From Acidobacteriota bacterium (GTDB taxonomy: Bacteria; Acidobacteriota; Vicinamibacteria; Vicinamibacterales; UBA2999), in the NCBI GenBank assembly GCA_963169195.1, contig CAUJDN010000030.1:1-64000 (forward strand): DNA of 64,000 nt. The letters are read 5' to 3'. The notes beneath the pieces are model-generated. The model was not told the origin of the DNA and ran no database searches. It saw nothing but the letters and a program-made list of their open reading frames with translations. The translations under genes were made by a program, and so were the position numbers. Positions within the stretch are counted from its first letter, which is position 1; each line of letters begins with the position of its first letter. This document shows positions 1 to 64,000 of this stretch, piece by piece.

Positions 1-103
1 CCGAGTACTGCAGGTGGTCGCCGTAGCCCTTCATCGTCTTCAGGACGCGGGCACGCCGGAAGTCGTCGGAGATGTCGTAACAGACGAGGTAGGTATTGCG
101 CAT
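1..103 (-). CDS. cas2: CRISPR-associated endoribonuclease Cas2, N-terminal part (cut by window edge)
   Basis: The first 34 codons of Cas2, the structural subunit of the Cas1-Cas2 spacer integrase. The protein starts MRNTYLVCYDISDDFRRARV and continues with KTMKGYGDHLQYS; the beta-strand ending in YDI and the GDHLQYS block are characteristic of Cas2. The start at 103 is fixed by a strong GGAGGAGGC ribosome site directly upstream. The gene leaves the window at base 1. It lies on the same strand as the cas operon at 2240-9812 but is separated from it by a toxin-antitoxin island. The family call is firm; whether the rest of the gene is intact cannot be seen. Confidence 0.88.
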   Translation of the reverse strand, partial: MRNTYLVCYDISDDFRRARVLKTMKGYGDHLQYS

Positions 104-154
104 GCCTCCTCCGTGCCGTCTCGGACGGGGTTTCGGCAGGAACCGCTGTTGGCT

Positions 155-466
155 TCAGCCAGGGGGTTGCCGGAGCAGCTTCGCGACATCCCGCGTTCCG
201 CGGATGACGCGGGCGACGGCGACGGGTTGCGCGTCAGCGCGGTACACGATCAGGTAGGTGTGGACACGCCAGAATCGGTAGGCGGCGTGACTGGTCAGGT
301 CGGGGCGCTGATGTCCGAGGCCTGGGGCGTCTGCCAGCCTGTGTATCGCCTGCTCCAAGTCGTCCAGCACTCGAGCAGCGCGGTCCGCGCTCTCGGTCTC
401 GGCGATGTAGCGGCCAATCTCGAGCAGGTCGTCCTCGGCGGCCGGCGCGAGGACGAAGCGGGCCAT
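155..466 (-). CDS. parE: ParE/RelE-type toxin
   Basis: A 103-residue member of the ParE/RelE plasmid-stabilisation toxin fold. The start resembles the family (FVLAPAAEDDLLEIGRYI), the middle has the LADAPGLGHQRPDL loop, and the end has the YLIVYRAD strand and VIRGTRDVAKLL helix. Proteins of this fold poison gyrase or the ribosome; which target applies here cannot be told. Its start overlaps the stop of the antitoxin gene by one base (TGATG), so the two are translationally coupled. It ends about 50 bp before cas2 and looks intact. Confidence 0.85.
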   Translation of the reverse strand: MARFVLAPAAEDDLLEIGRYIAETESADRAARVLDDLEQAIHRLADAPGLGHQRPDLTSHAAYRFWRVHTYLIVYRADAQPVAVARVIRGTRDVAKLLRQPPG

Positions 467-735
467 CAGCGGAGGCCCAGTTTCTGTCGAATGTCCTGAA
501 ATGCCTTCTCGCCGTCGCGGACGTGCCCGGCCTCGACCTGTTCGATGCCGACGAGAATCTCACGGCGGATCTCGTCGCGTGTCAGGTCGCCCTCGCGCTC
601 CGTCCGTTCCAGGAGTGCGACAGCCGCGCGTACGGCGTCGGAGGGGCTGGCGAAGCGCCCGGCGGCGACCCGCTCCCGGATGAAAGCGTCGAGGTCGTCG
701 GGCAGAGTGACGGTGAGCGGTGTGGGGCGGCTCAT
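466..735 (-). CDS. parD: ParD-like ribbon-helix-helix antitoxin
   Basis: An 89-residue antitoxin for the ParE-like toxin that follows. Residues 7-20 (LTVTLPDDLDAFIR) form the DNA-binding ribbon strand and first helix of a ribbon-helix-helix domain; FASPSDAVRAAVALLE is the second helix; the charged C-terminus is the part that usually wraps the toxin. The ATG at 735 was chosen because the family starts with this MSRPTPLTVTLP-type sequence; the upstream extension of the open frame is not conserved-looking. A CACAAT hexamer ends 6 nt before the start, suggesting a leaderless message. Autoregulation is usual in the family and inferred here. Confidence 0.85.
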   Translation of the reverse strand: MSRPTPLTVTLPDDLDAFIRERVAAGRFASPSDAVRAAVALLERTEREGDLTRDEIRREILVGIEQVEAGHVRDGEKAFQDIRQKLGLR

Positions 736-747
736 GGGGTGATTGTG
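736..747 (-). promoter_or_regulatory. Candidate -10 box of the parDE-like operon
   Basis: On the minus strand the hexamer CACAAT (747-742) is followed by six bases and then the ATG at 735. This spacing matches the other putative leaderless starts in the window. The hexamer is only a partial match to TATAAT and no convincing -35 was seen. Confidence 0.35.
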
Positions 748-864
748 CCACGCCGGGGCACCGGCAAAGAATGAGTCTCGCATGGCCATCCTTCGGACGA
801 CGGGCGCACCCCGGCCGACCAAGACGAAGTTCTCTACCGGCCGTGAAGGGAATCCGCCAGTACG

Positions 865-996
865 TCACCCCTCGAGCCAGAGGCCGGCAAGCGGGACAAT
901 CAGACCCGGGAGCCCCGGCACGTTCACGTTGGCCTCGCCCGTGCCCGACGCCTCCAGCCGGTAGACGCCGTCGGCGAGGCGGTAGCACTCCAGCGA
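865..996 (-). pseudogene. 3' remnant of a Uma2-family gene
   Basis: One minus-strand frame reads LECYRLADGVYRLEASG and goes on to end in PGLIVPLAGLWLEG and a TGA at 865. This is the last part of a Uma2 (PD-(D/E)XK-like) protein, without the catalytic core. Bases 943-993 match 1626-1676 inside the neighbouring Uma2 gene over 51 bp with a single mismatch, so the piece is a paralogous or duplicated end. It directly abuts the broken DUF5615 gene. Non-functional by truncation. Confidence 0.7.
943..993. repeat. 51-bp direct repeat, copy 1
   Basis: Identical to 1626-1676 except at one position (955 versus 1638), including 36 bases with no mismatch (958-993 versus 1641-1676). Both copies encode the C-terminal LECYRLADGVYRLEASG part of Uma2 proteins. 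The repeats are direct and 683 bp apart. Confidence 0.85.
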
Positions 997-1011
997 CCCC
1001 TCGATCGCCTG

Positions 1012-1195
1012 GTGGCAAGCCGCGTGTTCGGGTCGCCCGTCACGATGACACGCCTCTCGACAGCAGCGAACTCGACGACTCCGTTATCGGGTCCGCCTTC
1101 CACCGACGCCGCTGAACGGCCAGGATGTCGGCGCCCTGGCAACAGTCGGCACAGATGTCGTGCGACGTGTTCTCGTCCCAGAGGAATCGGATCAC
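1012..1195 (-). pseudogene. DUF5615 PIN-like toxin, frameshifted and truncated
   Basis: From a GTG at 1195 the frame reads VIRFLWDENTSHDICADCC and then GADILAVQRRRWKADPIT, the N-terminal half of a DUF5615 (Mut7-C/PIN-like) protein with the early acidic residues of the active site. After codon 38 the frame fails and stops at 1040, while the next frame continues the family sequence (VVEFAAVERRVIVTGDPNTR). A one-base frameshift near 1082 therefore broke the gene, and its C-terminal part is replaced by the Uma2 remnant. The GTGA overlap with the DUF433 gene shows the original antitoxin-toxin coupling. Confidence 0.72.
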
Positions 1196-1515
1196 CGCCC
1201 GACCCGGCGCTCGAGATCCGCTCTCGTGAACCGGGACGGAAACGCCCGGAGCACCTCGTCGGCTACGTCGCGGAACGTCTGCTCCTGCGCCTCGAGGTAG
1301 GCGTCCACATCGTCGCGATGCCGAAGGTAGTAGGCCACCACGTCGTAGACGTCGGCGAGTTCCAGGATGGGATACCGCTCGACGATGGCCTCCGGCGTGG
1401 CCCCCTGCTGGAACTCCCAGAGCACGGTTTCGAGGGTGACCCGCGTGCGGCCCACCCGCAACGCGCCGTCCTGTTCGCGGAGCGGTGGAGCCTCGGCGGC
1501 AAGGTGGAGGGTCAT
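1192..1515 (-). CDS. DUF433 antitoxin-like protein
   Basis: A 107-residue DUF433 protein. It has the family pattern GALRVGRTRVTLETVLWEF, followed by QGATPEAIVERYPILELADVY, a winged-helix-like segment, then a charged C-terminus (FTRADLERRVGR). DUF433 genes are commonly found just before DUF5615 PIN-like toxins, and that order is kept here with a GTGA overlap. Since the toxin partner is broken, this may be an orphan antitoxin. The ATG at 1515 fits the family better than the upstream GTG at 1533, which lies inside a TATAGT hexamer (1537-1532). Confidence 0.78.
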   Translation of the reverse strand: MTLHLAAEAPPLREQDGALRVGRTRVTLETVLWEFQQGATPEAIVERYPILELADVYDVVAYYLRHRDDVDAYLEAQEQTFRDVADEVLRAFPSRFTRADLERRVGR

Positions 1516-1532
1516 GGCGTGGTCTCTGGTCA

Positions 1533-2075
1533 CTATAGCGCGGTCAGACCCTGCGTTCGAGTCAGAGGCCGGCCACCGGAATGGTCAGGCCCGGAACCCC
1601 GCACGCTGATCGTCTCGGTAACGGCGCCCGACGCCTCGAGCCGGTAGACGCCGTCGGCGAGGCGGTAGCACTCCAGTAACCTGGCGTCGGGATCGACGAC
1701 CTGGGAGTGGCGGACGCCGCGCGCGGCGTAGCGTCGGGTCTTGGTGGCGCGATCGTACTCGGGCCGCGACGGCGACAGCACCTCGACCAGCAAGGTGGGC
1801 GCGCCTTCGACGCCGCGTGCCGACAACTGGGGCCCGCGTGCCACGACCACGAGAGCGGGCTGGACGACGTCGTCCGGGGCGAGGATGACGTCCAGCGGGG
1901 CGTTCAGCACCAGGTGATCCTCGGGGTCACGGAAGGAGCGTTCGAGGATGCGCTGGAGCTGGCGGCCGGCGAACTGGTGGGCGGGCGACGGTGCGGGCGT
2001 CATGTGGACCTCTCCGTCGAGCACCTCGTAGCGCTTTCCGTCGTCGGGGAAGGTGCAGTAGTCGTCGTAGGTCAC
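1533..2075 (-). CDS. Uma2-family endonuclease-like protein
   Basis: A 180-residue protein of the Uma2 (DUF820) family, which adopts a PD-(D/E)XK nuclease-like fold of unknown biological role. Visible motifs are YEVLDGEVHMTPAPSPAHQ (catalytic Glu region), PTLLVEVLSPSRPEYDRATK (Asp/Glu-x-Lys region) and GVRHSQVVDPDA. The GTG at 2075 overlaps the stop of a small upstream frame (GTGA). The last ~15 residues look out of frame: a shift at a GGGG run near the codons for VRG would restore PGLTIPVAGL and a stop at 1562, as in other family members. The core is intact, so it may still function. Confidence 0.75.
   Translation of the reverse strand: MTYDDYCTFPDDGKRYEVLDGEVHMTPAPSPAHQFAGRQLQRILERSFRDPEDHLVLNAPLDVILAPDDVVQPALVVVARGPQLSARGVEGAPTLLVEVLSPSRPEYDRATKTRRYAARGVRHSQVVDPDARLLECYRLADGVYRLEASGAVTETISVRGSGPDHSGGRPLTRTQGLTAL
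1626..1676. repeat. 51-bp direct repeat, copy 2
   Basis: Partner of 943-993, with one mismatch over 51 bp, located in the 3' part of the Uma2 gene. Confidence 0.85.
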
Positions 2076-2218
2076 GCGGCGCGGCAGGATGTGGTGAGGT
2101 ATGGGTGCGCCCGGCTGGGATCAGTATACGGCGGGGCGGGATGCCCGCGCTTGCGGTTGGCGATGAAGCGGTCAGGGTCGTCGAGGATGGAGAACGTGAC
2201 GGAGGTTCTGCGGCTCAT
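2072..2218 (-). CDS. Small open frame coupled to Uma2, ParD-like N-terminus
   Basis: A 48-codon frame that starts MSRRTSVTFSILDDPDRFIA. This resembles the start of the ParD-like protein at 466-735 (MSRPTPLTVTLPDDLDAFIR), but the second helix is missing and the rest (proline-rich, no pattern) is not recognisable. Its TGA overlaps the GTG start of Uma2 in a GTGA junction, so translation could be coupled. It is either a degraded antitoxin or a leader frame for Uma2. Whether it is expressed as a protein is uncertain. Confidence 0.35.
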   Translation of the reverse strand: MSRRTSVTFSILDDPDRFIANRKRGHPAPPYTDPSRAHPYLTTSCRAA

Positions 2219-2239
2219 GGGGTGTTTCCGCCACCGGCC

Positions 2240-3829
2240 CTACACGTCCGCTCCGAACAGTCCCAGCCCGAAATGCGCGCCGTAGCCGAGTGTCAACGGT
2301 CCCCGCACAGGCTGCTCGAACGTCAGCCGGAGGGCAACGCCCGCGTCGACGGGCGGCGGGGCTGCCGGTGGTCGTCTGACTCGAACGGCATGCCTCATGT
2401 GCAGTGTCTGGTCGGTCCAGGGGAGTACCTCGACACGAGCCGGAGGCAGCTTCCGTGAACTCAGCTCCGCATGGATCTGCCCTTCGAGGGTGTTGTGGCC
2501 CTGGCGCTTTACGAACCGCGGTGCCACGAATGGCGTGACGCTGGACCATATGCGGGAACCGGTGCCCTGCGAACCCAGCACACCGCTGGCAGCGCGGCCG
2601 AGCGGATCGGGAAGGCCGCGCATCAATTCGAGTCCACCGAAGCCGGCGACTGCGACACGAAGTTCACCGATACCGCCCTTCGTCCACGTGCGCTTCAGAT
2701 TCCGCACTGCCTGCTGGGCAACAGAGCCGAGACCCATCGGAGCATGGATCAGCGCATGATCGAGTCGCCCGTCATCGTCCAGATCGAGTGGGATGATGTG
2801 CGCGTGCCGGTGCCCCTTTAGCGGGACACCATCACTCCCTCGCCCCGTCAGTTCAGGGCAATCCACTGCATGCCCGAGGCCAACCCTGGCGATCAGTGCC
2901 CGATGGAGCATCTCGGCTTGCGGCAGGACGCGTGACATCTGTGGCAGCGCACCTGCACCCCCACTGGGCGTCGTAAGTGCGAGCAGCGCCATCTCCACCG
3001 GAACCGGACGATGACGCGAGACGAAGACAGGGACTCCGACAGAAAGGCTGTCCGAGGGGCGCCAGTAGAGGACCTTCCGTGCCCCGGGCGGTTGACTCCA
3101 CCGGAACGACTTCCACCAGGCTGTGTCTCTCTGGAGGCATTCGACAAGGTCATCAGGGTACGGCTCCGAGGCTTTGTTCAGCTTCCCGGCAGCTGGCTTC
3201 CTTCCCTTGTCAGCCGTCAATGCCGCGGTCGCATCCGCGACTGCCGACGCACGCCAGGTGGCATAGTCCAGCGGTGACTCCGGCGCCATCAGTGGAACCT
3301 GCTCATATCCTCGGCCCAGGCGAAGGCCCTCGCTGTGAGGCAGCGCCTCAACCCCCTCGGTGAACTCGACGGAGTCTGGCAGAACCTCCAGGTCGACCCA
3401 GCTCTCGCTGCGCCCAAGGTAATCCATCACCCGCGCCAGCCGCTGCAACTCCGCCGAGCCTGTCGCGGACAGCTGGCAGTCCCAGCGGACGGCCAGTGTG
3501 CCCTGCCCCACTTCGGCCCAGGTGTCGAAGACAAGCGTGGTTCGCTCGCGTCCCTTCTCGAATTTGCCTGTCGGCATGTAGTGACGCGTGTGCGCCACCG
3601 TCGCTTCGGGAAGTCGATACGTCGGCAATGTCGTCGCCAGGGTCTCGAGCAGTTCCCTTGCCGCATCCGGGACCTCGGTCCAGCCGAGCTTCGTGTATCC
3701 CGTCGCCACCAGGGCCCGCAGGATCCTCCAGGGGCTGGGCGGCCACTCCACGAGGCCCTCGTTGACATGATGGCCCCATGGGGTTGCGTGATATCGCCCA
3801 CCAGGGAAACGGAACAGCAACGTCGGCAT
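2240..3829 (-). CDS. csb2: Type I-G CRISPR-associated protein Csb2 (Cas5-Cas6 type)
   Basis: A 529-residue Csb2 (GSU0054 family), the I-G Cascade subunit regarded as a Cas5/Cas6 fusion that binds the crRNA handle and may process pre-crRNA. The N-terminus (FRFPGGRYHATPWGHHVNEG, then VEWPPSPWRILRAL) is diagnostic. The C-terminus ends in a glycine-rich RAMP loop, LGYGAHFGLGLFGADV. It starts 3 bases after the csb1 stop and is the last gene of the cas3-csx17-csb1-csb2 run. Length is normal for the family. After it, the expected cas4-cas1 gene is absent. Confidence 0.92.
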   Translation of the reverse strand: MPTLLFRFPGGRYHATPWGHHVNEGLVEWPPSPWRILRALVATGYTKLGWTEVPDAARELLETLATTLPTYRLPEATVAHTRHYMPTGKFEKGRERTTLVFDTWAEVGQGTLAVRWDCQLSATGSAELQRLARVMDYLGRSESWVDLEVLPDSVEFTEGVEALPHSEGLRLGRGYEQVPLMAPESPLDYATWRASAVADATAALTADKGRKPAAGKLNKASEPYPDDLVECLQRDTAWWKSFRWSQPPGARKVLYWRPSDSLSVGVPVFVSRHRPVPVEMALLALTTPSGGAGALPQMSRVLPQAEMLHRALIARVGLGHAVDCPELTGRGSDGVPLKGHRHAHIIPLDLDDDGRLDHALIHAPMGLGSVAQQAVRNLKRTWTKGGIGELRVAVAGFGGLELMRGLPDPLGRAASGVLGSQGTGSRIWSSVTPFVAPRFVKRQGHNTLEGQIHAELSSRKLPPARVEVLPWTDQTLHMRHAVRVRRPPAAPPPVDAGVALRLTFEQPVRGPLTLGYGAHFGLGLFGADV

Positions 3830-3832
3830 GAA

Positions 3833-7121
<3,289 letters not shown>

Positions 7122-7125
<4 letters not shown>

Positions 7126-9812
7126 GGCGTGACCTCACTCGCCTGCCACGTCGGATCCGCGGTGCTGAGCGCGGAGGCGTTCCGATCAGCCGCTATCAGC
7201 AACGCCTCCAGGAACGCCACCCCCGCCGGGCCGTAGCGATTCAACAGTCCGATCGACCGCTCCCTCCAGCTCGCACCGGTCGTTGGCGACAGGCCCAGGG
7301 CCGCCGGTTGAAGCGTGATGGACAACAATGGAACGGCCGAAGGCCCCGGCGCGAGAACCACGGACGGCAACTCATCAGCCTCTCGGACACCTCGAATCGG
7401 CTGACCACGTCCATCACAGTCGGGATAGTCCTGGTCCTTCGGCGTGGCGTGCAGCCCCCCGCGCACCTTGCCGTGATGCGAGGCCACGAGATAGACGACG
7501 AGGTCGAACACCGGCGCCGACATTCCCACGATCTGCTCTTCGAGTCCGGTGGGCGCACGCTGCGGCATGCGGTCGATCTCGTGGCCAAGCAGCGCAAGGC
7601 TCTCGACCCACGGCCCCAGCAGGGCGTCGTGCCCTGGTGCGCACTGCCTCAGAACGGAGAACAGGGCCAGCGCGGAAACGAGTTCGTGCCGGAAACCGGG
7701 CCTCGATGCGGTCCCATCGTGCATCGGGTACAGGCGCGTGCGGTGTGCCCACGCTGCTTTGGGAGCCTTGGCCAAGTCTCGTCGGCCGGGCCTGCCGGTG
7801 CCACCGATTGAGTTCTGGAATGCCGGATGTGCCTTGCCGATGTCGTGCCATCTGGCGGCCACGGCAAGGGCCGATCCCAGCTCATCGGGCACACCCACCT
7901 GGGATGCCAGCTCGACAACCTTGGCGACGACCTCCTCCGAATGGAAGGCAATCGTCTTCCATTCCCCCCGGCTGAAGGCGTCCGAGTCGTCGCTGTTGTC
8001 CGCATCTGAGCTCAAGTCGGCCCAAGCATCACCTGCCTTCGGAAGTGAGACTTCGTCGACATGTTCCCTGGAGGCTGGGGAGAACCCGCGATCCGGGAGG
8101 TAGCCACCCGAATCAGCAGCGACACAGACTACGGAACCAGGCAGCAATCGCTCGCGGCTGGCCACCACCCATTCACCGTCCAGCCAGTCCCATACCCACG
8201 CGCGAAGCCCAGGTCGCAGCCGCTTCACCTTGCTGTCCGGACCGAAGAGCCACGTTCTGGCCTCGAGAAACGGGACCGCACACAGCTCGTCTCGCGTCGG
8301 CTGCCGCTCGGGCGAAGGGGACGGGACATGATCAGACGTCGCCTTCGGGACAGCTGTCCAGAAGAGCTGGAGGTCCCGGTCGTCGCTTGTGCGCACGAAC
8401 CGACTGATGTCGATGTCGGCGCCCGTCAAGTCTGGTGTCGTGTCGAACAGCTCCTCGAACTCACGACGAATGATCAGATGCTTTGGCCGATACGGATAGA
8501 GCCGCTTGATACCGGCCCCATCGAGGCTGCTCTCGAAGGCATCGAGCTGCGCAATCCCCACCCCGGATTCCTTGAGCAGGTGCACCGCCCCTCGCGCGGC
8601 CTCGAGTTCCTCGGCAGCATATGGCCGAGCGGCCGAGTCGTCGTCGCCGCGGTCTACGACAACAACATGACCGTGGCCACCGTATCTCGCACACCTGCCG
8701 AAGCGCTGAACGAGGGATGGCCACGGTGCCAGGTCCGTCACGAGGCATCCGGCCGAGATATCGACGCCCGCCTCCACAACCTGGGTAGCCACCACAATGC
8801 GGTCCACTCCCCTGACACAGGCCCCGCGATTCAGGAACTCTGTCCGCCAGTTCGCTCGCTCGTGGGGTCGGAATCGACCATGAACCAGCCGAATGTCCTG
8901 TACCGGTAACAGCTTCCGCAGGGCGTCGAAGACATCCAGAGTGCGCGATACGGTGTTGCAGACAACAAGGGTAATCCGTCCGTATGGACCACTTTCAACC
9001 CCGGCGTGGGCATCCATCACGACCTGCGCATACGCTCGCGAGTCGTCTGCTCTTACGGCCTTCAGTTCCACGGTCTTCCTGGACGTCGAAGCCGACGGTA
9101 GTGCGTCGACAGTGACGGTCACGGGCTTGTTGGCCCACTGGGCAAGACGCTGATGGGTGTCGACGCTGTCGAGCCATTCGGGCTGGAGGGTCGCACTCAT
9201 CCACCAGGTGTGTCGCGGCCGGAGAGACTTCGGTTGGTCTTCGTCCAGAAACGCCTGCACCTGGGCGCTGGTGGCGAGGCCGACGTCCATCAACTGGACC
9301 TCATCCATCACCCATAAGGCGTCCTGCCCCAACAGCCCGAACTCCAGTGGCCAACGGGCCCGGCCAGCCGCATACCCTCGATTGAGCGCCCGGGACAGCA
9401 ACATGTCCTGCGTACCAACCAGAACGGCACACTCTCCGGGGTACAGCGCCCAGTCGGCGCCAGTCTCTGCACCTCCCATCAGGGTGTGCACGCCAACCTG
9501 TCCTCTGTGGTCCTCTGACCGGTTCCATAGCAGGCCGAGGTGCTCCAAGCCCTGCCTGGCGACGGCTTCCGTCTGCTCGACGAGCACTCTCATGGGAAGG
9601 CACCAGACAAGCCGTCGCGGCCAACGGTGGTCGTTCCTCGCCAGTCGATGCCACGACCAAGCGGCAAGGACACCGAGCGTCTTCCCCATGCCCGTCGGCA
9701 CGCGAAGGAGACGGCTCGTTGGCTCGCCGGCCTGCGCGAGCTCAAGTTGCCAGTCGTAAGGTTGAGCGGCCCCTCCCGACATGCGGGTGAACCATTCGGC
9801 GAAGCTGGGCAT
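7122..9812 (-). CDS. cas3: CRISPR-associated helicase/nuclease Cas3, helicase-HD order
   Basis: An 896-residue Cas3, which unwinds and degrades DNA recruited by the Cascade complex. Residues 37-45 are Walker A (RVPTGMGKT), 170-173 the DEVQ box, 206-208 SAT, 369-376 motif VI (QRFGRCAR). The HD nuclease is at the C-terminus: H624, HDIGK at 656-660, H709 and SHH at 778-780. This helicase-then-HD order is the reverse of the usual Cas3 but fits I-G systems. The ATG at 9812 starts MPSFAEWFTRMSG; the longer open frame upstream is a shadow of the SEC-C gene. A TAGGAT hexamer ends 8 nt before the start. Confidence 0.95.
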
Positions 9813-9926
9813 CGGCCGACATCCTACTTGAACTGGAGTGTCAGATGAGGTCACACCCGGTTCGCGTGGCTGCCAACCCGGAACCGGCTCGTATGGGCGT
9901 GCACGCGCCGGTGCTACCATCCCCGC
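9813..9926. promoter_or_regulatory. Divergent promoter region, cas3 and SEC-C gene
   Basis: A 114-bp gap between the divergent start codons at 9812 and 9927. Facing cas3, TAGGAT (9826-9821) ends 8 bases before the ATG. Facing the SEC-C gene, TACCAT (9915-9920) ends 6 bases before the ATG. Neither start has a ribosome site, so both may be leaderless. No clear -35 or inverted-repeat operator was found. Confidence 0.4.
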
Positions 9927-11276
9927 ATGCCTGCGCCCGGCCGCAACGACCCCTGCCGGTGCGGCAGCGGGAAGAAATACAAGCACTGCTGCCTCACCCG
10001 CGCGCAGGCGGCCACCGGCATCACACCCGCCGATCGCGACGAGGTCTCCGCCGCCCTGGCGCGCTACACGCGCCGCCCCGAGTGGGACGACGTCGTGGCC
10101 AATGCCGCCCTGATGTGGATGGGCGAAGATCCCGACAGTGACCCCGAGGACGCCATCGACGACATCCTCGCGCTCGACACCTCCCGCGACACGTTCTTCG
10201 ACTGGCTGTTCTACGACCTGCCTCTGGAGGACCGGCGGACCGTCGCGGACACGTTCCTCGATCGCCATGCCCGCTCGCTCAATCCCCGCGCGCTGGACTA
10301 CCTGCGCCTGATGCAGGGGACCTGCCTGCGCGCCTGGCAGGTCCGCTCCGTCCAGCCCGGCGTCGGCATGACCCTGCGCGACCTCTGGTCGAACGACGAG
10401 GTCACCGTCGCCGAGCGCACCGCCTCCCGCCAGGTCGTCATCTGGGACGTGCTCGTCGCGCGGGTGGCGCGCCACGTGGACGGGACGAACCAGCTCGAGG
10501 GCTCCGCCATGCTGCTCCCCGCGACAGCGGCGCCGGTAATCGCGAAGGGGCTGAAGGCGGAGCATCGCCGCCTCCGCCGCCGGATGCCCGACGTGCCCGA
10601 CACGTTCTTCTTCAAGGTCAAGGCGCCCTTCTTCCACATCCTGTGGGACCAGCTCGTGGCCGGCGCGGAACCGCCGGACCTGCAGACGACCGAGGGCGAT
10701 GCCTTGTCGTTCAGCGAGCTCGAGTTCGCAGTGCCAGGGGCGGGCGACGCCTTCGCTGCCCTGCTCCGCGAGGCCGACTTCGAGGTGGACGAGGGCGGAG
10801 AGGCCGTCTGGACGGAAGAGGGCCCGCAGGGCCGGCGCGTGCTGGGCAGCGTGTCGTGCACGAAGGGCACGCTGGCCCTGAGGACGCTGTCGCGCGAACG
10901 CGCGGCGCGCGCCCGGATCCGCCTCGAGGAAGTGCTCGGCCCGCTGCGGCTGCGACGCGAGGAGCACCGCGAGCCGGACCTGACCAGGCCCGACGACCTG
11001 TCCGTGCCGCCCGCCGGCCCGGACGAGCAACCTTCGCTCGACGACATCCCGGAACTCGCCGCCTACCGCGACCGGCTGGACCGCGAGTGGCTGGAACTGG
11101 AGGTCCCGGCCCTGGACGGCCAGACGCCACGCCAGGCCGCGAAGGACCGCCGCCTGCGTCCGCGCCTGAGGAATCTGCTCATCGACATCGAAAACCGCGA
11201 GGCACGGATGGCAGCCCCGAACCCGGCGAGGGATCTGACCTGGATGTGGAAGGAGCTGGGAGTGAAGCGGCCGTAG
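9927..11276 (+). CDS. SEC-C metal-binding domain protein
   Basis: A 449-residue cytoplasmic protein. Residues 1-25 hold a SEC-C zinc-binding motif: NDPCRCGSGKKYKHCC, with C10, C12, C21 and C22 as likely ligands. This motif occurs at the ends of SecA and in many uncharacterised proteins. The remainder is acidic and rich in Leu, Arg and Asp, with no recognised domain. It is transcribed away from cas3, and nothing in the sequence ties it to CRISPR function. No role is assigned. Confidence 0.8.
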   Translation: MPAPGRNDPCRCGSGKKYKHCCLTRAQAATGITPADRDEVSAALARYTRRPEWDDVVANAALMWMGEDPDSDPEDAIDDILALDTSRDTFFDWLFYDLPLEDRRTVADTFLDRHARSLNPRALDYLRLMQGTCLRAWQVRSVQPGVGMTLRDLWSNDEVTVAERTASRQVVIWDVLVARVARHVDGTNQLEGSAMLLPATAAPVIAKGLKAEHRRLRRRMPDVPDTFFFKVKAPFFHILWDQLVAGAEPPDLQTTEGDALSFSELEFAVPGAGDAFAALLREADFEVDEGGEAVWTEEGPQGRRVLGSVSCTKGTLALRTLSRERAARARIRLEEVLGPLRLRREEHREPDLTRPDDLSVPPAGPDEQPSLDDIPELAAYRDRLDREWLELEVPALDGQTPRQAAKDRRLRPRLRNLLIDIENREARMAAPNPARDLTWMWKELGVKRP

Positions 11277-11388
11277 TCCCGCCGTCGCTCGCTTCACGTC
11301 GTGCTCTCGAACGATGCGGGCAGTCCCGCCCGCACCCGCTCGCTCCGGCTCGCTCTTGCACGCACGGCCGCGCCGCTGGCACCTGCGC

Positions 11389-11400
11389 TATCCTTGCCCC
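11389..11400 (+). promoter_or_regulatory. Candidate -10 box giving a leaderless start at 11401
   Basis: TATCCT at 11389-11394 is followed by exactly six bases and the ATG at 11401. No ribosome site lies between, so a start of transcription at the ATG is plausible. Confidence 0.4.
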
Positions 11401-12384
11401 ATGCGCCGGTTCGCGCGTCTCCCGGCCCTGGCTCTGGCCCTCAGCCTGGCCCCATCTGCGCCATCTGCGGCCCCGTGGATGTCATCTGCGTCCCAGTCGG
11501 CGTCCGCGCCATCCATGACCGGCTACATCTGCCCCATGCACCCCGACGTCATCGAGGCCGCGCCCGGCACGTGCCCGCGCTGCGGCATGGCGCTGGTCGC
11601 CGGCAACCCGCTCGGCACCGCCAACTACCACCTGCACGTCGAGACCGTGCCGAAGGTGGTGAAGGCCGGCCAGAAGACGAGGTTCCGCTTCCACGTCGAG
11701 GACCCCGTCACCCGCAAGAAGGTCACCGACTTCGCCATCGTCCACGACAGGCCGTACCACCTGTTCGTGCTGAGCCGCGACACGACCGTGTTCATGCACG
11801 AGCACCCCACGCGCGAGGCCGACGGTGTCTTCGCCCTCGAGGTCACGCTGCCCAGGGAGGGCCACTACGTCCTGATCTCCGACTTCTTCCCCACCGGCGG
11901 CAGCGGCCAGGTGCTGACGACGCCGGTCGTCACCGCGGGGTTCGACGGCGACGTGATGTCGCAGATTCCCACGCTGACCCCCGACGCCTCGTGGACGCGG
12001 CGCGCGGCCGGCGTGGACGTGGACCTGCGCATCGCCCAGAGCGCGCTCGTGGCCTCGGAGGACATCGACCTGCCGTTCCACTTCGCCCGCGCCGGGACGG
12101 GCGAGCCCGTCGAGGACCTGGAGCGCTACCTCGGCGCCTTCGCCCACGCCCTCATCGTGAACGAGGAGCTGACCGAGTACATCCACGCCCACCCGGAGGA
12201 GACGCTCGAGGGCACGGACATCACGAGCGGCGGCGGCCCCGACGTGGTGTTCCACACGCTCTTCCCGAAGGCCGGCCGTTACAAGGCGTGGATTCAGTTC
12301 CAGCGTGGCGGCCGGCTGTCGACCGTGTCGTTCACGTTTCGCGTGCTGCGGCCGGGTGAGGGGGTGACCGGCGCCGTCCCTTGA
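11401..12384 (+). CDS. Secreted heavy-metal-binding-domain protein
   Basis: A 327-residue exported protein. Residues 1-24 form a signal peptide (RLPALALALSLAPSAPSAAP). Residues 42-66 match the heavy-metal-binding domain YICPMHPDV...PGTCPRCGMALV, with C44, H47, C58 and C61 as likely ligands; this module is common in copper-handling proteins. The rest contains several His clusters (VHDRPYHLF, FMHEHPTRE, EYIHAHPEE), suggesting further metal sites in beta-sandwich domains. The ATG at 11401 was chosen over an upstream in-frame ATG because it gives a clean signal peptide. A role in copper binding is inference. Confidence 0.78.
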   Translation: MRRFARLPALALALSLAPSAPSAAPWMSSASQSASAPSMTGYICPMHPDVIEAAPGTCPRCGMALVAGNPLGTANYHLHVETVPKVVKAGQKTRFRFHVEDPVTRKKVTDFAIVHDRPYHLFVLSRDTTVFMHEHPTREADGVFALEVTLPREGHYVLISDFFPTGGSGQVLTTPVVTAGFDGDVMSQIPTLTPDASWTRRAAGVDVDLRIAQSALVASEDIDLPFHFARAGTGEPVEDLERYLGAFAHALIVNEELTEYIHAHPEETLEGTDITSGGGPDVVFHTLFPKAGRYKAWIQFQRGGRLSTVSFTFRVLRPGEGVTGAVP

Positions 12385-12388
12385 TGAT

Positions 12389-12403
12389 GGCCGATCATCG
12401 GCC
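12389..12403. terminator. Hairpin between convergent genes
   Basis: A perfect 7-bp inverted repeat (GGCCGAT, one base, ATCGGCC), extended imperfectly on both sides, followed by a second GC-rich palindrome at about 12414-12436. It lies between the convergent stops at 12384 and 12441. There is no U-tract, so bidirectional termination is inferred only from position and structure. Confidence 0.45.
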
Positions 12404-12440
12404 GTCACCCATGGGCGCGCGCCGCAGGCGCGCGGCACGC

Positions 12441-13370
12441 TCAGCGCACCACACCCCGTCGGGCGCGCACGCGATAGCCGTCGTGGCCGACGGTCACGCG
12501 GATGGCGCGGTACCGCCCGTCGCCCGGCGTCGCCGGCGTGTAGCCGATCACGTACTGCGCGTTCAGCTCCTCGGCGATGCGCGCGGTGGCCGGGGCGATG
12601 TCGGCCGTGGATGCGACGACCTCTGCATAGCCCCCGCCCTGCGCCGACAGCTCGTGGAAGACCTGCGGGTTGATGCGGGTGGACGACCGTGCGTTCGGCG
12701 TGTCCACCGCGATCCCGTAGAGGAACACGTCGCTGCGCCCCAGCTGCTGTTTCAGGTCGGTGACGGCCGTGTCGCTGGCCGTGTCCGCCCCGTCCGACAC
12801 GAGGACCATGGCGCCGCGGGGGTGCTGGCGATCCGCGAGGAGCGGGAGCGCCGAGGCCACGGCGTCGTAGATGGCCGTCCCGCCGGTGGGCCGCACCGCC
12901 TCGAGCGCCTCGCGGAGCGCCGCCCGGTCCGTGGACCACCCGGCGGCCAGCCGCGACGCATGGTTGAAGACCACGAGCGCCGCCTCGTCTTCGGGCTTCA
13001 GCAGGTCCTCCACGAACCGCCGCAGGGCCAGCCGCGCATCGTCCATGCGGGGGCCGCGCATGCTGTCGCTGATGTCGAGGACCAGCGCGAGGCTGACGGG
13101 CACGCGCTCGCCGGTGAACTGCGTGACGGGCTGCGGGATGCCGCCCTCGGTCACGCTGAAATCCTCGCGGCGAAGTGACGCCACGAGCCGGCCGCTCGCG
13201 TCGCGGACGGTCACCGGCGTGGACACCAGCTCCGCGCTGGTCCGGAAGATCTTGCCGGCGATCGTGGCGCCGCGCTGGGCCGCGAGGACGCGTCGGCCAG
13301 CAGCCGACGTCACGCACACGCCCGCGCTCGCGCGCGCAAGGCCGGCCAGGAACCGCCGACGCGTGGCCAT
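12441..13370 (-). CDS. VWFA-related protein of acidobacterial type
   Basis: A 309-residue exported von Willebrand A domain protein. The N-terminus has paired arginines (ATRRRFLAG) before a hydrophobic stretch, resembling a Tat signal. Residues 45-90 hold the VTVRDASGRLV...DFSVTEGGIPQ pre-domain, and the VWA fold begins at VPVSLALVLDISDSM, whose DxSxS at 99-103 is the MIDAS metal site; VSDGADT follows later. This combination is seen in the VWFA-related family named after Acidobacteria. It lies 11 bp after the cytochrome gene and probably shares its transcript. Function unknown; adhesion or protein interaction is inferred. Confidence 0.85.
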   Translation of the reverse strand: MATRRRFLAGLARASAGVCVTSAAGRRVLAAQRGATIAGKIFRTSAELVSTPVTVRDASGRLVASLRREDFSVTEGGIPQPVTQFTGERVPVSLALVLDISDSMRGPRMDDARLALRRFVEDLLKPEDEAALVVFNHASRLAAGWSTDRAALREALEAVRPTGGTAIYDAVASALPLLADRQHPRGAMVLVSDGADTASDTAVTDLKQQLGRSDVFLYGIAVDTPNARSSTRINPQVFHELSAQGGGYAEVVASTADIAPATARIAEELNAQYVIGYTPATPGDGRYRAIRVTVGHDGYRVRARRGVVR

Positions 13371-13381
13371 GGGTCAGCCCG

Positions 13382-14566
13382 TCAGAACGTCGAGGCCGTG
13401 GGCGGCACGCGCACGAGATCGAGGCGCGGCCGGGCCTTCACGGCCGTGTCGCCGGGGTTGGCCTCGTACGCCGTCATCACGAGGCGCGTGCCACGCGGCA
13501 GCGCCACCGGGTCCGTGTAGACGTAGGGAGACGGCCAGTCGGCGCGGTAGTCGCGCAGCCACAGCAGGGGGCGCACGCTGCCGTCGGGCAGGTGCGCCGT
13601 CAGCTCCAGCGACCGCGCCCCCGGCCCCAGTTGCGGATGGACCGCCTGCAGGCCGGCGGCGGCGTCCAGCACCGCCTCGCCGCGGATGCGCGTGGGGCGG
13701 GCACCGGCCGGCAGGTCCGTGGCGGCGGCCTCGACGGCCATCGTGGTGGCCACGGCACCCGACGCGGCGTCATCCAGGTAGAGGCCCACCTCGCTCGTGT
13801 CCGACACGGCCTCCTCCGCGCCGTGGTACCCGATCTCGAGGATCAGCGTCGCCCCCGCGGGCAGGGTGTAGGCGACGCCCTCGGGCAGGTGCATCGCAGG
13901 CGCCCACGGCGTCCACGAGAAGAGCCAGCGCTTCCGGCCGGCCTCGTAGACCGAGGCGTGCCGGACGACGCGGCGCTCGCCGGGCTTGAAGGCGATACCG
14001 TGCACGCGCTGTGCGCGCGCGAAGGGCGTCTGGATCTCGAAGCGCCTGACTTCGTCCGGCGCCCCCGCGGGCACGGCCGTCGGCGCGGAAGCGGCCAGCA
14101 CCAGGTCCGGCTCACCGTGCTCCCACGTCGGCATCTCGGCGACGAACACCGGCGCCTGCGCCTCCTCGTCGAGGGTCTGACCGCTGGGCGCGCCGCCGTC
14201 CACCCACGCCACGAGCAGGTCCCACTCGCCCTGCGTGAGACCGGGATCGTTCTGGAACCGCCCGTACCCCGCCACGGCGCTCCACGGCGGCATGCGGCGC
14301 GTGAGGACCTCTTCCCGAATCGCCGCCGCCCACGGACGCGCCTCGCTGAACGTGGTCAGCGAGAACGCGACGTTGTTCGGCGAGTGGCAGGCGAAGCAGC
14401 GCCGCTGGAGGATGGGCGCGATGTCCCTGTGCCAGAGGAGCGTCGTGCTGATGCGCGGGTGCGTCTCGACAGGCCGCGTCGTGAGGGCCGCGACCAGGCC
14501 CAGCGCGGCGAATCCAAGCCGCCCCGGCCGGAGCACGGGACCGCGGAGAAGTCGTCGGGCGGACAT
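13382..14566 (-). CDS. c-type cytochrome domain protein
   Basis: A 394-residue exported protein. A hydrophobic segment at about 17-30 is the likely signal anchor. Residues 57-61 are CFACH, one CxxCH haem c site, in the context HRDIAPILQRRCFACHSPNN, with a later Met-rich RRMPPWSAV loop that could give the axial ligand. The C-terminal half is beta-rich and may resemble the domain found in ascorbate-dependent copper monooxygenases, which acidobacterial cytochromes of this kind often carry; that is not certain. The ATG at 14566 is set by the signal sequence and by CATACT (14579-14574) ending 7 nt upstream. Confidence 0.75.
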   Translation of the reverse strand: MSARRLLRGPVLRPGRLGFAALGLVAALTTRPVETHPRISTTLLWHRDIAPILQRRCFACHSPNNVAFSLTTFSEARPWAAAIREEVLTRRMPPWSAVAGYGRFQNDPGLTQGEWDLLVAWVDGGAPSGQTLDEEAQAPVFVAEMPTWEHGEPDLVLAASAPTAVPAGAPDEVRRFEIQTPFARAQRVHGIAFKPGERRVVRHASVYEAGRKRWLFSWTPWAPAMHLPEGVAYTLPAGATLILEIGYHGAEEAVSDTSEVGLYLDDAASGAVATTMAVEAAATDLPAGARPTRIRGEAVLDAAAGLQAVHPQLGPGARSLELTAHLPDGSVRPLLWLRDYRADWPSPYVYTDPVALPRGTRLVMTAYEANPGDTAVKARPRLDLVRVPPTASTF

Positions 14567-14612
14567 CGGGGAAAGTATGACACTGAAGGAGGTGCGGGCA
14601 GGTGCGGGCGGA

Positions 14613-15341
14613 TCAGAACAGGCGGACACCTGCAAGCAGTTGGAACGCGCGGTTCCGGAAGGTGGCGGAAGCGCCAACCGCTGGAGGCGGTGCGCCGCCA
14701 GCCAGCTGTGGCTCGTCGGTGATGCGGGTGATGCTCCCACCGTAGCGGAGATCGAGATGCCACCGCCTGTCGCCAATCCCCACGCCGAGCACCCAGCCGA
14801 GATCGACATCCCGATACCGCTCCTCGACATCGATCCTGGCCGAGGCAGGGCGCGAGACGACCGACGACGCGTTCAGCAGCAGCCCGAGGCTGGGCCCGCC
14901 GAATACATGGATTCGGACCCGGGCCGCCCGGGGGCCGGCGAACCGCACCAGCGCCGGCAGTTCGAGATAGGTGAGTCGAAGGGCCCCCTCCAGGTCCGCG
15001 GTGTTCCAGCGGGTGCCTTTGACGCTCACGAGGACCTCAGGCTGGATCCAGAAGCTCTCCGACACGGGGACCGTCAGAAACAGCCCGCCCGTCGGCTGGC
15101 TCCGGTGCTCGAGCGCGACGTTCTGCGACTCATCACCGCGACTGTTCACTTCGCTGCGGATGGCGCCGCCCGTGATCCCGAAGCCGATGCGCTGGGCCTC
15201 GGCACGTGCCGGGGGAAGAAGCAGGCCCGCCACAGCCAGGAAGATGAACGGGTGGACCGACACCCATGACGGCGCGGCGGGAAGGAGGCGACATCCGTCC
15301 CCCCCTCCTCCATCTCCGCTCGGAACGCAGGCGACCGCCAC
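14613..15341 (-). CDS. Outer-membrane beta-barrel protein
   Basis: Up to 242 residues. After a hydrophobic signal (PFIFLAVAGLLLPPARAEAQ), the protein is a run of alternating amphipathic strands ending in the aromatic AFQLLAGVRLF, typical of small outer-membrane barrels of the PorT/OmpA-like superfamily. The start is uncertain: the frame opens with GTG at 15341, but a GTG shortly before the hydrophobic signal (WVSVHPFIF) would give a more normal signal peptide. It follows the gene at 15349-16455 by 7 bp and is probably in its operon. Confidence 0.7.
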   Translation of the reverse strand: MAVACVPSGDGGGGDGCRLLPAAPSWVSVHPFIFLAVAGLLLPPARAEAQRIGFGITGGAIRSEVNSRGDESQNVALEHRSQPTGGLFLTVPVSESFWIQPEVLVSVKGTRWNTADLEGALRLTYLELPALVRFAGPRAARVRIHVFGGPSLGLLLNASSVVSRPASARIDVEERYRDVDLGWVLGVGIGDRRWHLDLRYGGSITRITDEPQLAGGAPPPAVGASATFRNRAFQLLAGVRLF

Positions 15342-15348
15342 GGCGGCA

Positions 15349-16455
15349 CTACCGGAAGATGTACCGGATGCCGCCCCAGAACTGGTAGTTGTTCTCGATG
15401 TTGTCGATCTCGTCGAAGAACAGCCTGCCCTCCGCGATGAACAGGGCCCGCGCGGCGCCGTCGGCGTACCGGGCCAGCGGCACGCCTGCGTGAACCAGCC
15501 AGTTCAACGTGAGGTTGTCGCCGTCGAAGACGTCCCAAAGGCCCAGGCCCGTACCCACGAGGCCGCCGTTCTCGAACACGCGGTTGAATTCGACATCGCC
15601 GAACACCGCCGTGCGCGAGCCCTCATCGAGGTTGAGCGCCAGGCCGACCGCCGGCGCGATCATGAACTTCGGCGACGCGATGTACTGCACGCCGCCCTTG
15701 AAGCCGAGCAGCACGTCGCAGTAGCTGCCGATGGTCGACGCGCCGCCCACTTCCTCCTCGAGCGTGCGCCGCTGCTTGCCGAAGGCGCCCATGATGAACG
15801 GATCGACCTTGTCCACCGCGGGCGGTGGGGGCGGTGCCGGAGCGGGCGGCGGCTCCGGCGCGGGTGGTGGCGGGGGGGGCGGCGGGGGTGGCGGAGCCGG
15901 GGCCGGTTTCGGCGCCGGAGCCGGCGGCGGAGGCGGGGGCGGGGGTGGAGCGGGCTTGGCCGCCGCGCTGACGAGCGACAGGTTTCCGCAATCCTCCGGC
16001 ACGATGAAGTCGTAGACCATGCTCGGGGTCTCGACTGTGAAGCGGAAGCCTTCGAACGGCGTCGCCCCGCCCCAGCGGACGGCGCGCAGCAAATCGGGCT
16101 TGCCTGCGCGGCGCAGGGCCATCCATGCCATCTGCCCGCCGGGGGCAAACGTCGACTCGGTGACGCTCCCCTGCGTCAGGGCCTCGAGAACCTGGCCGCT
16201 GATCGACGAAAGCCCGGCCATGTCGAGCACCTGTTCCAGATCCTTCCGGTTCTTCGTCGCCATCTGCCTGAGGGCATCCACCGTCCGGACCGGTGGGCTG
16301 AAGCGCGTGCTGCCCCCGAGCCGGCGAACGACGTGCTCACCGCCCTGCTGTCCCAGATCGTCACCGGCCGATGCCATGGGCACCGGCACTGCAACGCCGA
16401 TCGCGATGAGGAGCACGGCCACCCTGGCCAGGCGCCTCGGTATGTATGTCGACAT
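15349..16455 (-). CDS. Secreted protein with proline-rich linker and C-terminal barrel-like domain
   Basis: A 368-residue envelope protein of unknown function. Residues 10-30 are a signal peptide (VAVLLIAIGVAVPVPMASAG). Residues 31-165 form an Ala/Leu/Val domain. Residues 168-213 are almost entirely proline and alanine, a stiff extended linker. The C-terminal ~155 residues alternate hydrophobic and polar and end NYQFWGGIRYIFR, like an outer-membrane barrel or beta-sandwich. The ATG at 16455 follows an AGGA site at good spacing. The layout suggests a protein that bridges periplasm and outer membrane. Confidence 0.7.
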   Translation of the reverse strand: MSTYIPRRLARVAVLLIAIGVAVPVPMASAGDDLGQQGGEHVVRRLGGSTRFSPPVRTVDALRQMATKNRKDLEQVLDMAGLSSISGQVLEALTQGSVTESTFAPGGQMAWMALRRAGKPDLLRAVRWGGATPFEGFRFTVETPSMVYDFIVPEDCGNLSLVSAAAKPAPPPPPPPPPAPAPKPAPAPPPPPPPPPPPAPEPPPAPAPPPPPAVDKVDPFIMGAFGKQRRTLEEEVGGASTIGSYCDVLLGFKGGVQYIASPKFMIAPAVGLALNLDEGSRTAVFGDVEFNRVFENGGLVGTGLGLWDVFDGDNLTLNWLVHAGVPLARYADGAARALFIAEGRLFFDEIDNIENNYQFWGGIRYIFR

Positions 16456-16499
16456 GGACACGTCCTGTTGAATCGTCCAACGATGAGTCTGAGTGCGCA

Positions 16500-16784
16500 C
16501 CACCTCACGCACGCTACCTCCTGCGCCGCGCGGCCGGCTATCCGAGGAATGCCACACATGTGCGCCTCGAGGACGAGGCCTTCGCTCTCCCGCCGCGAGC
16601 TGTACGCCAGCTCCAGGACGCGGGCAAACTCGCGGCGCGACCGGCGGCCGAAGCCCTCCGCCGTGTTCGAGCACACGGGCCGCGCGGCGTCGGTCCACCG
16701 GGTGCAGACACCCAGAGCCTCACGGGAGTACTCAGGCTTTGCCACCTGGCGTACGCGAGCGTCGTCGCACGCGCCCGCACCCAT
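16500..16784 (-). pseudogene. Degenerate four-helix-bundle (23S IVP/S23-type) protein
   Basis: A minus-strand frame reads NTAEGFGRRSRREFARVLEL followed by AYSSRRESEGLVLEAH, the signature of the four-helix-bundle family named after 23S rRNA intervening-sequence proteins (normally ANIAEGFGR...REF...LEIAYGS). The expected N-terminal helices are reduced to a short unrecognisable stretch and the C-terminal helix is missing, while the frame runs on into the next gene. It looks like a decayed remnant. The rest of the 328-bp gap (16456-16783) holds one copy of the 19-bp motif described separately. Confidence 0.5.
16536..16554 (-). promoter_or_regulatory. Upstream motif, site E
   Basis: Plus-strand GGCTATCCGAGGAATGCCA, 14 of 19 identical to site A at 37620. 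It lies about 80 bp before the start of the envelope gene at 16455. The weakest of the five sites. Confidence 0.3.
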
Positions 16785-17977
16785 TACGGCCGGACGGTCA
16801 CGCGTGCGCCGTCAGTGAGGGTCTCGGGCGGGTGCAGCACGACCTGCTGGCCTTCCTGCAGCCCGCCCAGCACTTCGGCGTCCGTGCGGGTCCGCTGGCC
16901 CAGATCGACGATCGCGCGCCGGGCGCGCCCGTCTTCCACTACGTACACGGCCCACGGCTCGCCCACCCGGAACAGGGCGCTCGTGGGGACCTCGAGCACG
17001 TTCTCGAGCGAGGCCAGCGCGATGCGCACCTCGACGCGGTAGGCGTCGCCCATCGCCTTCCACGCCGCCTGGTCATCGTCGAAATCCATGATGACGTTGA
17101 CGCGCTGTTCCTCGACGCCGAGTGCCGAGACCTTGGTGAAGCCGGCGGGCTCGACGCGCTCGACGCGCGCACCCATCGGCTGATCGCCTCCCCACTGCTC
17201 CACCGACACGCGCATGCCCGGCTTCACCTTCACGGCGTCGGTGGAGAGCAGGTCGGCGACGATCTCGACGTGGCTCGGGTCGCCAATCTCCAGGATCGGC
17301 TCGCCGGCCGGGACGACGGACTCGCTCTCGCGGAAGCGGCGGAGGACCACGCCATCCACCGGGGCCAGGACCTGGAGCACGCGGCCCGCGGCCTCCAGCC
17401 GCGTGGGCGCCAGGCGGGCCTGTGCGCGTTCCAGTTCCGACTGGGCCGCCGCGGCCGCGTACCCGGCGGCGCTCACGCTTTCCTCCGCGGCGACGAGCGC
17501 GCTCTGCCGCGTTTCCAGGGCCTGCCGTGTCGTGAGGCCGGCCTTGAACAGCTCCTGCTCGCGCTTCAGCTCGGACGACGCCAGTTCGAGCGCCGCCCTG
17601 GCGCGCTGCTCCTCGGCACGCGCACGGCCTGCGGCGCCGCGGGCGGCCTCGACGGCCGCGCCGGCTTCGAGGCGTGTCCGCGCGTCCAGCAGCTGGGGCG
17701 CCTCGGGGCGGATGCGCGCGACGACGGTCTGGTTGCGCGCCACGGGATCGCCGGGCTCCAGCTCGACGCGCTCCAGGCGCCCGGCCACGGGCGCCGAGAC
17801 CACGAACCGGTGGTGGACGCGGGTCTCCCCTTCCTCGTCGATTGTCACGACCATCGCGCCGCGCGCGATCGCGCCCACGTCGACCGCCACGGCCTGGGGC
17901 CACAGCGCGACGAGCAGCAGCGCCGCGACGAGGCCCGCGGCCAGGAGCACCCGACGATTCGCCAGCACACGCCACAT
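16784..17977 (-). CDS. HlyD-type periplasmic adaptor of an ABC exporter
   Basis: A 397-residue membrane fusion protein. Residues 9-27 are the single inner-membrane anchor (LLAAGLVAALLLVALW). The lipoyl half-motifs VSAPVAGRLERVELEPGDPV and VLAPVDGVVLRRFRESES flank an Ala/Arg/Glu-rich coiled coil (about 95-195). The beta-barrel and membrane-proximal domain follows (LEIGDPSHVEIVADL, TVRP end). It starts 3 bases after the stop of the FtsX permease gene, so permease, ATPase and adaptor form one exporter resembling MacAB/LolCDE systems. The substrate is unknown. Confidence 0.88.
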   Translation of the reverse strand: MWRVLANRRVLLAAGLVAALLLVALWPQAVAVDVGAIARGAMVVTIDEEGETRVHHRFVVSAPVAGRLERVELEPGDPVARNQTVVARIRPEAPQLLDARTRLEAGAAVEAARGAAGRARAEEQRARAALELASSELKREQELFKAGLTTRQALETRQSALVAAEESVSAAGYAAAAAQSELERAQARLAPTRLEAAGRVLQVLAPVDGVVLRRFRESESVVPAGEPILEIGDPSHVEIVADLLSTDAVKVKPGMRVSVEQWGGDQPMGARVERVEPAGFTKVSALGVEEQRVNVIMDFDDDQAAWKAMGDAYRVEVRIALASLENVLEVPTSALFRVGEPWAVYVVEDGRARRAIVDLGQRTRTDAEVLGGLQEGQQVVLHPPETLTDGARVTVRP

Positions 17978-17980
17978 CGG

Positions 17981-20358
17981 CTACTCCCGTGACTTGAGCA
18001 CGCCTACCAGGTCGAGCCGATCGAGCTGGCGGCGGACCGCCAGCGCCGACACCGCGGCCGCGGCGATGACCGTCAGGAACGTCCACGCGACCGTCTGCGG
18101 CGTGACGAGGAACGGCAGGCGGTACACCTCGTTGGTGAAGATGGTCATGATGTACACGCCCAGCGCGTATCCCACCGCCGCCCCGAGCGGCAGCGACAGC
18201 ACGGTGAGCAGCGCCAGCTCGCCGACCAGGATGAGCGCCACCTCCCCGCGGGTGTAGCCGAGGACCCGCAGGCTGGCCAACTCGCGGCCGCGTTCGGACA
18301 GCGACACCCTGGCCGCGTTGTATACCACGCCGAACGCGATCACCCCCGCGAAGAACACGTTGAAGAAGATGATGAGGTTCATGTGCTCCGCCATGGTCTC
18401 GCGAAAGCTCCTGAGCGTGGCGTCGCGCACGGCCACGCCCGCCACGGCCGGCAGCTGCTTCAGCGCGGCGTTGAGCGCGTCCACGCGGCCGGGATCCACC
18501 ATCAGCGCCGCCGCGGTGAGCGTGCCGCCTTCCCGCATCAGCCGGTGGAGCGCGTCCAGGCGCATGTAGGCCTGCACGCCCATGCTGTCGTCCACGAGGG
18601 CCGCCACGGGCACGTCGAACACGGGACGGGCTCCCTCGAGCACCTCGACGCGCACCGCGCCGCCCGGGCCGACGCCCAGCACCTCGCCCAGCATCTTCGA
18701 GAGGACCAGCCCGTCGGGCGGGAGCGTGAACACGCGGCCGCTCCGCTCGACGACGCGGTGCAGACGGGGCGCGGGCTCGAGTCCCGTCACGGCCAGCGTG
18801 CGGTGCCGATGGCCGACGCGCAGCCGCGCGGGCACGATGCGCATCGGCTCCACGTCGATCACGCCCGGCAGCCGGGACACGGCGTGCACGGCGCCGGCGG
18901 ACAGGGGCCGCGAGAAGGTCACCGTGACGTCCTGCCGCATCGCGTACATGAACTGCTCGTCGATGAGGACGTTCATCACGTCGATGAACGAGAATCCGAT
19001 GAGCAGGACGGCGCCCGCGAAGCCGATGCCGACCACGGACATGGCCGCCCGGACGGGCTGCCGCTCGACGTTGCGCAGCACCATCCGGGACGCCTGCGGA
19101 AGGCGGCGGAACACGCGCCACCGCTCGCCGATGCTCGGGCGGTACTTCGCCGGGGAATCGGGCCGCATCGCCTCGGCCGGGGGCACGGCGACCGCGCGCC
19201 GCACCGCCGACTGCGCCCCGAGGGCCGCGACCAGGAGGCTCCCGGCCATGGAGCCGGCCGCCACGTCGATTGACAGGCGGTACTCCAGCATCGGGAACCG
19301 GAAGTACTCGTTGTAGAGCTCGATCATCTGCACGCCGAGCCAGGCGCCGACGGCCATGCCCGCGACGCTGCCGATCGCCGCGATGGCCAGCGCCCACTTG
19401 ACGTAGTGCCATGCCAGCTCGCGATTGGCGTAGCCGAGGGCCTTGAGGGCCGCGATCTGCGCGCGCTGCAGGGCCAGCGCGCGGGCGAGCGCGATGTTGA
19501 GGATGAAGGCCGCCACCGCCAGGAAGATCATCGGGGTGACCAGACCGAACGTCTGGAGCTGGGTGAGCTCGTTCGACAGGGTCCACGCCGACACCTGCAG
19601 GCGCCGGGGATAGGCCCCGAGGCCGCCGTACGGCTCGAGCAGCCGATCGAGCTGGCCGATGACCTCGTCGTCCGAGGCGCCCGGCGAGAGCGTCAGCGCC
19701 ACGTCGTTGAAGCCCCCTTCCATGTCGAACGCGCTGGCGAGCGCCTGCCGGTTCATCCAGAAGATCCCGTAGCGCCGGTTGTCGGTGAAGATCTCGCCAG
19801 GCCGGACGCTGTAGACGTACTCCGGCGAGAGCCCCACGCCGACAATGGTGAGCGGCCGGCGGCGGCCGTTGATGATGGCGAACACGTGGTCGCCGGGCCC
19901 GAATCCGTTCGCCTCGCAGAACATCTCGCTCGCCACGACCTCGTCCGGGCGCGCGGGATCGGGCCAGGCGCCCCGCCGCAGGATGGGCGCATTGAGCGGC
20001 GAGGCGCCGCCGGGCGGGATGGACACGAGCCGCCCGCTGGCCGGCTCGTCGAGGCCCGGCACGTCGATCGTGACGTCGGCGACCACGCGCGTGTCCACCG
20101 TGACGACGCCGGGGATGTCGGCCATGCGCGCCGCCACGCGCTGTGGCGCCCGCTGCGCGGTGGCGAAGACGTCCGCGAACCGCTGGCGCTCGTAGTAGTT
20201 CGAGAGCGTCCGCTCCAGCGAGTTGAAGTTCGACAGGTACGCCACGAACATCGTGACACCGGCGGCGATGACGGCGGCGATGGCGAGCGCCTGCCCCTTC
20301 ATCTCCCACAGGTCGCGCAGGAGCTTCATGTCCAGCGCCGAGATGCGCCGGCGCCGGC

Positions 20359-20365
<7 letters not shown>
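17981..20365 (-). CDS. FtsX-family ABC transporter permease
   Basis: A 794-residue permease with two FtsX domains. A first membrane helix ([19 protein letters not shown]) is followed by a large periplasmic MacB-PCD-like domain, then a cluster of helices around 275-430, a second periplasmic domain, and a last cluster of helices at about 655-780. The typical cytoplasmic motif before the last helices is seen ([21 protein letters not shown]). It overlaps the ATPase gene by 7 bp. It is expected to work as a mechanotransmission-type or lipid-linked exporter rather than a channel importer. Confidence 0.88.
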
Positions 20366-21078
<713 letters not shown>

Positions 21079-21408
21079 CTACTCCACCACGACGGCCGTC
21101 CCGCTGACGCTCACCATCAGCATGCTGCCGCTGCTGCCCACCGTCTCGTAGTCGATGTCCACGCCCACCACCGCGTTGCAGCCCAGCTCCACGGCCGCCT
21201 GTGTCAGCTCCGTCACGGCGATGTCGCGGGCCGACCGGAGCTCGTTCTCGTACGTGGCCGACCGCCCGCCCACGATGTCGCGGATGCCGGCGAACAGGTC
21301 CTTGAAGATGTTGGCGCCGAGGATGGCCTCGCCCGTCACGAGCCCGGCGTAGCGGGTGATGCGACGTCCTTCGACGGTGGGGGTGGTCGTGACGATGATG
21401 TCGGGCAC
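21079..21408 (-). CDS. YbjQ/UPF0145 family protein
   Basis: A 109-residue YbjQ-family protein, a small cytoplasmic fold of unknown function sometimes described as heavy-metal binding. It shows the family core [22 protein letters not shown], the [29 protein letters not shown] segment and a hydrophobic end. A GGAGG site lies before the ATG at 21408. It is the first gene of the exporter operon, which is unusual, and may be co-opted or simply co-transcribed. Confidence 0.85.
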
Positions 21409-21473
21409 GGCGCTGGCCTCCTGCTTCTATGGGAACCGGCTCTATAGTACGCTTCCCGGCTGGAGGAACTCAC
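21409..21473. promoter_or_regulatory. Divergent promoter region with symmetric -10 (YbjQ operon / cyclophilin)
   Basis: A 65-bp gap between divergent starts. The centre holds CTATAG: read forward, TATAGT (21443-21448) faces the cyclophilin gene; read backward, TATAGA (21446-21441) faces the YbjQ operon. The two hexamers overlap. Both genes have a GGAGG ribosome site, so these messages should carry short leaders. Confidence 0.45.
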
Positions 21474-22133
21474 GTGATCCGACCCATCGCATCCCTGCTG
21501 GTCGCCGGCCTCGCCCTGGCCGCCGTCTCGGCGGGCGCCGAGCAGGCGGCCGCCAACCGCAAGGCGCTCATGAACCCCGCCGCCCTGAAGGCGCAGGCGC
21601 CGGCCACCTACAAGGTGAAGTTCGACACCAGCGCCGGCGAGTTCGTCATCCAGGTGACCCGCGACTGGGCGCCCCACGGCGCGGACCGCTTCTACAACCT
21701 CGTGCGCAACGGCTTCTACGACGAGGCGCGCTTCTTCCGCGCCATCGCCAACTTCATGGTGCAGTTCGGCATCAACGGCGACCCGGCGGTCTCGGCCGTC
21801 TGGCGCAACGCCATGCTCCCAGCCGATCCGGTGAAGCAGTCCAACCTGCGCGGCTACATCACCTACGCGATGGGCGCCAAACCCGACACGCGGACGACGC
21901 AGGTGTTCATCAACTTCCGGAACAACACCAACCTCGACAAGATGGGCTTTGCGCCCTTCGGCCAGGTCGTCTCCGGCATGGAGGTCGTCGACAAGATCAA
22001 CACGTTCTACGGCGAGGGCGCGCCGCGCGGCAAGGGCCCCGAGCAGGGACGCGTGCAGATGGAAGGCAACGCCTACCTGATCAAGAACTTCCCGAAGCTC
22101 GATCACATCAGGAAGGCCACGATCGAGCCCTAG
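21474..22133 (+). CDS. Exported cyclophilin-type peptidyl-prolyl isomerase
   Basis: A 219-residue periplasmic peptidyl-prolyl cis-trans isomerase. Residues 1-22 are a signal peptide. The cyclophilin fold begins at VKFDTSAGEFVIQVTRDWAP; family motifs include FYNLVRNGFYDEARFFRAIANFMVQFGINGDP, the YAMG strand, TTQVFINFRNNTNLD and GFAPFGQVVSGMEVVDKI. The start is the GTG at 21474 because GGAGG sits at 21462-21466 with good spacing. It folds or refolds exported proteins; a specific client is unknown. It ends 9 bp from the convergent vapC. Confidence 0.88.
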   Translation: MIRPIASLLVAGLALAAVSAGAEQAAANRKALMNPAALKAQAPATYKVKFDTSAGEFVIQVTRDWAPHGADRFYNLVRNGFYDEARFFRAIANFMVQFGINGDPAVSAVWRNAMLPADPVKQSNLRGYITYAMGAKPDTRTTQVFINFRNNTNLDKMGFAPFGQVVSGMEVVDKINTFYGEGAPRGKGPEQGRVQMEGNAYLIKNFPKLDHIRKATIEP

Positions 22134-22142
22134 CGCATCGCA

Positions 22143-22592
22143 TCAGGTGGCCGTCCCGATGACGGCCAGATGCTCTCGCCTGGCACCGACGACCGCCTTC
22201 AGGGGGATGGCCCGGTCGAAGGTCGCCAGGCGTCCCTTCATCGTCGCCGCCAGGCCCAGCAGGTAGACGTCGGTGAGCTGGCGGTGCCCGCGCGCGGCCG
22301 CCAGGTCGAAGATCGCGCCATCGCGCAGCGACACGGCATCGGACCAGAAGTGATGATGGCCACTGGCCGCAAAGCGGCGGAGCCGCCGCGCCACCGTGTC
22401 GGCGCGCAGGCCATCCAGGCCGTAGGCGGGGTTCGTGATCACACGGATGAACCCGTTCTCGGTGACGGGGCACGTGGCCCAGCCCCCGGGCCCTTCGTCC
22501 GCGAACCAGTCGTGGGCCGCCTCGTGGTGCACGTGGTCCGGATCGAAGAGCGCCACGAGCACGTTGACGTCGAGCAGCGCCACGCGGCTCAT
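22143..22592 (-). CDS. vapC: VapC-type PIN-domain toxin
   Basis: A 149-residue PIN-domain ribonuclease toxin. The acidic active-site set is visible: D8 in LLDVNVLVALFD, E45 in PVTENGFIRV, D108 in QLTDVYLLGLA and D126 in ATFDRAIP. VapC toxins cleave tRNA or rRNA; the target here is unknown. The ATG at 22592 overlaps the antitoxin stop in an ATGA junction. The gene is full length and its catalytic residues are intact, so the pair is probably active. Confidence 0.88.
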   Translation of the reverse strand: MSRVALLDVNVLVALFDPDHVHHEAAHDWFADEGPGGWATCPVTENGFIRVITNPAYGLDGLRADTVARRLRRFAASGHHHFWSDAVSLRDGAIFDLAAARGHRQLTDVYLLGLAATMKGRLATFDRAIPLKAVVGARREHLAVIGTAT

Positions 22593-22822
22593 GCCTCGTC
22601 TCGCAGCTCGTTCACCAGCTTCATGGTCGCCTTCGGCCGGCCGTTCTTGCGGCGCGCGAGCAGCGGGACGCCGTTCCGGACCCGGCCGGACGTCGTGACC
22701 GGCGTCTCGAGGCCCTTCCGGGCCAGCGCCGACACGACCTGGCCGATGGTCTCGCCGCGCATCTCGGCGAGCTCGCGTGCCGCCTGCAGCACGTCGAGGT
22801 CGATGACGAGGGTGGTGCGCAT
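22589..22822 (-). CDS. vapB: VapB-type antitoxin
   Basis: A 77-residue antitoxin. The N-terminus (MRTTLVIDLDVLQAARELAE) is a ribbon strand and helix of a ribbon-helix-helix DNA-binding domain, followed by GETIGQVVSALARKGLE; the C-terminal basic part should bind the toxin. The ATG at 22822 was preferred to an in-frame ATG 15 bp upstream because the family starts at MRTT and because TTGACA (22858-22853) and GATGCT (22835-22830) are spaced 17 bp with 7 bp to this ATG. Confidence 0.82.
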   Translation of the reverse strand: MRTTLVIDLDVLQAARELAEMRGETIGQVVSALARKGLETPVTTSGRVRNGVPLLARRKNGRPKATMKLVNELRDEA

Positions 22823-22858
22823 GACGCCGAGCATCACGCATCACGCATCAGATGTCAA
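22823..22858 (-). promoter_or_regulatory. vapBC promoter with three tandem heptamers
   Basis: On the minus strand TTGACA (22858-22853), a 17-bp spacer, GATGCT (22835-22830) and 7 bp precede the vapB ATG. Three head-to-tail heptamers, plus-strand GCATCAC, GCATCAC, GCATCAG, occupy 22831-22851, filling the spacer and overlapping the -10. VapB-type proteins repress their own promoters, so these could be operator half-sites; that is inference. Confidence 0.5.
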
Positions 22859-22942
22859 GAACGGGCGGGCTTGCGGTCCGTCCGACCCGGCGTCTACGAT
22901 GCCCGCGTCGCGACCGGTCCGCGTCAACTGCTGGAGGTGCGC

Positions 22943-23500
22943 ATGGTCCCCGTCACGTCGCTCTGGCTGCCGATCCTGCTGTCCGCCGTGCTCGTGTTCG
23001 TCGCCTCGTCCGTCATCCACATGTTCACGCCGTGGCACAAGGGCGACATCCGCGGCGTGCCAGGCGAAGCCGACGCGATGGCGGCCCTGCGGAAGCTGAA
23101 CATCCCGCCGGGCGACTATGTGATGCCCTACGCAAGCTCGATGGAGGCGATGAAGGATCCGGCCTACACGGCGCGGCTCGAGGCCGGTCCGGCGGTGATC
23201 ATGACGGTGTGGAAGGGCTCGACGGCCATGGGCGGCCAGCTCGCCGCGTGGTTCGTCTACGGGCTGGTCGTGAGCGTGTTCGCGGGCTACATGGCGGGCG
23301 CCGCCCTGCCGAGGGGCGCGTCCTACCTGGACGTGTTCCGCTTCGCGGGCACGACGGCCTTTGCCGGCTACGCGCTGGCCCTGCCGCAGCACGCCATCTG
23401 GTGGAAGCGCAGCTGGGGCACCACCGTGCGGTCCATGATCGACGGGCTCGTCTACGGGTGCGTGACCGCCGGCGCCTTTGGCTGGTTGTGGCCCAGGTAG
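22943..23500 (+). CDS. Integral membrane protein, function unknown
   Basis: A 185-residue inner-membrane protein. A first helix is at about 6-25 (LWLPILLSAVLVFVASSVIH), then a ~60-residue soluble loop (FTPWHKGDIRGVP...), then three more hydrophobic segments (WFVYGLVVSVFAGYMAGAAL, VFRFAGTTAFAGYALAL, IDGLVYGCVTAGAFGWLW). The HMFTPWHKGD segment looks conserved in similar uncharacterised proteins. The ATG at 22943 has GGAGG five bases upstream. It diverges from vapBC and ends in a hairpin-repeat array. No function can be assigned. Confidence 0.75.
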   Translation: MVPVTSLWLPILLSAVLVFVASSVIHMFTPWHKGDIRGVPGEADAMAALRKLNIPPGDYVMPYASSMEAMKDPAYTARLEAGPAVIMTVWKGSTAMGGQLAAWFVYGLVVSVFAGYMAGAALPRGASYLDVFRFAGTTAFAGYALALPQHAIWWKRSWGTTVRSMIDGLVYGCVTAGAFGWLWPR

Positions 23501-23601
23501 GCCGCGCTTCGCGCGGTAGGGGCCCTTCGGGCGGGCCGCGCGGCGCGCGGTGGGCCTCGCCGCTCCGCGGCTCGGTGGGGGCCCACCGAGCGACGCGAGG
23601 C
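23501..23601. repeat. Hairpin-repeat array R1 between convergent genes
   Basis: A run of short palindromes separated by GGTAGG/GGTGGG linkers, for example CCGCGCTTCGCGCGG, CCCTTCGGG and CCGCGCGGCGCGCGG, then GGCCCACCGAGC in reverse orientation. It fills the whole gap between the convergent stops at 23500 and 23602. Related to arrays R2 to R4; it may also terminate both genes. Confidence 0.7.
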
Positions 23602-24081
23602 CTACTTCGGCTCGAACCGGAACACGAGGTAGCTGATCGGCCCGTCCAGCTCGCTGAAGCTGTGCGGCGTGCCGGCGGGGATGATGATCACGTCGCCAGG
23701 CCCGACGCGCCGGCTCTCGCCGCCCTGGCGCGTGCCGGTCTGGCTCATCCCCGCGTTCACGCGCGTGAGGTCGGTCGGCTTCGGGTCGCCGAGCGACCCG
23801 CCGGTGACCAGCGTGCCGCGTCCCTTGACGATGTAGTAGGTCTCGGTGACGTCGTTGTGGATGAGCGCGCCGGCCTCGGCCCTGGTGCGATGGAGGCTGG
23901 CCACCGACGCCTTGCCGCCGCGCACGGTGGTTGCCCTGATCGGCTGATCCACGACGTTCTTCGGGACCTGATCCCTCAGCACGGCGTCAATCTCCGCGGC
24001 CGTGATGAACGTCGCCGGCGGCGGGGGCGCGGCGGTGGCCTGCAGGGCGAAGCTCAGCACAACGACGGCAACGTCAATCAT
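23602..24081 (-). CDS. Exported cupin-domain protein
   Basis: A 159-residue small cupin. Residues 1-17 are a signal peptide (VAVVVLSFALQATAAP). The single double-stranded beta-helix has the two cupin motifs in reduced form: ALIHNDVTETYYIVKGRGTLV and GDVIIIPAGTPHSFSELDGPISYLVFRFEPK, giving His, Glu and His as possible metal ligands. The ATG at 24081 follows GGAGG. Substrate unknown. It sits between repeat arrays R1 and R2. Confidence 0.82.
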   Translation of the reverse strand: MIDVAVVVLSFALQATAAPPPPATFITAAEIDAVLRDQVPKNVVDQPIRATTVRGGKASVASLHRTRAEAGALIHNDVTETYYIVKGRGTLVTGGSLGDPKPTDLTRVNAGMSQTGTRQGGESRRVGPGDVIIIPAGTPHSFSELDGPISYLVFRFEPK

Positions 24082-24084
24082 CAC

Positions 24085-24180
24085 GCCTCCTGGTCGAGCG
24101 TTCCCACGCCGCGAAGCGGCGCCTGCCAAAGCGAAGCGAGGCCCACCGTGCGAAGCACGGCCTACCGAGCGAAGCGAGGC
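24085..24180. repeat. Hairpin-repeat array R2
   Basis: Palindromes with GAA centres in the orientation opposite to R1: CGCCGCGAAGCGGCG, CGTGCGAAGCACG and GAGCGAAGCGAGG, joined by CCCACC or CCTACC linkers. It fills the gap after korB and before the cupin gene. Confidence 0.68.
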
Positions 24181-25236
24181 CTACCTGAACCGCGCCTGCA
24201 GTTTCTCCAGCTCCGCGCTCCCTGGGCAGAGCTGCTCGAACGGCAGGCCGGCGAGCGGCTGGTCCGGCAGCTCGTGCTGTTCGGCCATGTCCTTCGAGTC
24301 GGACGCGATGTACAGCAGGCCCGTCAGCACCTCGTTGACCTTCTGGCGCTCGCGGATGTAGGCGTAGGCGCGGTCGCGATCGGTGGGATCGTAGCTGTCG
24401 GCCACCTTGTGCAGCGTGACCCAGCTGCCGTCGTGCAGCATCACGCTCTTCACCGTGCCGGCGTCCTGCTCCGAGGTGATCGCCTCGCGCGGCGCGATGA
24501 AGTCGGCCTGGACGACCTCCACCTGGTGCTCGCGCGTGTAGGCGTAGCTCTTCGTCGAGCCCTCGTGGTCGTTGAACGTGACGCACGGCGAGATGATGTC
24601 GATGAAGGCGAAGCCCTTGTGGGCGAGGCCCGCCTGGATGAGCGGCACGAGCTGCGCCTTGTCGCCCGAGAAGCTCCGCGCGACGAAGGTCGCCCCCAGT
24701 GTCAGCGCCAGCAGCACGCCGTCGATGGCCTCCATCGTGTTGACCTCGCCCTTCTTGCTGGTCGAGCCCGGATCGGCCGAGGCGGAGAACTGGCCCTTGG
24801 TGAGGCCGTACACCCCGTTGTTCTCGAGGAGGTACAGGATGTCCACGTTGCGCCGGATGGCGTGCGACAGCTGGCCGAGCCCGATGGAGAGCGAGTCGCC
24901 GTCCCCGGAGACGCCGATCATCATCAGGCCGGCGTTGGCCGCCCCGGCGCCCGTGGCGATGGCCGGCATGCGGCCGTGCACGGCGTTGAACCCGTGGGCC
25001 TCGCGCAGGAAGTAGGCGGGGGTCTTCGACGAGCAGCCGATGCCCGAGAGCTTCGCCACCGTGTGGGGCGGCACCGACAGCTCCCAGAACGCCTGGATGA
25101 TGGCCGCCGTGATCGAGTCGTGGCCGCAGCCCGCGCAGAGCGTGGTGATGGCGCCTTCGTAGTCGCGGCGCGTCAGCCCGATGGCGTTTCTCTGGAGCGA
25201 CGGATGGTGGACCTTCGGTTTCGCGATGTACGTCAT
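24181..25236 (-). CDS. korB: 2-oxoacid:ferredoxin oxidoreductase, beta subunit
   Basis: A 351-residue TPP-binding beta subunit of a 2-oxoglutarate-type oxoacid:ferredoxin oxidoreductase, which decarboxylates a 2-oxoacid to the acyl-CoA while reducing ferredoxin. TTLCAGCGHDSITAAII near the N-terminus and GIGCSSKTP are iron-sulfur/TPP-region motifs; GDGDSLSIGLGQLSHAIRRN to LLENNGVYGLTKGQ is the TPP signature. The ATG at 25236 overlaps the alpha-subunit stop (ATGA). 2-Oxoglutarate is the most likely substrate from overall resemblance, but pyruvate or branched 2-oxoacids are not excluded. Confidence 0.88.
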   Translation of the reverse strand: MTYIAKPKVHHPSLQRNAIGLTRRDYEGAITTLCAGCGHDSITAAIIQAFWELSVPPHTVAKLSGIGCSSKTPAYFLREAHGFNAVHGRMPAIATGAGAANAGLMMIGVSGDGDSLSIGLGQLSHAIRRNVDILYLLENNGVYGLTKGQFSASADPGSTSKKGEVNTMEAIDGVLLALTLGATFVARSFSGDKAQLVPLIQAGLAHKGFAFIDIISPCVTFNDHEGSTKSYAYTREHQVEVVQADFIAPREAITSEQDAGTVKSVMLHDGSWVTLHKVADSYDPTDRDRAYAYIRERQKVNEVLTGLLYIASDSKDMAEQHELPDQPLAGLPFEQLCPGSAELEKLQARFR

Positions 25237-27032
25237 GCCGCCCTCTCCAGCTTCGCCTTCACGCCCGCAATCACGTGGTGCGCGCTCATCGGGAAGCCCG
25301 CGTAGTAGCGCACCGACTCGAACGCCGCCACGCCCGCGCCGGTCTCGAGCATGAGCAGGCTCCTCAGCTGCGCGTCGCGGTTCTGCTCGACGACGAACGT
25401 CACGTCGTGCTGCCGGACGAACTCGTGCACCTCGTCGCCGAAGGGGAACCCGCGCACGCGCAGGTAGTCGAGGGCGATCCCGTCCTTCGCCATCACGTCG
25501 ATGGCCTCCATGCAGGCGGCGTGGCAGCCGCCCACGGTGATGAGCCCCAACGTCGTGGGAGCGGCCGCCTTCCGCACCACGGGCGCGGGCACGGCCTTCG
25601 CCGCGCTCTGGATCTTGCGTGCGAGGCGCTCCATCACCTCCTCGTACTCGTCCGCGTCCTCGGTGTACGCGCCGTACTTGTTGTGCCCCGAGCCGCGTGT
25701 GAAGTACGCGCCCTTCGGGTGCACGCCCGGGAGGGTCCGCTGCGGGATGCCGTCGCCGTCCACGTCGAGGTAACGGTAGAAGCGCTTCGCCTGGTCGAGC
25801 TCGGCCGCCGACAGCACCTTCCCGCGATCGGGCCGGTACCCATCGTCCCAGGCGAGCTTCGGCACCATCCAGTCGTTCATGCCGATGTCGAGGTCGCTCA
25901 GCACGAAGACCGGCGTCTGGAAGCGCTCGGCCAGGTCGAACGCGTGCACCGCCATCTCGAAGGCCTCGCGCGGATCCGCGGGATACAGGCAGATGTGGCG
26001 CGTGTCGCCGTGCGAGGCATACGCGCAGAGCAGCAGGTCGCACTGCTGCGTGCGCGTGGGCATGCCGGTCGAAGGGCCCGCGCGCTGCACGTCGAAGAGC
26101 ACCGCCGGCACCTCGGCGTAGTAGGCCAGCCCGATGAACTCGTTCATCAGCGAGATGCCGGGGCCCGAGGTGGGCGTGAAGGCGCGCGCGCCGGCCCACG
26201 AGGCGCCGATCACCATGCCGATGGCCGCCAGCTCGTCCTCGGCCTGGATGATGGCGTACCGGTTCCTCTTCGTCGCCTCGTCGCGGCGGTACTTCTGGCA
26301 GAAGCCCTTGAACGCCTCCATCAGCGACGTCGAGGGCGTGATCGGGTACCAGGCGCCGACCGTGGCGCCCGCGTAGACCGCACCGAGCCCGGCGGCCGTG
26401 TTGCCGTCGATGAGGATGGAGTCCTTCGTCTCGTCCATCGGCTCGAGGCGGATGGGCAGCGGGCAGTCGAAGTGGGCCGTCGCGTAGTCGAACCCGAGCG
26501 CGATGGCCTTCGCGTTCGAGTCCAGCAGGGCCGGCTTCTTCGAGAATTTCTCCCGGGTGAGGCCCTTGATGATCCCGGTGTCCATCCCCAGGAGCGCCGC
26601 GAGCGCGCCGGCGCAGGCGATGTTCTTCATCAGGATGCGCTCGCGCACGCCCTTGAACGCGGCGTTGCACATCTCGGCCAGCGGCACGCCCAGGTAGGTG
26701 ACGTCGGGCCGCTTCAGCGTCTCGTCGAGCGGCCAGGTGGAGTCGTGGAGCAGCCACCCGCCGGAGCGGACCTCGGCCACGTCCGTCGCGTAGGTCGCGG
26801 GATTGAGGGCCGCCATCAGGTCGAAGTGCGGCGTCCGCGCGGTGTAGCCGTCCTTGCTGACGCGGATCTCGTACCACGTCGGCAGGCCCTGGATGTTCGA
26901 CGGGAACACGTTCTTGCCCGTCACCGGCACGCCCATCCGGAAGATGGCCTGCATGATGAGGCCGTTGGCGCTCGCCGAGCCCGTGCCGTTGGCCGTTGCG
27001 ATCTTGAAAGCGAAGTCGTTGATCTGGCTCAC
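25233..27032 (-). CDS. korA: 2-oxoacid:ferredoxin oxidoreductase, fused gamma-alpha subunit
   Basis: A 599-residue subunit. Residues 1 to about 190 are the gamma domain (FKIATANGTGSASANGLIMQ, GVPVTGKNVFPSNIQGLPTW); the alpha domain begins at about 210 with the GAWYPITPSTSLMEAF signature of 2-oxoacid oxidoreductases and continues with DELAAIGMVIGASWAGARAFTPTSGPG. Gamma-alpha fusion is normal for the Kor/Oor type. The GTG at 27032 overlaps the stop of the upstream flavoprotein gene (GTGA). With korB it forms the catalytic pair. Confidence 0.88.
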   Translation of the reverse strand: MSQINDFAFKIATANGTGSASANGLIMQAIFRMGVPVTGKNVFPSNIQGLPTWYEIRVSKDGYTARTPHFDLMAALNPATYATDVAEVRSGGWLLHDSTWPLDETLKRPDVTYLGVPLAEMCNAAFKGVRERILMKNIACAGALAALLGMDTGIIKGLTREKFSKKPALLDSNAKAIALGFDYATAHFDCPLPIRLEPMDETKDSILIDGNTAAGLGAVYAGATVGAWYPITPSTSLMEAFKGFCQKYRRDEATKRNRYAIIQAEDELAAIGMVIGASWAGARAFTPTSGPGISLMNEFIGLAYYAEVPAVLFDVQRAGPSTGMPTRTQQCDLLLCAYASHGDTRHICLYPADPREAFEMAVHAFDLAERFQTPVFVLSDLDIGMNDWMVPKLAWDDGYRPDRGKVLSAAELDQAKRFYRYLDVDGDGIPQRTLPGVHPKGAYFTRGSGHNKYGAYTEDADEYEEVMERLARKIQSAAKAVPAPVVRKAAAPTTLGLITVGGCHAACMEAIDVMAKDGIALDYLRVRGFPFGDEVHEFVRQHDVTFVVEQNRDAQLRSLLMLETGAGVAAFESVRYYAGFPMSAHHVIAGVKAKLERAA

Positions 27033-28825
27033 CGCCCCACCGCCTCCAGCGGAATGAACGTCACGCCCGCGTAGGGCTGCTGCAGCACGAACTTGCGCAT
27101 GTCCCACGCGTAGGTGGGGCAGCGCTCGGCGCAGAGCCCGCAGTGCAGGCACACGTTCTCGTCCTTCACCATCACGCGGCCCGTCTGCTTCAGCGGGCCC
27201 GAGACGAAGAGCGCCTGGTCAAGGTTCTCCGCCGGCGCCGTCAGGCGCTGGCGAAGGTCGGCCTCGTCGCCCGGTCTCGCGATCGTCAGGCAGTCGACCG
27301 GACAGATGTCGATGCAGGCGTCGCATTCGATGCACAGCGGATCGGTGAAGTGAGTCTCGACGTCGCAGTTGAGACAGCGCTCGACCTCTTCCTTCGTCTG
27401 GTCGGCGGTGAACCCCTGCTCCACCTCGATGGTCATCTTCGAGAAGCGGTGCGGCATCGACACGTGTGTCATCTTCTGCCGCGCCGCCGGGCTGTAGTTG
27501 TTGCTGTAGGCCCACTCGTGCAGGCCCATCTTGGTGCTCGTCAGCGTCATCGCGTCCGGCGGCCGCTCGGTCACCGGAATGCCCTGGCAGTAGTGGTGGA
27601 GGGAGATGGCCGCCTGGTGCCCGTGCGCCACGGCCCAGATGATGTTGGCCGGCCCGAACGCGGCGTCCCCGCCGAAGAACACGCCCGGCCGCGTGGACAT
27701 GTGCGTCACCTTGTCCACCACGGGCATGTTCCACTTGTCGAATTCGAGCCCCATGTCCCGCTCGATCCAGGGGAAGGCGTTCTCCTGGCCGATCGCCAGG
27801 ATCACCGTGTCGCACGGGACGATCGTGCGGCCTGCCGGCTCCTGAATCAGCCGGCCGCCCTCTTCACGCGCGGTGAAGGTGTCGAACTCCATGCCCGTGA
27901 GCGTCCCGTTCTCCACCACGAAGCGCACCGGCGAGTGGTTCTCGAGGATCTGGACGTGCTCCTCCTCGGCGTCCTCCAGCTCCCAGGGCGAGGCCTTGAA
28001 GTACTTCCGTGTCTTGCGCGCGATGACCTTCACGTCGGTCGCGCCCAGGCGCTTGGCCGAGCGGCAGCAGTCCATGGCCGTGTTGCCCACGCCGATGATG
28101 AGGACGCGCTGGCCCACCGTGTCGATGTGGCCGAAGTGGATGGATTCCAGCCACTCGATGCCGATGAAGATCTGGTCGGTGTCGCGCCGCCCCGGCAGCT
28201 CCAGTTCCTTGCCCTTGGGCGCGCCGCTCCCGACGAACACCGCGTCGTACTCCTTCGATTCCACCAGCGCCCGGAGGCTGGTGACCGGCGTGTCGTAGCG
28301 CATCTCCACGCCCATGCCGGCGATGTAGCCGATCTCCTCGTCGAGGACTTCTTCGGGGAGGCGGAAGGCGGGGATGTTGACGCGCATCAGGCCGCCGGGC
28401 CGGGGGCCTTTCTCGAAGATGGTGCACGCGTAGCCCAGCGGCATCAGGTCGTTGGCCACCGTCAGCGACGACGGGCCCGCGCCGACGAGCGCGATCTTCT
28501 TCCCGTTCCTGGTCTTGGGCGCCGTGGGCAGGCGGTCGCGGATGTCGTCCTTGTGGTCCGCCGCCACGCGCTTCAGGCGGCAGATGGCGACGGGCTTGCC
28601 GTCCACCCGCGTCCGCCGGCACGCCGGCTCGCAGGGGCGGTCGCAGGTCCGTCCGAGAATCCCGGGGAAGACGTTCGACTCGCGATTGACCAGGTAGGCG
28701 TCGCTGAACCGGCCCTGGGCGATGAGGCGGATGTACTCGGGTACGTTCGTGTGGGCCGGGCAGGCCCACTGGCAATCGACGACCTTGTGATAATAGTCCG
28801 GGTTCCCGACGTCCGTCCGCGGCAT
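27029..28825 (-). CDS. GltD-like NAD(P)H:acceptor flavoprotein with ferredoxin domain
   Basis: A 598-residue oxidoreductase. The N-terminus holds a GltD-type [4Fe-4S] domain (DCQWACPAHTNV, then GRTCDRPCEPACRRTRV). An FAD site follows (KIALVGAGPSSLTVANDLMP) and a pyridine-nucleotide site (RVLIIGVGNTAMDCCRSAKR). The C-terminus adds a two-cluster ferredoxin: CIECDACIDICPVDC and CLHCGLCAERCPTYAW. In this operon it probably moves electrons between ferredoxin reduced by KorAB and NAD(P). TATAAT (28840-28835) ends 9 bases before the ATG, so the leader is at most a few bases. Confidence 0.87.
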   Translation of the reverse strand: MPRTDVGNPDYYHKVVDCQWACPAHTNVPEYIRLIAQGRFSDAYLVNRESNVFPGILGRTCDRPCEPACRRTRVDGKPVAICRLKRVAADHKDDIRDRLPTAPKTRNGKKIALVGAGPSSLTVANDLMPLGYACTIFEKGPRPGGLMRVNIPAFRLPEEVLDEEIGYIAGMGVEMRYDTPVTSLRALVESKEYDAVFVGSGAPKGKELELPGRRDTDQIFIGIEWLESIHFGHIDTVGQRVLIIGVGNTAMDCCRSAKRLGATDVKVIARKTRKYFKASPWELEDAEEEHVQILENHSPVRFVVENGTLTGMEFDTFTAREEGGRLIQEPAGRTIVPCDTVILAIGQENAFPWIERDMGLEFDKWNMPVVDKVTHMSTRPGVFFGGDAAFGPANIIWAVAHGHQAAISLHHYCQGIPVTERPPDAMTLTSTKMGLHEWAYSNNYSPAARQKMTHVSMPHRFSKMTIEVEQGFTADQTKEEVERCLNCDVETHFTDPLCIECDACIDICPVDCLTIARPGDEADLRQRLTAPAENLDQALFVSGPLKQTGRVMVKDENVCLHCGLCAERCPTYAWDMRKFVLQQPYAGVTFIPLEAVGR

Positions 28826-28842
28826 ATACGGGGAATTATATA
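28826..28842 (-). promoter_or_regulatory. Promoter of the oxidoreductase operon, perfect -10
   Basis: TATAAT on the minus strand at 28840-28835, nine bases from the ATG at 28825. No ribosome site is present. A -35 would fall inside repeat array R3. Confidence 0.5.
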
Positions 28843-29156
28843 GGGCCGCGCGTTGCGCGGTGGGCCTCGCCGCTCACCCGGCTCGGTGGGCGGGCCTTCG
28901 ACCCGTGGAGTTGCCCACACGCCGCAGGCGTGCCTACCGCAACGCGGCCCACGCGCCGGAGGCGCGCCCACGGCGCGAAGCGCCGCCTGCTCAGTGGGCC
29001 GCGCTTCGCGCGGGGGGCTCGACCGGGCCGACCGTCGGTCGGTGGGCCTCGCGGTTCACGCGGCTCGGTGGGCGGGCCTTTGGCCCGTGGAGTTGCCCAC
29101 GCGCCGCAGGCGTGCCCACCCCGACGCGGCCCCATGCGCCGGAGGCGCGCCCACTC
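28843..29156. repeat. Hairpin-repeat array R3, two tandem compound units
   Basis: Two successive copies of one compound unit (28843-28988 and 28996-29154) fill this 331-bp gene-free gap. Each runs: GCGC palindrome, GGTGGGCCTCGC..., GGGCCTT(C/T)G.CCCGTGG, then inverted units GCCGCAGGCGTGCC and GCGCCGGAGGCGCGCCCAC. The second copy has an extra ~30 bp near its start. The same unit recurs at 53416. No gene is present here; long open frames that cross it are artefacts of the GC-rich repeats. Confidence 0.8.
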
Positions 29157-29984
29157 CTACCGCTGCTTGCTCCGGTACTCCGCGCTGTTGCGCAGCTCCC
29201 GGGCCACGTCGCGCTCCGTCCAGTGGTCCTTGAGCACGCGCTGCACCCAGCCCTCGCTTGCCGGATCGGGCTCGCGTTCGAGGACGCTCAGGTATGCGCG
29301 CCTGACAATCGCGCGGGCGTCGTCCACCGAGATGTTGTTCCGCTGCCGGTACTCCGGGCTGTTCATGATGGACTCGCGCACGTCGTGCTCGTCCCACCCG
29401 TGGTGCATGATCTGGTTGCGGAACGACGCCTGTCCGTTCTGGTCCGGCGCCCGGCCCAGCAGATCCTGGTAGGCCCGCCGGATGATGCGGTCAGCCGCCG
29501 CCGCGGACATCCCGGATCCCTGAGTGCGAAGCTCGTCCCGCACCCGGCGCTCCGTCCAGCCGTCGTCGGTCATCAGTCGGCGGTAACGCGACAGCTCGTC
29601 GCGGCTCGGAGCCCGGCCCACGACGTCCTCGTACGCGTTCCGAATCACGCGATCGACGTCGTAGCTCGCGCGATCCCTCGTGGAGCGTTCGCCGTGGGGC
29701 CAGTAGTCACGCCGCTCGCGCAGGTCCTCGCGGATGTCGGTCTCGTTCCAGTGGTCCTCGTGAATGCGGACGCGATAGCGGCGCATCTCGCTCTCGTCCG
29801 GGCGACGACTGAGCACGTCGTTGAACGCCCGCACGATCAGGGCGTCCACCCAGCCGCCACCGCTTCGGTACTGGGCGGCATCGCCGGTTCGCCCGTCCAG
29901 GGTCGTGGCCGCCGCCTGCCCCGCCGGGGCGACGACGGCGAGCGCCGCCACGAGTGCCATCAGCCGAATCGCTCTCATGTTCAT
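29157..29984 (-). CDS. Exported DUF4214-like repeat protein
   Basis: About 275 residues. A signal peptide (RLMALVAALAVVAPAGQAAA) is followed by four repeats of about 50 residues, each of the form RAYxDxLGRxPDxxxxxxYxxxxxxxxWxExDVRxxLRxSxEY, for instance IIRRAYQDLLGRAPDQNG. This resembles DUF4214, a helical module named from phycobilisome linkers and often seen in surface proteins. Two ATGs compete: 29984 and 29978; the AAGGAG site fits 29978 better. Function unknown. It is 14 bp after the PPK2 gene and may share its transcript. Confidence 0.75.
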   Translation of the reverse strand: MNMRAIRLMALVAALAVVAPAGQAAATTLDGRTGDAAQYRSGGGWVDALIVRAFNDVLSRRPDESEMRRYRVRIHEDHWNETDIREDLRERRDYWPHGERSTRDRASYDVDRVIRNAYEDVVGRAPSRDELSRYRRLMTDDGWTERRVRDELRTQGSGMSAAAADRIIRRAYQDLLGRAPDQNGQASFRNQIMHHGWDEHDVRESIMNSPEYRQRNNISVDDARAIVRRAYLSVLEREPDPASEGWVQRVLKDHWTERDVARELRNSAEYRSKQR

Positions 29985-29998
29985 GGCTCCTTGGTCGA

Positions 29999-30904
29999 TC
30001 AGTCCTTCTCGGCCGTCAGCATGCGCCGCACTTCCTGCAGCTCCGCCTTCTTGGCGTCCGACATCTTCGGGTAGCGCAGATCCAGGCCTTCGAGCGCGTG
30101 GTAGACGATGGCGGCCACCGCCAGCCGCGTGAACCACTTGTGGTCGGCCGGGACGATGTGCCAGGGGGCCCACTCGGTACTGGTGTTCGTGAACACGTCC
30201 TCGTAGGCCCGCATGTAGTCGTCCCAGTGAACCCGCTCCTTCGCGTCGTTGACCGACAGCTTCCAGTTCCTGTCCTCGTCATCGATCCGGGCGAGGAACC
30301 GCCGCTTCTGCTCGGCCTTGGAGACATTGAGGAAGAACTTCAGCAGGACGACGCCGTTGTCCACCAGATAACGCTCGAAGTTGTTGATCTCCCGGTAGCG
30401 GCGCTTCCAGATCCCCTTGTCCTTCAGGTGCGCCGGCAACTGCTGCGCAGCGAGGATTTCCTTGTGAACCCGCGTCACCAGGACCTCCTCGTAATACGAG
30501 CGGTTGTGGATGCCGATGCGCCCGCGCTCCGGCAGCGCCCTCATCGAGCGCCACAGGTAGGTGTGGTCGCGCTCTTCGGCCGAGGGCGCCTTGAAGTTGA
30601 ACACCTGGCAGCCCTGCGGGTTCACGCCCGACATGACGTGACGGATGGTGCCGTCCTTCCCCGCCGCGTCCATCGCCTGGAAGACCAGGAGCAACGAGTG
30701 CGTGTCCTGCGCGTACAACACGTTCTGCTGCTTCGACAGCCGGCGGATCCCATCGGCCAGCAGGCTGGAGGCCTCCTTCTCGCCTCGAATGGTGCCGGTC
30801 CAGGCCGGGTCGTACTTCTTCAGGCGAATCCGCGTCCCCGGAGGGGCAACGACGTGCTTCAGCAGCCGCCGGATCCGCTTGGCCTCTTCTTTGGGCGTCA
30901 TCAT
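29999..30904 (-). CDS. ppk2: Polyphosphate kinase 2 family protein
   Basis: A 301-residue PPK2, which transfers phosphate between polyphosphate and a nucleotide. Visible motifs are FQAMDAAGKDGTIRHVMSGV (P-loop region), NPQGCQVFNFKAPSAEERDH with the lid, and the Trp/Arg-rich RIGIHNRSYYEEVLVTRVH segment. Length fits a class I or III single-domain enzyme acting on ADP/AMP or GDP. The start is ATG at 30904 or 30901. No clear ribosome site. Confidence 0.9.
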   Translation of the reverse strand: MMTPKEEAKRIRRLLKHVVAPPGTRIRLKKYDPAWTGTIRGEKEASSLLADGIRRLSKQQNVLYAQDTHSLLLVFQAMDAAGKDGTIRHVMSGVNPQGCQVFNFKAPSAEERDHTYLWRSMRALPERGRIGIHNRSYYEEVLVTRVHKEILAAQQLPAHLKDKGIWKRRYREINNFERYLVDNGVVLLKFFLNVSKAEQKRRFLARIDDEDRNWKLSVNDAKERVHWDDYMRAYEDVFTNTSTEWAPWHIVPADHKWFTRLAVAAIVYHALEGLDLRYPKMSDAKKAELQEVRRMLTAEKD

Positions 30905-30935
30905 GGGTGTCAGACCGCGAGGGACTGGGACCTCG

Positions 30936-31835
30936 TCACAGGCGTGTGGTCCAGTCGGTGGACATGAACCAGTAGTCGTACCGTTCGGTAAGCCAGCCCG
31001 TCTCCTTGTGGTAGGTGAGCCAGGCATCCAGGAAGTTGAGGAGATCCGGGTCCCCCTTCCGAACCGCCAGCGCCGCGCTCGCGGCCTCGAGCTCGCCACC
31101 CTCCGGGAGGAACAACGCGTTGCCGCTGGCCTGGACCATCACACGGACGGCCGGGGACATCACGATGGCCGCATGCGCCTTGCCCTCGAGGACCGGCGCC
31201 AGCGGTTCGTCGTTGATGTCGACCCTGATCAGTCTCGCCCTGGGGAAACGGCGGGCCGCCAGCTCCTCCATGCCCGTCCCCTGGTTGACGACCAGGGAGA
31301 CCTCGGGCCGGTTGAAGTCCTCCGCACGCGTGAAGGTGCCGGCCGTGGCCCGCCCGGCGACGAGGCTGACCGCCCCCTTCGATGTGGCCTGGGTGTAGTT
31401 GACCATCAAGGCGCGCGCGGGTGTGATCCACAGCCCCGATGCGATCACGTCGAAGTGGCCGTCCATCAGGTCGCCGACGATGTGCGGCCAGGAGGTCGGC
31501 ACGATCTCGAGCTCGACGCCCATTTCCTCGGCCAGCTTCCGGCCCAGATCGATGCTGAACCCCATGAGCTCGCCGTCCCGGTCGCGCATCACCCATGGCA
31601 TGGTCGGCGCCACACCCAGGCGCAGGATGCCCCGGCGCTTGATGGTGGCAATCGTGTCCAGGGCCGGCCTCGCATAGACCGGTGGCACGTCGGGCGCCGG
31701 CGGCCGGGGGGCCACGGCCTCGCCGCCGGGATACCCGGGCGAGGGCGGCGATTGAGGGGGCTGCTGGGCGGCCGAGACGACCCCGACGGAGCCGGACAGG
31801 ACCAGCGCCAACAGCGCACCGCGCATGAGCGTCAC
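30936..31835 (-). CDS. Amino-acid-type solute-binding protein
   Basis: A 299-residue periplasmic binding protein of SBP family 3. After the signal peptide (ALLALVLSGSVGVVSAAQ) comes a Pro-rich linker, then IKRRGILRLGVAPTMPWVMRD and GELMGFSIDLGRKLAEEMGVELEIV, followed by FDVIASGLWITPARA. A GTG at 31835 has AGGAGG at good spacing and was chosen over the ATG nine bases on. No ABC permease or ATPase is adjacent, so the transporter partner is unknown; similar orphan proteins serve sensors. Compare the SBP domain fused to a symporter at 33208-35355. Confidence 0.85.
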   Translation of the reverse strand: MTLMRGALLALVLSGSVGVVSAAQQPPQSPPSPGYPGGEAVAPRPPAPDVPPVYARPALDTIATIKRRGILRLGVAPTMPWVMRDRDGELMGFSIDLGRKLAEEMGVELEIVPTSWPHIVGDLMDGHFDVIASGLWITPARALMVNYTQATSKGAVSLVAGRATAGTFTRAEDFNRPEVSLVVNQGTGMEELAARRFPRARLIRVDINDEPLAPVLEGKAHAAIVMSPAVRVMVQASGNALFLPEGGELEAASAALAVRKGDPDLLNFLDAWLTYHKETGWLTERYDYWFMSTDWTTRL

Positions 31836-31848
31836 GGCAGTCGACCTC

Positions 31849-32490
31849 CTACTGACCCCAGCCCGCGGGACTGAAGTAGACGCGGTGCGCGTCGTCGGAC
31901 TCGTCGACGGCGTTGAAACCGTGGCCCGCGCGCGTCACCTTGAACCGGAACTGCCCGAGCTCGAGCCGATCGCGGGTCCAGCGGCCGGTGAACCGTTCGC
32001 CCCCGGCGTAACCATCGGTCGTGCCGCTCGGTGTGATGCGGACCTCGACGCTCGTGCGTTCCCGCTCGTCGTAACCACGGAAGCTTCCCACGGCCCACGA
32101 CGGCACCTCGTCGCGATGCTTGTCGTTGCGGCCCGCGACGATGGCCGCAATGATGGCGGCGCCTGCGATGGCCCCCGCCGCGGCTGCCGCGCCGCCGCCG
32201 CTGCCGCCCCGGCCCACGCGGAACTCTCCGGCGCATCCGCGGTCGACCCACACGCCGCGGCCGTCGTACCCCCAGGTACGCCCGAGTTCGCAGCGAGCGA
32301 AGAGGGACGTCTGACTGACGAGCGACGCCCGGTTGTCGGTGTCGGCCCGGCAGTAGCGGTAGCGATGGTTCCGGCTTTCGCAACGGATGATCCGCTCGTC
32401 GGCCTTCAGGGGCACGGCAGGCGTCGCCAACACGGCCACGAGGCCCATCGCCACGCCACGGGTCAGAACGCCGAGGGTCTGTTGCACCAT
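31849..32490 (-). CDS. Exported DUF3011 protein
   Basis: A 213-residue exported protein. A signal peptide (VAMGLVAVLATPAVPLKA) precedes a DUF3011 module: RIIRCESRNHRYRYCRADT and then SLFARCELGRTWGYDGRGVWVDRGC, with four cysteines that could form disulfides. A Gly/Ala-rich stretch with a hydrophobic helix follows (AAAAAGAIAGAAIIAAIV), then a C-terminal beta domain. The ATG at 32490 is supported by the signal. TACACT (32506-32501) lies ten bases upstream and the 19-bp motif site D about 35 bp upstream. Function unknown. Confidence 0.8.
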   Translation of the reverse strand: MVQQTLGVLTRGVAMGLVAVLATPAVPLKADERIIRCESRNHRYRYCRADTDNRASLVSQTSLFARCELGRTWGYDGRGVWVDRGCAGEFRVGRGGSGGGAAAAAGAIAGAAIIAAIVAGRNDKHRDEVPSWAVGSFRGYDERERTSVEVRITPSGTTDGYAGGERFTGRWTRDRLELGQFRFKVTRAGHGFNAVDESDDAHRVYFSPAGWGQ

Positions 32491-32525
32491 GACGATCCCG
32501 AGTGTACGGAACGGTTCGACGAGGC

Positions 32526-32544
32526 GACTATCCGATTCCCGCCA
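32526..32544 (-). promoter_or_regulatory. Upstream motif, site D
   Basis: Plus-strand GACTATCCGATTCCCGCCA, 16 of 19 identical to site A. Nineteen bases separate it from the TACACT hexamer before the DUF3011 gene. Confidence 0.45.
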
Positions 32545-32616
32545 CGGCGCCGGTGACGTGCGAAACGGCGATACACCGCGGCGCGATTCGTGCGAAGCTG
32601 GAGTCGAGGTGTTGCG

Positions 32617-33183
32617 ATGAGAGCGCGGCTTCTTCTGGCGTCGGGGATCGCGGGGTTGGCCTTCTCGGGCGCGTGTCAGGGACAGCACGCGTCCCCCGAC
32701 GCGCGCGACCACCCGCACATCGCGGGCGCGCTGGAGGAAACGCCGCCGACCATCGACGACGCGGCCCGCGCGACGTACTGGGGCGGCCTCGCCAGGCAGG
32801 TCACGCTGACGGGCGGCGCATTCGACGGACCCACGGGGCAGCACGTCGAGCTGGTGCGCCAGCACTACGTGAGCGGCGACCTCGAGGGCGACGGTGCCGT
32901 AGACGCCGTGGTGGTGCTGTCGGTGACCAACGCCGGTGAGGAGACGGGACAGTATCTCGCCGTGCTGCGGCACCTGGGCACGGACACCATCAGCCTCGGG
33001 ACCGCGCTGCTGGGCCACCCCGTCGAGGTGGAACGCGTTCACATCGAGGGCCGGCGCATCGTCGTGGACCTGCTGCGGCGCCCGGCCGCGGACCCGGCGT
33101 CTTCCGAGCACGCCCGGATGGCCTACGAGCTGGGGCGCGGCGAGCTCGTGAAGGTCGCCGAGGAGGCCGGCGCCGCCCGGTGA
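32617..33183 (+). CDS. Putative lipoprotein, function unknown
   Basis: A 188-residue protein with an N-terminal signal ending in GLAFSGAC, a plausible lipobox that would place it as a lipoprotein. The rest has DGAVDAVVVLSV, like an FG-GAP/dockerin-style calcium loop, and beta strands, but no family was recognised. The ATG at 32617 has GAGG eight bases upstream. It is alone on the plus strand, divergent from the DUF3011 gene. Confidence 0.7.
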   Translation: MRARLLLASGIAGLAFSGACQGQHASPDARDHPHIAGALEETPPTIDDAARATYWGGLARQVTLTGGAFDGPTGQHVELVRQHYVSGDLEGDGAVDAVVVLSVTNAGEETGQYLAVLRHLGTDTISLGTALLGHPVEVERVHIEGRRIVVDLLRRPAADPASSEHARMAYELGRGELVKVAEEAGAAR

Positions 33184-33192
33184 TTGGCGTTC

Positions 33193-33208
33193 GCCCGCAG
33201 ACGCGGGC
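33193..33208. terminator. Hairpin between convergent genes
   Basis: GCCCGC, AGAC, GCGGGC: a perfect 6-bp stem with a 4-base loop between the stops at 33183 and 33208. No U-tract follows on either strand. Confidence 0.4.
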
Positions 33209-35355
33209 TACCACCACCCGAGCACGTTGGACGCGATGCTCCAGCGGGGCATTCGCACCTCCTGGGCCCGTCCTTCGATCCAGTAGCGATGGGCATCGGC
33301 GAAGCTGCCGAGTGCGCGGGTGAACTCGATCCACGTATTCACGAAGGCGCGCAACGACTCGGCTCCCCGGGGCACGGCATAGGCCATCACTCCGCGGGTG
33401 TTGTCGCCCTCCGGCAGGACGGCCGCCAGGGCGGGCTGGATGCGGCTGGCATAGGTGGCCGTGTCGATGGGAAGCACGATCGCGTCGAGATCCCCGAGCG
33501 TTCCCGCGTTCAGAACGTCCTGCAGCGGCCGCGGCTCGATCGTCGCCAGCGGCAGCTTGCGCTGCACCGCCTCCACGAAACGCGGAGACGGAACGCCGAG
33601 CCGCAGCGGTCGCCCGACGAGGGCGGGTCCCTCGACGAACTCGCCCCGGCGATGGTCCGGCACGAGGAACCCGATGCGCTCCTCGTTGTAGGCCGCGCTG
33701 AACTCGACGGCGTCGGCGGTCGCCATGGTCACGACCAGGCCCGACATCACGATGTCGCACACGCCGCCGTCGAGCATCTCGGCCAGCCTCGATCGCTCGA
33801 TGGCGATGAACCGCGGCGACACGCCGAGCGACGACGCGAGCGCATGGGCCATCTCGACGTCGAAGCCCACGAGCTGGCCCTCCGGGTTCAGGAAGGCGTA
33901 GGGCACGGCATCGGTGAACACGCCCACGCGCAGAATCCCTCGTGCCCGCACGTCGCCCAGACGCTGAGCCGGCGGCCCGGGCGGGGCTTCCGGCGCCGTC
34001 GGCGGACGCACCTCGGCGGGAGGCAGTCCATGCCGGAGCACGAACCCCTCGAGGGCGGCCACACCCGAGGGGACGGGCGGGACGATGTGGGCGAAGACGA
34101 ACCGCGTACCACCGATGAACGCGCCCACGACCGCCGCGCTGACGAGCGCGAGGCGACCGAGGCGTTTCACGTCCACGCGCAGGCGCCCCAGCAGGCTCGC
34201 GGCCACGAGCATCGACAGGGCGGCCGTGTGCATGGCCGCCGCCAGCGACCCGAACCTCACGTTCAGCACGCTCGAGACGGTGAACAGGTTGAACAGGTCC
34301 GCCGGCAGCTGGAGCAGGTCCAGCAGGAACGGCACGGCGGCGTTGATGTTCCCGAACATGCTCAGCACGCCGGCCGTGCCCAGGCTGATCCACTGCGAGG
34401 CCGACAGGCTCGCCGCGGAGAACCAGGCGGCAAAGGGAAAGAAGGCGAGCGTCAGGATTTTCCCGGTGTGCGGAAAGTTGAACAGGAGCGGCACGGCGAC
34501 GCCGATGGTGCGTTCCGCGTCCTCCTCGGTCACGCCCTGCTCCTGCAGCAACTGCTTGTTCGCCTCCGCGATCATCGGCAGGACGACGAAATAGTCGCCG
34601 GCGGCAAACGCCGTCAGGGCCGCGGTCTGCAGCGCGCTCACGAACCGCGGGTACTGGATCGGCGTGAGCAGCGCCACCAGCGCGGGCAACACCCACCACG
34701 CCAGGAGCACCGCCAGGCCGATGTAGACGACGAACCACACCTGCAGGCGAAGGAACTCGTCCACTCGAAGCACGCCGGCGGCCTCGGCCGTCATGGCGAA
34801 CACCCCGAGCGGCGCCAACCGCGTGATGAGCCGGCTGATCCGGCCCATCGCCTCGTTGAATCCCTCGAGCGCGTCCAGCAACGGGCGCTTTCGGGCGTCC
34901 TCCATCGTGCCGAGCGCCATGCCGGCCAGCAGGCCGAACAGCACGACGGCCGGCATGGCATTGAAGGCCAGCGAATGGAAGACGTTCGAGGGGATGTAGA
35001 TGTCGAGCCAGTTGATGGGCGCCGACGGCGGGTGGTCCGCCGAGAAGGCGAAGCCGCCTCGCCCCGCCGGCAGGGCCAGCGATGAGGCGAACACGACCGC
35101 GAGCACCGCGAGCCAGAAGAGCAGCAGGAGCACGCCGCCGTGGACCGCGAGGCGCTTGAGGTCTTCGGCGGTCCGGCCCCCGAGCCCGGCGATGACCGAA
35201 CCCAGCACGTACGGCAGGACGGTGACCTGGAGCAGGCGGGTGAAGACGTCCGCGCCGATGCCCAGCGGCCACACGGCCTCGCCCAGGAACAGCCCGGTCG
35301 CGAGACCGGCCATCAGTCCGGCGAGGACACGCTGGAAGAAGCGCTGATCCGTCAT
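33208..35355 (-). CDS. SDF-family symporter fused to periplasmic solute-binding domain
   Basis: A 715-residue fusion. Residues 1 to about 395 are a dicarboxylate/amino-acid:cation symporter (SDF fold), with helices and hairpins recognisable but key motifs altered: TAFAAGDYFVVLP in place of the serine-rich HP1 loop, NFPHTGK in place of NMDGT, and FGNINAAVP in HP2. An extra helix at about 402-422 follows, then a linker and, from residue 468, an SBP family 3 domain (RARGILRVGVFTDAVPYAFL). The extra helix would place that domain in the periplasm. It starts 19 bp after the nucleotide-translocase gene, probably one operon. Confidence 0.88.
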   Translation of the reverse strand: MTDQRFFQRVLAGLMAGLATGLFLGEAVWPLGIGADVFTRLLQVTVLPYVLGSVIAGLGGRTAEDLKRLAVHGGVLLLLFWLAVLAVVFASSLALPAGRGGFAFSADHPPSAPINWLDIYIPSNVFHSLAFNAMPAVVLFGLLAGMALGTMEDARKRPLLDALEGFNEAMGRISRLITRLAPLGVFAMTAEAAGVLRVDEFLRLQVWFVVYIGLAVLLAWWVLPALVALLTPIQYPRFVSALQTAALTAFAAGDYFVVLPMIAEANKQLLQEQGVTEEDAERTIGVAVPLLFNFPHTGKILTLAFFPFAAWFSAASLSASQWISLGTAGVLSMFGNINAAVPFLLDLLQLPADLFNLFTVSSVLNVRFGSLAAAMHTAALSMLVAASLLGRLRVDVKRLGRLALVSAAVVGAFIGGTRFVFAHIVPPVPSGVAALEGFVLRHGLPPAEVRPPTAPEAPPGPPAQRLGDVRARGILRVGVFTDAVPYAFLNPEGQLVGFDVEMAHALASSLGVSPRFIAIERSRLAEMLDGGVCDIVMSGLVVTMATADAVEFSAAYNEERIGFLVPDHRRGEFVEGPALVGRPLRLGVPSPRFVEAVQRKLPLATIEPRPLQDVLNAGTLGDLDAIVLPIDTATYASRIQPALAAVLPEGDNTRGVMAYAVPRGAESLRAFVNTWIEFTRALGSFADAHRYWIEGRAQEVRMPRWSIASNVLGWW

Positions 35356-35374
35356 GCGGGGCGACGAACCGCCC

Positions 35375-36688
35375 TCAGGCCGGCGGTGGTGCCGTCAGCC
35401 GATCGTATGCGGAGACCAGTCGGAACGCCACCAGCAACGCAGCGACGACGACCACGATGTTGGTCAAGGCGAAGCCGGAGGGCCCGAGCGCCAGGTAGTG
35501 GGTGCCGGCGAACACGACCGCGGCCGACAGGAGGTCGCCGGTCCGGACGAAGAACGTGTCGATCGCCTGCTTGGCCTTGAACTTCTGCTCCCGGGTCGTC
35601 GGCAGCCACAGCATCTGCTTCGCCGTGTTCATCACCGAGTAGTCGGCCGAGTTCTCGGCGGTCTTGACGACGCGGACGGCCGCCAGGCCCGCGCCGAGCG
35701 CGGCGGCGCCGTACGCGCCCAGCGCGAGGATCGGGAGCGTCAGAAGGGCTCCCCTGAATCCGAATCGCTTCACCAGGCGTGACACGACGAATGCCTGGAG
35801 CAGCACGGAGGCCACGTTCACCCAGAAGAAGTAGCTGCCGTAGAAGCTCCCGATGAAGGCCCCCCGGTCGAATCCGGCCGTCGCCGAGGCCAGCTCGGCC
35901 GCCTGCGCGGTGACCAGTCGGGCCAGGATGAACTCGCCCGTCGAGTTGACGATGTTCAGGAGCACGAGGAGGAGAGCGACCAGACGCAGATAGGGATTGG
36001 ACAGCACGAGGCCGAAGCCGCCCCCCTTCGATGGCGTCGCCGCGCCGGTGGCCGTGGACGGCCTGGACCACACCCTGGTGTAGAGCGCCAGGTGCAGCAG
36101 CAGCAGGGCGGCCGCAATCTGCATCATCACCCAGGGGGACACGCCGTTCGAGAAGAGCGCCTGCGCCGCCGCGGCCCCCAGCGGCGCACCCGCGGTCGAG
36201 CCGACAGCGATCAGCGGGAACAGGCGGTCCCCTTCGGCCTTGCTGTAGACATCGTTCGCGAACGACCAGAACTGCGCGATCATCGTCAGGCTGAAGATGC
36301 CGACCCAGACGTAGAACGCGAAACCGACGTACGGAATCCCGAGCCGGCCAGCAACGACGAAGAGCTCGATGCAGGCGACGAAGGCGACGACCACCGTGAC
36401 GAGCAGCCGGCTCCTGGACAGGCGCGACACCAGCCAGCCGTACAGGGGCACATAGCCCAGCAGCACCGCCGCCTGCGCGCCCGCCGCGTAGGACTTCAGC
36501 TCTGCACCGCCCGTGGTGAGGATGAGCGGCTCGCGAACCGTCTTGAGGATGTAGTAGGCCAGCAGCAGGAGGAAGACGTTCAGGAACATCAACAGCGCGT
36601 GCGCCCCTTCGCCGGGGCGCACGTCGCCGAAGAGGCGAAGCGCGCGGTCGAGTCGCGAACCCGGGCCGGTGGCCTCCACGCCAGACAT
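35375..36688 (-). CDS. ATP/ADP translocase-like (Npt1/Npt2 family) membrane protein
   Basis: A 437-residue membrane protein with about 12 helices. The N-terminus (GEGAHALLMFLNVFLLLLAY, then YILKTVREPLIL) and the SFANDVYSKAEGDRLFPLIA segment match the NTP/NDP translocase family related to the MFS, known from obligate intracellular bacteria and plastids and also found without known function in free-living lineages. The C-terminal loop has NTAKQMLWLPTTREQKFKAKQAID, typical of the family. Whether it moves nucleotides is unproven. It lies 44 bp after the gene at 36733-37590. Confidence 0.85.
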   Translation of the reverse strand: MSGVEATGPGSRLDRALRLFGDVRPGEGAHALLMFLNVFLLLLAYYILKTVREPLILTTGGAELKSYAAGAQAAVLLGYVPLYGWLVSRLSRSRLLVTVVVAFVACIELFVVAGRLGIPYVGFAFYVWVGIFSLTMIAQFWSFANDVYSKAEGDRLFPLIAVGSTAGAPLGAAAAQALFSNGVSPWVMMQIAAALLLLHLALYTRVWSRPSTATGAATPSKGGGFGLVLSNPYLRLVALLLVLLNIVNSTGEFILARLVTAQAAELASATAGFDRGAFIGSFYGSYFFWVNVASVLLQAFVVSRLVKRFGFRGALLTLPILALGAYGAAALGAGLAAVRVVKTAENSADYSVMNTAKQMLWLPTTREQKFKAKQAIDTFFVRTGDLLSAAVVFAGTHYLALGPSGFALTNIVVVVAALLVAFRLVSAYDRLTAPPPA

Positions 36689-36732
36689 CGTCAGGGTGCG
36701 TTCAGCGCGCGAGCATGCGCCGGTTCCACGCC

Positions 36733-37590
36733 CTATCGGCCGCGGATGACGCGAACGGTCACGGCGAACTCGCCCGCGTTGTCGCCCACCACGTCGTCGT
36801 TGATGCCCAGCCAGAGAGGCCCGGCGCCCGGCATGGGGAGCGGGTCGGTCTGGTTGCCAATCGGGAACGGCACGCCGCCGCCCACACGCCCGATGAGCGC
36901 ACCCGCCAGGAACTCCGGCGCGGGCGAGCTGGCCGCCTTGCGCCCCGTCAGCGAACCGGCCGCCCGGGCCTTGTCATTGGCGTCGGCCGAGAGCTGGATT
37001 TCGCCCCGCACCGAGAACTCCACGCGATCGTCACGCCGCACGGTGATGTTGGTGGCCGTCCACTGCTGGTTCGCCGGGACACGGATGGCGCCCGCGGGGA
37101 GTTGCGTGGCCGTGCCGCCGCCCGCGCTGCCGGGCTGCTGCGGGTAGTTCCCGAGGTAGATGCGCGCCACCTCTGACATCCGGAACCGGCGCTCACCGCC
37201 CGCCTGGAAGGTGACGCTGCGAGGCTCGTTCGGCTTGGCCGAGCCCTCACCGCCCTCGATGTTCACCAGCCGGCCGCGGAGCAGCTCGCCGCCCCGGGTG
37301 ACGAGCACGTGATCGGCGCCCTGCGCCGCCTGGGTCTCGTTGGCGGGCAGGTTGCCGGCATTCCCGCCGACGTCGATGACCAGCGCGTCCCGCATGGGGA
37401 ACTGCCGCTGGTCCGCCTGCGTCACGCGCACGTAGACGGCATCGGTCTGGCGATTCCAGTCTTCGAAACGCCCCGAGACGCGTTCACCGTTGCGGCGCAC
37501 CACGGTGACCTGCTCCTGCGCGTACGGCACCACGTCCATCAGAAGCGTGGCGAGCACGAGTGCAAGGAAGCCGGTGATGGTCTTTGACAT
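36733..37590 (-). CDS. Exported protein, function unknown
   Basis: A 285-residue exported protein. A signal peptide (TGFLALVLATLLMDVVPYAQ) is followed by two Sm-like or SH3-like strands (VTVVRRNGERVSGRFEDWN, VLVTRGGELLRGRLVNIEGG) and, at the C-terminus, a beta-sandwich (VPANQQWTATNITVRRDDRVEF and GPLWLGINDDVVGDNAGEF) that resembles the PA-IL lectin-like fold. That resemblance is tentative. TATACT (37602-37597) ends six bases before the ATG, and motif site A is about 30 bp upstream. Confidence 0.72.
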   Translation of the reverse strand: MSKTITGFLALVLATLLMDVVPYAQEQVTVVRRNGERVSGRFEDWNRQTDAVYVRVTQADQRQFPMRDALVIDVGGNAGNLPANETQAAQGADHVLVTRGGELLRGRLVNIEGGEGSAKPNEPRSVTFQAGGERRFRMSEVARIYLGNYPQQPGSAGGGTATQLPAGAIRVPANQQWTATNITVRRDDRVEFSVRGEIQLSADANDKARAAGSLTGRKAASSPAPEFLAGALIGRVGGGVPFPIGNQTDPLPMPGAGPLWLGINDDVVGDNAGEFAVTVRVIRGR

Positions 37591-37619
37591 CCCTTCAGTA
37601 TACCGACCGCGATGTGCCC

Positions 37620-37638
37620 GGCTATCCGATTTGCGCCA
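37620..37638 (-). promoter_or_regulatory. Upstream motif, site A
   Basis: Plus-strand GGCTATCCGATTTGCGCCA; on the gene strand it reads TGGCGCAAATCGGATAGCC. Seventeen bases separate it from TATACT, the -10 of the gene at 37590. It is the reference for the five-site motif. Confidence 0.5.
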
Positions 37639-37717
37639 ATGTGAACTTCTGCAGTGGATCGGCCGTTGACCGTGACGATCGACTGCTTTCGATGCTATCA
37701 AGGAGACTGGTGGCTTC

Positions 37718-38983
37718 ATGATTTCCCGACGCAACATGCTGGCGACGCTGCCGGCCCTGCTCGTTCCCGCACTCGCCCGGGGCCAGCGCCAGCATCTCGT
37801 GGCCGGAGTGTGGAGCGGCGCGGTCACGGACGCGGGGGCCGTGATCAAGGTGCTGTCCCGCGCGCCCGATGTGCCGGTCACCCTCCGGGTCACCTCCCCA
37901 ACGGGCCAGGCCGACGAGCAGATCCTCCTGACGGACCGCGACGGCGTCGCCGGCTTCGCCCTGTCCGGCCTGCGCGCGCGTACCCGCTATCGCTACACCG
38001 TCAGCACCCCGGGCGAGGCGCCGATCGACGGAGGGTTCCGAACGTTCGCGGACGGGCCGTCCTCGTTCCGCGTGATCTTCGGCTCCTGCGCCCGCACGGG
38101 ATCGGCGAGCCCCGTCTTCACGGCCATGCGCCAGCTGGATCCGGACCTGTTCGTGCACATGGGCGATCTGCACTACGAGAACATCGCGGTGAACGAGGTC
38201 GGCCGATTCAGGCGCGCGTACCACGAGGTGCTCTCGTCTCCCACCCAGTCGGCGCTGTTCCGTTCGGCGCCCATGGCCTATACGTGGGACGATCACGACT
38301 ACGGCCCCAACGACTCGGACCGCCGGTCGCCCAGCCGGCCGGCGGCGCTCGAGGCCTATCGCCGTTTCGTTCCGCACTATCCGCGACCGGAGCACGCGGG
38401 CGTCTTCCAGGCATTCACGGTGGGGCGCGTGCGATTCGTGATGACCGACGCCCGGTCGGCACGGTCGCCGCGATCGGCGCCGCGCGCCGAACGCACGATG
38501 CTTGGAGCGGCGCAGCGTGCGTGGCTCGTGGAGGAACTGGAGGCGGCGGGCTCAGCGCCGCTCGTCGTGTGGGTCAATACGGTCCCGTGGATCACGAAGC
38601 GCGACGAGTCCACGAGGGAAGGCTGGGCCCCTTACGACGACGAGCGCCGGCACCTGGCCGACACCATCGGCCGGCTCGGCCTGACGGATCGGCTCGTCAT
38701 GTTGAGCGGCGATGCACACATGCTGGCCATCGACGACGGCACGAACAGCCAGTACTCGACGCTGCCGAACGCACCCCGGCGGGGCTTCGTCGTCGCGCAC
38801 GCCGCGCCGATGGATCAGCGCACCACGACGAAGGGCGGGCCCTACAGCCATCCGGAGATCGCGAGCAACGGGCAGTACGGCGTGATGGACGTCACCGACG
38901 AGGGCGGGCGCGTGACGGTGCGCCTCCAGGGCATGCGCGGCGCGAAGCCCCTGCCCCGCATGCGCCTCGAGTGGACACTCTGA
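37718..38983 (+). CDS. PhoD-type alkaline phosphatase
   Basis: A 421-residue exported PhoD-like phosphatase/phosphodiesterase. The N-terminus has a twin-arginine signal (ISRRNMLATLPALLVPAL). An N-terminal fibronectin-like domain (about 25-110) precedes the metallo-phosphoesterase core: FGSCARTG, MGDLHYEN, AYTWDDHDYGPNDSD, PWITKRD and MLSGDAHMLAIDDG, containing the Asp/His/Asn metal ligands. It should hydrolyse phosphomonoesters or diesters in the periplasm. AAGGAG lies 12 bp before the ATG. It begins a plus-strand run of five more small genes. Confidence 0.9.
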   Translation: MISRRNMLATLPALLVPALARGQRQHLVAGVWSGAVTDAGAVIKVLSRAPDVPVTLRVTSPTGQADEQILLTDRDGVAGFALSGLRARTRYRYTVSTPGEAPIDGGFRTFADGPSSFRVIFGSCARTGSASPVFTAMRQLDPDLFVHMGDLHYENIAVNEVGRFRRAYHEVLSSPTQSALFRSAPMAYTWDDHDYGPNDSDRRSPSRPAALEAYRRFVPHYPRPEHAGVFQAFTVGRVRFVMTDARSARSPRSAPRAERTMLGAAQRAWLVEELEAAGSAPLVVWVNTVPWITKRDESTREGWAPYDDERRHLADTIGRLGLTDRLVMLSGDAHMLAIDDGTNSQYSTLPNAPRRGFVVAHAAPMDQRTTTKGGPYSHPEIASNGQYGVMDVTDEGGRVTVRLQGMRGAKPLPRMRLEWTL

Positions 38984-38995
38984 AGGAGAAACCAC

Positions 38996-39259
38996 ATGTG
39001 CAGATTCCTGATCTGGGGCTTCGCCCTGGCCTATGCGGGGGCCCTGATCCTCCTGGGCATCGGCACGTTCGGGCTCTTCGGCCAGGAACGCGACCCGCTC
39101 TCGGGGGTCTTCCTGGTTCCCCTGGGCCTGCCATGGAACCTGCTGGGGGGCGGACTGCCGGCCCCATGGCTCCCGCTCGTTGGGATTCTGGCACCAGCCG
39201 TCAACCTGGCCATCCTCGTCGCCCTCTGCCGGGCCTTCCGGGCGTCGGCCGCTTCCTGA
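38996..39259 (+). CDS. Small membrane protein
   Basis: An 87-residue protein with three hydrophobic segments (LIWGFALAYAGALILLGIGT, GVFLVPLGLPWNLL, LPLVGILAPAVNLAILVAL). It is preceded by AAGGAG at proper spacing and starts 13 bp after the PhoD stop, so it is probably co-transcribed. No family recognised. Confidence 0.65.
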   Translation: MCRFLIWGFALAYAGALILLGIGTFGLFGQERDPLSGVFLVPLGLPWNLLGGGLPAPWLPLVGILAPAVNLAILVALCRAFRASAAS

Positions 39260-39279
39260 CCCGGCCCGGGCGTCGAGGG

Positions 39280-39296
39280 CCCGCGCCGGGCGCGGG
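39280..39296. terminator. GC-rich hairpin
   Basis: CCCGCGCC, one base, GGCGCGGG: an 8-bp inverted repeat downstream of the gene ending at 39259. No U-tract. Possible terminator in the 150-bp gap before the next gene. Confidence 0.35.
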
Positions 39297-39409
39297 ACTC
39301 CGGCGGCACGCCCCCTTCGCGCGGCCGTCACCTCCCAGGCGCAAAGTGGATATCCCGCGCCTCGCGCCTCGGCTAACGTTGCCGGGGGACATATCCCGGA
39401 GGTGACGCG

Positions 39410-39679
39410 ATGGAACAGGTCGTTGGTGGCGCCGTCGGTGGGGTGATCGGCCTTCTCCTCGTGGCGTTGATTGGACTGGTCATCGGGGCCATCGCCAAGC
39501 TCCTCGTGCCGGGACCCGACCCCGGCGGCTGGTTCGTCACCCTCCTGCTCGGCATCGCCGGCTCGTGGGTGGGAAGCTTCATCTTCGGCGCACTCGGGAT
39601 GACCAACATCGGCCTGCTTGGCGCCATCGTCGGCGCCGTGCTGCTGCTGCTGGCCTACCGGTTGCTGAAGCGCGCCTGA
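39410..39679 (+). CDS. GlsB/YeaQ/YmgE-family membrane protein
   Basis: An 89-residue transglycosylase-associated/GlsB family protein: GLLLVALIGLVIGAIAKLLVPGPDPGGWFVTLLLGIAGSWVGSF gives the family's glycine-rich helix-PGxDPGG-helix pattern. It spans the membrane three times. Such proteins are induced by stress in several bacteria; their function is unclear. CGGAGGTGA is placed well before the ATG. Confidence 0.88.
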   Translation: MEQVVGGAVGGVIGLLLVALIGLVIGAIAKLLVPGPDPGGWFVTLLLGIAGSWVGSFIFGALGMTNIGLLGAIVGAVLLLLAYRLLKRA

Positions 39680-39728
39680 GGAGCCGGGATCCTCGGGAAC
39701 ACGTAGAGAACAACAAGGGAACGAAACC

Positions 39729-40283
39729 ATGAAGCAGGTTCTGAGCATTGTCGCGCTGTCCCTGGCGGCCTCGACGCTCGTGGCGGCGCAGTCATCGTCG
39801 GGCGAGCATCACGTCCTGTCAGGCGTCGTGTCGAAGATCGATCACGCGGCGAAGACCGTGGCCGTGAAGACGAGGGACGGCGCCACGGTCGTGGTCCACG
39901 AAACCGAGAAGACCCTCGAGCACGGGGCGGCGGCCGCGAAGGAAGGCGGCCACATGGTCGTGCACTACTCCACCCAGGCCGGCAGGGCCGTCGGCCACAC
40001 CGTGAAGCACGTGGGCCAGAAGGCCCTGTCGACGACGAAGGGCGTCGTGACGAAGGTGGACTCGACCGCGCGCACGGTCACCATCAGGACCGCCCAGGGC
40101 GCCGAACACGTGTATCACGTCGCCGAGGACGGCGTGGTGTCGGCCGGCAAGGCGACCGGGCACGCCGCCGCCGAGACCTGGGGGCATCTCGAGGACACGG
40201 CCAGGAAGGGCGCCAACTTGACCGTCCACTTCACCGAAGAGGCAGGGCGACGCGTCGCGCACGCCTTCGGTCACGACAAGTGA
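39729..40283 (+). CDS. Secreted two-repeat protein, function unknown
   Basis: A 184-residue exported protein. A signal peptide (VLSIVALSLAASTLVAAQ) is followed by two related repeats, SGVVSKIDHAAKTVAVKTRDG and KGVVTKVDSTARTVTIRTAQG, each next to a His/Ala-rich helix and ending in VVHYSTQAGR / LTVHFTEEAGR. The fold looks like a duplicated small beta domain. No family recognised. It begins 49 bp after the GlsB gene and its stop is 2 bp before the next start. Confidence 0.7.
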   Translation: MKQVLSIVALSLAASTLVAAQSSSGEHHVLSGVVSKIDHAAKTVAVKTRDGATVVVHETEKTLEHGAAAAKEGGHMVVHYSTQAGRAVGHTVKHVGQKALSTTKGVVTKVDSTARTVTIRTAQGAEHVYHVAEDGVVSAGKATGHAAAETWGHLEDTARKGANLTVHFTEEAGRRVAHAFGHDK

Positions 40284-40285
40284 CC

Positions 40286-41332
40286 ATGACGCGCCTGCGA
40301 CAGGCCCGCTCCTTCGCGTTCGTCACCTCGCTCCTGCTGGTGGCGGTCGCCGTCGCGGGTTGCGGCGGGACGACGGATCGCGCCGCCACGAATCCCGGGG
40401 ATCCGGCGCCGCTGGCGGCGCCGGCCACGGCACCCGCCGCGGCTCAACCGGACAACCCGCTGGCCGGGACCGCATGGCGCCTCGTCGAGTTCCAATCGAT
40501 GGACGACGCGAGGGGTACGACGAAGCCGGCCGACCCGTCGCTGTACACGATGGAGTTCCATGCCGACGGAGCGGTCTCCATGCGGCTCAACTGCAACCGC
40601 GCCACGGGGTCCTGGAAGGCCGTGCCGAGCGCCGACCCGTCGAACGGTCAGTTCGAGTTCGGCCCCCTGGCGGCCACGAGGGCGCTCTGCCCGCCGCCCA
40701 GCATGGACGAGCTCATCGCGGCGCAGGCCCAGTACGTCCGCGGCTACATGTTGCGCGACGGTCGCCTCCACCTGAGTCTGATGGCCGACGCCGGCATCTT
40801 CGTGTGGGAGCCAGTCGCGGCCGGGGCGGCTGACTCCGGCAAGGCGCCTGACACCGCCGCAAGCGCGTCGGGGACGATACCCGCCGACGTCGTCGCCCTC
40901 ATCAGGAAGGAGTACTCGAGCCCTGACATGCCCAGCCGCTACCTGTCGGGCACGGCCGATCTCAACGGCGACGGGCGACCGGAACTGCTGGTGCACGTCG
41001 TCGGGCCCATGGCCTGCGGGACCGGCGGTTGTCCGACGCTGGTGTTCACACCGGGCGAGGGCGACCGCTACACGCTGATGTCGACGCTCACCGTCACGCG
41101 CCCGCCCATCCGCGTCTCACCTCGCAGCAGCGGGGGATGGCGCAACCTCATCGTCGAGATCGGGGGTGGGGGCGGCCGGAGCGGCCACGCCGAGGTGGCC
41201 CACCGCGGACAGGGCTACCAAGAGAACCCGACGGTTCCGCCGGCGCGGCGCATCACCGACCTGGCAGGTGCGCACGTCGTCATCGACGAGTTCGATTCCT
41301 TCGAGGCGGCGACGCCGCTGCCGCCCGACTGA
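40286..41332 (+). CDS. META/HslJ-type lipoprotein
   Basis: A 348-residue protein. The signal ends in VAVAVAGC, a lipobox, so it is a lipoprotein. Residues about 57-170 form a META/HslJ domain: LAGTAWRLVEFQSMDD, MEFHADGAVSMRLNCNRATGSW, FEFGPLAATRALCPPPSMDE. The C-terminal half has SGTADLNGDGRPELLV, an EF-hand or FG-GAP-like loop, in a second beta domain. The ATG at 40286 is preferred; a GTG at 40280 overlaps the previous stop. Related HslJ proteins are linked to envelope stress and novobiocin resistance; its role here is unknown. Confidence 0.78.
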   Translation: MTRLRQARSFAFVTSLLLVAVAVAGCGGTTDRAATNPGDPAPLAAPATAPAAAQPDNPLAGTAWRLVEFQSMDDARGTTKPADPSLYTMEFHADGAVSMRLNCNRATGSWKAVPSADPSNGQFEFGPLAATRALCPPPSMDELIAAQAQYVRGYMLRDGRLHLSLMADAGIFVWEPVAAGAADSGKAPDTAASASGTIPADVVALIRKEYSSPDMPSRYLSGTADLNGDGRPELLVHVVGPMACGTGGCPTLVFTPGEGDRYTLMSTLTVTRPPIRVSPRSSGGWRNLIVEIGGGGGRSGHAEVAHRGQGYQENPTVPPARRITDLAGAHVVIDEFDSFEAATPLPPD

Positions 41333-41338
41333 GCGCCC

Positions 41339-43099
41339 CTATCGCCTGACGGGATAGGGATAGCCGCCGGCCAGGGCGGCGTCGAGCGCCTTGTCATGTC
41401 CGTAGATGTCGTCCACGAAGAAGACGACATCTTCGGAGTTCACGTGCACCGTGTCGTAGAAGAGCACCACGGTGAGCGGCCGCCTCAGGTTGACGCGCGT
41501 CGGGCGCTCGCCCTGCATGGCCGCGTCGATGCGCTCACGAGTCCACTCCGCGTGCTCGCGCAGCACCCATTCGCCGAACCTCGCCGGATCCTCCAGCCGG
41601 ATGCAGCCGTGGCTGAAATCGCGTCGCGCCCGCGAGAAGAGCTGCTGCGCGGGCGTGCCGTGCATGTACACGTTCTCGGAATTCGGGAAGATGAACTTGG
41701 CGAGACCGAGCGAGTTCCTCGGGCCCGGCTTCTGCCGGATGGACAGCTTCCCGGCCACCACCGCAGAGAGGTTCTCCGCCGTGGGCGCCAGCGCCGGTGC
41801 GCTGTCGGCGCCGCTGGCGACGATCTCGAGCTGCTCGCGGTCGAAGTACGACGCATCACGCCGCTGGTGCGGGATGATTTCCTTCACCGTGATCCCGCGC
41901 GGCGGGTTCCAGTACGGGCGGAAGATCACGTACTCCATCTGCTCGATGAAGAGCGGCGTCTTGTGGTCGAGCGACTGCCCGACGACCACGTTCATCCGCA
42001 GGGGCTCCTCGCCGCTGACCGGGTCGGTCGCCCACAGGCGGAAGAGCGGGACGTTCACGAACACGTTGGGGCGATCGTCCAGCTTGGGCAGCCACCGCAT
42101 GCGCTCCATGGCGAGTTCGATCTGGCGCACGCGGTGAGTCAGCGTCACGTTGAGGGCCTTGACCGTGCCGGCGCCGATCACCCCGTCGCCTTCGAGGCCG
42201 TGGCGCTGCTGGAACCGCTTGACGGCCTCGACCAGCGCACCGGAGTAGGTCGTGGATCGGCGCGCGGCGTCCGAGTCGGTCGGGGCAAGGTCGCCGAGAA
42301 CGGCCAGGCGCTCGGCCAGCGGCCCGACGCCCGCCCAGGTGGCACCGGGCTTGATGCTGCGGACCGCGCCAGGCTCCGGCACCGGCGGCGGCTCGCCCCG
42401 CGCGGCCCGTGCCCGGTAGTCGGCCAGCGTCCGGCGCGCGCGGGCGTAGTGTGCGAACGGCGGCTGGAGCGAGTCGAGCATCGCGGAGAGCCCGCGGCCC
42501 TCCCGCGCCTCGCGCAGCAGCGCGTGCGGATCCACCGGCTTCCGCTCGATCTCATAGCCCCAATGCATGGTCGCCGGATCGACGCGGCCGTTGTGCACGG
42601 CCCGGAGGATGCGTGCCCCCGCCACACTGAGGGCGAGGTCGAACATCGCCCGGTCCGGCGCCGACCCGGCGCCGCCCTTCAGCGCCATCCACTGCTCCCG
42701 AAGCCTGGAGACGTCGTAGTCGGACGGGTCCAGACCGTGCTCGCCCGCCGCCGCCAGGGCCGCGATCGTCCGCTCGACCGACGCCAGCGGGATCGTGCCG
42801 TTGAACCAGAGCAGCCCATCGGGCTCGGCGCCGTACAGGGGCGCGAGATCGGCGGCGACGTCCCCGATTCGCCCCCACGTCAGGCCCGGATGCTCGCCCG
42901 CCGTGAGCATCGACTGTACGGTCTCGGAGACCCCCGGCTCCTGCGCCGCGGCTCCGACAGGCGCCTGCGCGGACAGCGTGGCGGCTGCCGCCGCCCGCGT
43001 CGCGGCCGACAGCGGGCCGTCACCCGGACAGGCCACCGCGGCCACGAAGATCAGGGCCTGCCATCGCCGAGCGGGCGGTCGGGAGGGCTGCCCGCTCAA
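41339..43099 (-). CDS. L,D-transpeptidase (YcbB type)
   Basis: A 586-residue murein L,D-transpeptidase. After an N-terminal hydrophobic stretch (ALIFVAAVAC) comes a scaffold domain, a peptidoglycan-binding domain (LVEAVKRFQQRHGLEGDGVI), and the YkuD catalytic domain with MHGTPAQQLFSRARRDFSHGCIRLED, where C499 is the nucleophile. It makes 3-3 cross-links or anchors proteins to peptidoglycan. The start is taken as TTG at 43099, since the frame upstream is occupied by the gene at 43096-43749 and TTGA overlaps its stop; this leaves a plausible N-terminus. Confidence 0.85.
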   Translation of the reverse strand: MSGQPSRPPARRWQALIFVAAVACPGDGPLSAATRAAAAATLSAQAPVGAAAQEPGVSETVQSMLTAGEHPGLTWGRIGDVAADLAPLYGAEPDGLLWFNGTIPLASVERTIAALAAAGEHGLDPSDYDVSRLREQWMALKGGAGSAPDRAMFDLALSVAGARILRAVHNGRVDPATMHWGYEIERKPVDPHALLREAREGRGLSAMLDSLQPPFAHYARARRTLADYRARAARGEPPPVPEPGAVRSIKPGATWAGVGPLAERLAVLGDLAPTDSDAARRSTTYSGALVEAVKRFQQRHGLEGDGVIGAGTVKALNVTLTHRVRQIELAMERMRWLPKLDDRPNVFVNVPLFRLWATDPVSGEEPLRMNVVVGQSLDHKTPLFIEQMEYVIFRPYWNPPRGITVKEIIPHQRRDASYFDREQLEIVASGADSAPALAPTAENLSAVVAGKLSIRQKPGPRNSLGLAKFIFPNSENVYMHGTPAQQLFSRARRDFSHGCIRLEDPARFGEWVLREHAEWTRERIDAAMQGERPTRVNLRRPLTVVLFYDTVHVNSEDVVFFVDDIYGHDKALDAALAGGYPYPVRR

Positions 43100-43749
43100 G
43101 GCCGCGCCTTGCACTGGAGCTCGGCGGTCTCGCCGGTGACCGGGTGCCGCCACGACACCGCTACCTCACTGCCCTTGTTCCAGAAGGTCACGTTCTGCCC
43201 TTCGTACTTCGCTCCGCTGGCGGCGGGCACCAGGTAGGCGACCACGCTCTGGTCGCCGCGCTCGATGCGCGCGGACGGCGGGTCGGTTTCGAAGAAGGTG
43301 GCAGCGACGACGTTGGACGGGTTGTTCTGGCAGGCAAAGAAGGCGGGCTTCTTCGAGGGCACCAACCCGTATTGCACCTGGAGCTCGGCGATGCGAAGCC
43401 GGTACTGGCTCTCGACGCACTCGCGGACCGAGGTGGCGGTCCAGCTCGCGGTCAGGAAGACGGCGTTGTCTGCGTCTTTGGCCTTCCAGCACTCGTTGCG
43501 CCCGCTCACCCACCCTCGCTGCTCCGTGCGGAGCCTGGCTGGCATGCCGTCCCGGGCCTTGGCGAGGGCGGCCTTGTAGACCCCATCCAGCTTGCGGTCG
43601 AGCGCCGCCAGGGCCGCGTCCTTGCAGATGAGCTGCTCGACCTCACCCTTCGCCTTCGCGCAGTCGAACGTCGGGCCCTGGGCGTTCAGCGCCGGCACGC
43701 TGATGAACACGACCACGGCCATCACGACGCATCTGATTCGTGCACGCAT
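43096..43749 (-). CDS. Exported DUF1311/MliC-type protein
   Basis: A 217-residue exported protein. The signal is VVMAVVVFISVPALNAQ. Residues about 25-110 are a DUF1311 (LprI-like) module, FDCAKAKGEVEQLICKDAALAALDRKL with paired cysteines, and the C-terminal part is a MliC-like domain (VVAYLVPAASGAKYEGQNVTFWNKGSEVAVSW), the c-type lysozyme inhibitor fold. Together they suggest protection of peptidoglycan from host or phage lysozymes. The ATG at 43749 fits a GGAG site; ATG at 43761 is an alternative. Its stop overlaps the L,D-transpeptidase start. Confidence 0.8.
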   Translation of the reverse strand: MRARIRCVVMAVVVFISVPALNAQGPTFDCAKAKGEVEQLICKDAALAALDRKLDGVYKAALAKARDGMPARLRTEQRGWVSGRNECWKAKDADNAVFLTASWTATSVRECVESQYRLRIAELQVQYGLVPSKKPAFFACQNNPSNVVAATFFETDPPSARIERGDQSVVAYLVPAASGAKYEGQNVTFWNKGSEVAVSWRHPVTGETAELQCKARP

Positions 43750-43829
43750 TGCTGTCTCCATGGCTCGAACGATGGCCCACGGGCGGTGCCGCAAGGCTCG
43801 GTGAGCGATCATCCGTGATCGTGCCTGTT

Positions 43830-44261
43830 TCACGCCGCCCCCCGGCTCTCGAAGGGGCGCACGGCCGCGGCCGGGACGGCGCTGGTCGTGCAGCAGGCGC
43901 GCCGCTGGCGGGCGCCGCGCAGCGTCTCCGACGGACGCTCACCGAAGCGCCTCGCGTACTCCTGCGAGAAGCGGCCCAGGTGGGCGAAACCACTGTCGAA
44001 CGCCGCAGTGGTCACGGTCGTCCCCGGGTCCGGCGACTGGAGCCTCTGCCTCGCCGTGGCCAGCCGCATCCGCCGCAGCACCAGCATGGGCGAGAGGCCG
44101 TACTGTCGCGTGAATACACGGTGCAGCGTACGGGTGCTGACGCCAAGCGCCTGCGCGAGCCGCTCGACCGACCATGGTTCCTCGAGCCGATGCGTCAGCA
44201 GGTCCAGAACCGGGTGAAGAGGTGTCGGGAGGGAAGCCGTCGTTGGTTGGATGTCTTGCAT
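43830..44261 (-). CDS. AraC-family transcription factor, DNA-binding domain only
   Basis: A 143-residue protein consisting of an AraC HTH_18 domain: EPWSVERLAQALGVSTRTLHRVFTRQYGLSPMLVLRRMRLATAR, then TVTTAAFDSGFAHLGRFSQEYARRFGERPSE. No ligand or partner domain is present, so it is a short regulator. The first gene downstream on its strand is the lysozyme-inhibitor-type gene, 80 bp away, which it might regulate. Confidence 0.85.
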   Translation of the reverse strand: MQDIQPTTASLPTPLHPVLDLLTHRLEEPWSVERLAQALGVSTRTLHRVFTRQYGLSPMLVLRRMRLATARQRLQSPDPGTTVTTAAFDSGFAHLGRFSQEYARRFGERPSETLRGARQRRACCTTSAVPAAAVRPFESRGAA

Positions 44262-44362
44262 GCGTTGCTTGCGACGCAGTGGTCCTCTCCAAGGATCCTC
44301 GACCTGCAGGCACGGCGATACTTCCCTTTGGTGAAGGGGCGAGCGAGTGGTGCGGGGCCGGC

Positions 44363-44986
44363 TCAGCCCGAGTGGCCGGAGAGGCCGAGCCGTTCGGCGA
44401 TGCGCACGAGATCGGCTGTGGAGCGGGCGTGCAGCTTCGCCATGACCTTCGCCCGATGGAGCTTGACCGTGCGATCACCGATGCCGAGGTCGATGGCGAT
44501 CTGCTTGTTCAGCTGCCCGCCCACCACGCGAAGCCACACCTCGCGCTGGCGATCGGTCAGGGCAGCAACCCGTGCACGAAGCCCCTCGAGTTCGGACGTC
44601 TGGCGGCGCCGAGCCGTGTCACGACCCAGGGCGTCGGCGACCGCCGCGAACAGCTCGTCCGCCACGACGGGCTTCTGGAGGAAGTCCACAGCACCGTGCT
44701 TCATGGCACGCACGCCGGCCGCCACGTCACCGTGCCCTGTCAGGAAGACGATCGGCGCGGCACATCCCTTTCCGACCAGCAGATCCTGCAGCTCGAGGCC
44801 GCTGGCCCCCGGCAGGCGCAGATCGACGAGCAGGCAGCCGGTCAGGCCGGGTCCGGCCACCGCGAGGAGTTCCTCGGCGGTCGCATAGAGCTCGACCCGA
44901 TGGCCGGCGCCGCCCAGGAGCCGGGCGAGCGACCTCCGCGTCGAGGCATCGTCGTCGACGACATGAACGGCGGGCACGTCGCTCAC
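44363..44986 (-). CDS. FixJ-type response regulator
   Basis: A 207-residue response regulator. The receiver domain has VHVVDDDASTR, the phosphoacceptor D55 in LLVDLRLPG, the T in LTGHGD and K105 in DFLQKPV. The C-terminal LuxR-type HTH is ALTDRQREVWLRVVGGQLNK followed by QIAIDLGIGDRTVKLHRAKVMAKL. The GTG at 44986 overlaps the histidine-kinase stop (GTGA), so kinase and regulator are a coupled pair. Confidence 0.9.
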   Translation of the reverse strand: MSDVPAVHVVDDDASTRRSLARLLGGAGHRVELYATAEELLAVAGPGLTGCLLVDLRLPGASGLELQDLLVGKGCAAPIVFLTGHGDVAAGVRAMKHGAVDFLQKPVVADELFAAVADALGRDTARRRQTSELEGLRARVAALTDRQREVWLRVVGGQLNKQIAIDLGIGDRTVKLHRAKVMAKLHARSTADLVRIAERLGLSGHSG

Positions 44987-47900
44987 GAGCGCTCCCCGGC
45001 CGGTCTCGCGGCCGGCAGTGTCAGCGTCATCGATGCGCCGCCAGACGGCGGGGACTCTGCGCTCAACCGCCCGCCATGCCGCTCGGCGATCGAGCGACAG
45101 ATGGCAAGCCCCACGCCCAGGCCCTCGGGTTTGGTCGTGACGAACGGCTCGAACAGCCGGGCGGCCACGTCCGCGGCGACCCCGGGGCCGTTGTCGCGGA
45201 CGACGAGATCCACGTGCCCGTCGCGCGACGACGTCTCGATACCGATGCGTCGCTCGCCGGCCACGCCGGACAGGGCCTCGCAGGCGTTCACCACCAGGTT
45301 CACGATGATCTGTCCCAACTGGACGCGAAGGCCTTCCACGGGCGGCAGGTCGTCGGCCAACGCGAGTTCGACCTTCACGTGACGGTCCTCGATCTCGCGT
45401 CGAACCACCGGAAGCACTTCCAGCACCAGAGCGGACAGGTCGAGCGACGCGGCCTCCGGACCACGCGCCCGCAGGAACCCACGCAGGCCCTGCACGACCT
45501 GGGACGCGCGATGGGCATCCTCGACGATGTCGGCGAACAGCTGTTCGAGCTCCGCCGGCCGCTGCAGGTACTGCGCGAGGTGGCGCTTGCCGGCTTCCGC
45601 GTTGTTGACGATCGCACCGATCGGCTGGCGAACCTCGTGCGCGATGCTCGCGGCGAGTTCCCCCGCGAGCGCCGCGCGCGACACGTGTTCCAGTTGCGCC
45701 CGAACGGAGGCCATCCGCTCCTCGGCCTGCCGCCGCTCCTCCATCGCGCGCAGTCGGTCCTCGTGCCTGCGCTCGATGGCCCCGATCCGCGCGCGCACGC
45801 CCGCGACGGCCAGCAGGACGACCGCCAACGCTGCGGCGCCGCGAGAGGCCGTGGCCTGCCACCACGCCGGCAGGACCTGGAGTTCCACGACGGCCGGGGC
45901 CCTCGACCAGATACCATCTTCGTTGCGGACGTCGACGAGAAAGCGGTGACGGCCAGGCCCCGGCGGTGTCCAGTCCACGAGGCGGTCGGGCCCGGCGTCA
46001 ACCCAGTCGGGATCGACACCTTCGAATCGAAACCGGAACATCAGCCGTTCCGGATAGTGGAGCTCGAAGGCGGTGAAGCCGATGCGTACCCTGGCCGTCA
46101 GTGGCGGCACCTGGACAACGGATCCCGGCGTGAGCGGCCCACCGTCCGTGCGGACCTCCTCGATGCGAGCGACAGGCGGGGTCGTGTTGAAGGGAAAGGC
46201 GTTCGCGTCGATGACCACCACTCCATCGATGGTCCCGAACCAGAGCCGCCCATCTTCACCCGCGAACCCGGCGGGGCTGCCGAAGTTGGCTTCGGGCACG
46301 CCCCGCTCCTCGCCGAGGAGGACGGGCGCCAGGGCCCGGGCCCGGCCATCCGCCACGTCTTCCAGTGCGCTCCTGTCGACGACCACGACCCCGCGGTTCG
46401 TCGAGATCCACATCCGGCCGCGACCGTCGGCGAGCATCCGCGACACGGCATTGTCGGGCAGCCCCTGATCGACGGTGAGTCGAGCGGCCTGTCCCCCACG
46501 AAGCCGGCCCACGCCGCCCCCGTAGGTGCCAAGCCAGACCGTGCCATCGGGCTCCGGGACGATGTCACGCACCTGTCCCCGTGGCACGGACTCCTGCTGG
46601 CCGAACCGCGATACCTCGCCCCTGAGCACCCGGAACACCTCGCCATCGCCGCCGATCCAGAGGGCGTGGTCCGGTCCCACCACCGCGGACACGAGGGGCG
46701 AGGGCAAGGAGAACTCGTGGAGGACGCGGCCCTGAGGCGAGATGTGCTGCACGACACCGCCCCGCGAGATGACCCAGATCGAGCCGTCCGCGTTCACGGC
46801 AATCGCCCCTTCCTCGGAGGGCAGGCCGGTCGTCAGCGTCCGTGCTTTCAGCGATCGACCGTGCACCCGCATCAGGTCGGGACCCACGCGCGCCCACACG
46901 CTGTCATCGTCGCCCCGGGCGAGGGAAATCTGGCAGGGCGGGTGGGCGACCCCGTGATCGATGGCCCGCATCGCGCCGAAGCTGTCCACGTGATACAGGT
47001 TGCCGCATCCAGCGTCGACGAACCCGCCGCCCCGACCATCCCCGGTCAACCCGCCCACGGCGCCGAGTCCGACTGCCAGCCGTCGTCCCGGCACGCGATT
47101 CACGCGGAACAACCCGGCGCCGGCGACGCCGACCCACACGGCACCGTGCCGGTCGTGCAGCATCGACCTCACGGGGAAGGGCGTGGGCAGACCGAGCGGC
47201 AGGCGCGTCCGCTTCCACGTACCGTCCGAATGCGGCTCCACTCGGGACACGGAATCCGCGGTGGCCACCCAGAGGGACCGGTCACCAGCGGGCGTGACAT
47301 CGAGGATGTCTGCCGCGAACGGCGGCTGGATCTCCAACCACCCCATGTCCCCATCAGCGAGGTAGCCGACGCCTGACTTCAGGCCCAGCCACAACCCACC
47401 GCCGGCGCGAGGGGCCATCGCCATGCGCGCGGCCGTGAGGGGAATGCCCTCTGCCGATGGGTCCCCGAGGTTGACGAGCCCGCGTTCGGACTGGGCCCAG
47501 ACCTCGCCGTTCTCCTGGAGAACCAGCGCCTGGACGAACTGACTCCCCACCCAGGCATGCCTCACGCGCGTCCACGGCTGCCGGCCTTCGGTTCGCCAGA
47601 CGCGGCCATCCGACGACCGGCAGTAGGCGCGGCCGGCCGGGTCGACCGTCAGCTCGAGCGCCTCGAGGGTCGCCATCGGCGGCGGGACGAGCAGGCTCGC
47701 CCGTCCACGCTCGACGCGTCCGAGGTGTCCCTCCTGGCTCAGGAACAGGAACGAGGCCTCGCCCTCGGGCGCGAGGGCAACGATGCGGTTGGCGGGAATC
47801 CCCTCGTCGGCGGCGACGTCCAGGACCTTGAAGACGCTGCCATCGAAGCGCACGAGGCCGCCGAAGGTCGCCAGCCACATCTCGCCGTTCGGCAGGATGA

Positions 47901-48114
47901 GGAGGTCGTTGATCGTGTTCTGGGGCAGGCCCTCGGCCGTTGTCCACTGAACGACGCGATAGTTCTCCCCGGTGCTGGCCTCCTGGAGGTGGCGGGCCCG
48001 TGCGGCGGCGAGCCTCTCACCGGGAAAGAGGCCCACCAGGGCGATGGCTACCGTGAGAAGGCCGGTCCGCGCGCGCGAGACGCGAGACCGGCCATCGTGA
48101 CGGACCGCGGGCAC
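44983..48114 (-). CDS. Propeller-type sensor histidine kinase
   Basis: About 1,043 residues. The N-terminal signal (TGLLTVAIALVGLFPGERLA) precedes a periplasmic two-component regulator propeller with repeats such as GLPQNTINDLLILPNGEMWL and GLPDNAVSRMLADGRGRMWI, then a Y_Y_Y-type beta domain (FRFEGVDPDWVDAGPDRLVDW), one membrane helix, HisKA with SIAHEVRQPIGAIVNNAEAG (His about 825) and a HATPase with VVNACEAL, DNGPGV and GLGVGLAICRS. The start is uncertain: GTG at 48114 is used; the frame runs back to a TTG at 48243. It couples to the FixJ regulator. Confidence 0.87.
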   Translation of the reverse strand: MPAVRHDGRSRVSRARTGLLTVAIALVGLFPGERLAAARARHLQEASTGENYRVVQWTTAEGLPQNTINDLLILPNGEMWLATFGGLVRFDGSVFKVLDVAADEGIPANRIVALAPEGEASFLFLSQEGHLGRVERGRASLLVPPPMATLEALELTVDPAGRAYCRSSDGRVWRTEGRQPWTRVRHAWVGSQFVQALVLQENGEVWAQSERGLVNLGDPSAEGIPLTAARMAMAPRAGGGLWLGLKSGVGYLADGDMGWLEIQPPFAADILDVTPAGDRSLWVATADSVSRVEPHSDGTWKRTRLPLGLPTPFPVRSMLHDRHGAVWVGVAGAGLFRVNRVPGRRLAVGLGAVGGLTGDGRGGGFVDAGCGNLYHVDSFGAMRAIDHGVAHPPCQISLARGDDDSVWARVGPDLMRVHGRSLKARTLTTGLPSEEGAIAVNADGSIWVISRGGVVQHISPQGRVLHEFSLPSPLVSAVVGPDHALWIGGDGEVFRVLRGEVSRFGQQESVPRGQVRDIVPEPDGTVWLGTYGGGVGRLRGGQAARLTVDQGLPDNAVSRMLADGRGRMWISTNRGVVVVDRSALEDVADGRARALAPVLLGEERGVPEANFGSPAGFAGEDGRLWFGTIDGVVVIDANAFPFNTTPPVARIEEVRTDGGPLTPGSVVQVPPLTARVRIGFTAFELHYPERLMFRFRFEGVDPDWVDAGPDRLVDWTPPGPGRHRFLVDVRNEDGIWSRAPAVVELQVLPAWWQATASRGAAALAVVLLAVAGVRARIGAIERRHEDRLRAMEERRQAEERMASVRAQLEHVSRAALAGELAASIAHEVRQPIGAIVNNAEAGKRHLAQYLQRPAELEQLFADIVEDAHRASQVVQGLRGFLRARGPEAASLDLSALVLEVLPVVRREIEDRHVKVELALADDLPPVEGLRVQLGQIIVNLVVNACEALSGVAGERRIGIETSSRDGHVDLVVRDNGPGVAADVAARLFEPFVTTKPEGLGVGLAICRSIAERHGGRLSAESPPSGGASMTLTLPAARPAGERS

Positions 48115-48295
48115 CCTCGGACTGTAACCCAAAGCCGCCGCGATCTCGGGTGAATCCGTTGAAGCCTCGAACGCATCCGTGTCGAAGTCGGACCCGGAGA
48201 TCGAGTCCCCGATCGTTGCGGCGAAGGACGGGCCGAGGAACAAACCGGCCTGCCAGCCATTGCGGTTGTCCGCGGTTGTCCGATGTGAAGTCGTC

Positions 48296-48314
48296 GCGAA
48301 TCCGGATTGCGCCA
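48296..48314 (-). promoter_or_regulatory. Upstream motif, site C
   Basis: Plus-strand GCGAATCCGGATTGCGCCA, 15 of 19 identical to site B at 53309 and sharing ATTGCGCCA. It lies upstream of the histidine-kinase gene, about 50 bp from the TTG at 48243. Confidence 0.4.
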
Positions 48315-48321
48315 GCCCGAC

Positions 48322-50610
48322 TCAGCGAAACACGCGGCCCACGCCGATATAGGTGCGCCACCGGCCGTCGAAATCGGCCGACCCGGCCAGCATGACCGGG
48401 CCGATCAGGGTGTCCATGATCACCCCCGCGCTGACATTGCTTCTCACGGTGGCCAGATCCCGGTCCTCGAAGGCGTCGCCATTCTCCAGCCAGCCTCCGG
48501 CGAAGATCGGGCCGCCGAGGAAATCGGGCAGCCGGCCCAGCTGGCGCAAGTACCCGGCCGTCGCGACGTAGTAGTGGCTGGCCCGCAGTTCGCCGGAGCG
48601 ATAGGCACCGAGGCGGAGGGGTGAGCCCAGGACGAACTTGTAGGTGGGCTGGGCGGTCTTGTCGAAGGAGGTGCCGAACCCACCGTAGAAGAAGACACGG
48701 GTGCGTTCGCCGAGGCTCCAGAAACGACTCATGGTCCCCGACAACTGGTGCATGCGGCCGTCGAGCGGCACGACCTGGTCGCCGACGACACCGTCGAGCC
48801 CGTCCAGCACGCGCAGCCAGCGCACGGAGGCCAGGGTCCCCTTCGTCGGGACCGCGGGGCTGTCCTGCCCGTCGTATCGCCAGACGGCCTGCAGCCCGCT
48901 CTCGCCGCCGCGCAATTCGGGCAGGCGGGGATCGCCAATCTCGAGATCCGCCTCGGTCCGTCCGTAGTACGCCCCCACGCGCAGATCGCTTCGGGTGCCG
49001 ACGTTGGTCCCGATGGTGAGACCCACGCGCGACGTCGTGATGGCGTATTTCGCGATGACCAGGTCGCGACCGAGGCTCTCGGCCGAGTCAGTCACGACGC
49101 TGGCGTAAGGGGCGACGAAGAGCGGGCTGGACCTGACCGGCTCGTAGAGCTCGACGCCCGCGGCCGGATACGAGCCCAGGGTGCCGTCGATGCGCAGCTC
49201 GGAGCCGGACGTGAGCAGGCCATAGGTCAGATATCGGCCCGTCATGTTGATCCGGAAGTCGGTGGACGTCGTGTTCTCCAGGTTCAGGCCGAGCATCATG
49301 AACGGGGGCGCGTAGGGCTTGACGCGGCCCGTCACCAGGACGCCGGAGTCCCCCGCGTCGTTCCTCACGAGGCGCCACGTGATGGTTTCGTACCGATCGA
49401 GGCCCAGGAGCTGCGCGATGTCGGCCTCGAGGGCCGGGACGTCCAGCGCGACGCCGACATGGCGCGGGAGCAGGGCGTTCAGCCGTCGCGCGTCACTGGT
49501 CGAGAACCCCTCGACGGACACGAATGCCGGCACCGGCACGTCGTGCCGGCGCCGGGCCCGGCGGGCCTCCGTCCAGCGATCCCACTCCGACTGGCTCACC
49601 GCGTAGGGCAGCAGCTGGTCCCGCATGGCCTCGGCAGCCTCGTATCCCGCCTCGATGAGGTCGGGACCCCGCCGCCAGTCGAGCGAGCCGAACTCCTTCA
49701 GCGGCACGTCGATGGTCACGTCGGCGGACGCGATGGACGTCCGGGTCGACGCACGCATCATGGCGTCGAGCGTCGCACCGGCCAGGCCCAGCAGCGTGTA
49801 GCTGAGACCCTCCCGATCGGACAGGTCGCCCACGTTGACGGCGATGACGCGGTCGGCCCCCATGGCCCTCACGACGTCCGCCGGCACGTTGTTCATCGCC
49901 CCGCCATCCACCAGCACGCGGCCGTCGAGCTCCACGGGCGGGAAGATGAGGGGCAGCGACATGGTGGCGCGCATGGCCCTGCCAACCGATCCCCGGTCGA
50001 GGACGACCTGGGTCGCGCTGATCAGGTCGACGGCCACCGTACGGAACGGGGTCGGCAGTTGGTCGAAGTGCGTGATGTCCGAGTAAGGGGCGGTGATACG
50101 GCTGATGAGCAGCTCCACCTGCTCGCCGTTGTTCAGCGACGAGGGCGGAACGATCCCGCGCTTCAGGCCGAACTCCAACCGGGACGGGAACACGCGGGTG
50201 TCGGTCTTGCGCCGGATGTTCTTCGAGGCGAAGTTCGACGAACCGAACATCGCGTCCCAGTCGATGGACGCCAGCATCGCATCGAGCTCGGCGGCGTTCA
50301 TGCCCGTGGCGAACGCCCCGCCGATCAGCCCGCCCATGCTGGTGCCGGCAGCCACGTCAATGGGGATCCGGTGCTCCTCCAACCAGCGGATCACGCCGAC
50401 GTGGGCGATGCCCCGGGCGCTGCCTCCGCCGAATGCGACGCCGACGATGGGACGACCTCCCGTCGGCGCGATGCGCGCCCGCTGATCGGCGAGGCCCGCA
50501 GGGTGAGGGGGCGATACCACGGCGGGGCGCTGCACAGGAGCCGCACAGGCGACGGTCAGCGCCGCCAGCGGCAACCAGAGAGGCCATGTCGTCGACCGGG
50601 GGATGCTCAT
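48322..50610 (-). CDS. Patatin-like phospholipase with outer-membrane barrel
   Basis: A 762-residue lipoprotein-type passenger protein. The signal ends TVAC (C22). Residues 55-340 are a patatin domain: GVAFGGGSARGIAHVG (oxyanion loop), GTSMGG with nucleophile S91, and DGGAMNN with the catalytic Asp. A POTRA-like stretch at about 355-430 precedes a C-terminal BamA/Omp85-type barrel ending in YIGVGRVFR. This layout matches type Vd autotransporters (PlpD). It should cleave lipids at or beyond the outer membrane. The ATG at 50610 was chosen with its signal. Confidence 0.88.
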   Translation of the reverse strand: MSIPRSTTWPLWLPLAALTVACAAPVQRPAVVSPPHPAGLADQRARIAPTGGRPIVGVAFGGGSARGIAHVGVIRWLEEHRIPIDVAAGTSMGGLIGGAFATGMNAAELDAMLASIDWDAMFGSSNFASKNIRRKTDTRVFPSRLEFGLKRGIVPPSSLNNGEQVELLISRITAPYSDITHFDQLPTPFRTVAVDLISATQVVLDRGSVGRAMRATMSLPLIFPPVELDGRVLVDGGAMNNVPADVVRAMGADRVIAVNVGDLSDREGLSYTLLGLAGATLDAMMRASTRTSIASADVTIDVPLKEFGSLDWRRGPDLIEAGYEAAEAMRDQLLPYAVSQSEWDRWTEARRARRRHDVPVPAFVSVEGFSTSDARRLNALLPRHVGVALDVPALEADIAQLLGLDRYETITWRLVRNDAGDSGVLVTGRVKPYAPPFMMLGLNLENTTSTDFRINMTGRYLTYGLLTSGSELRIDGTLGSYPAAGVELYEPVRSSPLFVAPYASVVTDSAESLGRDLVIAKYAITTSRVGLTIGTNVGTRSDLRVGAYYGRTEADLEIGDPRLPELRGGESGLQAVWRYDGQDSPAVPTKGTLASVRWLRVLDGLDGVVGDQVVPLDGRMHQLSGTMSRFWSLGERTRVFFYGGFGTSFDKTAQPTYKFVLGSPLRLGAYRSGELRASHYYVATAGYLRQLGRLPDFLGGPIFAGGWLENGDAFEDRDLATVRSNVSAGVIMDTLIGPVMLAGSADFDGRWRTYIGVGRVFR

Positions 50611-50683
50611 CCAGCCGTCACTGATAACCCGGTTCGAGGCGTTGCATCAAGCACGAGATGTGACACGACCTCACGATCGTCCG

Positions 50684-53260
50684 CTAGAAGGGGTAGCCGA
50701 AACCAAAGAAGACGCGTGTCCCCTCCTTGCCACGCGCCGCCATCGCGTGCAGCGTGACCGGCGTGAACAGCGGCTGCAGCATCAAGCCGCCGCCGACGGA
50801 CGTGTGCAGGGTGTCGGATGTCTCTCCGCTCACCCACACCCGTCCCGCGTCAGCGAAGACGGTCACGCCCAGTCGGACGGGGACCAGCAGCGGAACCGTG
50901 CCCAGCCAGCTGCCGATGCCGACGCTGCCGTACGCCGAGGAGTCTCCAAGGAACCGGTGAGACAGGTACCCGTGATTCGTGCGCCCCCCGAGGCTGGCCG
51001 CATCGAACCACGCGTAATCCCCCTCCACCCGTCGCCCGCCCACTCTCGCCATCGCGTGCAGCCGGGGCACCCCGACGTAGGCCGCCACCTCGCCATCGAG
51101 ACCGCCGTACGACGCATCCACGCTCCACGCCTGCGGCGTGAAGAAGCCAGCGAGCGTGAAGCGAAGCCCCGTGATCTTCCGGTTCGCCTGATCCACCGAG
51201 AGGCCCTGTGACAGGTCCGCGCTGCCGTGAATCGCCGGGCGCTCGCGCGAGTCGAAGTGCAGGCCGGCGCGCACCGTCACGAGCCCGAAGTCCCCTGTGC
51301 CGAGTGGGGCCTGTTCGCCGAGGACAGTGCCATCGCCCGTCGCGGATTGCGAGTACCGCACCTCCGGGCCGCCGAACACCTCGAAACGACGGCCCAGTTC
51401 GAAGCGGACCGTGGGATGGACGGTCAGCACGTCGGAACGGGTCCGGTAGCGCGCGCGATCCGCCTCACGCGGGCTGTCGTTCCCCAGCCCGAAGAAGTTG
51501 TAGCGGTCGATGCCCGAGCCATGAGCCTCGACCTGGAAGACCACGTTCGACGCCGGGCGGCGAAACGTGCCGACGTATTCCACCTTGCCCGTGTTGTCGC
51601 CGACGGCATAGCCCCCGCGAATCGACTGAACCGACGCTGCGGGCTCGGTCCGGAAGCCCCACGCGGTTCGCGTCATCCCGTAGCCGAGAAACAGGCGGTA
51701 GTCCGGGCTGTACACCACGATGGGCCCCGAGGTGGACCATCGGCCGAAGTTCCTGGCCTCCAGCCACGGGGCCTCCTCGACGCGCGAGGCGTTCACCCAG
51801 AGGTCCTGACGCACTCGGGTGCCGCGCCCCCGCGCCACCTCGATGGTCCCGGCGTCGCGCCAGACGTCGGTGCCACCGCTCGAGGAATCGTCCACGACGT
51901 CGGCACCGCCGCCGCCGATGACGCGCACGCGGATGGGACCGCCGGCCGGCCCCGTTCGGGTCACACGGTCATCTCCGCCGTGCAGGTAGATGCGGATGTC
52001 GTCGGATTCCGAGGCCAGGAAGCGGCGGCGGTAGTACGGGGCCGCATCTCCACCGGCCACCGCGATCGACACGTCGATGGAATCGTCTGCGCCGCGGGCG
52101 ACCGTGACGGTCTCGGCTCGATCGGTGGCGTGCACGTCCACCGTCTCGGCCTCGTAGCGATACGCGCGGAGCACGTAGGCGACGAGGCCCGCCCGCCGGG
52201 TCCTCAGCGCGGCAATCTTGTCGGCGCCGTCGATCGCGAACCACTCGGGAGGCAGCTGACGCAGGGCCCGCTCGATGACCTCGTCAGTGAGGCGTCCGGC
52301 CACCTCCGCCGCCACCGTCTCCCAGGCCGCCCGGTCCAGGTCGGCCAGCAACCAGCGGTCCACCTCGAAGCTGTTGCGCAGCGGTCCTTCCAGGTGCTTC
52401 GTGTACTCGTCGCTGAACTTCAGGAACTGCGGTGCGTGCGAGCGCATCGCCTGGCTCACCAGCCCGTCGTGGCCGACGAGCACGAAATCGAAGTCCTCGG
52501 GCAGCGGCTGCAGGAGGGGCTTGCCTGGAATGCGCATCCAGCGCCATTGGCCCGCATGCCGATCGTAGTTGTCCACGAACAGGTCGAGCACCCGCGCGCG
52601 GAGCAGCGCGCGGCTGTCGACGCGGTTCTCGGGCCCGGCGAGCCACCGCTTCCACAGCTCCGTGGACGAGATGATCTCGGTCGCGCCCATGAACCCCGGT
52701 GTGCCCCCGGGCCCCGGCAGGGGGAACTCGTCGATGGTCCCCACCTCATGGGCAAACTGCCCGCGGAACTCTCCCAGCGCAGCGTCGTCGGGCATGACGA
52801 CGATCCGCGGGGTGGTGAAGGGGACGCCCACGGCCTCGGCGAGAGGGGGAAAGACGAGCGCGGCACCGGGGTGGGTGCCGGACGTCTGATCCTGGGCCAT
52901 CTGTCCCGGCCAGCGGTCACGCCAGACTGCGGGCAGGATGCGCTCGGGGTGCTTGTGCAGGGAGCGGAACGTGTAGGACCGGCCGTCGGCACCGCGCAGC
53001 GCCAGCCCGAGGCTCTGGGCCTGGCCCACGACCCTGACCGGAGTCAGCCCGCCGCCGGTCGCCCGGAGGTCAAGGACCGGAACGTCAATCGGCGTCGTCC
53101 AGAGTTCCCGGTACCCCGCGCCGAACCAGAGCTTCCTGGCACCGCCCGCGTCGTACTGCGGGCCAACCACCACGCGCTGCGTGTCCTGGGCCTCAGCGCC
53201 GGTGGCCATCGCCAGGCTGCCTGCCACGCACACGACCGCCGCCACCCAGCTCACACGCAT
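50684..53260 (-). CDS. Exported kinase-like domain fused to an outer-membrane barrel
   Basis: An 858-residue exported protein. The signal ends GAEA (about 24). Residues about 75-290 resemble the protein-kinase-like module seen N-terminal to Omp85-type barrels in some Bacteroidetes: YTFRSLHKHPER with a candidate ATP-binding K103, RDQTSGTHPGAAL, the catalytic loop VDNYDRHAGQWRW (D233, H235) and PEDFDFV (D256/D258). Beta domains follow (about 380-520), then a barrel with many aromatic strands ending VFFGFGYPF. The ATG at 53260 follows GGAGG at 7 bp. The kinase-like call is by motif only. Confidence 0.7.
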   Translation of the reverse strand: MRVSWVAAVVCVAGSLAMATGAEAQDTQRVVVGPQYDAGGARKLWFGAGYRELWTTPIDVPVLDLRATGGGLTPVRVVGQAQSLGLALRGADGRSYTFRSLHKHPERILPAVWRDRWPGQMAQDQTSGTHPGAALVFPPLAEAVGVPFTTPRIVVMPDDAALGEFRGQFAHEVGTIDEFPLPGPGGTPGFMGATEIISSTELWKRWLAGPENRVDSRALLRARVLDLFVDNYDRHAGQWRWMRIPGKPLLQPLPEDFDFVLVGHDGLVSQAMRSHAPQFLKFSDEYTKHLEGPLRNSFEVDRWLLADLDRAAWETVAAEVAGRLTDEVIERALRQLPPEWFAIDGADKIAALRTRRAGLVAYVLRAYRYEAETVDVHATDRAETVTVARGADDSIDVSIAVAGGDAAPYYRRRFLASESDDIRIYLHGGDDRVTRTGPAGGPIRVRVIGGGGADVVDDSSSGGTDVWRDAGTIEVARGRGTRVRQDLWVNASRVEEAPWLEARNFGRWSTSGPIVVYSPDYRLFLGYGMTRTAWGFRTEPAASVQSIRGGYAVGDNTGKVEYVGTFRRPASNVVFQVEAHGSGIDRYNFFGLGNDSPREADRARYRTRSDVLTVHPTVRFELGRRFEVFGGPEVRYSQSATGDGTVLGEQAPLGTGDFGLVTVRAGLHFDSRERPAIHGSADLSQGLSVDQANRKITGLRFTLAGFFTPQAWSVDASYGGLDGEVAAYVGVPRLHAMARVGGRRVEGDYAWFDAASLGGRTNHGYLSHRFLGDSSAYGSVGIGSWLGTVPLLVPVRLGVTVFADAGRVWVSGETSDTLHTSVGGGLMLQPLFTPVTLHAMAARGKEGTRVFFGFGYPF

Positions 53261-53308
53261 TTTCGTTCCTCCCGCAAATCTCGATCCTCGACCTCCGGGA
53301 GGGGCGGC

Positions 53309-53327
53309 GGCTATCCGTATTGCGCCA
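53309..53327 (-). promoter_or_regulatory. Upstream motif, site B
   Basis: Plus-strand GGCTATCCGTATTGCGCCA, 17 of 19 identical to site A. It lies 48 bp before the start of the kinase-like gene; a GAGGAT hexamer lies 19 bp further on. Confidence 0.5.
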
Positions 53328-53330
53328 CAG

Positions 53331-53594
53331 CAACTTGGCGGGGCCGCCCGTCGGCCGGGGGGCCGCGTTTCGCGGGGGGCCCGACCGGGCCCGACCGGGC
53401 CGCCCGTCGGGCGCTGGGCCGCGCTTCGCGCGGGGGCCTCGCCGCTCACGCGGCTCGGTGGGCGGGCCTTCGGCCCGTGGGGTTGCCCACACGCCGCAGG
53501 CGTGCCCACCGCGACGCAGCCCACGCGCCGGAGGCGCGCCCACGCGGCGCAGCCGCGCCTTCCCGAAGCGCCGCCCACGCGGCGCAGCCGCGCC
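53331..53594. repeat. Hairpin-repeat array R4
   Basis: Another copy of the compound unit (53416-53543), flanked by further palindromes such as CGCGGCGCAGCCGCG. The unit shows GGGCCGCGCTTCGCGCGG, CGGCTCGGTGGGCGGGCC, CCTTCGG.CCCGTGG and ACGCCGCAGGCGTGCCC in the same order as in R3. It occupies the gene-free 334-bp gap between the kinase-like gene and the PP2C regulator. Open frames crossing it on either strand are not supported. Confidence 0.8.
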
Positions 53595-54764
53595 CTACAG
53601 CCCAATCACCAGCAGCGTCTGATCGTCCTCCGCCTCGCGGCCGCCGGCAAAGGCCTCGATGTCCTCGGTCAGCCGCTCGACGATGACGCCGGGAGCGAGC
53701 GCGCCCACGCGGGCCAGCGAGGCGGTGAGGCGGTCCCGATCGTAGAGCGCGCCGTCCGGCGCCTGCCGATCGGTGATGCCATCGGTGTACAGCACGAGAC
53801 GGTCGCCGGGGACGAGCGCCTGCTCCGGCACCGCGGCCTCGTCCAGGTCCCTGAACAGCAGCATCATCCCGCTGGCCGCGGCCGCCTGCGCGACCCGATC
53901 GCCCTCGTGAACCAGGAGGGGCAGGGGATGGCCCGCGCAGACCGCACGCCAGGAGCGCCGCTCGAGATCGAGCACGCCGTAGACCGCCGTCGCGAACATG
54001 GCCGTGTCCCAGAGGAACCGGAAGTGCCGGTTCACGTGGTGGAGCACGGCCAGCGGATCGTCCGGGATGCCCGGGAACGTGTGCAGCACGGCCCGGATCA
54101 TCGCCATCACGATGGCGGCCGGCGCGCCGTGCCCCGAGACGTCGGCGACCATTACGCCGAACCGGTGCGCGTCGATGGGGATGACGTCGTAGTAGTCGCC
54201 GCCGGCATGTCGGCTGGTCTGGTAGAAGGCCGCGAACTGCGCCTGCGGATGCGCCGGCATCGAGCGCGGGAGCAGCAGCCGCTGCATGTCGGCGGCGTTG
54301 GCCAGCTCCCGGTCCAGCCGGTCGCGGCTGCGCCGGAGCTCGCGCTCGAGGTGCTGCCGGGTCAGGTGATTGGCGACGCGCGCCAGCACTTCCTCCGCCT
54401 GGATCGGCTTGGTGATGTAGTCGGCGGCGCCGATGCTGAGCCCGGACACCTTGTCGGACACCTCGCCGAGCGCCGACAGGAAGATGACGACGGCCTCGCG
54501 CGTTTCAGGCCGGTCCTTGAGGGCCCGGCAGACCTCGAACCCGTCCATGTCGGGCATCATCACGTCGAGCAGGACGAGGTCGGGCCGCGCGCGCCGGGCG
54601 ATGTCGAGCGCGGCCCGACCACTGGTGGCCGCGAGGATGCGGTGGCCGCCCGCCTGGAGCGTGCGGACCAGCACCTGGAGGTTCACCGGCGTGTCGTCCA
54701 CCAGCAGGATGGTGGCGGCGGGCCACGGCTGCACGCCCGACGCGGCGGCGTCAGGCCAGGTCAT
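53595..54764 (-). CDS. Response regulator with PP2C/SpoIIE phosphatase output
   Basis: A 389-residue regulator. The receiver domain (about 18-135) has LLVDDTPVN and phosphoacceptor D67 in LLDVMMPDMDG, and K at TKPIQ. A short coiled linker leads to a SpoIIE-type phosphatase with RHAGGDYYDVIPIDAHRFG, VADVSGHGAPAA, VLYTDGITDRQ and AEDDQTLLVIGL, which together give the metal-binding aspartates. Such proteins dephosphorylate anti-anti-sigma factors. It overlaps the upstream hybrid kinase gene by 14 bp. Confidence 0.9.
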   Translation of the reverse strand: MTWPDAAASGVQPWPAATILLVDDTPVNLQVLVRTLQAGGHRILAATSGRAALDIARRARPDLVLLDVMMPDMDGFEVCRALKDRPETREAVVIFLSALGEVSDKVSGLSIGAADYITKPIQAEEVLARVANHLTRQHLERELRRSRDRLDRELANAADMQRLLLPRSMPAHPQAQFAAFYQTSRHAGGDYYDVIPIDAHRFGVMVADVSGHGAPAAIVMAMIRAVLHTFPGIPDDPLAVLHHVNRHFRFLWDTAMFATAVYGVLDLERRSWRAVCAGHPLPLLVHEGDRVAQAAAASGMMLLFRDLDEAAVPEQALVPGDRLVLYTDGITDRQAPDGALYDRDRLTASLARVGALAPGVIVERLTEDIEAFAGGREAEDDQTLLVIGL

Positions 54765-57558
54765 CGGGCTCCCTCCGCCGACCGAGCAGCCTGTCGGCCG
54801 CCTTCCTGAGCCCCTCGAAGTCGAACTGCGCCGTGAGCCGTGCGATGCGATGGCCCAGTGCCGCTTCGCTTTCGTCGCCCGCGACGAGCTCCTGCGCCAG
54901 CGCCTCGAGGTCGGTGACGCTGCCAATCCCCGCGGCGTCGTGCAGCCGCCGCGCGAGCCCGACGCGGCGCGAGTGGTCCGACAGCTCCGGCTCGTCGGGC
55001 ACCTCGGGCGGCGCGCTGACCGTGAAGCGGAGGCCGAGGTGCTCGCGCATGGCCGCGAACAGCGACTCGGCGCGAACCGGCTTCGAGAGGTAGGCGACGC
55101 AGCCCGCCTCGTGCGCCGCCTGGCGCGTGTCGCCGAAGGCGCTGGCCGTGACGGCAATCACGGGGATGGCGGCCACGGCGGCGTCGCTCTTCAGGAGGCG
55201 CGTGACCTCGAGGCCGTCGAGATCGCCCATCCGCAGATCCATGAAGACGACGTCGGGCCGGTGCCGGCGCACGAGGCCCAGCGCCTCGTGACCCCCGGCG
55301 GCGGTGATGACCCGCACGCCGGCGCTCTCGAGCAGGCGCGCCAGGATGCGGCGGTTCACGGTGCTGTCGTCCACCACCAGCGCCGTGAGGTCCTCGCCCG
55401 GCGCGAGGCGGGCGTCGAGCGGCGGTCCGTCGGCCCCGTCGGCCGCCGCGCCCATCCCGGCTCCGTCGCCAGCCGGCACGAGCGGCAACGTGAAGAAGAA
55501 GCGGCTGCCCTCGCCCGGGACGCTCTCGACGCGGAGATCGTCCCCCATCGTCTGGATGAGATGGCGGCTGATGGTGAGCCCGAGCCCGGTGCCGCCGGCC
55601 GCGGCGCCCTCGCGCGTCTGGGTGAACGCCTCGAAGATGCGCGTGAGCGCCTCGGGCTCGATGCCGACACCGGTGTCGCTCACCTCGAAATGCAGCGTGG
55701 CGTCGTCCACGGCCTCGATGCCGAGGCGGACCTCGCCCTGATGGGTGAACTTGACGGCATTGCCCAGCAGGTTCAGCAGCACCTGCCGCAGGTGCCGGCC
55801 GTCGAGGCACACGTGCCGCGGCACGTCGGGGGCGATGGTCATGGTCAGCAGCAGGCCCTTGCGGCGGGCGGCCTCGGCCACGACGTACTTCAGCTCGATG
55901 ATGAGCTGCGCCAGGTCGGTGGCCGTTGCCTCGATGTCGAGGCGCCCGGCTTCGATGCGCGAGAGGTCCAGCACGTCGTTGATGAGGTCCAGCAGGTGCG
56001 CGCCGCACCTGGCAATGGCCTCGAGGGCGTCGCGCTGCGCGGCGTTCAGCGTGCGGTCCCGCTGCAGCAGCTGGGTGTAGCCCAGCACGCCGTTGAGCGG
56101 CGTCCGCAGCTCGTGGCTCATGGCCGCGAGGAACTCGCTCTTCGCGCGGGTGGCCGCCTCGGCCGACTCCTTCGCGGCGCGCAGCTGCGCGTCCCGCTCC
56201 CGCCGCTCGGTGATGTCGCGGATGAACGCGCCGAAGAAGTACCCCCCGGCCATCGGCATGGGCGACGTGATGGTGATCTCGATCGGGAACTCCCGGCCGG
56301 AGCGATGGATGGCGGCCAGCTCCAGGCGCTGGTTGACGACCGGCGCGTCCCCCGTGTCGAGGAAGCGGCGCATGCCCTGGTGGTGCGCCTCGCGGTAGGC
56401 GGGCGGGACGATGGTCTCCGCCATGTCGCGGCCGAGCGCCTCCTCGCGCGTCCACCCGAACACGGCCTCCGCCTGCGCGTTCCAGGTGACGATGCGGCCG
56501 GCCGTGTCGGCGCCGACGAAGGCGTCGTGGGCCGTGTCCACGATGAGGCGCGCGCGCGCCTCGCTGTCGGCCAGCCGCGCGAGGGCCTCGCGCCGCTCCT
56601 GGTCCGCCAGCGCCGTCGCGATGAGATTGGCGGTGGAGACGGCGAAGTTCTGCTCGTCCACGGTCCACGCACGCGGGGAGCCGACGTGCTCGGCGCAGAG
56701 CACGCCCACCATGCGGTCGTCCTGGCGGAGCGGGACGTCAAGCATCGCGCCAATCCGGTTGGGCCCCAGGTAGGCCTGCCCGAATCCCCGCGTTCGCGGG
56801 TCGGCGTGTGCATCGTCGGCGGCGATGACGCGGTCGCGCTCGAGCGCCTCGAAGTAGGACGGCGCGTCCTCGCGGCGGATGACGGCCCCGGACTCGTGGC
56901 TCTGCGACGCGTGGCGATGGAGCCCGAGGCACCGGATGGCCTGGCGATCCTCGTCCATCAGCCAGAGGCTGAGGCGCTCGACCTGCAGCGTGCGTGCGGA
57001 GGCGGCGAGGATGCCGCGCAGGCGATCCTCGAAGCAGCAGCCGCTCGAGTCGGTCTGGCGCGCGGTCAGTTCGGTGAGCGCGCTGCTCTGCGCGACCAGC
57101 CGCGCCTCGCTGGCCTTCAGGATCCGCTCGGCGATCACCTGGTCGGTGATGTCGCTGAACACCGTGAGGATGGCCGGCTCGCCGCCGAAGGTGACGCGGC
57201 GCGACGACGCGCTCGCCCAGAAGGTCTCGCCCGTCGGGCGCCTCAGCTCGAACCGCAGGTGGTCGGCCCGGCCCTCGCGGGCCACCTGCTCGGCCAGCCT
57301 GCGCCGCTCCTCGGGGCGGACGTAGTAGTCCGGCGCGTGCCGGCCCGCCGCTTCGTCCTGCGGGATGCCGAAGACGTCGGACGTACGCTGGTTGATGGCG
57401 AGCACGAGGTGATCCCGCAGGCGCGTGACGACCGCCGGGAACGGGCTCGCGTCGAACAGCGGGAAGAAGAGGCCGTCATCCCCCGAGGCCGCACGGGAGC
57501 CGGTCCCGACCATCGGTGCCGGCGCAGGCGAAGCCGAAGGCGGGTCGAAGTCGGACAT
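54751..57558 (-). CDS. Hybrid sensor histidine kinase (PAS-GAF-PAS-HisKA-HATPase-REC)
   Basis: A 935-residue cytoplasmic kinase with no clear membrane helix. It carries a PAS domain (about 35-150, ending VFSDITDQ), a GAF domain (about 165-330, DVPLRQDDRMVGVLC), a second PAS (about 345-460), HisKA (FLAAMSHELRTPLNGVLGYT), HATPase (LLNLLGNAVKFT, FEVSDTGVGI, GTGLGLTIS), a receiver (ALVVDDSTVNRR, VFMDLRMGDLDG, YLSKPV) and a C-terminal helical segment that may be a phosphotransfer domain. The PAS and GAF sensors suggest a cytoplasmic ligand. The ATG at 57558 opens the frame. Confidence 0.9.
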   Translation of the reverse strand: MSDFDPPSASPAPAPMVGTGSRAASGDDGLFFPLFDASPFPAVVTRLRDHLVLAINQRTSDVFGIPQDEAAGRHAPDYYVRPEERRRLAEQVAREGRADHLRFELRRPTGETFWASASSRRVTFGGEPAILTVFSDITDQVIAERILKASEARLVAQSSALTELTARQTDSSGCCFEDRLRGILAASARTLQVERLSLWLMDEDRQAIRCLGLHRHASQSHESGAVIRREDAPSYFEALERDRVIAADDAHADPRTRGFGQAYLGPNRIGAMLDVPLRQDDRMVGVLCAEHVGSPRAWTVDEQNFAVSTANLIATALADQERREALARLADSEARARLIVDTAHDAFVGADTAGRIVTWNAQAEAVFGWTREEALGRDMAETIVPPAYREAHHQGMRRFLDTGDAPVVNQRLELAAIHRSGREFPIEITITSPMPMAGGYFFGAFIRDITERRERDAQLRAAKESAEAATRAKSEFLAAMSHELRTPLNGVLGYTQLLQRDRTLNAAQRDALEAIARCGAHLLDLINDVLDLSRIEAGRLDIEATATDLAQLIIELKYVVAEAARRKGLLLTMTIAPDVPRHVCLDGRHLRQVLLNLLGNAVKFTHQGEVRLGIEAVDDATLHFEVSDTGVGIEPEALTRIFEAFTQTREGAAAGGTGLGLTISRHLIQTMGDDLRVESVPGEGSRFFFTLPLVPAGDGAGMGAAADGADGPPLDARLAPGEDLTALVVDDSTVNRRILARLLESAGVRVITAAGGHEALGLVRRHRPDVVFMDLRMGDLDGLEVTRLLKSDAAVAAIPVIAVTASAFGDTRQAAHEAGCVAYLSKPVRAESLFAAMREHLGLRFTVSAPPEVPDEPELSDHSRRVGLARRLHDAAGIGSVTDLEALAQELVAGDESEAALGHRIARLTAQFDFEGLRKAADRLLGRRREPDDLA

Positions 57559-57718
57559 GGTCGAGGTGCGCACACGGCAGGTGTCGCCGTGGACGGACGC
57601 GCAGCGAGCCAAGGTACCTGCCGGTGAGCAAGGCGTCAAGCAGGGCCGCGCGGGGAGGCCGCGCGCGGGGGCTTGGGGCCCTGGGGCTTGGGTCGCTCTT
57701 CGTGGTGTCGTGTCGTCC

Positions 57719-58219
57719 TCACAGCAGGCGGCGCGTCCCCTGCTCCAGGTCGAGCAACGCGCGCTTCGTGGGAAGTCCCCCGCCAAAGCCCGTGAGCGAG
57801 CCGTTGGCGCCAATCACGCGGTGACACGGGATGATGATGGCGATGGGGTTGGCGCCATTCGCGGCGCCGACCGCGCGCACGGCCGTTGGCGCGTCGATGC
57901 GGAGCGCCAGCTCGCCGTAGCTGACGGTCTGCCCGTAGGGGATGGCCTGGAGCTCGTGCCACACCCGGCGCTGAAACGATGTGCCCGCGGGCGTCACCGG
58001 AGTGCTGAACCTGGTGAGGCGCCCCGCAAAGTACGCGTCCAGTTCGCGACGCACGGGATCGAGCACGCCGCCCGTATCCGGCGACCAGGCCTCGTCTGGT
58101 TCCGGGCATCCGTCCTGCACGAAGGCCAGCACCCGCAGTCCCCTCGTGTCCCCGGCGAGCATCAGCGGGCCGATGGGGCTGTCGATGGTGCGATGGACCA
58201 CGGAGGTTTGGGGAACCAC
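57719..58219 (-). CDS. ogt: Methylated-DNA--protein-cysteine methyltransferase
   Basis: A 166-residue O6-alkylguanine transferase that repairs alkylated guanine by moving the alkyl group to its own cysteine. The active site is PCHRVI with C132; the helix-turn-helix [24 protein letters not shown] and the [22 protein letters not shown] segment are standard. The start is GTG at 58219; TATGAT (58232-58227) ends seven bases before it. It lies 160 bp from the hybrid kinase start, with no gene between. Confidence 0.92.
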
Positions 58220-58249
58220 GCGTCAGATCATAAGATCAGCGGTCACCAG
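58220..58249. promoter_or_regulatory. Divergent overlapping promoter, ogt and antiporter
   Basis: The 30-bp gap between the GTG at 58219 and the ATG at 58250. ATCATAAGAT occupies 58227-58236: read backward TATGAT (58232-58227) faces ogt with 7 bases to its GTG; read forward TAAGAT (58231-58236) faces the antiporter with 13 bases to its ATG. The two hexamers overlap by two bases. Confidence 0.45.
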
Positions 58250-59659
58250 ATGCACGAGACGGCCTTCCCGCTTCCCCTCGCCGATTACATCGATCCCGTC
58301 GGCGGCTCCCTTCTCGACGTGCTGGCCTCGAGGCTGGCGGCGCAGCCCATCAACGGCGTCGCCACGGCGATCTTCCTCCTGGCCGTCCTGCACACGTTCG
58401 TGGCGAACAGGTTCCGGCGCTGGGCGCACGAGGCGCAGCACGCCTACGACGCCGAGCTGCGGGCGCGCGGCGAGACGCCGCACCCGAGCTTCAAGGCCGA
58501 GATGCTCCATTTCTTCGGCGAGGTCGAGGTGGTCTTCGGCCTCTGGGTGCTGGTGCTGCTGGCCGCCATCACCGTGGCGCTGGACTGGCCCACGGCCCAG
58601 GCCTACGTCACCGAGACGGTCCATTACACCGAGCCCATGTTCGTGGTCGTCATCATGGCCATGGCGGCCACGCGGCCGGTCGTCGGCTTCGCGCAGCGCA
58701 TGCTCCGTCGCGTGGCGGCGCTCGGCGGCGGCACGCCGTCGGCGTGGTGGTTCACCATCCTGACGCTGGGGCCGGTGCTGGGCTCGTTCATCACCGAGCC
58801 GGCGGCCATGACCATCTGCGCGCTGCTCCTCAGCCGCCAGTTCTACGCGATGCAGCCCAGCCGCCGCCTTCGCTATGCGACGCTCGGCCTTCTGTTCGTC
58901 AACGTCTCCATCGGCGGCACGTTCACCCACTTCGCCGCGCCGCCCGTGCTGATGGTGGCCGCCCCCTGGGACTGGGGGCTTGGCTTCATGGCCATGCACT
59001 TCGGGTGGAAAGCCGGCGTGGCCATCCTGGCCTCCACGCTGGCCTACTTCCTGGTGTTCCGGCAGGAGCTCACGTCGCTCGAGACCACGGCGGCGGTGAC
59101 GACGGTGGACGACGGCGACAGGCTGCCGGCAACACCGTGGTGGATCGTCGCCGTCCACCTCGCCTTCCTCGCCTTCGTCGTCGTCGAGGCGCACCACCCC
59201 GCGCTCTTCATCGGGGCGTTCCTGTTCTTCCTCGGCTTCGCGCAGGCCACCGCGCACTACCAGTCGCCCATCGACCTCAAGCCGCCCCTGCTGGTCGGGT
59301 TCTTCCTGGGAGGGCTCGTCACGCACGGCGGCCTGCAGGGCTGGTGGATTGCGCCGGTGCTGGGCGGGCTCAGCGAGCAGCCCCTCTTCTGGAGCGCGAC
59401 GCTGCTGACCGCGTTCAACGACAACGCGCTCATCACCTATCTCGCGACGCTCGTGCCCAACCTGAGCGACACGCTGAAGTTCGCGGTGGTGTCGGGGGCG
59501 GTCACGGGGGGCGGGCTGACCGTCATCGCCAATGCGCCCAATCCCGCGGGCCAGGCGATCCTCGGCAAGTACTTCCAGAACGGGGTGTCGCCGCTGTGGC
59601 TGGCGGCCTCGGCCGCGGGCCCGACGCTCGTCGCGGCCGCCTGCTTCTTGCTGTTGTAA
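58250..59659 (+). CDS. Putative Na+/H+ antiporter family membrane protein
   Basis: A 469-residue membrane protein with about ten helices, resembling the putative Na+/H+ antiporter family PF07399 (DUF1504): LHFFGEVEVVFGLWVLVLL, PAAMTICALLLSRQFYAM, GLLFVNVSIGGTFTHFAAPPVLMVA, AFNDNALITYLATLVPNLSD, GGGLTVIANAPNPAGQAIL. Transport of sodium or another cation is the family annotation, not shown here. The ATG at 58250 was chosen for its -10 and the membrane-protein start. It ends convergent to the ZIP transporter gene. Confidence 0.8.
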   Translation: MHETAFPLPLADYIDPVGGSLLDVLASRLAAQPINGVATAIFLLAVLHTFVANRFRRWAHEAQHAYDAELRARGETPHPSFKAEMLHFFGEVEVVFGLWVLVLLAAITVALDWPTAQAYVTETVHYTEPMFVVVIMAMAATRPVVGFAQRMLRRVAALGGGTPSAWWFTILTLGPVLGSFITEPAAMTICALLLSRQFYAMQPSRRLRYATLGLLFVNVSIGGTFTHFAAPPVLMVAAPWDWGLGFMAMHFGWKAGVAILASTLAYFLVFRQELTSLETTAAVTTVDDGDRLPATPWWIVAVHLAFLAFVVVEAHHPALFIGAFLFFLGFAQATAHYQSPIDLKPPLLVGFFLGGLVTHGGLQGWWIAPVLGGLSEQPLFWSATLLTAFNDNALITYLATLVPNLSDTLKFAVVSGAVTGGGLTVIANAPNPAGQAILGKYFQNGVSPLWLAASAAGPTLVAAACFLLL

Positions 59660-59680
59660 GGCCGCGCACGGGCCACGTCC

Positions 59681-60499
59681 TCACGCGAGGGCGACGTCGA
59701 GGGTCATCATGACGGCGAAGCCGACCATCGCGCCGAGGGTTGCCGCGTCGGCGTGACCGCCGGCCTGCGATTCCGGGACGACTTCCTCCACGACCACGAA
59801 GATCATGGCCCCGGCGGCAAAGGCCAGCGCGTAGGGCAGCACCGGGCGCATCAGCACCACCGCGGCGGCGCCGATGACGGCCGCCACCGGTTCGACGGCG
59901 GCTGACAGCTGCCCGTACCACCAGCTCTTCAGGCGCGACAGGCCTTCGCGCCGGAGCGGCACGGCCACGGCCGTGCCTTCGGGGCAGTTCTGGAGCCCGA
60001 TGCCGATGGCCAGGGCGATGGCGCCCGCCAGCGTCGCGCCCTCGTACCCAGCGGCCACCGCCCCGAACGCGACACCCACCGCGAGACCCTCGGGGATGTT
60101 GTGCAGGGTGATGGCGAGCACCAGCAGGACGCTCTTGCGCCATGTGGTGGAGATGCCCTCGGCATCGGCCAGCGGCCGGAAGAGGTGGAGGTGCGGCAGC
60201 AGGTGGTCGGACAGCCGCAGGAACGCGCCGCCCGTGACGAAGCCCACGACGGCGGGCACCCACGGGATCATGCCCATCTCCTCGGCGAGGGCAATCGAGG
60301 GCGCCAGCAGGGACCAGAAGCTGGCGGCCATCATCACGCCCGCGGTGAAGCCCAGCGCCGTGTCGAGCGCGCGCTGGCTGAGGTCACGAGCCAGGAACAC
60401 GGCCGCCGCGCCGAGCGCGGTCAGCGACCAGGTGAACAGACCCGCCGCCAGCGCCTGCGCGACGGGATCGAGCGCGGTGAACCACCCCCGGAGGTCCAT
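59681..60499 (-). CDS. ZIP-family divalent metal transporter
   Basis: A 272-residue ZIP transporter with eight helices. The signature metal-site helices are [19 protein letters not shown] and [18 protein letters not shown], the His/Asn/Glu pattern seen in ZupT-like proteins; a histidine-containing loop [14 protein letters not shown] precedes them. It should import zinc or iron, judging by the family. The ATG at 60499 starts at the first helix; the lipoprotein gene stops 20 bp before it and may share the operon. Confidence 0.88.
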
Positions 60500-60519
60500 G
60501 GTCACGCGGACACGACGGG

Positions 60520-61008
60520 CTACCGCACGCGTCGGAACGTCATCACGCCGGCGGGCTGTCCGTCCGCGTTCTCCTGCCACACGCGCAGCGTGTCGCCCTC
60601 GATGGCGAAGTGCCGCCAGGCGGAAGGCTCCGACGCCTGCGGCACCATCTGGTCCGCCGGCGCCCGGGGCTCGAGCCCTACGTAGGTGAGCTGGTCCGCG
60701 CCACTCACCGCGGCCTTCGCGGCGAAGTCGAGGACCACCAGGCGCGGGGGCGTGACGCCGGCTTCACCGGGCGCCAGCTCGGCGTGCACGGCGAAGTTGT
60801 TGAACTGGTCGAAACTGAGGCGACCGCTGCCCTGGAGGGATCGCCCCTGCGCCTCGATGCCCACCAGCTCCCACTGTCCCATCAGTGCGGCCTCGATGGG
60901 CGAGAGGGTGGGCGGCTGCGAAGGACCGGCCGGCGGGCGCCGCCCGCCGCCGCTGATACAGGCCGCCGAGGCGAGGGACACCACCAGCACGAGGACGGTC
61001 TTCCACAT
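60520..61008 (-). CDS. Putative lipoprotein, function unknown
   Basis: A 162-residue lipoprotein. The signal [13 protein letters not shown] has a lipobox at C18. A Pro-rich linker precedes a beta domain ([36 protein letters not shown]), lipocalin- or META-like in pattern but not assigned. The ATG at 61008 directly follows TATAGT plus seven bases, so the message is probably leaderless. It shares the 21-bp divergent promoter with namZ. Confidence 0.72.
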
Positions 61009-61029
61009 GGGCACCACTATAATCCTGCG
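61009..61029. promoter_or_regulatory. Minimal bidirectional promoter with symmetric -10
   Basis: The whole gap between divergent starts is 21 bp. Its centre, ACTATAAT at 61016-61023, gives TATAAT (61018-61023) on the plus strand with 6 bases to the namZ GTG at 61030, and TATAGT (61021-61016) on the minus strand with 7 bases to the lipoprotein ATG at 61008. With the normal distance from -10 to the transcription start, both messages would begin at their start codons. Confidence 0.55.
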
Positions 61030-62196
61030 GTGCCCGTGACGCTCGGATCCACGCACCTCCTGGCCTCGGGCCGGCTCCGCGGCCGGCGCGTCGGCGTTGT
61101 CTCGAATCCCGCCTCCGTGGACGGGACGTTCACGCACGTCGTCGACGCGTTGATCGCCACGCCCGGCGTGGCCGTCGCGGCCGTCTTCGGCCCCCAGCAC
61201 GGCTTCCGGTCGGACGTGCAGGACAACATGATCGAGACCCCGCACGCCGAGGACGCCGAGCGGCGCGTGCCGGTGTACTCGCTCTACAGCGACACCCGGG
61301 AGCCGACGGCGGAGATGCTCGCCGGCCTGGACGCGCTGGTCGTCGACCTCCAGGACATCGGCGCGCGCATCTACACCTACGTCTACACCATGGCGAACTG
61401 CCTGCGCGCCTGCGCGCGCCACGGCGTGGACGTGATCGTCTGCGATCGGCCCAACCCCATTGGGGGCATCGCCGTCGAGGGCCCGATGCTCGAGGCGGGG
61501 TACGAGTCCTTCGTCGGGCAGGTTCCCATCCCGATGCGCCACGGCATGACCATCGGCGAGCTGGCGCGCCTCTTCAACGAGCACTTCGGCATCGGCGCGC
61601 GGCTCGAGGTGGTGCCGATGACCGGGTGGGCGCGGCACATGTATGCCGACGAGGCCGGGGCGCCGTGGGTGATGCCCTCGCCCAACATGCCCACGCTCGA
61701 CACCGCCATCGTCTATCCGGGCACGGTGCTCTTCGAGGGCACGATGGCGTCCGAGGGCCGCGGCACGACGCGCCCGTTCGAGCTGCTGGGCGCGCCATGG
61801 GTGCGGGCCGAGCGCCTCGCGACCGGGCTCAACGCGCGGCGCCTGCCCGGCGTGCACTTCCGGCCCGCCGTGTTCGAGCCGACGTTCCAGAAGCACGCGC
61901 GCACGACGTGCGGCGGCTGCCAGATCCACGTCCTGGATCGGCGCGCCTTCCAGCCCGTGCTGACCGGGGTGGCGCTCATCGAGGCCATCCGCGGCGAAGA
62001 CCCCGCGCGCTTCACCTGGCGGCAGCCCCCGTACGAGTACGAGCACGACCAGATGCCCATCGACATCCTGGCGGGATCGGCCGCGCTCCGCTCGGCCATC
62101 GACCAGGGCGAGACCGCGGAGGCCATCGCGCGGGAATGGCCGGCACGCCACGCACCCTTTCTCGCCGCACGCGAGCGCGTGCTGCTCTATCGCTGA
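61030..62196 (+). CDS. namZ: NamZ-type exo-beta-N-acetylmuramidase (DUF1343)
   Basis: A 388-residue DUF1343 protein, a family that includes the NamZ exo-N-acetylmuramidase, which releases MurNAc from peptidoglycan fragments. Motifs: GVVSNPASVDGTFTHVVDAL, VFGPQHGFRSDVQDN, DLQDIGARIYTYVYT, CDRPNPIGG, EGTMASEGRGTTRPFELLGAPW and YEYEHDQMPIDILAG. The enzyme would serve cell-wall recycling. The protein begins without a clear signal peptide, so it may be cytoplasmic; GTG at 61030 (or 61036) is the likely start. Confidence 0.85.
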   Translation: MPVTLGSTHLLASGRLRGRRVGVVSNPASVDGTFTHVVDALIATPGVAVAAVFGPQHGFRSDVQDNMIETPHAEDAERRVPVYSLYSDTREPTAEMLAGLDALVVDLQDIGARIYTYVYTMANCLRACARHGVDVIVCDRPNPIGGIAVEGPMLEAGYESFVGQVPIPMRHGMTIGELARLFNEHFGIGARLEVVPMTGWARHMYADEAGAPWVMPSPNMPTLDTAIVYPGTVLFEGTMASEGRGTTRPFELLGAPWVRAERLATGLNARRLPGVHFRPAVFEPTFQKHARTTCGGCQIHVLDRRAFQPVLTGVALIEAIRGEDPARFTWRQPPYEYEHDQMPIDILAGSAALRSAIDQGETAEAIAREWPARHAPFLAARERVLLYR

Positions 62197-62199
62197 CCG

Positions 62200-62703
62200 A
62201 TGGCGACGCCCGAACCGGGGCTCGTGCTCCAGCGCGCCATCCGCATCCGTTCCACGCCCAAGCGGGTGCTGGCGGCGTTCTTCGACCCCGAGGATCTGGC
62301 GGTCTGGTGGGACACCTCCCGGGCGATTGCGCTGCCCAGACTCCTGGGGCCGTATGCCGTCCAGTGGCCGCCCACGGACTACGAGGACGACGTCCTCGGC
62401 AGGCTTGGCGGGACCCTGCACGGCGTGGTGATGGATTACCGCCCGGCCCTGTCCTTCTTCATCGCCGAGGTGTACTACCACCCGCCCAATGGCGACCCGA
62501 TCGGCCCGATGGCCCTCAGCGTCGAGGCGCGGGCCGTGGGCCGCGAACGGCTGGTGGAGCTCGTCGTGCGCCAGACGGGCGACGATGAAGGCCCGCGCTG
62601 GCAGCGCTATTTCCACGTGATGGGTTCCGTGTGGGAGCGTGCGCTCGAGGCGCTGCGCATCCACCTCGAGTGGTCCGGCGTGATCGATCCGAGGGCTCGA
62701 TGA
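62200..62703 (+). CDS. SRPBCC/AHSA1-type protein
   Basis: A 167-residue START/SRPBCC-fold protein: RAIRIRSTPKRVLAAFFDPEDLAVWWDT at the start and a C-terminal helix (YFHVMGSVWERALEALRIHLEW). This fold binds hydrophobic ligands; the ligand here is unknown. It starts three bases after the NamZ stop and is surely co-transcribed. It overlaps the stub frame that follows by ATGA. Confidence 0.8.
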   Translation: MATPEPGLVLQRAIRIRSTPKRVLAAFFDPEDLAVWWDTSRAIALPRLLGPYAVQWPPTDYEDDVLGRLGGTLHGVVMDYRPALSFFIAEVYYHPPNGDPIGPMALSVEARAVGRERLVELVVRQTGDDEGPRWQRYFHVMGSVWERALEALRIHLEWSGVIDPRAR

Positions 62704-62753
62704 CCGGCGACGTCCAGTTCATCGGCGGCGGCATCGGGGCCAGCGTCGCGTGA
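62700..62753 (+). pseudogene. 17-residue gene stub with a dinucleotide-binding start
   Basis: From ATGA at 62700 the frame reads MTGDVQFIGGGIGASVA and then TGA at 62751-62753, which abuts the stop of the convergent pyruvate kinase gene (62754). The GGGIGAS is the start of a Rossmann or FAD motif, as in flavoprotein dehydrogenases. Everything after it is missing. It looks like the decapitated start of a third gene in the namZ operon, cut at the pyruvate kinase end. Confidence 0.5.
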
Positions 62754-64000
62754 CTACATCCTCCTCACCCGCAGGAAGTTCGCCGTCCCTCTGTCGAGAT
62801 CGGGCGACACGTTCACGACCACCACGGTGGCGCCCGCCGGAAGGGCACCTGACTGGCGCAGCTGCTCGATGACGCGCGCGGCCACGGTATCCACGTCGCC
62901 GTCGATGGCCGTCACGAGCGGCCACGTGCCCCACCACTGGCCCACGCGCCTCGCCACGTCCTCGCGGTCCGTCGCGGCATAGATGAGAGCGCGGGGGCGG
63001 CGCGCCGAGAGCAGGCGCGCGGTGTGGCCCTCGCGCGTCACGGCGACAATGGCGTCGGCGCCGGCCTGGTGGGCCAGCGTGACGGCCGCGTCCGAGAGGG
63101 CGGCGCCGTGGTGCATGGGCGGGGCCGGCCGGTCCGCCCTCAGGTCCACCTCCGCCTCGCGGATGATCGCGTCGAGCGTGTGCACGGCGCGCACCGGCCA
63201 GGCGCCCATCGCCGTTTCACCCGAGAGCATGATGGCGTCGGCGCCCTGGGCGACCGCCGTCGCGGCGTCGCTCACCTCGGCACGGGTAGGCCTCGACTCG
63301 GTGCGCATGGATTCCAGCACCTGGGTCGCCAGCACGGCGGGGACGCCCTTCTCGCGCGCGCGGCGGAGCACGTCGCGCTGCACGCGAGGCACGCGCTCCA
63401 GCGGGATCTCGAGGCCGAGGTCCCCCCGGGCGACCATCACGCCATCGGCCGCATCCAGGATCTCGTCCAGCCGCGCGATCGCCTCGGGGCGCTCGAGCTT
63501 CGCGACGACGGGCACGTCGGGGCGGCCCTCGCGTGCCGTGACCGCACGGGCTGCCAGGATGTCGGCCGCCGACTGCACGAAGCTGAGGGCGACCACGTCC
63601 ACCCCCAGCGCGAGGCCGAAGCAGAGGTCGCGCTCGTCCTTCTCGGTGAGCCCGGCCGCCGGCAGCGGTACGCCCGGCGCGTTGATGCCCTTGAACTCGC
63701 CAAGCTGCCGCCCGTGCACGACCGTGGTCTCGATGGCCGACGCGGCGGCCGACTCGACACGCAGCTCGACATGGCCATCGTCGAGCAGCAGCCGATCGCC
63801 CGGCGCCACCGCGCGCGCCAGCGGCGCGTAGGCCGTGAACACGCGGCCGGGCTCGCCGATCCCTTCACCGACGCGGATCGTGAGCGCGTCGCCGGGCGCA
63901 AGCGGGATGGGGGCCCCGCCCGCCAGGCGACCGGTGCGGATCTTGGGGCCGGACAGGTCCTGCAGCACGGCAATCGGCCGTCCGGCGCGGGCCGCGGCGT
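62754..64000 (-). CDS. pyk: Pyruvate kinase, C-terminal part (start outside the window)
   Basis: Pyruvate kinase, which makes pyruvate and ATP from phosphoenolpyruvate in glycolysis. The visible part lacks the N-terminal residues that lie beyond the right edge: the frame reads AVLQDLSGPKIRTG, DGHVELRV, GEFKGINAPG, DLCFGLALGVDVVALSFVQSA, AKLERPEAIARLDEI, DGVMVARGDLGLEIPLE and the activation-site TQVLESM and SDAATAVAQGADAIMLSGETAMGAWP. The C-domain is complete (ATVVVVNVSPDLDRGTANFL). It is convergent with the namZ operon. Confidence 0.95.
   Translation of the reverse strand, partial: AAARAGRPIAVLQDLSGPKIRTGRLAGGAPIPLAPGDALTIRVGEGIGEPGRVFTAYAPLARAVAPGDRLLLDDGHVELRVESAAASAIETTVVHGRQLGEFKGINAPGVPLPAAGLTEKDERDLCFGLALGVDVVALSFVQSAADILAARAVTAREGRPDVPVVAKLERPEAIARLDEILDAADGVMVARGDLGLEIPLERVPRVQRDVLRRAREKGVPAVLATQVLESMRTESRPTRAEVSDAATAVAQGADAIMLSGETAMGAWPVRAVHTLDAIIREAEVDLRADRPAPPMHHGAALSDAAVTLAHQAGADAIVAVTREGHTARLLSARRPRALIYAATDREDVARRVGQWWGTWPLVTAIDGDVDTVAARVIEQLRQSGALPAGATVVVVNVSPDLDRGTANFLRVRRM

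What the first reader, a model, noticed from the sequence alone, without database searches (positions are those of the whole stretch)
23501..53594. Interspersed arrays of odd palindromes sharing a ~130-160 bp compound unit
Four intergenic spots (23501-23601, 24085-24180, 28843-29156, 53331-53594) consist of short palindromes with three-base centres (TTC, GAA, GCA, GGA) joined by GGTGGGC/GGTAGGC linkers, first in one orientation and then inverted. Three of them (28843, 28996, 53416) are copies of the same compound unit 25 kb apart, so the unit has moved or been copied. It could be a non-autonomous REP-like mobile element, a terminator cassette or an RNA of stacked hairpins. It also creates spurious open frames.
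Basis: partly seen in the sequence, partly recalled or inferred. Interest (0 to 1): 0.68.

Follow-up and report, generated by a model that had tools for sequence, protein, structure and literature searches.

The report
Stop-codon-anchored REP-like hairpin arrays
Short DNA hairpins separated by a constant spacer sit directly behind the stop codons of many genes in two related Acidobacteriota species; they resemble the REP repeats of other bacteria, except that each hairpin's sequence varies while its ability to fold is kept.

Summary
All four spots contain tandem ~19-bp modules, GTRGGC + 5-6 bp stem + 3-base loop, often in two inverted halves, and two of them hold three copies (88-91% identical) of a ~130-145 bp compound unit. 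The family is dispersed: a query for two tags 13 bp apart, with no palindrome requirement, finds 49 sites in this genome and 77 in a congener (G004). About half of the distinct inserts are perfect palindromes, against 1-2 expected, with 13-15 different arm sequences, so structure is kept but not sequence. Three other congeners and 246 sampled genomes of the phylum lack the family. Arrays lie between tandem or convergent genes, never divergent. The first tag often is the upstream gene's stop codon: GTAGG in 12 of 13 genes, against 9% of genes overall. Eight of nine comparable arrays are shared with G004.

This is the anatomy of GTAG-tagged REP/BIME repeats. Two REP features fail here: stem sequence is not conserved, and the genome's two RAYT-like transposases are flanked by other inverted repeats. 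The arrays are not U-tract terminators. New variant of a known kind.

The parts
23501..23601 (.). Array A1: hairpins in two inverted halves that fill the gap between two convergent genes
   Evidence: sequence; module at 23581-23605 -; stop codons on both sides
23498..23500 (+). TAG stop of gene 22871-23500, inside the first tag GTAGGC of A1
23602..23604 (-). TAG stop of the cupin-domain gene 23602-24081, inside the first tag of the other half of A1
24085..24180 (-). Array A2: four hairpins in one orientation, behind the TPP-enzyme gene
   Evidence: modules 24141-24165 - and 24160-24184 -
24181..24183 (-). TAG stop of the TPP-enzyme gene, inside the first tag of A2; TAG also in G003, which has no array
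28843..28987 (.). Array A3, compound unit copy 1 (two inverted halves)
   Evidence: 90% identical to the 53416 unit; modules 28913-28937 - and 28947-28971 -
28996..29154 (.). Array A3, leading hairpin (28996-29013) and compound unit copy 2 (29025-29154)
   Evidence: 88% identical to the 53416 unit over 29025-29154; module 29095-29119 -
29157..29159 (-). TAG stop (GTAGG context) of the DUF4214-domain gene ending at 29157, directly before A3
53331..53415 (.). Array A4, leading hairpins upstream of the compound unit
53416..53559 (.). Array A4, compound unit copy 3, used as BLAST query
   Evidence: modules 53485-53509 - and 53519-53543 -; orthologous array in G004, L168
53560..53594 (-). Array A4, further hairpins next to the stop codon
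53595..53597 (-). TAG stop (GTAGG context) of the response-regulator/SpoIIE gene ending at 53595

Best explanation
A lineage-restricted family of GTAG-tagged, REP/BIME-like hairpin repeats. Shown: each module is GTRGGC plus a 5-6 bp palindrome with a three-base centre; modules are strung in tandem and in inverted halves; arrays sit at gene 3' ends, often with the first tag overlapping a TAG stop; most comparable arrays are shared by two sister species and absent from three other congeners; stems are kept as pairs while their sequence differs between modules. Inferred: modules were seeded by a process that reads tag plus hairpin rather than stem sequence (a single-strand HUH/RAYT-like enzyme or copy-choice replication), then multiplied locally by tandem duplication. 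Insertions survived where the tag could end a gene harmlessly. They now persist as 3'-UTR hairpins that, like REPs close to a stop codon in E. coli, may shield mRNA 3' ends and slow ribosomes at the stop; arm-to-arm templated repair or weak selection keeps the stems paired.
For: Tag and hairpin association far above shuffles in two genomes. 13-15 different arms among perfect stems. TAG stop in 13 of 13 upstream genes against 36.5%, GTAGG in 12 of 13 against 9.4%, no divergent context among 40 sites. Arrays shared with G004 at 8 of 9 comparable genes, none seen in G001-G003. In well-aligned orthologous hairpins stems are identical or show a compensated pair change while loops differ. Head, palindrome, position and supplied TAG match published GTAG REPs. 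TnpA_REP tolerates swapped upper stems.
Against: Stem sequence is not conserved, unlike most REP families. No RAYT flanked by these hairpins was found. Perfect-module copy number is dozens, below many REP families. Any effect on mRNA or translation is untested. G000 and G004 are sister genomes, so events are not many and independent; gene calls are home-made; the genome is a draft.
Confidence: 0.7

Rival explanations
1. Active RAYT-mobilised REP/REPIN family: one of the genome's RAYT-like transposases moves these units today.
For: GT(A/G)G head and hairpin are RAYT substrates elsewhere; two RAYT-like genes in the genome; one, C19, is shared with G004 and under purifying selection, dN/dS 0.13; a GTAG REPtron exists in the same order.
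Against: Both RAYT-like genes are flanked by their own unrelated inverted repeats; G004's other RAYT is frameshifted with another repeat; arrays are mostly old and shared.
Confidence: 0.1
2. Satellite-like repeat without a transposase: slippage and unequal exchange multiply the 19-bp module and the compound unit, and replication template switching between arms keeps palindromes perfect, with no function.
For: Tandem period 19; matching modules every ~143 bp in G004 C80 and C95; the same genome has other tandem repeats anchored at stop codons: 41 of 257 gene ends against 12 of 277 gene starts have one within 12 nt; the TPP gene has a different repeat in G004 at the same stop.
Against: Does not explain dispersal of the tag and compound unit to many contigs, nor why TAG in GTAGG is favoured.
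Confidence: 0.15
3. Bidirectional transcription terminators.
For: Location between convergent or tandem genes; inverted halves face both genes.
Against: None of nine terminator-like matches in 20000-39000 falls in arrays A1-A3, and the arrays hold no T runs; G001-G003 do without them at the same genes. Rho-dependent termination was not tested.
Confidence: 0.05

Closest known systems
GTAG-tagged REP superfamily (Di Nocera 2013, PMC3733652)
   Same: Unpaired GT(A/G)G head, 5-13 bp stem, short loop, clusters and inverted dimers, gene 3' ends, TAG supplied to flanking ORFs
   Different: Stem sequence differs from module to module; head-to-tail tandem runs are common here but under-represented in most listed genomes; no linked RAYT
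Bacterial REPs/BIMEs with RAYT, and REPINs (Nunvar 2010, PMC2817692; PMC3116915)
   Same: GT(A/G)G head directly before a GC-rich palindrome with a 2-4 base centre; mosaic arrays in alternating orientation
   Different: RAYTs are described there as always flanked by the cognate REP; the RAYT-like genes of this genome are not
TIRYT elements (Di Nocera 2013)
   Same: Present in this genome: both RAYT-like genes have inverted repeats, one starting GGGGACAG, which fits the published GGGGWSAS motif
   Different: Those repeats are unrelated to the window arrays
GTAG REPtron in locus L041 (same order)
   Same: GTAG-tagged palindromes, in inverted orientation around a RAYT
   Different: Fixed stem TGTCCGGC and loop TTCA; different RAYT; not found in this genome

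Membership tests
GTAG-tagged palindromic repeat superfamily | GT(A/G)G motif at one end, not base-paired | tested here: met
   Tag ranks first among all permutations in two genomes
GTAG-tagged palindromic repeat superfamily | Short palindrome, stem 5-13 bp, small loop | tested here: met
   21/42 and 32/57 perfect 5-bp stems with 3-base loop
GTAG-tagged palindromic repeat superfamily | Extragenic, mostly between tandem or convergent genes, near 3' ends | tested here: met
   0 of 40 divergent; TAG/GTAGG stops
GTAG-tagged palindromic repeat superfamily | Family consensus: stem conserved with a few alternative pairs | tested here: not met
   13-15 different arms; only tag, loop type and closing C-G are conserved
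RAYT-mobilised REP (REPtron) | RAYT gene flanked by the same repeat in inverted orientation | tested here: not met
   Flanks of both RAYT-like genes are other repeats; a RAYT in the missing ~3% of the draft cannot be excluded
RAYT-mobilised REP (REPtron) | High copy number, usually >100 per genome | tested here: inconclusive
   49 tag-to-tag sites by one strict pattern; degenerate modules not counted
Mobile element | Precise presence/absence between close strains | tested here: inconclusive
   8 of 9 shared with G004, absent from G001-G003; no strain-level genomes
Intrinsic terminator | GC-rich hairpin followed by a U run | tested here: not met
   No match in A1-A3; A4 lies outside the scanned stretch but shows no T run
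Known structured RNA (Rfam 15) | Covariance-model match | tested here: not met
   0 matches in the window at gathering scores

The most novel reading that the evidence does not exclude
A repeat family selected or repaired purely for structure: only the tag and the ability to form a three-base-loop hairpin are inherited, and gene 3' ends in this genus act as docking sites where each species fills the same place, from the stop codon on, with its own short repeat.
Probability: 0.25. Interest if true: 0.66.

Novelty: new variant of a known kind. Interest (0 to 1): 0.43.

Why it matters
If right, the family separates what is needed to keep a REP-like repeat going (tag and fold) from what is not (stem sequence), inside one pair of sister species with dozens of orthologous and paralogous hairpins to compare. 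It adds GT(A/G)G repeats in a lineage for which the GTAG census read here reports only TIR-type transposases, and the overlap with TAG stops gives a clean test of how REP-like repeats settle at gene ends and what they do to those genes. Other stop-anchored repeats of the same genome suggest that gene 3' ends are a general landing or growth site.

Tried and rejected
A linked RAYT was looked for in this genome, in G004 and in ten further relatives' loci; the flanks were other repeats except at the L041 REPtron, whose repeat differs. U-tract terminators and Rfam RNAs: none in the arrays. A preference for the RNA strand, judged from G-U pairs, had too few cases to decide. The hexamer-before-hairpin scan on 360 kb was noisy and was replaced by the permutation and tag-only tests. 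Literature searches on tandem repeats in Vicinamibacter and on RAYT in Acidobacteriota gave nothing on this family.

Full report
What is there. The four spots are arrays of short modules. Each module is GTRGGC, then a 5-6 bp perfect or near-perfect palindrome whose centre is three bases, mostly TTC, TGC or TCC on the tag strand; the next tag follows at once, giving a period of 19, which Tandem Repeats Finder also recovers. Arrays often have two inverted halves. A ~130-145 bp compound unit is present at 28843-28987, 29025-29154 and 53416-53559 (88-91% identical), with more diverged copies on other contigs and in G004.

Not chance. In 760 kb of this genome (15%) and 278 kb of the congener G004, the tag GTRGGC precedes a loop-3 hairpin more often than any permutation of its bases. 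The G004 stretches were chosen partly around known hits, so that count is not an unbiased sample. When sites are chosen only by two tags 13 bp apart, 21 of 42 distinct inserts here and 32 of 57 in G004 are perfect palindromes; shuffled pairs give 1.0 and 1.8. The perfect stems use 13 and 15 different arms. The stricter pattern hits 31 times in G000 and 0 times for the reversed control; among 246 other genomes of the phylum it gives three isolated hits, none palindromic. Among the five congeneric genomes only G000 and G004 are rich. The window lies in a draft genome whose closest named relatives are Acidobacteriota metagenome assemblies, one labelled Vicinamibacterales.

Gene context. The arrays abut gene 3' ends. 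A1 fills exactly the gap between two convergent stop codons. Of 40 intergenic palindromic sites in G000 and G004 none lies between divergent genes; divergent gaps are 54 of 286 in the background. Counting genes once, including 22871-23500, 13 of 13 upstream genes in G000 stop with TAG (background 36.5%) and 12 of 13 with GTAGG (background 9.4%); leaving out genes whose stop lies inside the search pattern, 6 of 7 have GTAGG. The backgrounds come from a home-made gene caller and include array genes.

Comparison with congeners. At eight of nine array genes with a G004 ortholog, G004 has an array at the same gene end; at the ninth, the TPP gene, G004 has a different GATTG repeat directly behind the same GGTAG. 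G001, G002 and G003 show no such hairpins in the 90 nt displayed at the orthologous ends. Their stops are mixed: TAG at some genes (TPP in G003; the L257 and L284 genes), TGA or TAA at others (L268, L273, L276). So the TAG predates the array in some cases and may have come with it in others. In orthologous hairpins that align well, stems are usually identical while loops differ, and two stems differ by a compensated pair change (GCGGC-TGC-GCCGC against GCGCC-TGC-GGCGC behind the SpoIIE gene; a like change behind the L258 gene). The array alignments are short and partly ambiguous, and poorly aligned hairpins show many unpaired differences, so the compensated changes are suggestive rather than counted proof.

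Transposases. PF01797 finds two genes here; both match REP_Tyr_transpos just below its cut-off. The C19 gene is syntenic in G004 with dN/dS about 0.13 and is flanked by GGGGACAGTCCCTGTGACAAA inverted repeats; the C25 gene is flanked by GGGGCCTGGCACGGT inverted repeats. This is the TIRYT arrangement of Di Nocera et al., who report such genes from Acidobacteria. A REPtron, a RAYT flanked by GTAG-TGTCCGGCTTCAGCCGGAC, occurs in another genome of the order (L041), so GTAG palindromes with their transposase exist nearby, but not for this family.

How it probably works. Shown: tag, fold, position, sharing between sister species, and conservation of pairing over sequence. Inferred: seeding by a process that reads tag plus hairpin, survival where the tag ends a gene harmlessly, local amplification, and persistence as 3'-UTR hairpins. 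E. coli TnpA_REP needs GTAG and a stem-loop but tolerates swapped upper stems, which would let stems drift; REPs within 15 nt of a stop codon are reported to stall ribosomes. No U tract follows the hairpins. Folding of A3 and A4 on the gene strand is moderately better than shuffles (z -2.8 and -2.2).

A wider pattern. In the same genome other short tandem repeats (GGTTCTGG, GGTCTTGA, GTTCGAAGCACGGGG and others) also start at stop codons: 41 of 257 gene ends have one within 12 nt against 12 of 277 gene starts, and 37 of 46 are G-rich on the coding strand. The hairpin arrays may be one case of a general tendency; this is the basis of the novel reading, which the evidence does not exclude but does not establish.

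Verdict. By anatomy this belongs with the GTAG-tagged REP/BIME repeats. It is not filed as a RAYT-mobilised REP, because a linked transposase was looked for and not found and the stem is not conserved. New variant of a known kind; interest moderate.

Noticed in passing
L083-L090 (G000 contig C35), also contigs C14 and C30 of G000: Other short tandem repeats (GGTTCTGG, GGTCTTGA, GTTCGAAGCACGGGG, AGGTGCGGGC) also begin at stop codons, 41 of 257 gene ends against 12 of 277 gene starts, mostly G-rich on the coding strand.
   Followed up: partly
L158, L159 (TPP gene 3' end); L327, L337 (G003): At orthologous gene ends congeners carry different short repeats: GATTG-type in G004 at the TPP gene, a GGTGCTGCACGA-type 12-mer in G003 at the L257 and L273 genes.
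   Followed up: partly
L092:4485-5057 and L091:9462-10136: Two RAYT-like (TIRYT-type) genes flanked by GGGGACAGTCCCTGT and GGGGCCTGGCACGGT inverted repeats; the first is syntenic in G004 with dN/dS about 0.13.
   Followed up: yes
L041:1360-2080: REPtron in another genome of the order: RAYT flanked by GTAG-TGTCCGGCTTCAGCCGGAC repeats in inverted orientation.
   Followed up: partly
L156:18107-18569: RAYT in G004 split by a frameshift, with CGCCGGGGCTTCAGCCCCGGCG-type palindromes in its flanks.
   Followed up: partly
G004 C80:15236-15683 and C95:51609-52205: Matching modules recur about every 143 bp, which looks like a tandem amplification of a compound unit.
   Followed up: no

Follow-up and report, generated by a model that had tools for sequence, protein, structure and literature searches.

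A predicted kinase-fold domain on an outer-membrane barrel: an unnamed bacterial family linked in one clade to NTT carrier and polyphosphate kinase genes

To our knowledge, phosphorylation outside the cytoplasm is little known in Gram-negative bacteria, mainly because their periplasm has no evident ATP. Kinases that resemble the protein analysed here include the CotH kinases (PF08757), which were studied in spore coats and as far as we know carry no barrel, and the CtkA/HipA-type kinases, which we likewise do not know to be joined to a barrel and of which CtkA has a DRH catalytic loop. Fam20C and its relatives are exported kinases of the secretory pathway whose catalytic motif we take to be GNMDRH, and the type II PI 4-kinases are eukaryotic lipid kinases without a barrel. 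Characterised members of the NTT carrier family exchange ATP for ADP, and we know of no shown substrate for the PF03219 homologues of free-living bacteria. The accessible part of PMC5381601 describes the function of NTT in free-living bacteria as open, and the words kinase and periplasm are absent from its main text, as far as this was accessible. In published operons, CotH is accompanied by DUF4956 and a polyphosphate polymerase (PMC7112168, accessible in part). Finally, PlpD-type proteins combine an N-terminal patatin domain with a 16-stranded Omp85-type barrel.

The window, by which we mean the whole stretch of 64,000 nucleotides that was analysed, contains a gene in which a kinase-like domain is joined to such a barrel (Table 1). 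The original prediction had described an exported kinase-like domain with an outer-membrane barrel, and the open reading frame, the motifs and the barrel were all confirmed, the signal peptide and export being inferred. The end of the putative signal peptide reads AEA, followed by QD. All motifs quoted in support of a kinase are present, namely FRSLHKHP (R99, K103), the catalytic loop with D233-R234-H235, and PEDFDFV (D256, D258). Large plus-strand ORFs that overlap the gene (e.g., 51227-53686) are antisense ORFs of a gene with 70% GC and were rejected as genes.

Table 1. Features of the kinase-barrel gene and of linked genes in the window.
Feature	Position	Strand	Details and basis
Kinase-like domain/Omp85-type barrel gene	50684..53260	-	858 aa + stop, ATG start
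Shine-Dalgarno-like gggagg, 5' of ATG 53260	53268..53273	-	Sequence
Putative signal peptide, residues 1-24	53189..53260	-	Inferred by reading the sequence
Predicted kinase-fold domain, residues about 26-371	52148..53185	-	AlphaFold2 models and fold searches
R99...K103, invariant basic residues, N-lobe strand and just after	52952..52966	-	Alignments
Catalytic loop VDNYDRHAGQWRW, residues 229-241, D233 = putative catalytic base	52538..52576	-	Alignments, CtkA DRH
Putative metal-binding motif PEDFDFV, residues 254-260 (D256, D258)	52481..52501	-	Alignments
Beta-rich linker domain, residues about 373-484	51809..52144	-	Model, no helix predicted, not POTRA-like
Predicted 16-stranded barrel, residues 507-858, TamA/BamA-like	50687..51742	-	Model, fold searches, NCBIfam Omp85 match
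NTT/TLC-type ATP/ADP carrier gene, 437 aa	35375..36688	-	Pfam TLC 3.9e-17, 62.7 bits, cut-off 21
Polyphosphate kinase 2 (PPK2) gene	29999..31099	-	PPK2 5.1e-67
Patatin + Omp85 gene (PlpD-like), 73 bp downstream, same strand	48322..50610	-	Pfam

The AlphaFold2 model of the kinase-like domain has a pLDDT of 93.0 and a pTM of 0.92. Searched against the PDB with Foldseek it gave 675 matches at E<=10, 33 of them at E<=1e-3, and the rows down to E 1e-3, as printed, are all kinases or kinase-fold proteins. CtkA (1.2e-6), PI4KII-alpha (3.1e-6) and HipA (7.1e-6) lead these matches, and CotH (5.5e-5) and Fam20C (4kqa, 5.8e-5) are found further down. The TM-scores are moderate (about 0.4), which counts against our best reading. 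In a second fold search, VIA, PI4KII-beta reached the highest Z (14.5; 263 aligned, rmsd 4.8), with 9% identity over the aligned part, and was tied with CotH (5jda; Z 14.4, 253 aligned, rmsd 4.2) and CtkA (Z 14.1, 242 aligned, rmsd 4.6). CtkA was also the best PDB match for the profile of an 81-row alignment (A2), with an E of 0.046 and DRH aligned to DRH. Judged by the predicted structure, the domain has the bilobal fold that is the criterion for the protein-kinase-like (atypical kinase) superfamily. A fold unlike kinases would have refuted the original prediction, and the proposed comparison with the CotH, HipA and FAM20C folds gave a predicted fold that is kinase-like at high confidence.

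At the sequence level the protein has, as had been stated before, no assigned function. The window protein has no Pfam match up to an E of 10 and so stays below the gathering thresholds of CotH (PF08757), HipA_2 (PF20613), Fam20C (PF06702) and PI3_PI4_kinase (PF00454). Nor were there matches in PHROGs at E<=10, in NCBIfam for the kinase-like domain, or in a phmmer search of the PDB with the window protein. Pfam CotH is found in 2 of 81 relatives (best E 0.078), which we treat as a weak hint; other single-member Pfam or NCBIfam matches among the relatives are scattered and were taken as chance. The Hymenobacter copies are annotated as "hypothetical protein", and many Bacteroidota copies are fused to a metallophosphoesterase, the Pfam scan of long N-terminal extensions having taken in 10 relatives only. 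A literature search, in sources that were accessible in part, found no description of a kinase-Omp85 protein or of an NTT-fed exported kinase. The kinase fold joined to an outer-membrane barrel is a widespread, unnamed family.

Conservation of the putative catalytic residues was read from two alignments. A1 consists of 12 sequences that were gathered without regard to motifs, by similarity over the whole protein; in it, D256 and D258 are present in 12/12, D233 in 10/12, and R99 and K103 in 11/11 of the sequences that have letters at those positions. In A2 R99, K103, R234, D256 and D258 are found in 81/81 rows and D233 in 80/81, but for two motifs these counts are biased upward, since the members were fetched with patterns on those motifs. 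Judging from the sequences alone, the motifs are not chance, as they are conserved in A1. D233, which aligns to the DRH of CtkA, meets the criterion for the catalytic-loop Asp of atypical kinases, and the invariant D256 and D258 meet that for a DFG-type metal Asp. As a correction to the metal site proposed before, alignment of the motifs points to D258 rather than D256 as the likelier DFG-type Asp, a choice that is not settled. R99 may take the usual position of the ATP lysine, with K103 four residues on, and the two are candidate contacts of the ATP phosphates for which there are no binding data. At three positions the window protein differs from the consensus of the family: N replaces D231, F replaces R257 and F replaces Q259. 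It has the DNYDRH form in common with its nearest relative, L024, and N at position 231 is also found in the GNMDRH-like loop of Fam20C. D233 is replaced in three copies, L022 (GKH), L023 (SRR) and L095 (GRH).

The C-terminus had been called a barrel, and the structure model, in which it forms 16 strands, the fold searches and an NCBIfam Omp85 match all agree with this. The barrel model aligns to TamA (8us1) with Z 22.9 over 306 residues (rmsd 3.7), and the NCBIfam match (3.1e-8, residues 757-858) lies under the family cut-off. As far as predictions go, a 16-stranded C-terminal barrel of the TamA/BamA type, the criterion of the Omp85 superfamily, is met. POTRA domains contain helices, whereas model residues 347-481 contain none; as the stalk was moreover not fold-searched alone, we limit the name to "Omp85-type barrel". 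The architecture differs from that of PlpD, a relative of which is encoded next door, in two respects: a kinase fold takes the place of patatin, and a beta stalk without helices that of the POTRA domains of Omp85 proteins. Pfam detects no patatin domain, the criterion of type Vd patatin autotransporters, in the kinase-barrel protein; the neighbouring gene has one. That gene was rejected as a conserved functional partner, as the window and L034 alone have it beside the kinase gene. We infer that the kinase domain lies in the periplasm by analogy, because the N-terminal domain of PlpD, which among studied proteins comes nearest in architecture, was shown to stay there (PMC11116518, accessible in part).

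The gene neighbourhood, which the original prediction did not cover, is the best clue to the ATP supply. In the window, the NTT and PPK2 genes lie 14 kb and 20 kb from the kinase-barrel gene, so that NTT is not adjacent; in L024 an orthologue of the window NTT directly adjoins it. The window carrier is above the curated Pfam TLC (PF03219) cut-off and thus a member by score, but below that of NCBIfam TIGR00769 (NTP/NDP exchange transporter; 48.2 vs 387.2 bits). Of 93 kinase-barrel loci, a set that excludes the window itself and skips short loci superseded by longer versions, 7 have an NTT gene at most 6.5 kb away, each time confirmed by Pfam TLC. All seven belong to the 40 non-Bacteroidota loci (the Bacteroidota group was assigned from record titles and includes one Rhodothermales record), span Acidobacteriota, Myxococcota and Pseudomonadota, and fall with the window protein into one 12-member clade (support 100/99). 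The tree was built without L018 and without L010 and L016, which lie at contig ends (residues 161 on); the window itself is L001. Since they form one clade, the seven loci are not seven independent events. In L026, G262 and G074 a PPK2 gene stands next to the kinase-barrel gene or to its NTT gene. Within the clade, NTT is missing from the 6.5 kb around L006 and L007, both of which have long flanks (as L107 and L106), and for G087 none is among the matches listed in the genome-sample NTT search. Outside the clade no NTT was found at any kinase-barrel locus examined, and other family members must therefore get ATP otherwise or not need it. In the own-phylum sample, 8 of 9 genomes with the kinase domain have NTT, compared with at least 153 among all 396 genomes (Fisher p 0.0027). 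The Fisher and binomial linkage figures ignore kinship, and the binomial assumed 3 NTT genes per 4 Mb. Other neighbours are SdiA-regulated/phytase-like exported proteins (30/93 loci), PPK1 (16/93) and DUF4956 (10/93), the last two being reminiscent of the CotH operons. PAP2 was dropped as a frequent neighbour, as its first cluster was contaminated by high-GC antisense ORFs and direct tblastn gave only 4 loci.

NTT genes are also found beside other exported kinase-like families. Among 20 NTT stretches without a kinase-barrel gene nearby, chosen from the higher-scoring places of the NTT search, a family termed c1 was beside NTT in 8 and one termed c4 in 5, with neither in 7. Moreover, an NTT/TLC gene is found less than 10 kb from c1 at no fewer than 22 of 83 places. 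The exported c4 matches Fam20 structures (E 8.2e-6); it is separate and barrel-free, and Fam20C has no sequence-level match to the kinase-barrel family. For c1, one of three members scanned has a weak HipA_2 match (0.0057), and a PDB search with its profile gave no kinase but pyruvate carboxylase alone (E 0.12). We dropped c1 as a firm kinase and keep it only as "exported, possibly HipA-like".

Our best explanation, to which we assign a probability of roughly 0.62 and which rests on no biochemical evidence, is an active exported atypical kinase on an outer-membrane barrel that faces the periplasm and, in this clade, receives its ATP through the NTT carrier. The protein would be exported and anchored in the outer membrane by its Omp85-type C-terminal barrel, with the kinase-fold domain facing the periplasm on its beta-rich stalk. 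This domain would move phosphate from ATP to an unidentified envelope substrate, with D233 as the base and D258 (with D256) as the metal ligand; ATP binding, activity and the transfer of phosphate rather than AMP are all inferred, and surface proteins as targets, as suggested originally, are unproven. In the clade of the window copy, the inner-membrane NTT-type carrier would swap cytoplasmic ATP for ADP made by the kinase, and PPK2 would help to keep ATP charged, two roles inferred from gene linkage. More generally, NTT of free-living bacteria might be the ATP supply of exported kinases, with PPK2 recharging cytoplasmic ATP and the kinase-barrel family being one of at least three coupled families together with c4 (Fam20-like) and c1 (possibly HipA-like). 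This we propose only tentatively, at somewhat less than even odds.

The original prediction had allowed for an inactive scaffold. Such a pseudokinase would retain the kinase fold, and nucleotide binding perhaps as well, and act on the barrel as a structural or sensing platform. This would fit L022, L023 and L095, which lost the catalytic Asp, and the off-consensus positions 231, 257 and 259 of the window copy; plug or gating domains are, moreover, common on barrels. Conservation of the catalytic residues in almost every relative, in the motif-biased A2 as well as in the less biased A1, makes this option less likely, and the genetic linkage to ATP-related genes also speaks against it, so that we consider it distinctly improbable. 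An enzyme of kinase fold with another chemistry or target, such as AMP transfer, glutamate transfer, or lipid or sugar phosphorylation, is unlikely, but less so. Kinase folds that transfer AMP are known (e.g., SelO), PI4KII lipid kinases head the VIA list, albeit tied with CotH and CtkA, and the SdiA-regulated/phytase-like neighbours hint at phosphorylated small molecules. The NTT link, however, suits an ADP-making reaction, because characterised carriers exchange ATP for ADP; substrate data do not exist.

It also seems improbable that the barrel brings the kinase domain to the surface of the cell, in type Vd-like autotransport, where it would act on outside partners. An enzyme domain N-terminal to an Omp85-type barrel is what patatin autotransporters have, and a patatin-Omp85 gene is next door, but ATP is scarce outside the cell, the NTT link needs the periplasm, and the PlpD patatin domain does not leave that compartment. 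More serious, although still doubtful in our view, is the possibility that NTT has nothing to do with ATP supply, being a nucleotide scavenger or other MFS-type carrier whose linkage is hitch-hiking inherited in one clade. That all seven loci belong to a single clade, and that most of the many genomes with homologues lack a kinase-barrel gene, speaks for it. Against it, the linkage is kept across three phyla, and elsewhere two further exported kinase-like families have this type of carrier as a neighbour.

In one clade the kinase-barrel family is linked to NTT and polyphosphate kinase; elsewhere its links are to phosphatases and polyphosphate kinase. Such links make the question of envelope phosphorylation directly testable. 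They also provide a functional idea for the NTT carriers of free-living bacteria, the roles of which PMC5381601 (accessible in part) treats as an open question. If true, NTT-fed kinases would answer two questions, where enzymes outside the cytoplasm obtain their ATP and what NTT does in free-living bacteria. The NTT neighbour of the closest relatives may show how bacteria bring ATP to enzymes outside the cytoplasm.

On inspection of the sequence, a clear Shine-Dalgarno-like stretch lies ahead of the kinase-barrel ORF, and the N-terminus of the protein reads as a signal peptide. Pfam returns no match for this protein at E ≤ 10, and NCBIfam only a partial Omp85 match in the last 102 residues. 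A model of the domain (residues 26–395), built from an 81-sequence alignment, reaches a pLDDT of 93.0 and a pTM of 0.92. Searched against the PDB with Foldseek, it gives 33 matches at E ≤ 1e-3; each of those listed is a kinase or has a kinase fold, with CtkA, PI4KII-alpha and HipA at the top and CotH and Fam20C also among them. In structure comparisons with VIA, PI4KII-beta (Z 14.5), CotH (14.4) and CtkA (14.1) are level; according to the tool's note, a model that lacks a clear match typically scores 7–8 at best. The sequence profile independently ranks CtkA top in the PDB (E 0.046), and the alignment sets DRH against DRH. The model of the full mature protein (pLDDT 91.1, pTM 0.89) has only strands and no helix at model residues 347–481, followed by 16 barrel strands at 482–830; the barrel aligns with TamA over 306 residues (Z 22.9). 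The original prediction of an exported kinase-like domain joined to a barrel, for which a fold comparison with CotH, HipA and FAM20C had been proposed, is thus supported by a predicted kinase fold matching all three, a conserved active site and a predicted barrel. By the family models tested, the kinase-barrel protein does not belong to CotH, HipA, Fam20 or PI4K; among the atypical kinases it represents a new variant that has no name yet.

R99, K103, R234, D256 and D258 are invariant in an 81-row alignment, whose members were fetched with patterns on two of these motifs, and D233 is kept in 80 rows. In a 12-row alignment not selected by motif, D256 and D258 are kept throughout and D233 in 10 rows. 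We favor D258 as the putative metal Asp, judging from the corresponding motifs around the metal Asp in Fam20C, PI4K and c4 (LIDHSRSF), a family encoded near carrier genes. Some members may be pseudokinases, because copies with D233 replaced exist: L022 (GKH; NZ_CP037921.1), L023 (SRR; NZ_CP094537.1) and L095 (GRH). Two of these three lie on Hymenobacter plasmids.

The gene is sporadic within its own lineage: the 59 nearest genomes, its own included, hold three matches (the window's gene and two weak, barrel-only ones), and 14 of 396 genomes in the phylum sample have a match (E ≤ 1e-3; kinase domain matched in nine). A scan of a species-genome collection confirmed at least 568 relatives, the best 80 of which (L024–L103) come from Acidobacteriota, Gemmatimonadota, Latescibacterota, KSB1, Poribacteria, Myxococcota, one Pseudomonadota record and many Bacteroidota. 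Two main architectures occur, of ~860 aa and of ~1200 aa with an extra N-terminal part. Pfam Metallophos matches six of ten such parts scanned (L043, L058, L100, L073, L021 and L022), two below cut-off, and is not matched in the other four. One genome (G374) has a second copy, L015 (G374:C88), broken by an in-frame TAG.

Window features around the kinase-barrel gene
Feature	Position	Strand	Note
Kinase-barrel ORF	53260-50684	minus	858 aa
PlpD-like patatin-Omp85 gene	48322-50610	minus	73 bp downstream of kinase-barrel gene
Propeller-type histidine kinase	44986-48243	minus	downstream of pair
Response regulator-SpoIIE phosphatase, then PAS/GAF hybrid histidine kinase	53598-55157 and 54754-57813	minus	upstream of pair
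NTT gene	35375-36688		14 kb from kinase-barrel gene
PPK2 gene	29999-31099		20 kb from kinase-barrel gene

The patatin-Omp85 gene, a neighbor not conserved elsewhere, is likely co-transcribed with the kinase-barrel gene, and two-component genes flank the pair.

We sorted 93 kinase-barrel loci into 53 from Bacteroidota and 40 others. The Bacteroidota loci carry metallophosphoesterase, fused or near (38), HD-PycTM (25), SdiA-regulated (18) and PPK1 (10) genes, and none has the ATP/ADP-type carrier NTT nearby. The others carry SdiA-regulated (12), DUF4956 (10), metallophosphoesterase (10), NTT (7), PPK1 (6), PPK2 (2) and HD-PycTM (2) genes. This company resembles that of CotH, since a published Gram-positive operon combines CotH, DUF4956 and a polyphosphate polymerase (PMC7112168). 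A cluster of kinase-barrel, DUF4956 and SdiA-regulated/phytase-like lipoprotein genes recurs in L027, L032, L034, L038, L033, L039 and L048, some with a stand-alone metallophosphoesterase and PPK1. In the 25 Bacteroidota loci with HD-PycTM (e.g., L099:8555-9769:+), this fusion of an HD domain with PycTM, of the Pycsar effector type, is encoded near the metallophosphoesterase-kinase-barrel gene, and adenylate cyclase genes likewise recur.

The seven NTT-bearing loci are L104 (G374), L108 (G262), L011 (G074), L024, L026, L029 and L030. NTT was confirmed as PF03219 in all seven (the G074 gene as L135) and immediately adjoins the kinase-barrel gene in six; in L026 the two are separated by a PPK2 gene. 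L024, the closest relative among the best 80 of at least 568 (65% in the domain), has a directly adjoining, divergent NTT gene, and the carrier it encodes shares 57.7% identity with the window NTT. In a tree of 92 domains, the window and all seven loci fall into one 12-row clade (support 100/99). Two of the four members without an NTT label are on contigs too short to judge (3.95 and 5.5 kb); in the other two, NTT is absent within 6.5 kb. PPK2 shares the cluster in L026 and G262, and in G074 directly follows the C-terminal piece of the kinase-barrel gene. Generously assuming three NTT genes per 4 Mb, 0.4 of 40 loci would be NTT-adjacent by chance, which is only a guide, since loci share descent. 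The 12-row clade is linked to NTT and PPK2.

We also surveyed 20 stretches around window-NTT orthologues without a kinase-barrel gene nearby. Eight contain the family c1, five contain c4 and seven neither. The 275-aa c4 matches Fam20A, Fam20C and Fam20B-type structures by profile (E 8e-6 to 6e-5) and is accompanied by an exported calcineurin-like phosphatase, c5. It lies beside NTT and c5 in L163–L167 (e.g., L167:5743-6579:-, L165:3444-4265:+), three of which also have SdiA-regulated/phytase-like genes. The 510–570-aa c1 is possibly HipA-like: three members were scanned and one gave a weak HipA_2 match (0.0057), while a PDB profile search gave no kinase support. At 22 or more of 83 places, no more than 10 kb separates c1 from NTT/TLC; it often directly adjoins NTT and has K-F-D-P and D-F-G-S motifs (e.g., L148:9129-10766:+, L159:6270-7802:-, L108:1448-3016:-). 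From their N-termini, we read both families as putatively exported. Of the kinase-barrel loci that were searched for the two families, G262 alone has c1, and c4 is present in none of them; the window's own genome has one c1 copy on a separate contig (G000:C88).

The activity of the kinase-barrel protein, its side of the membrane, its substrate and the flow of ATP are inferred. For PlpD, the studied case of an enzyme on an Omp85-type barrel, the published account places the enzyme in the periplasm (PMC11116518). The exchange reading is attractive because a periplasmic kinase would produce ADP, precisely what NTT would need to bring in if it is an ATP/ADP exchanger. The link to NTT raises the interest of the kinase-barrel protein, and it is testable.
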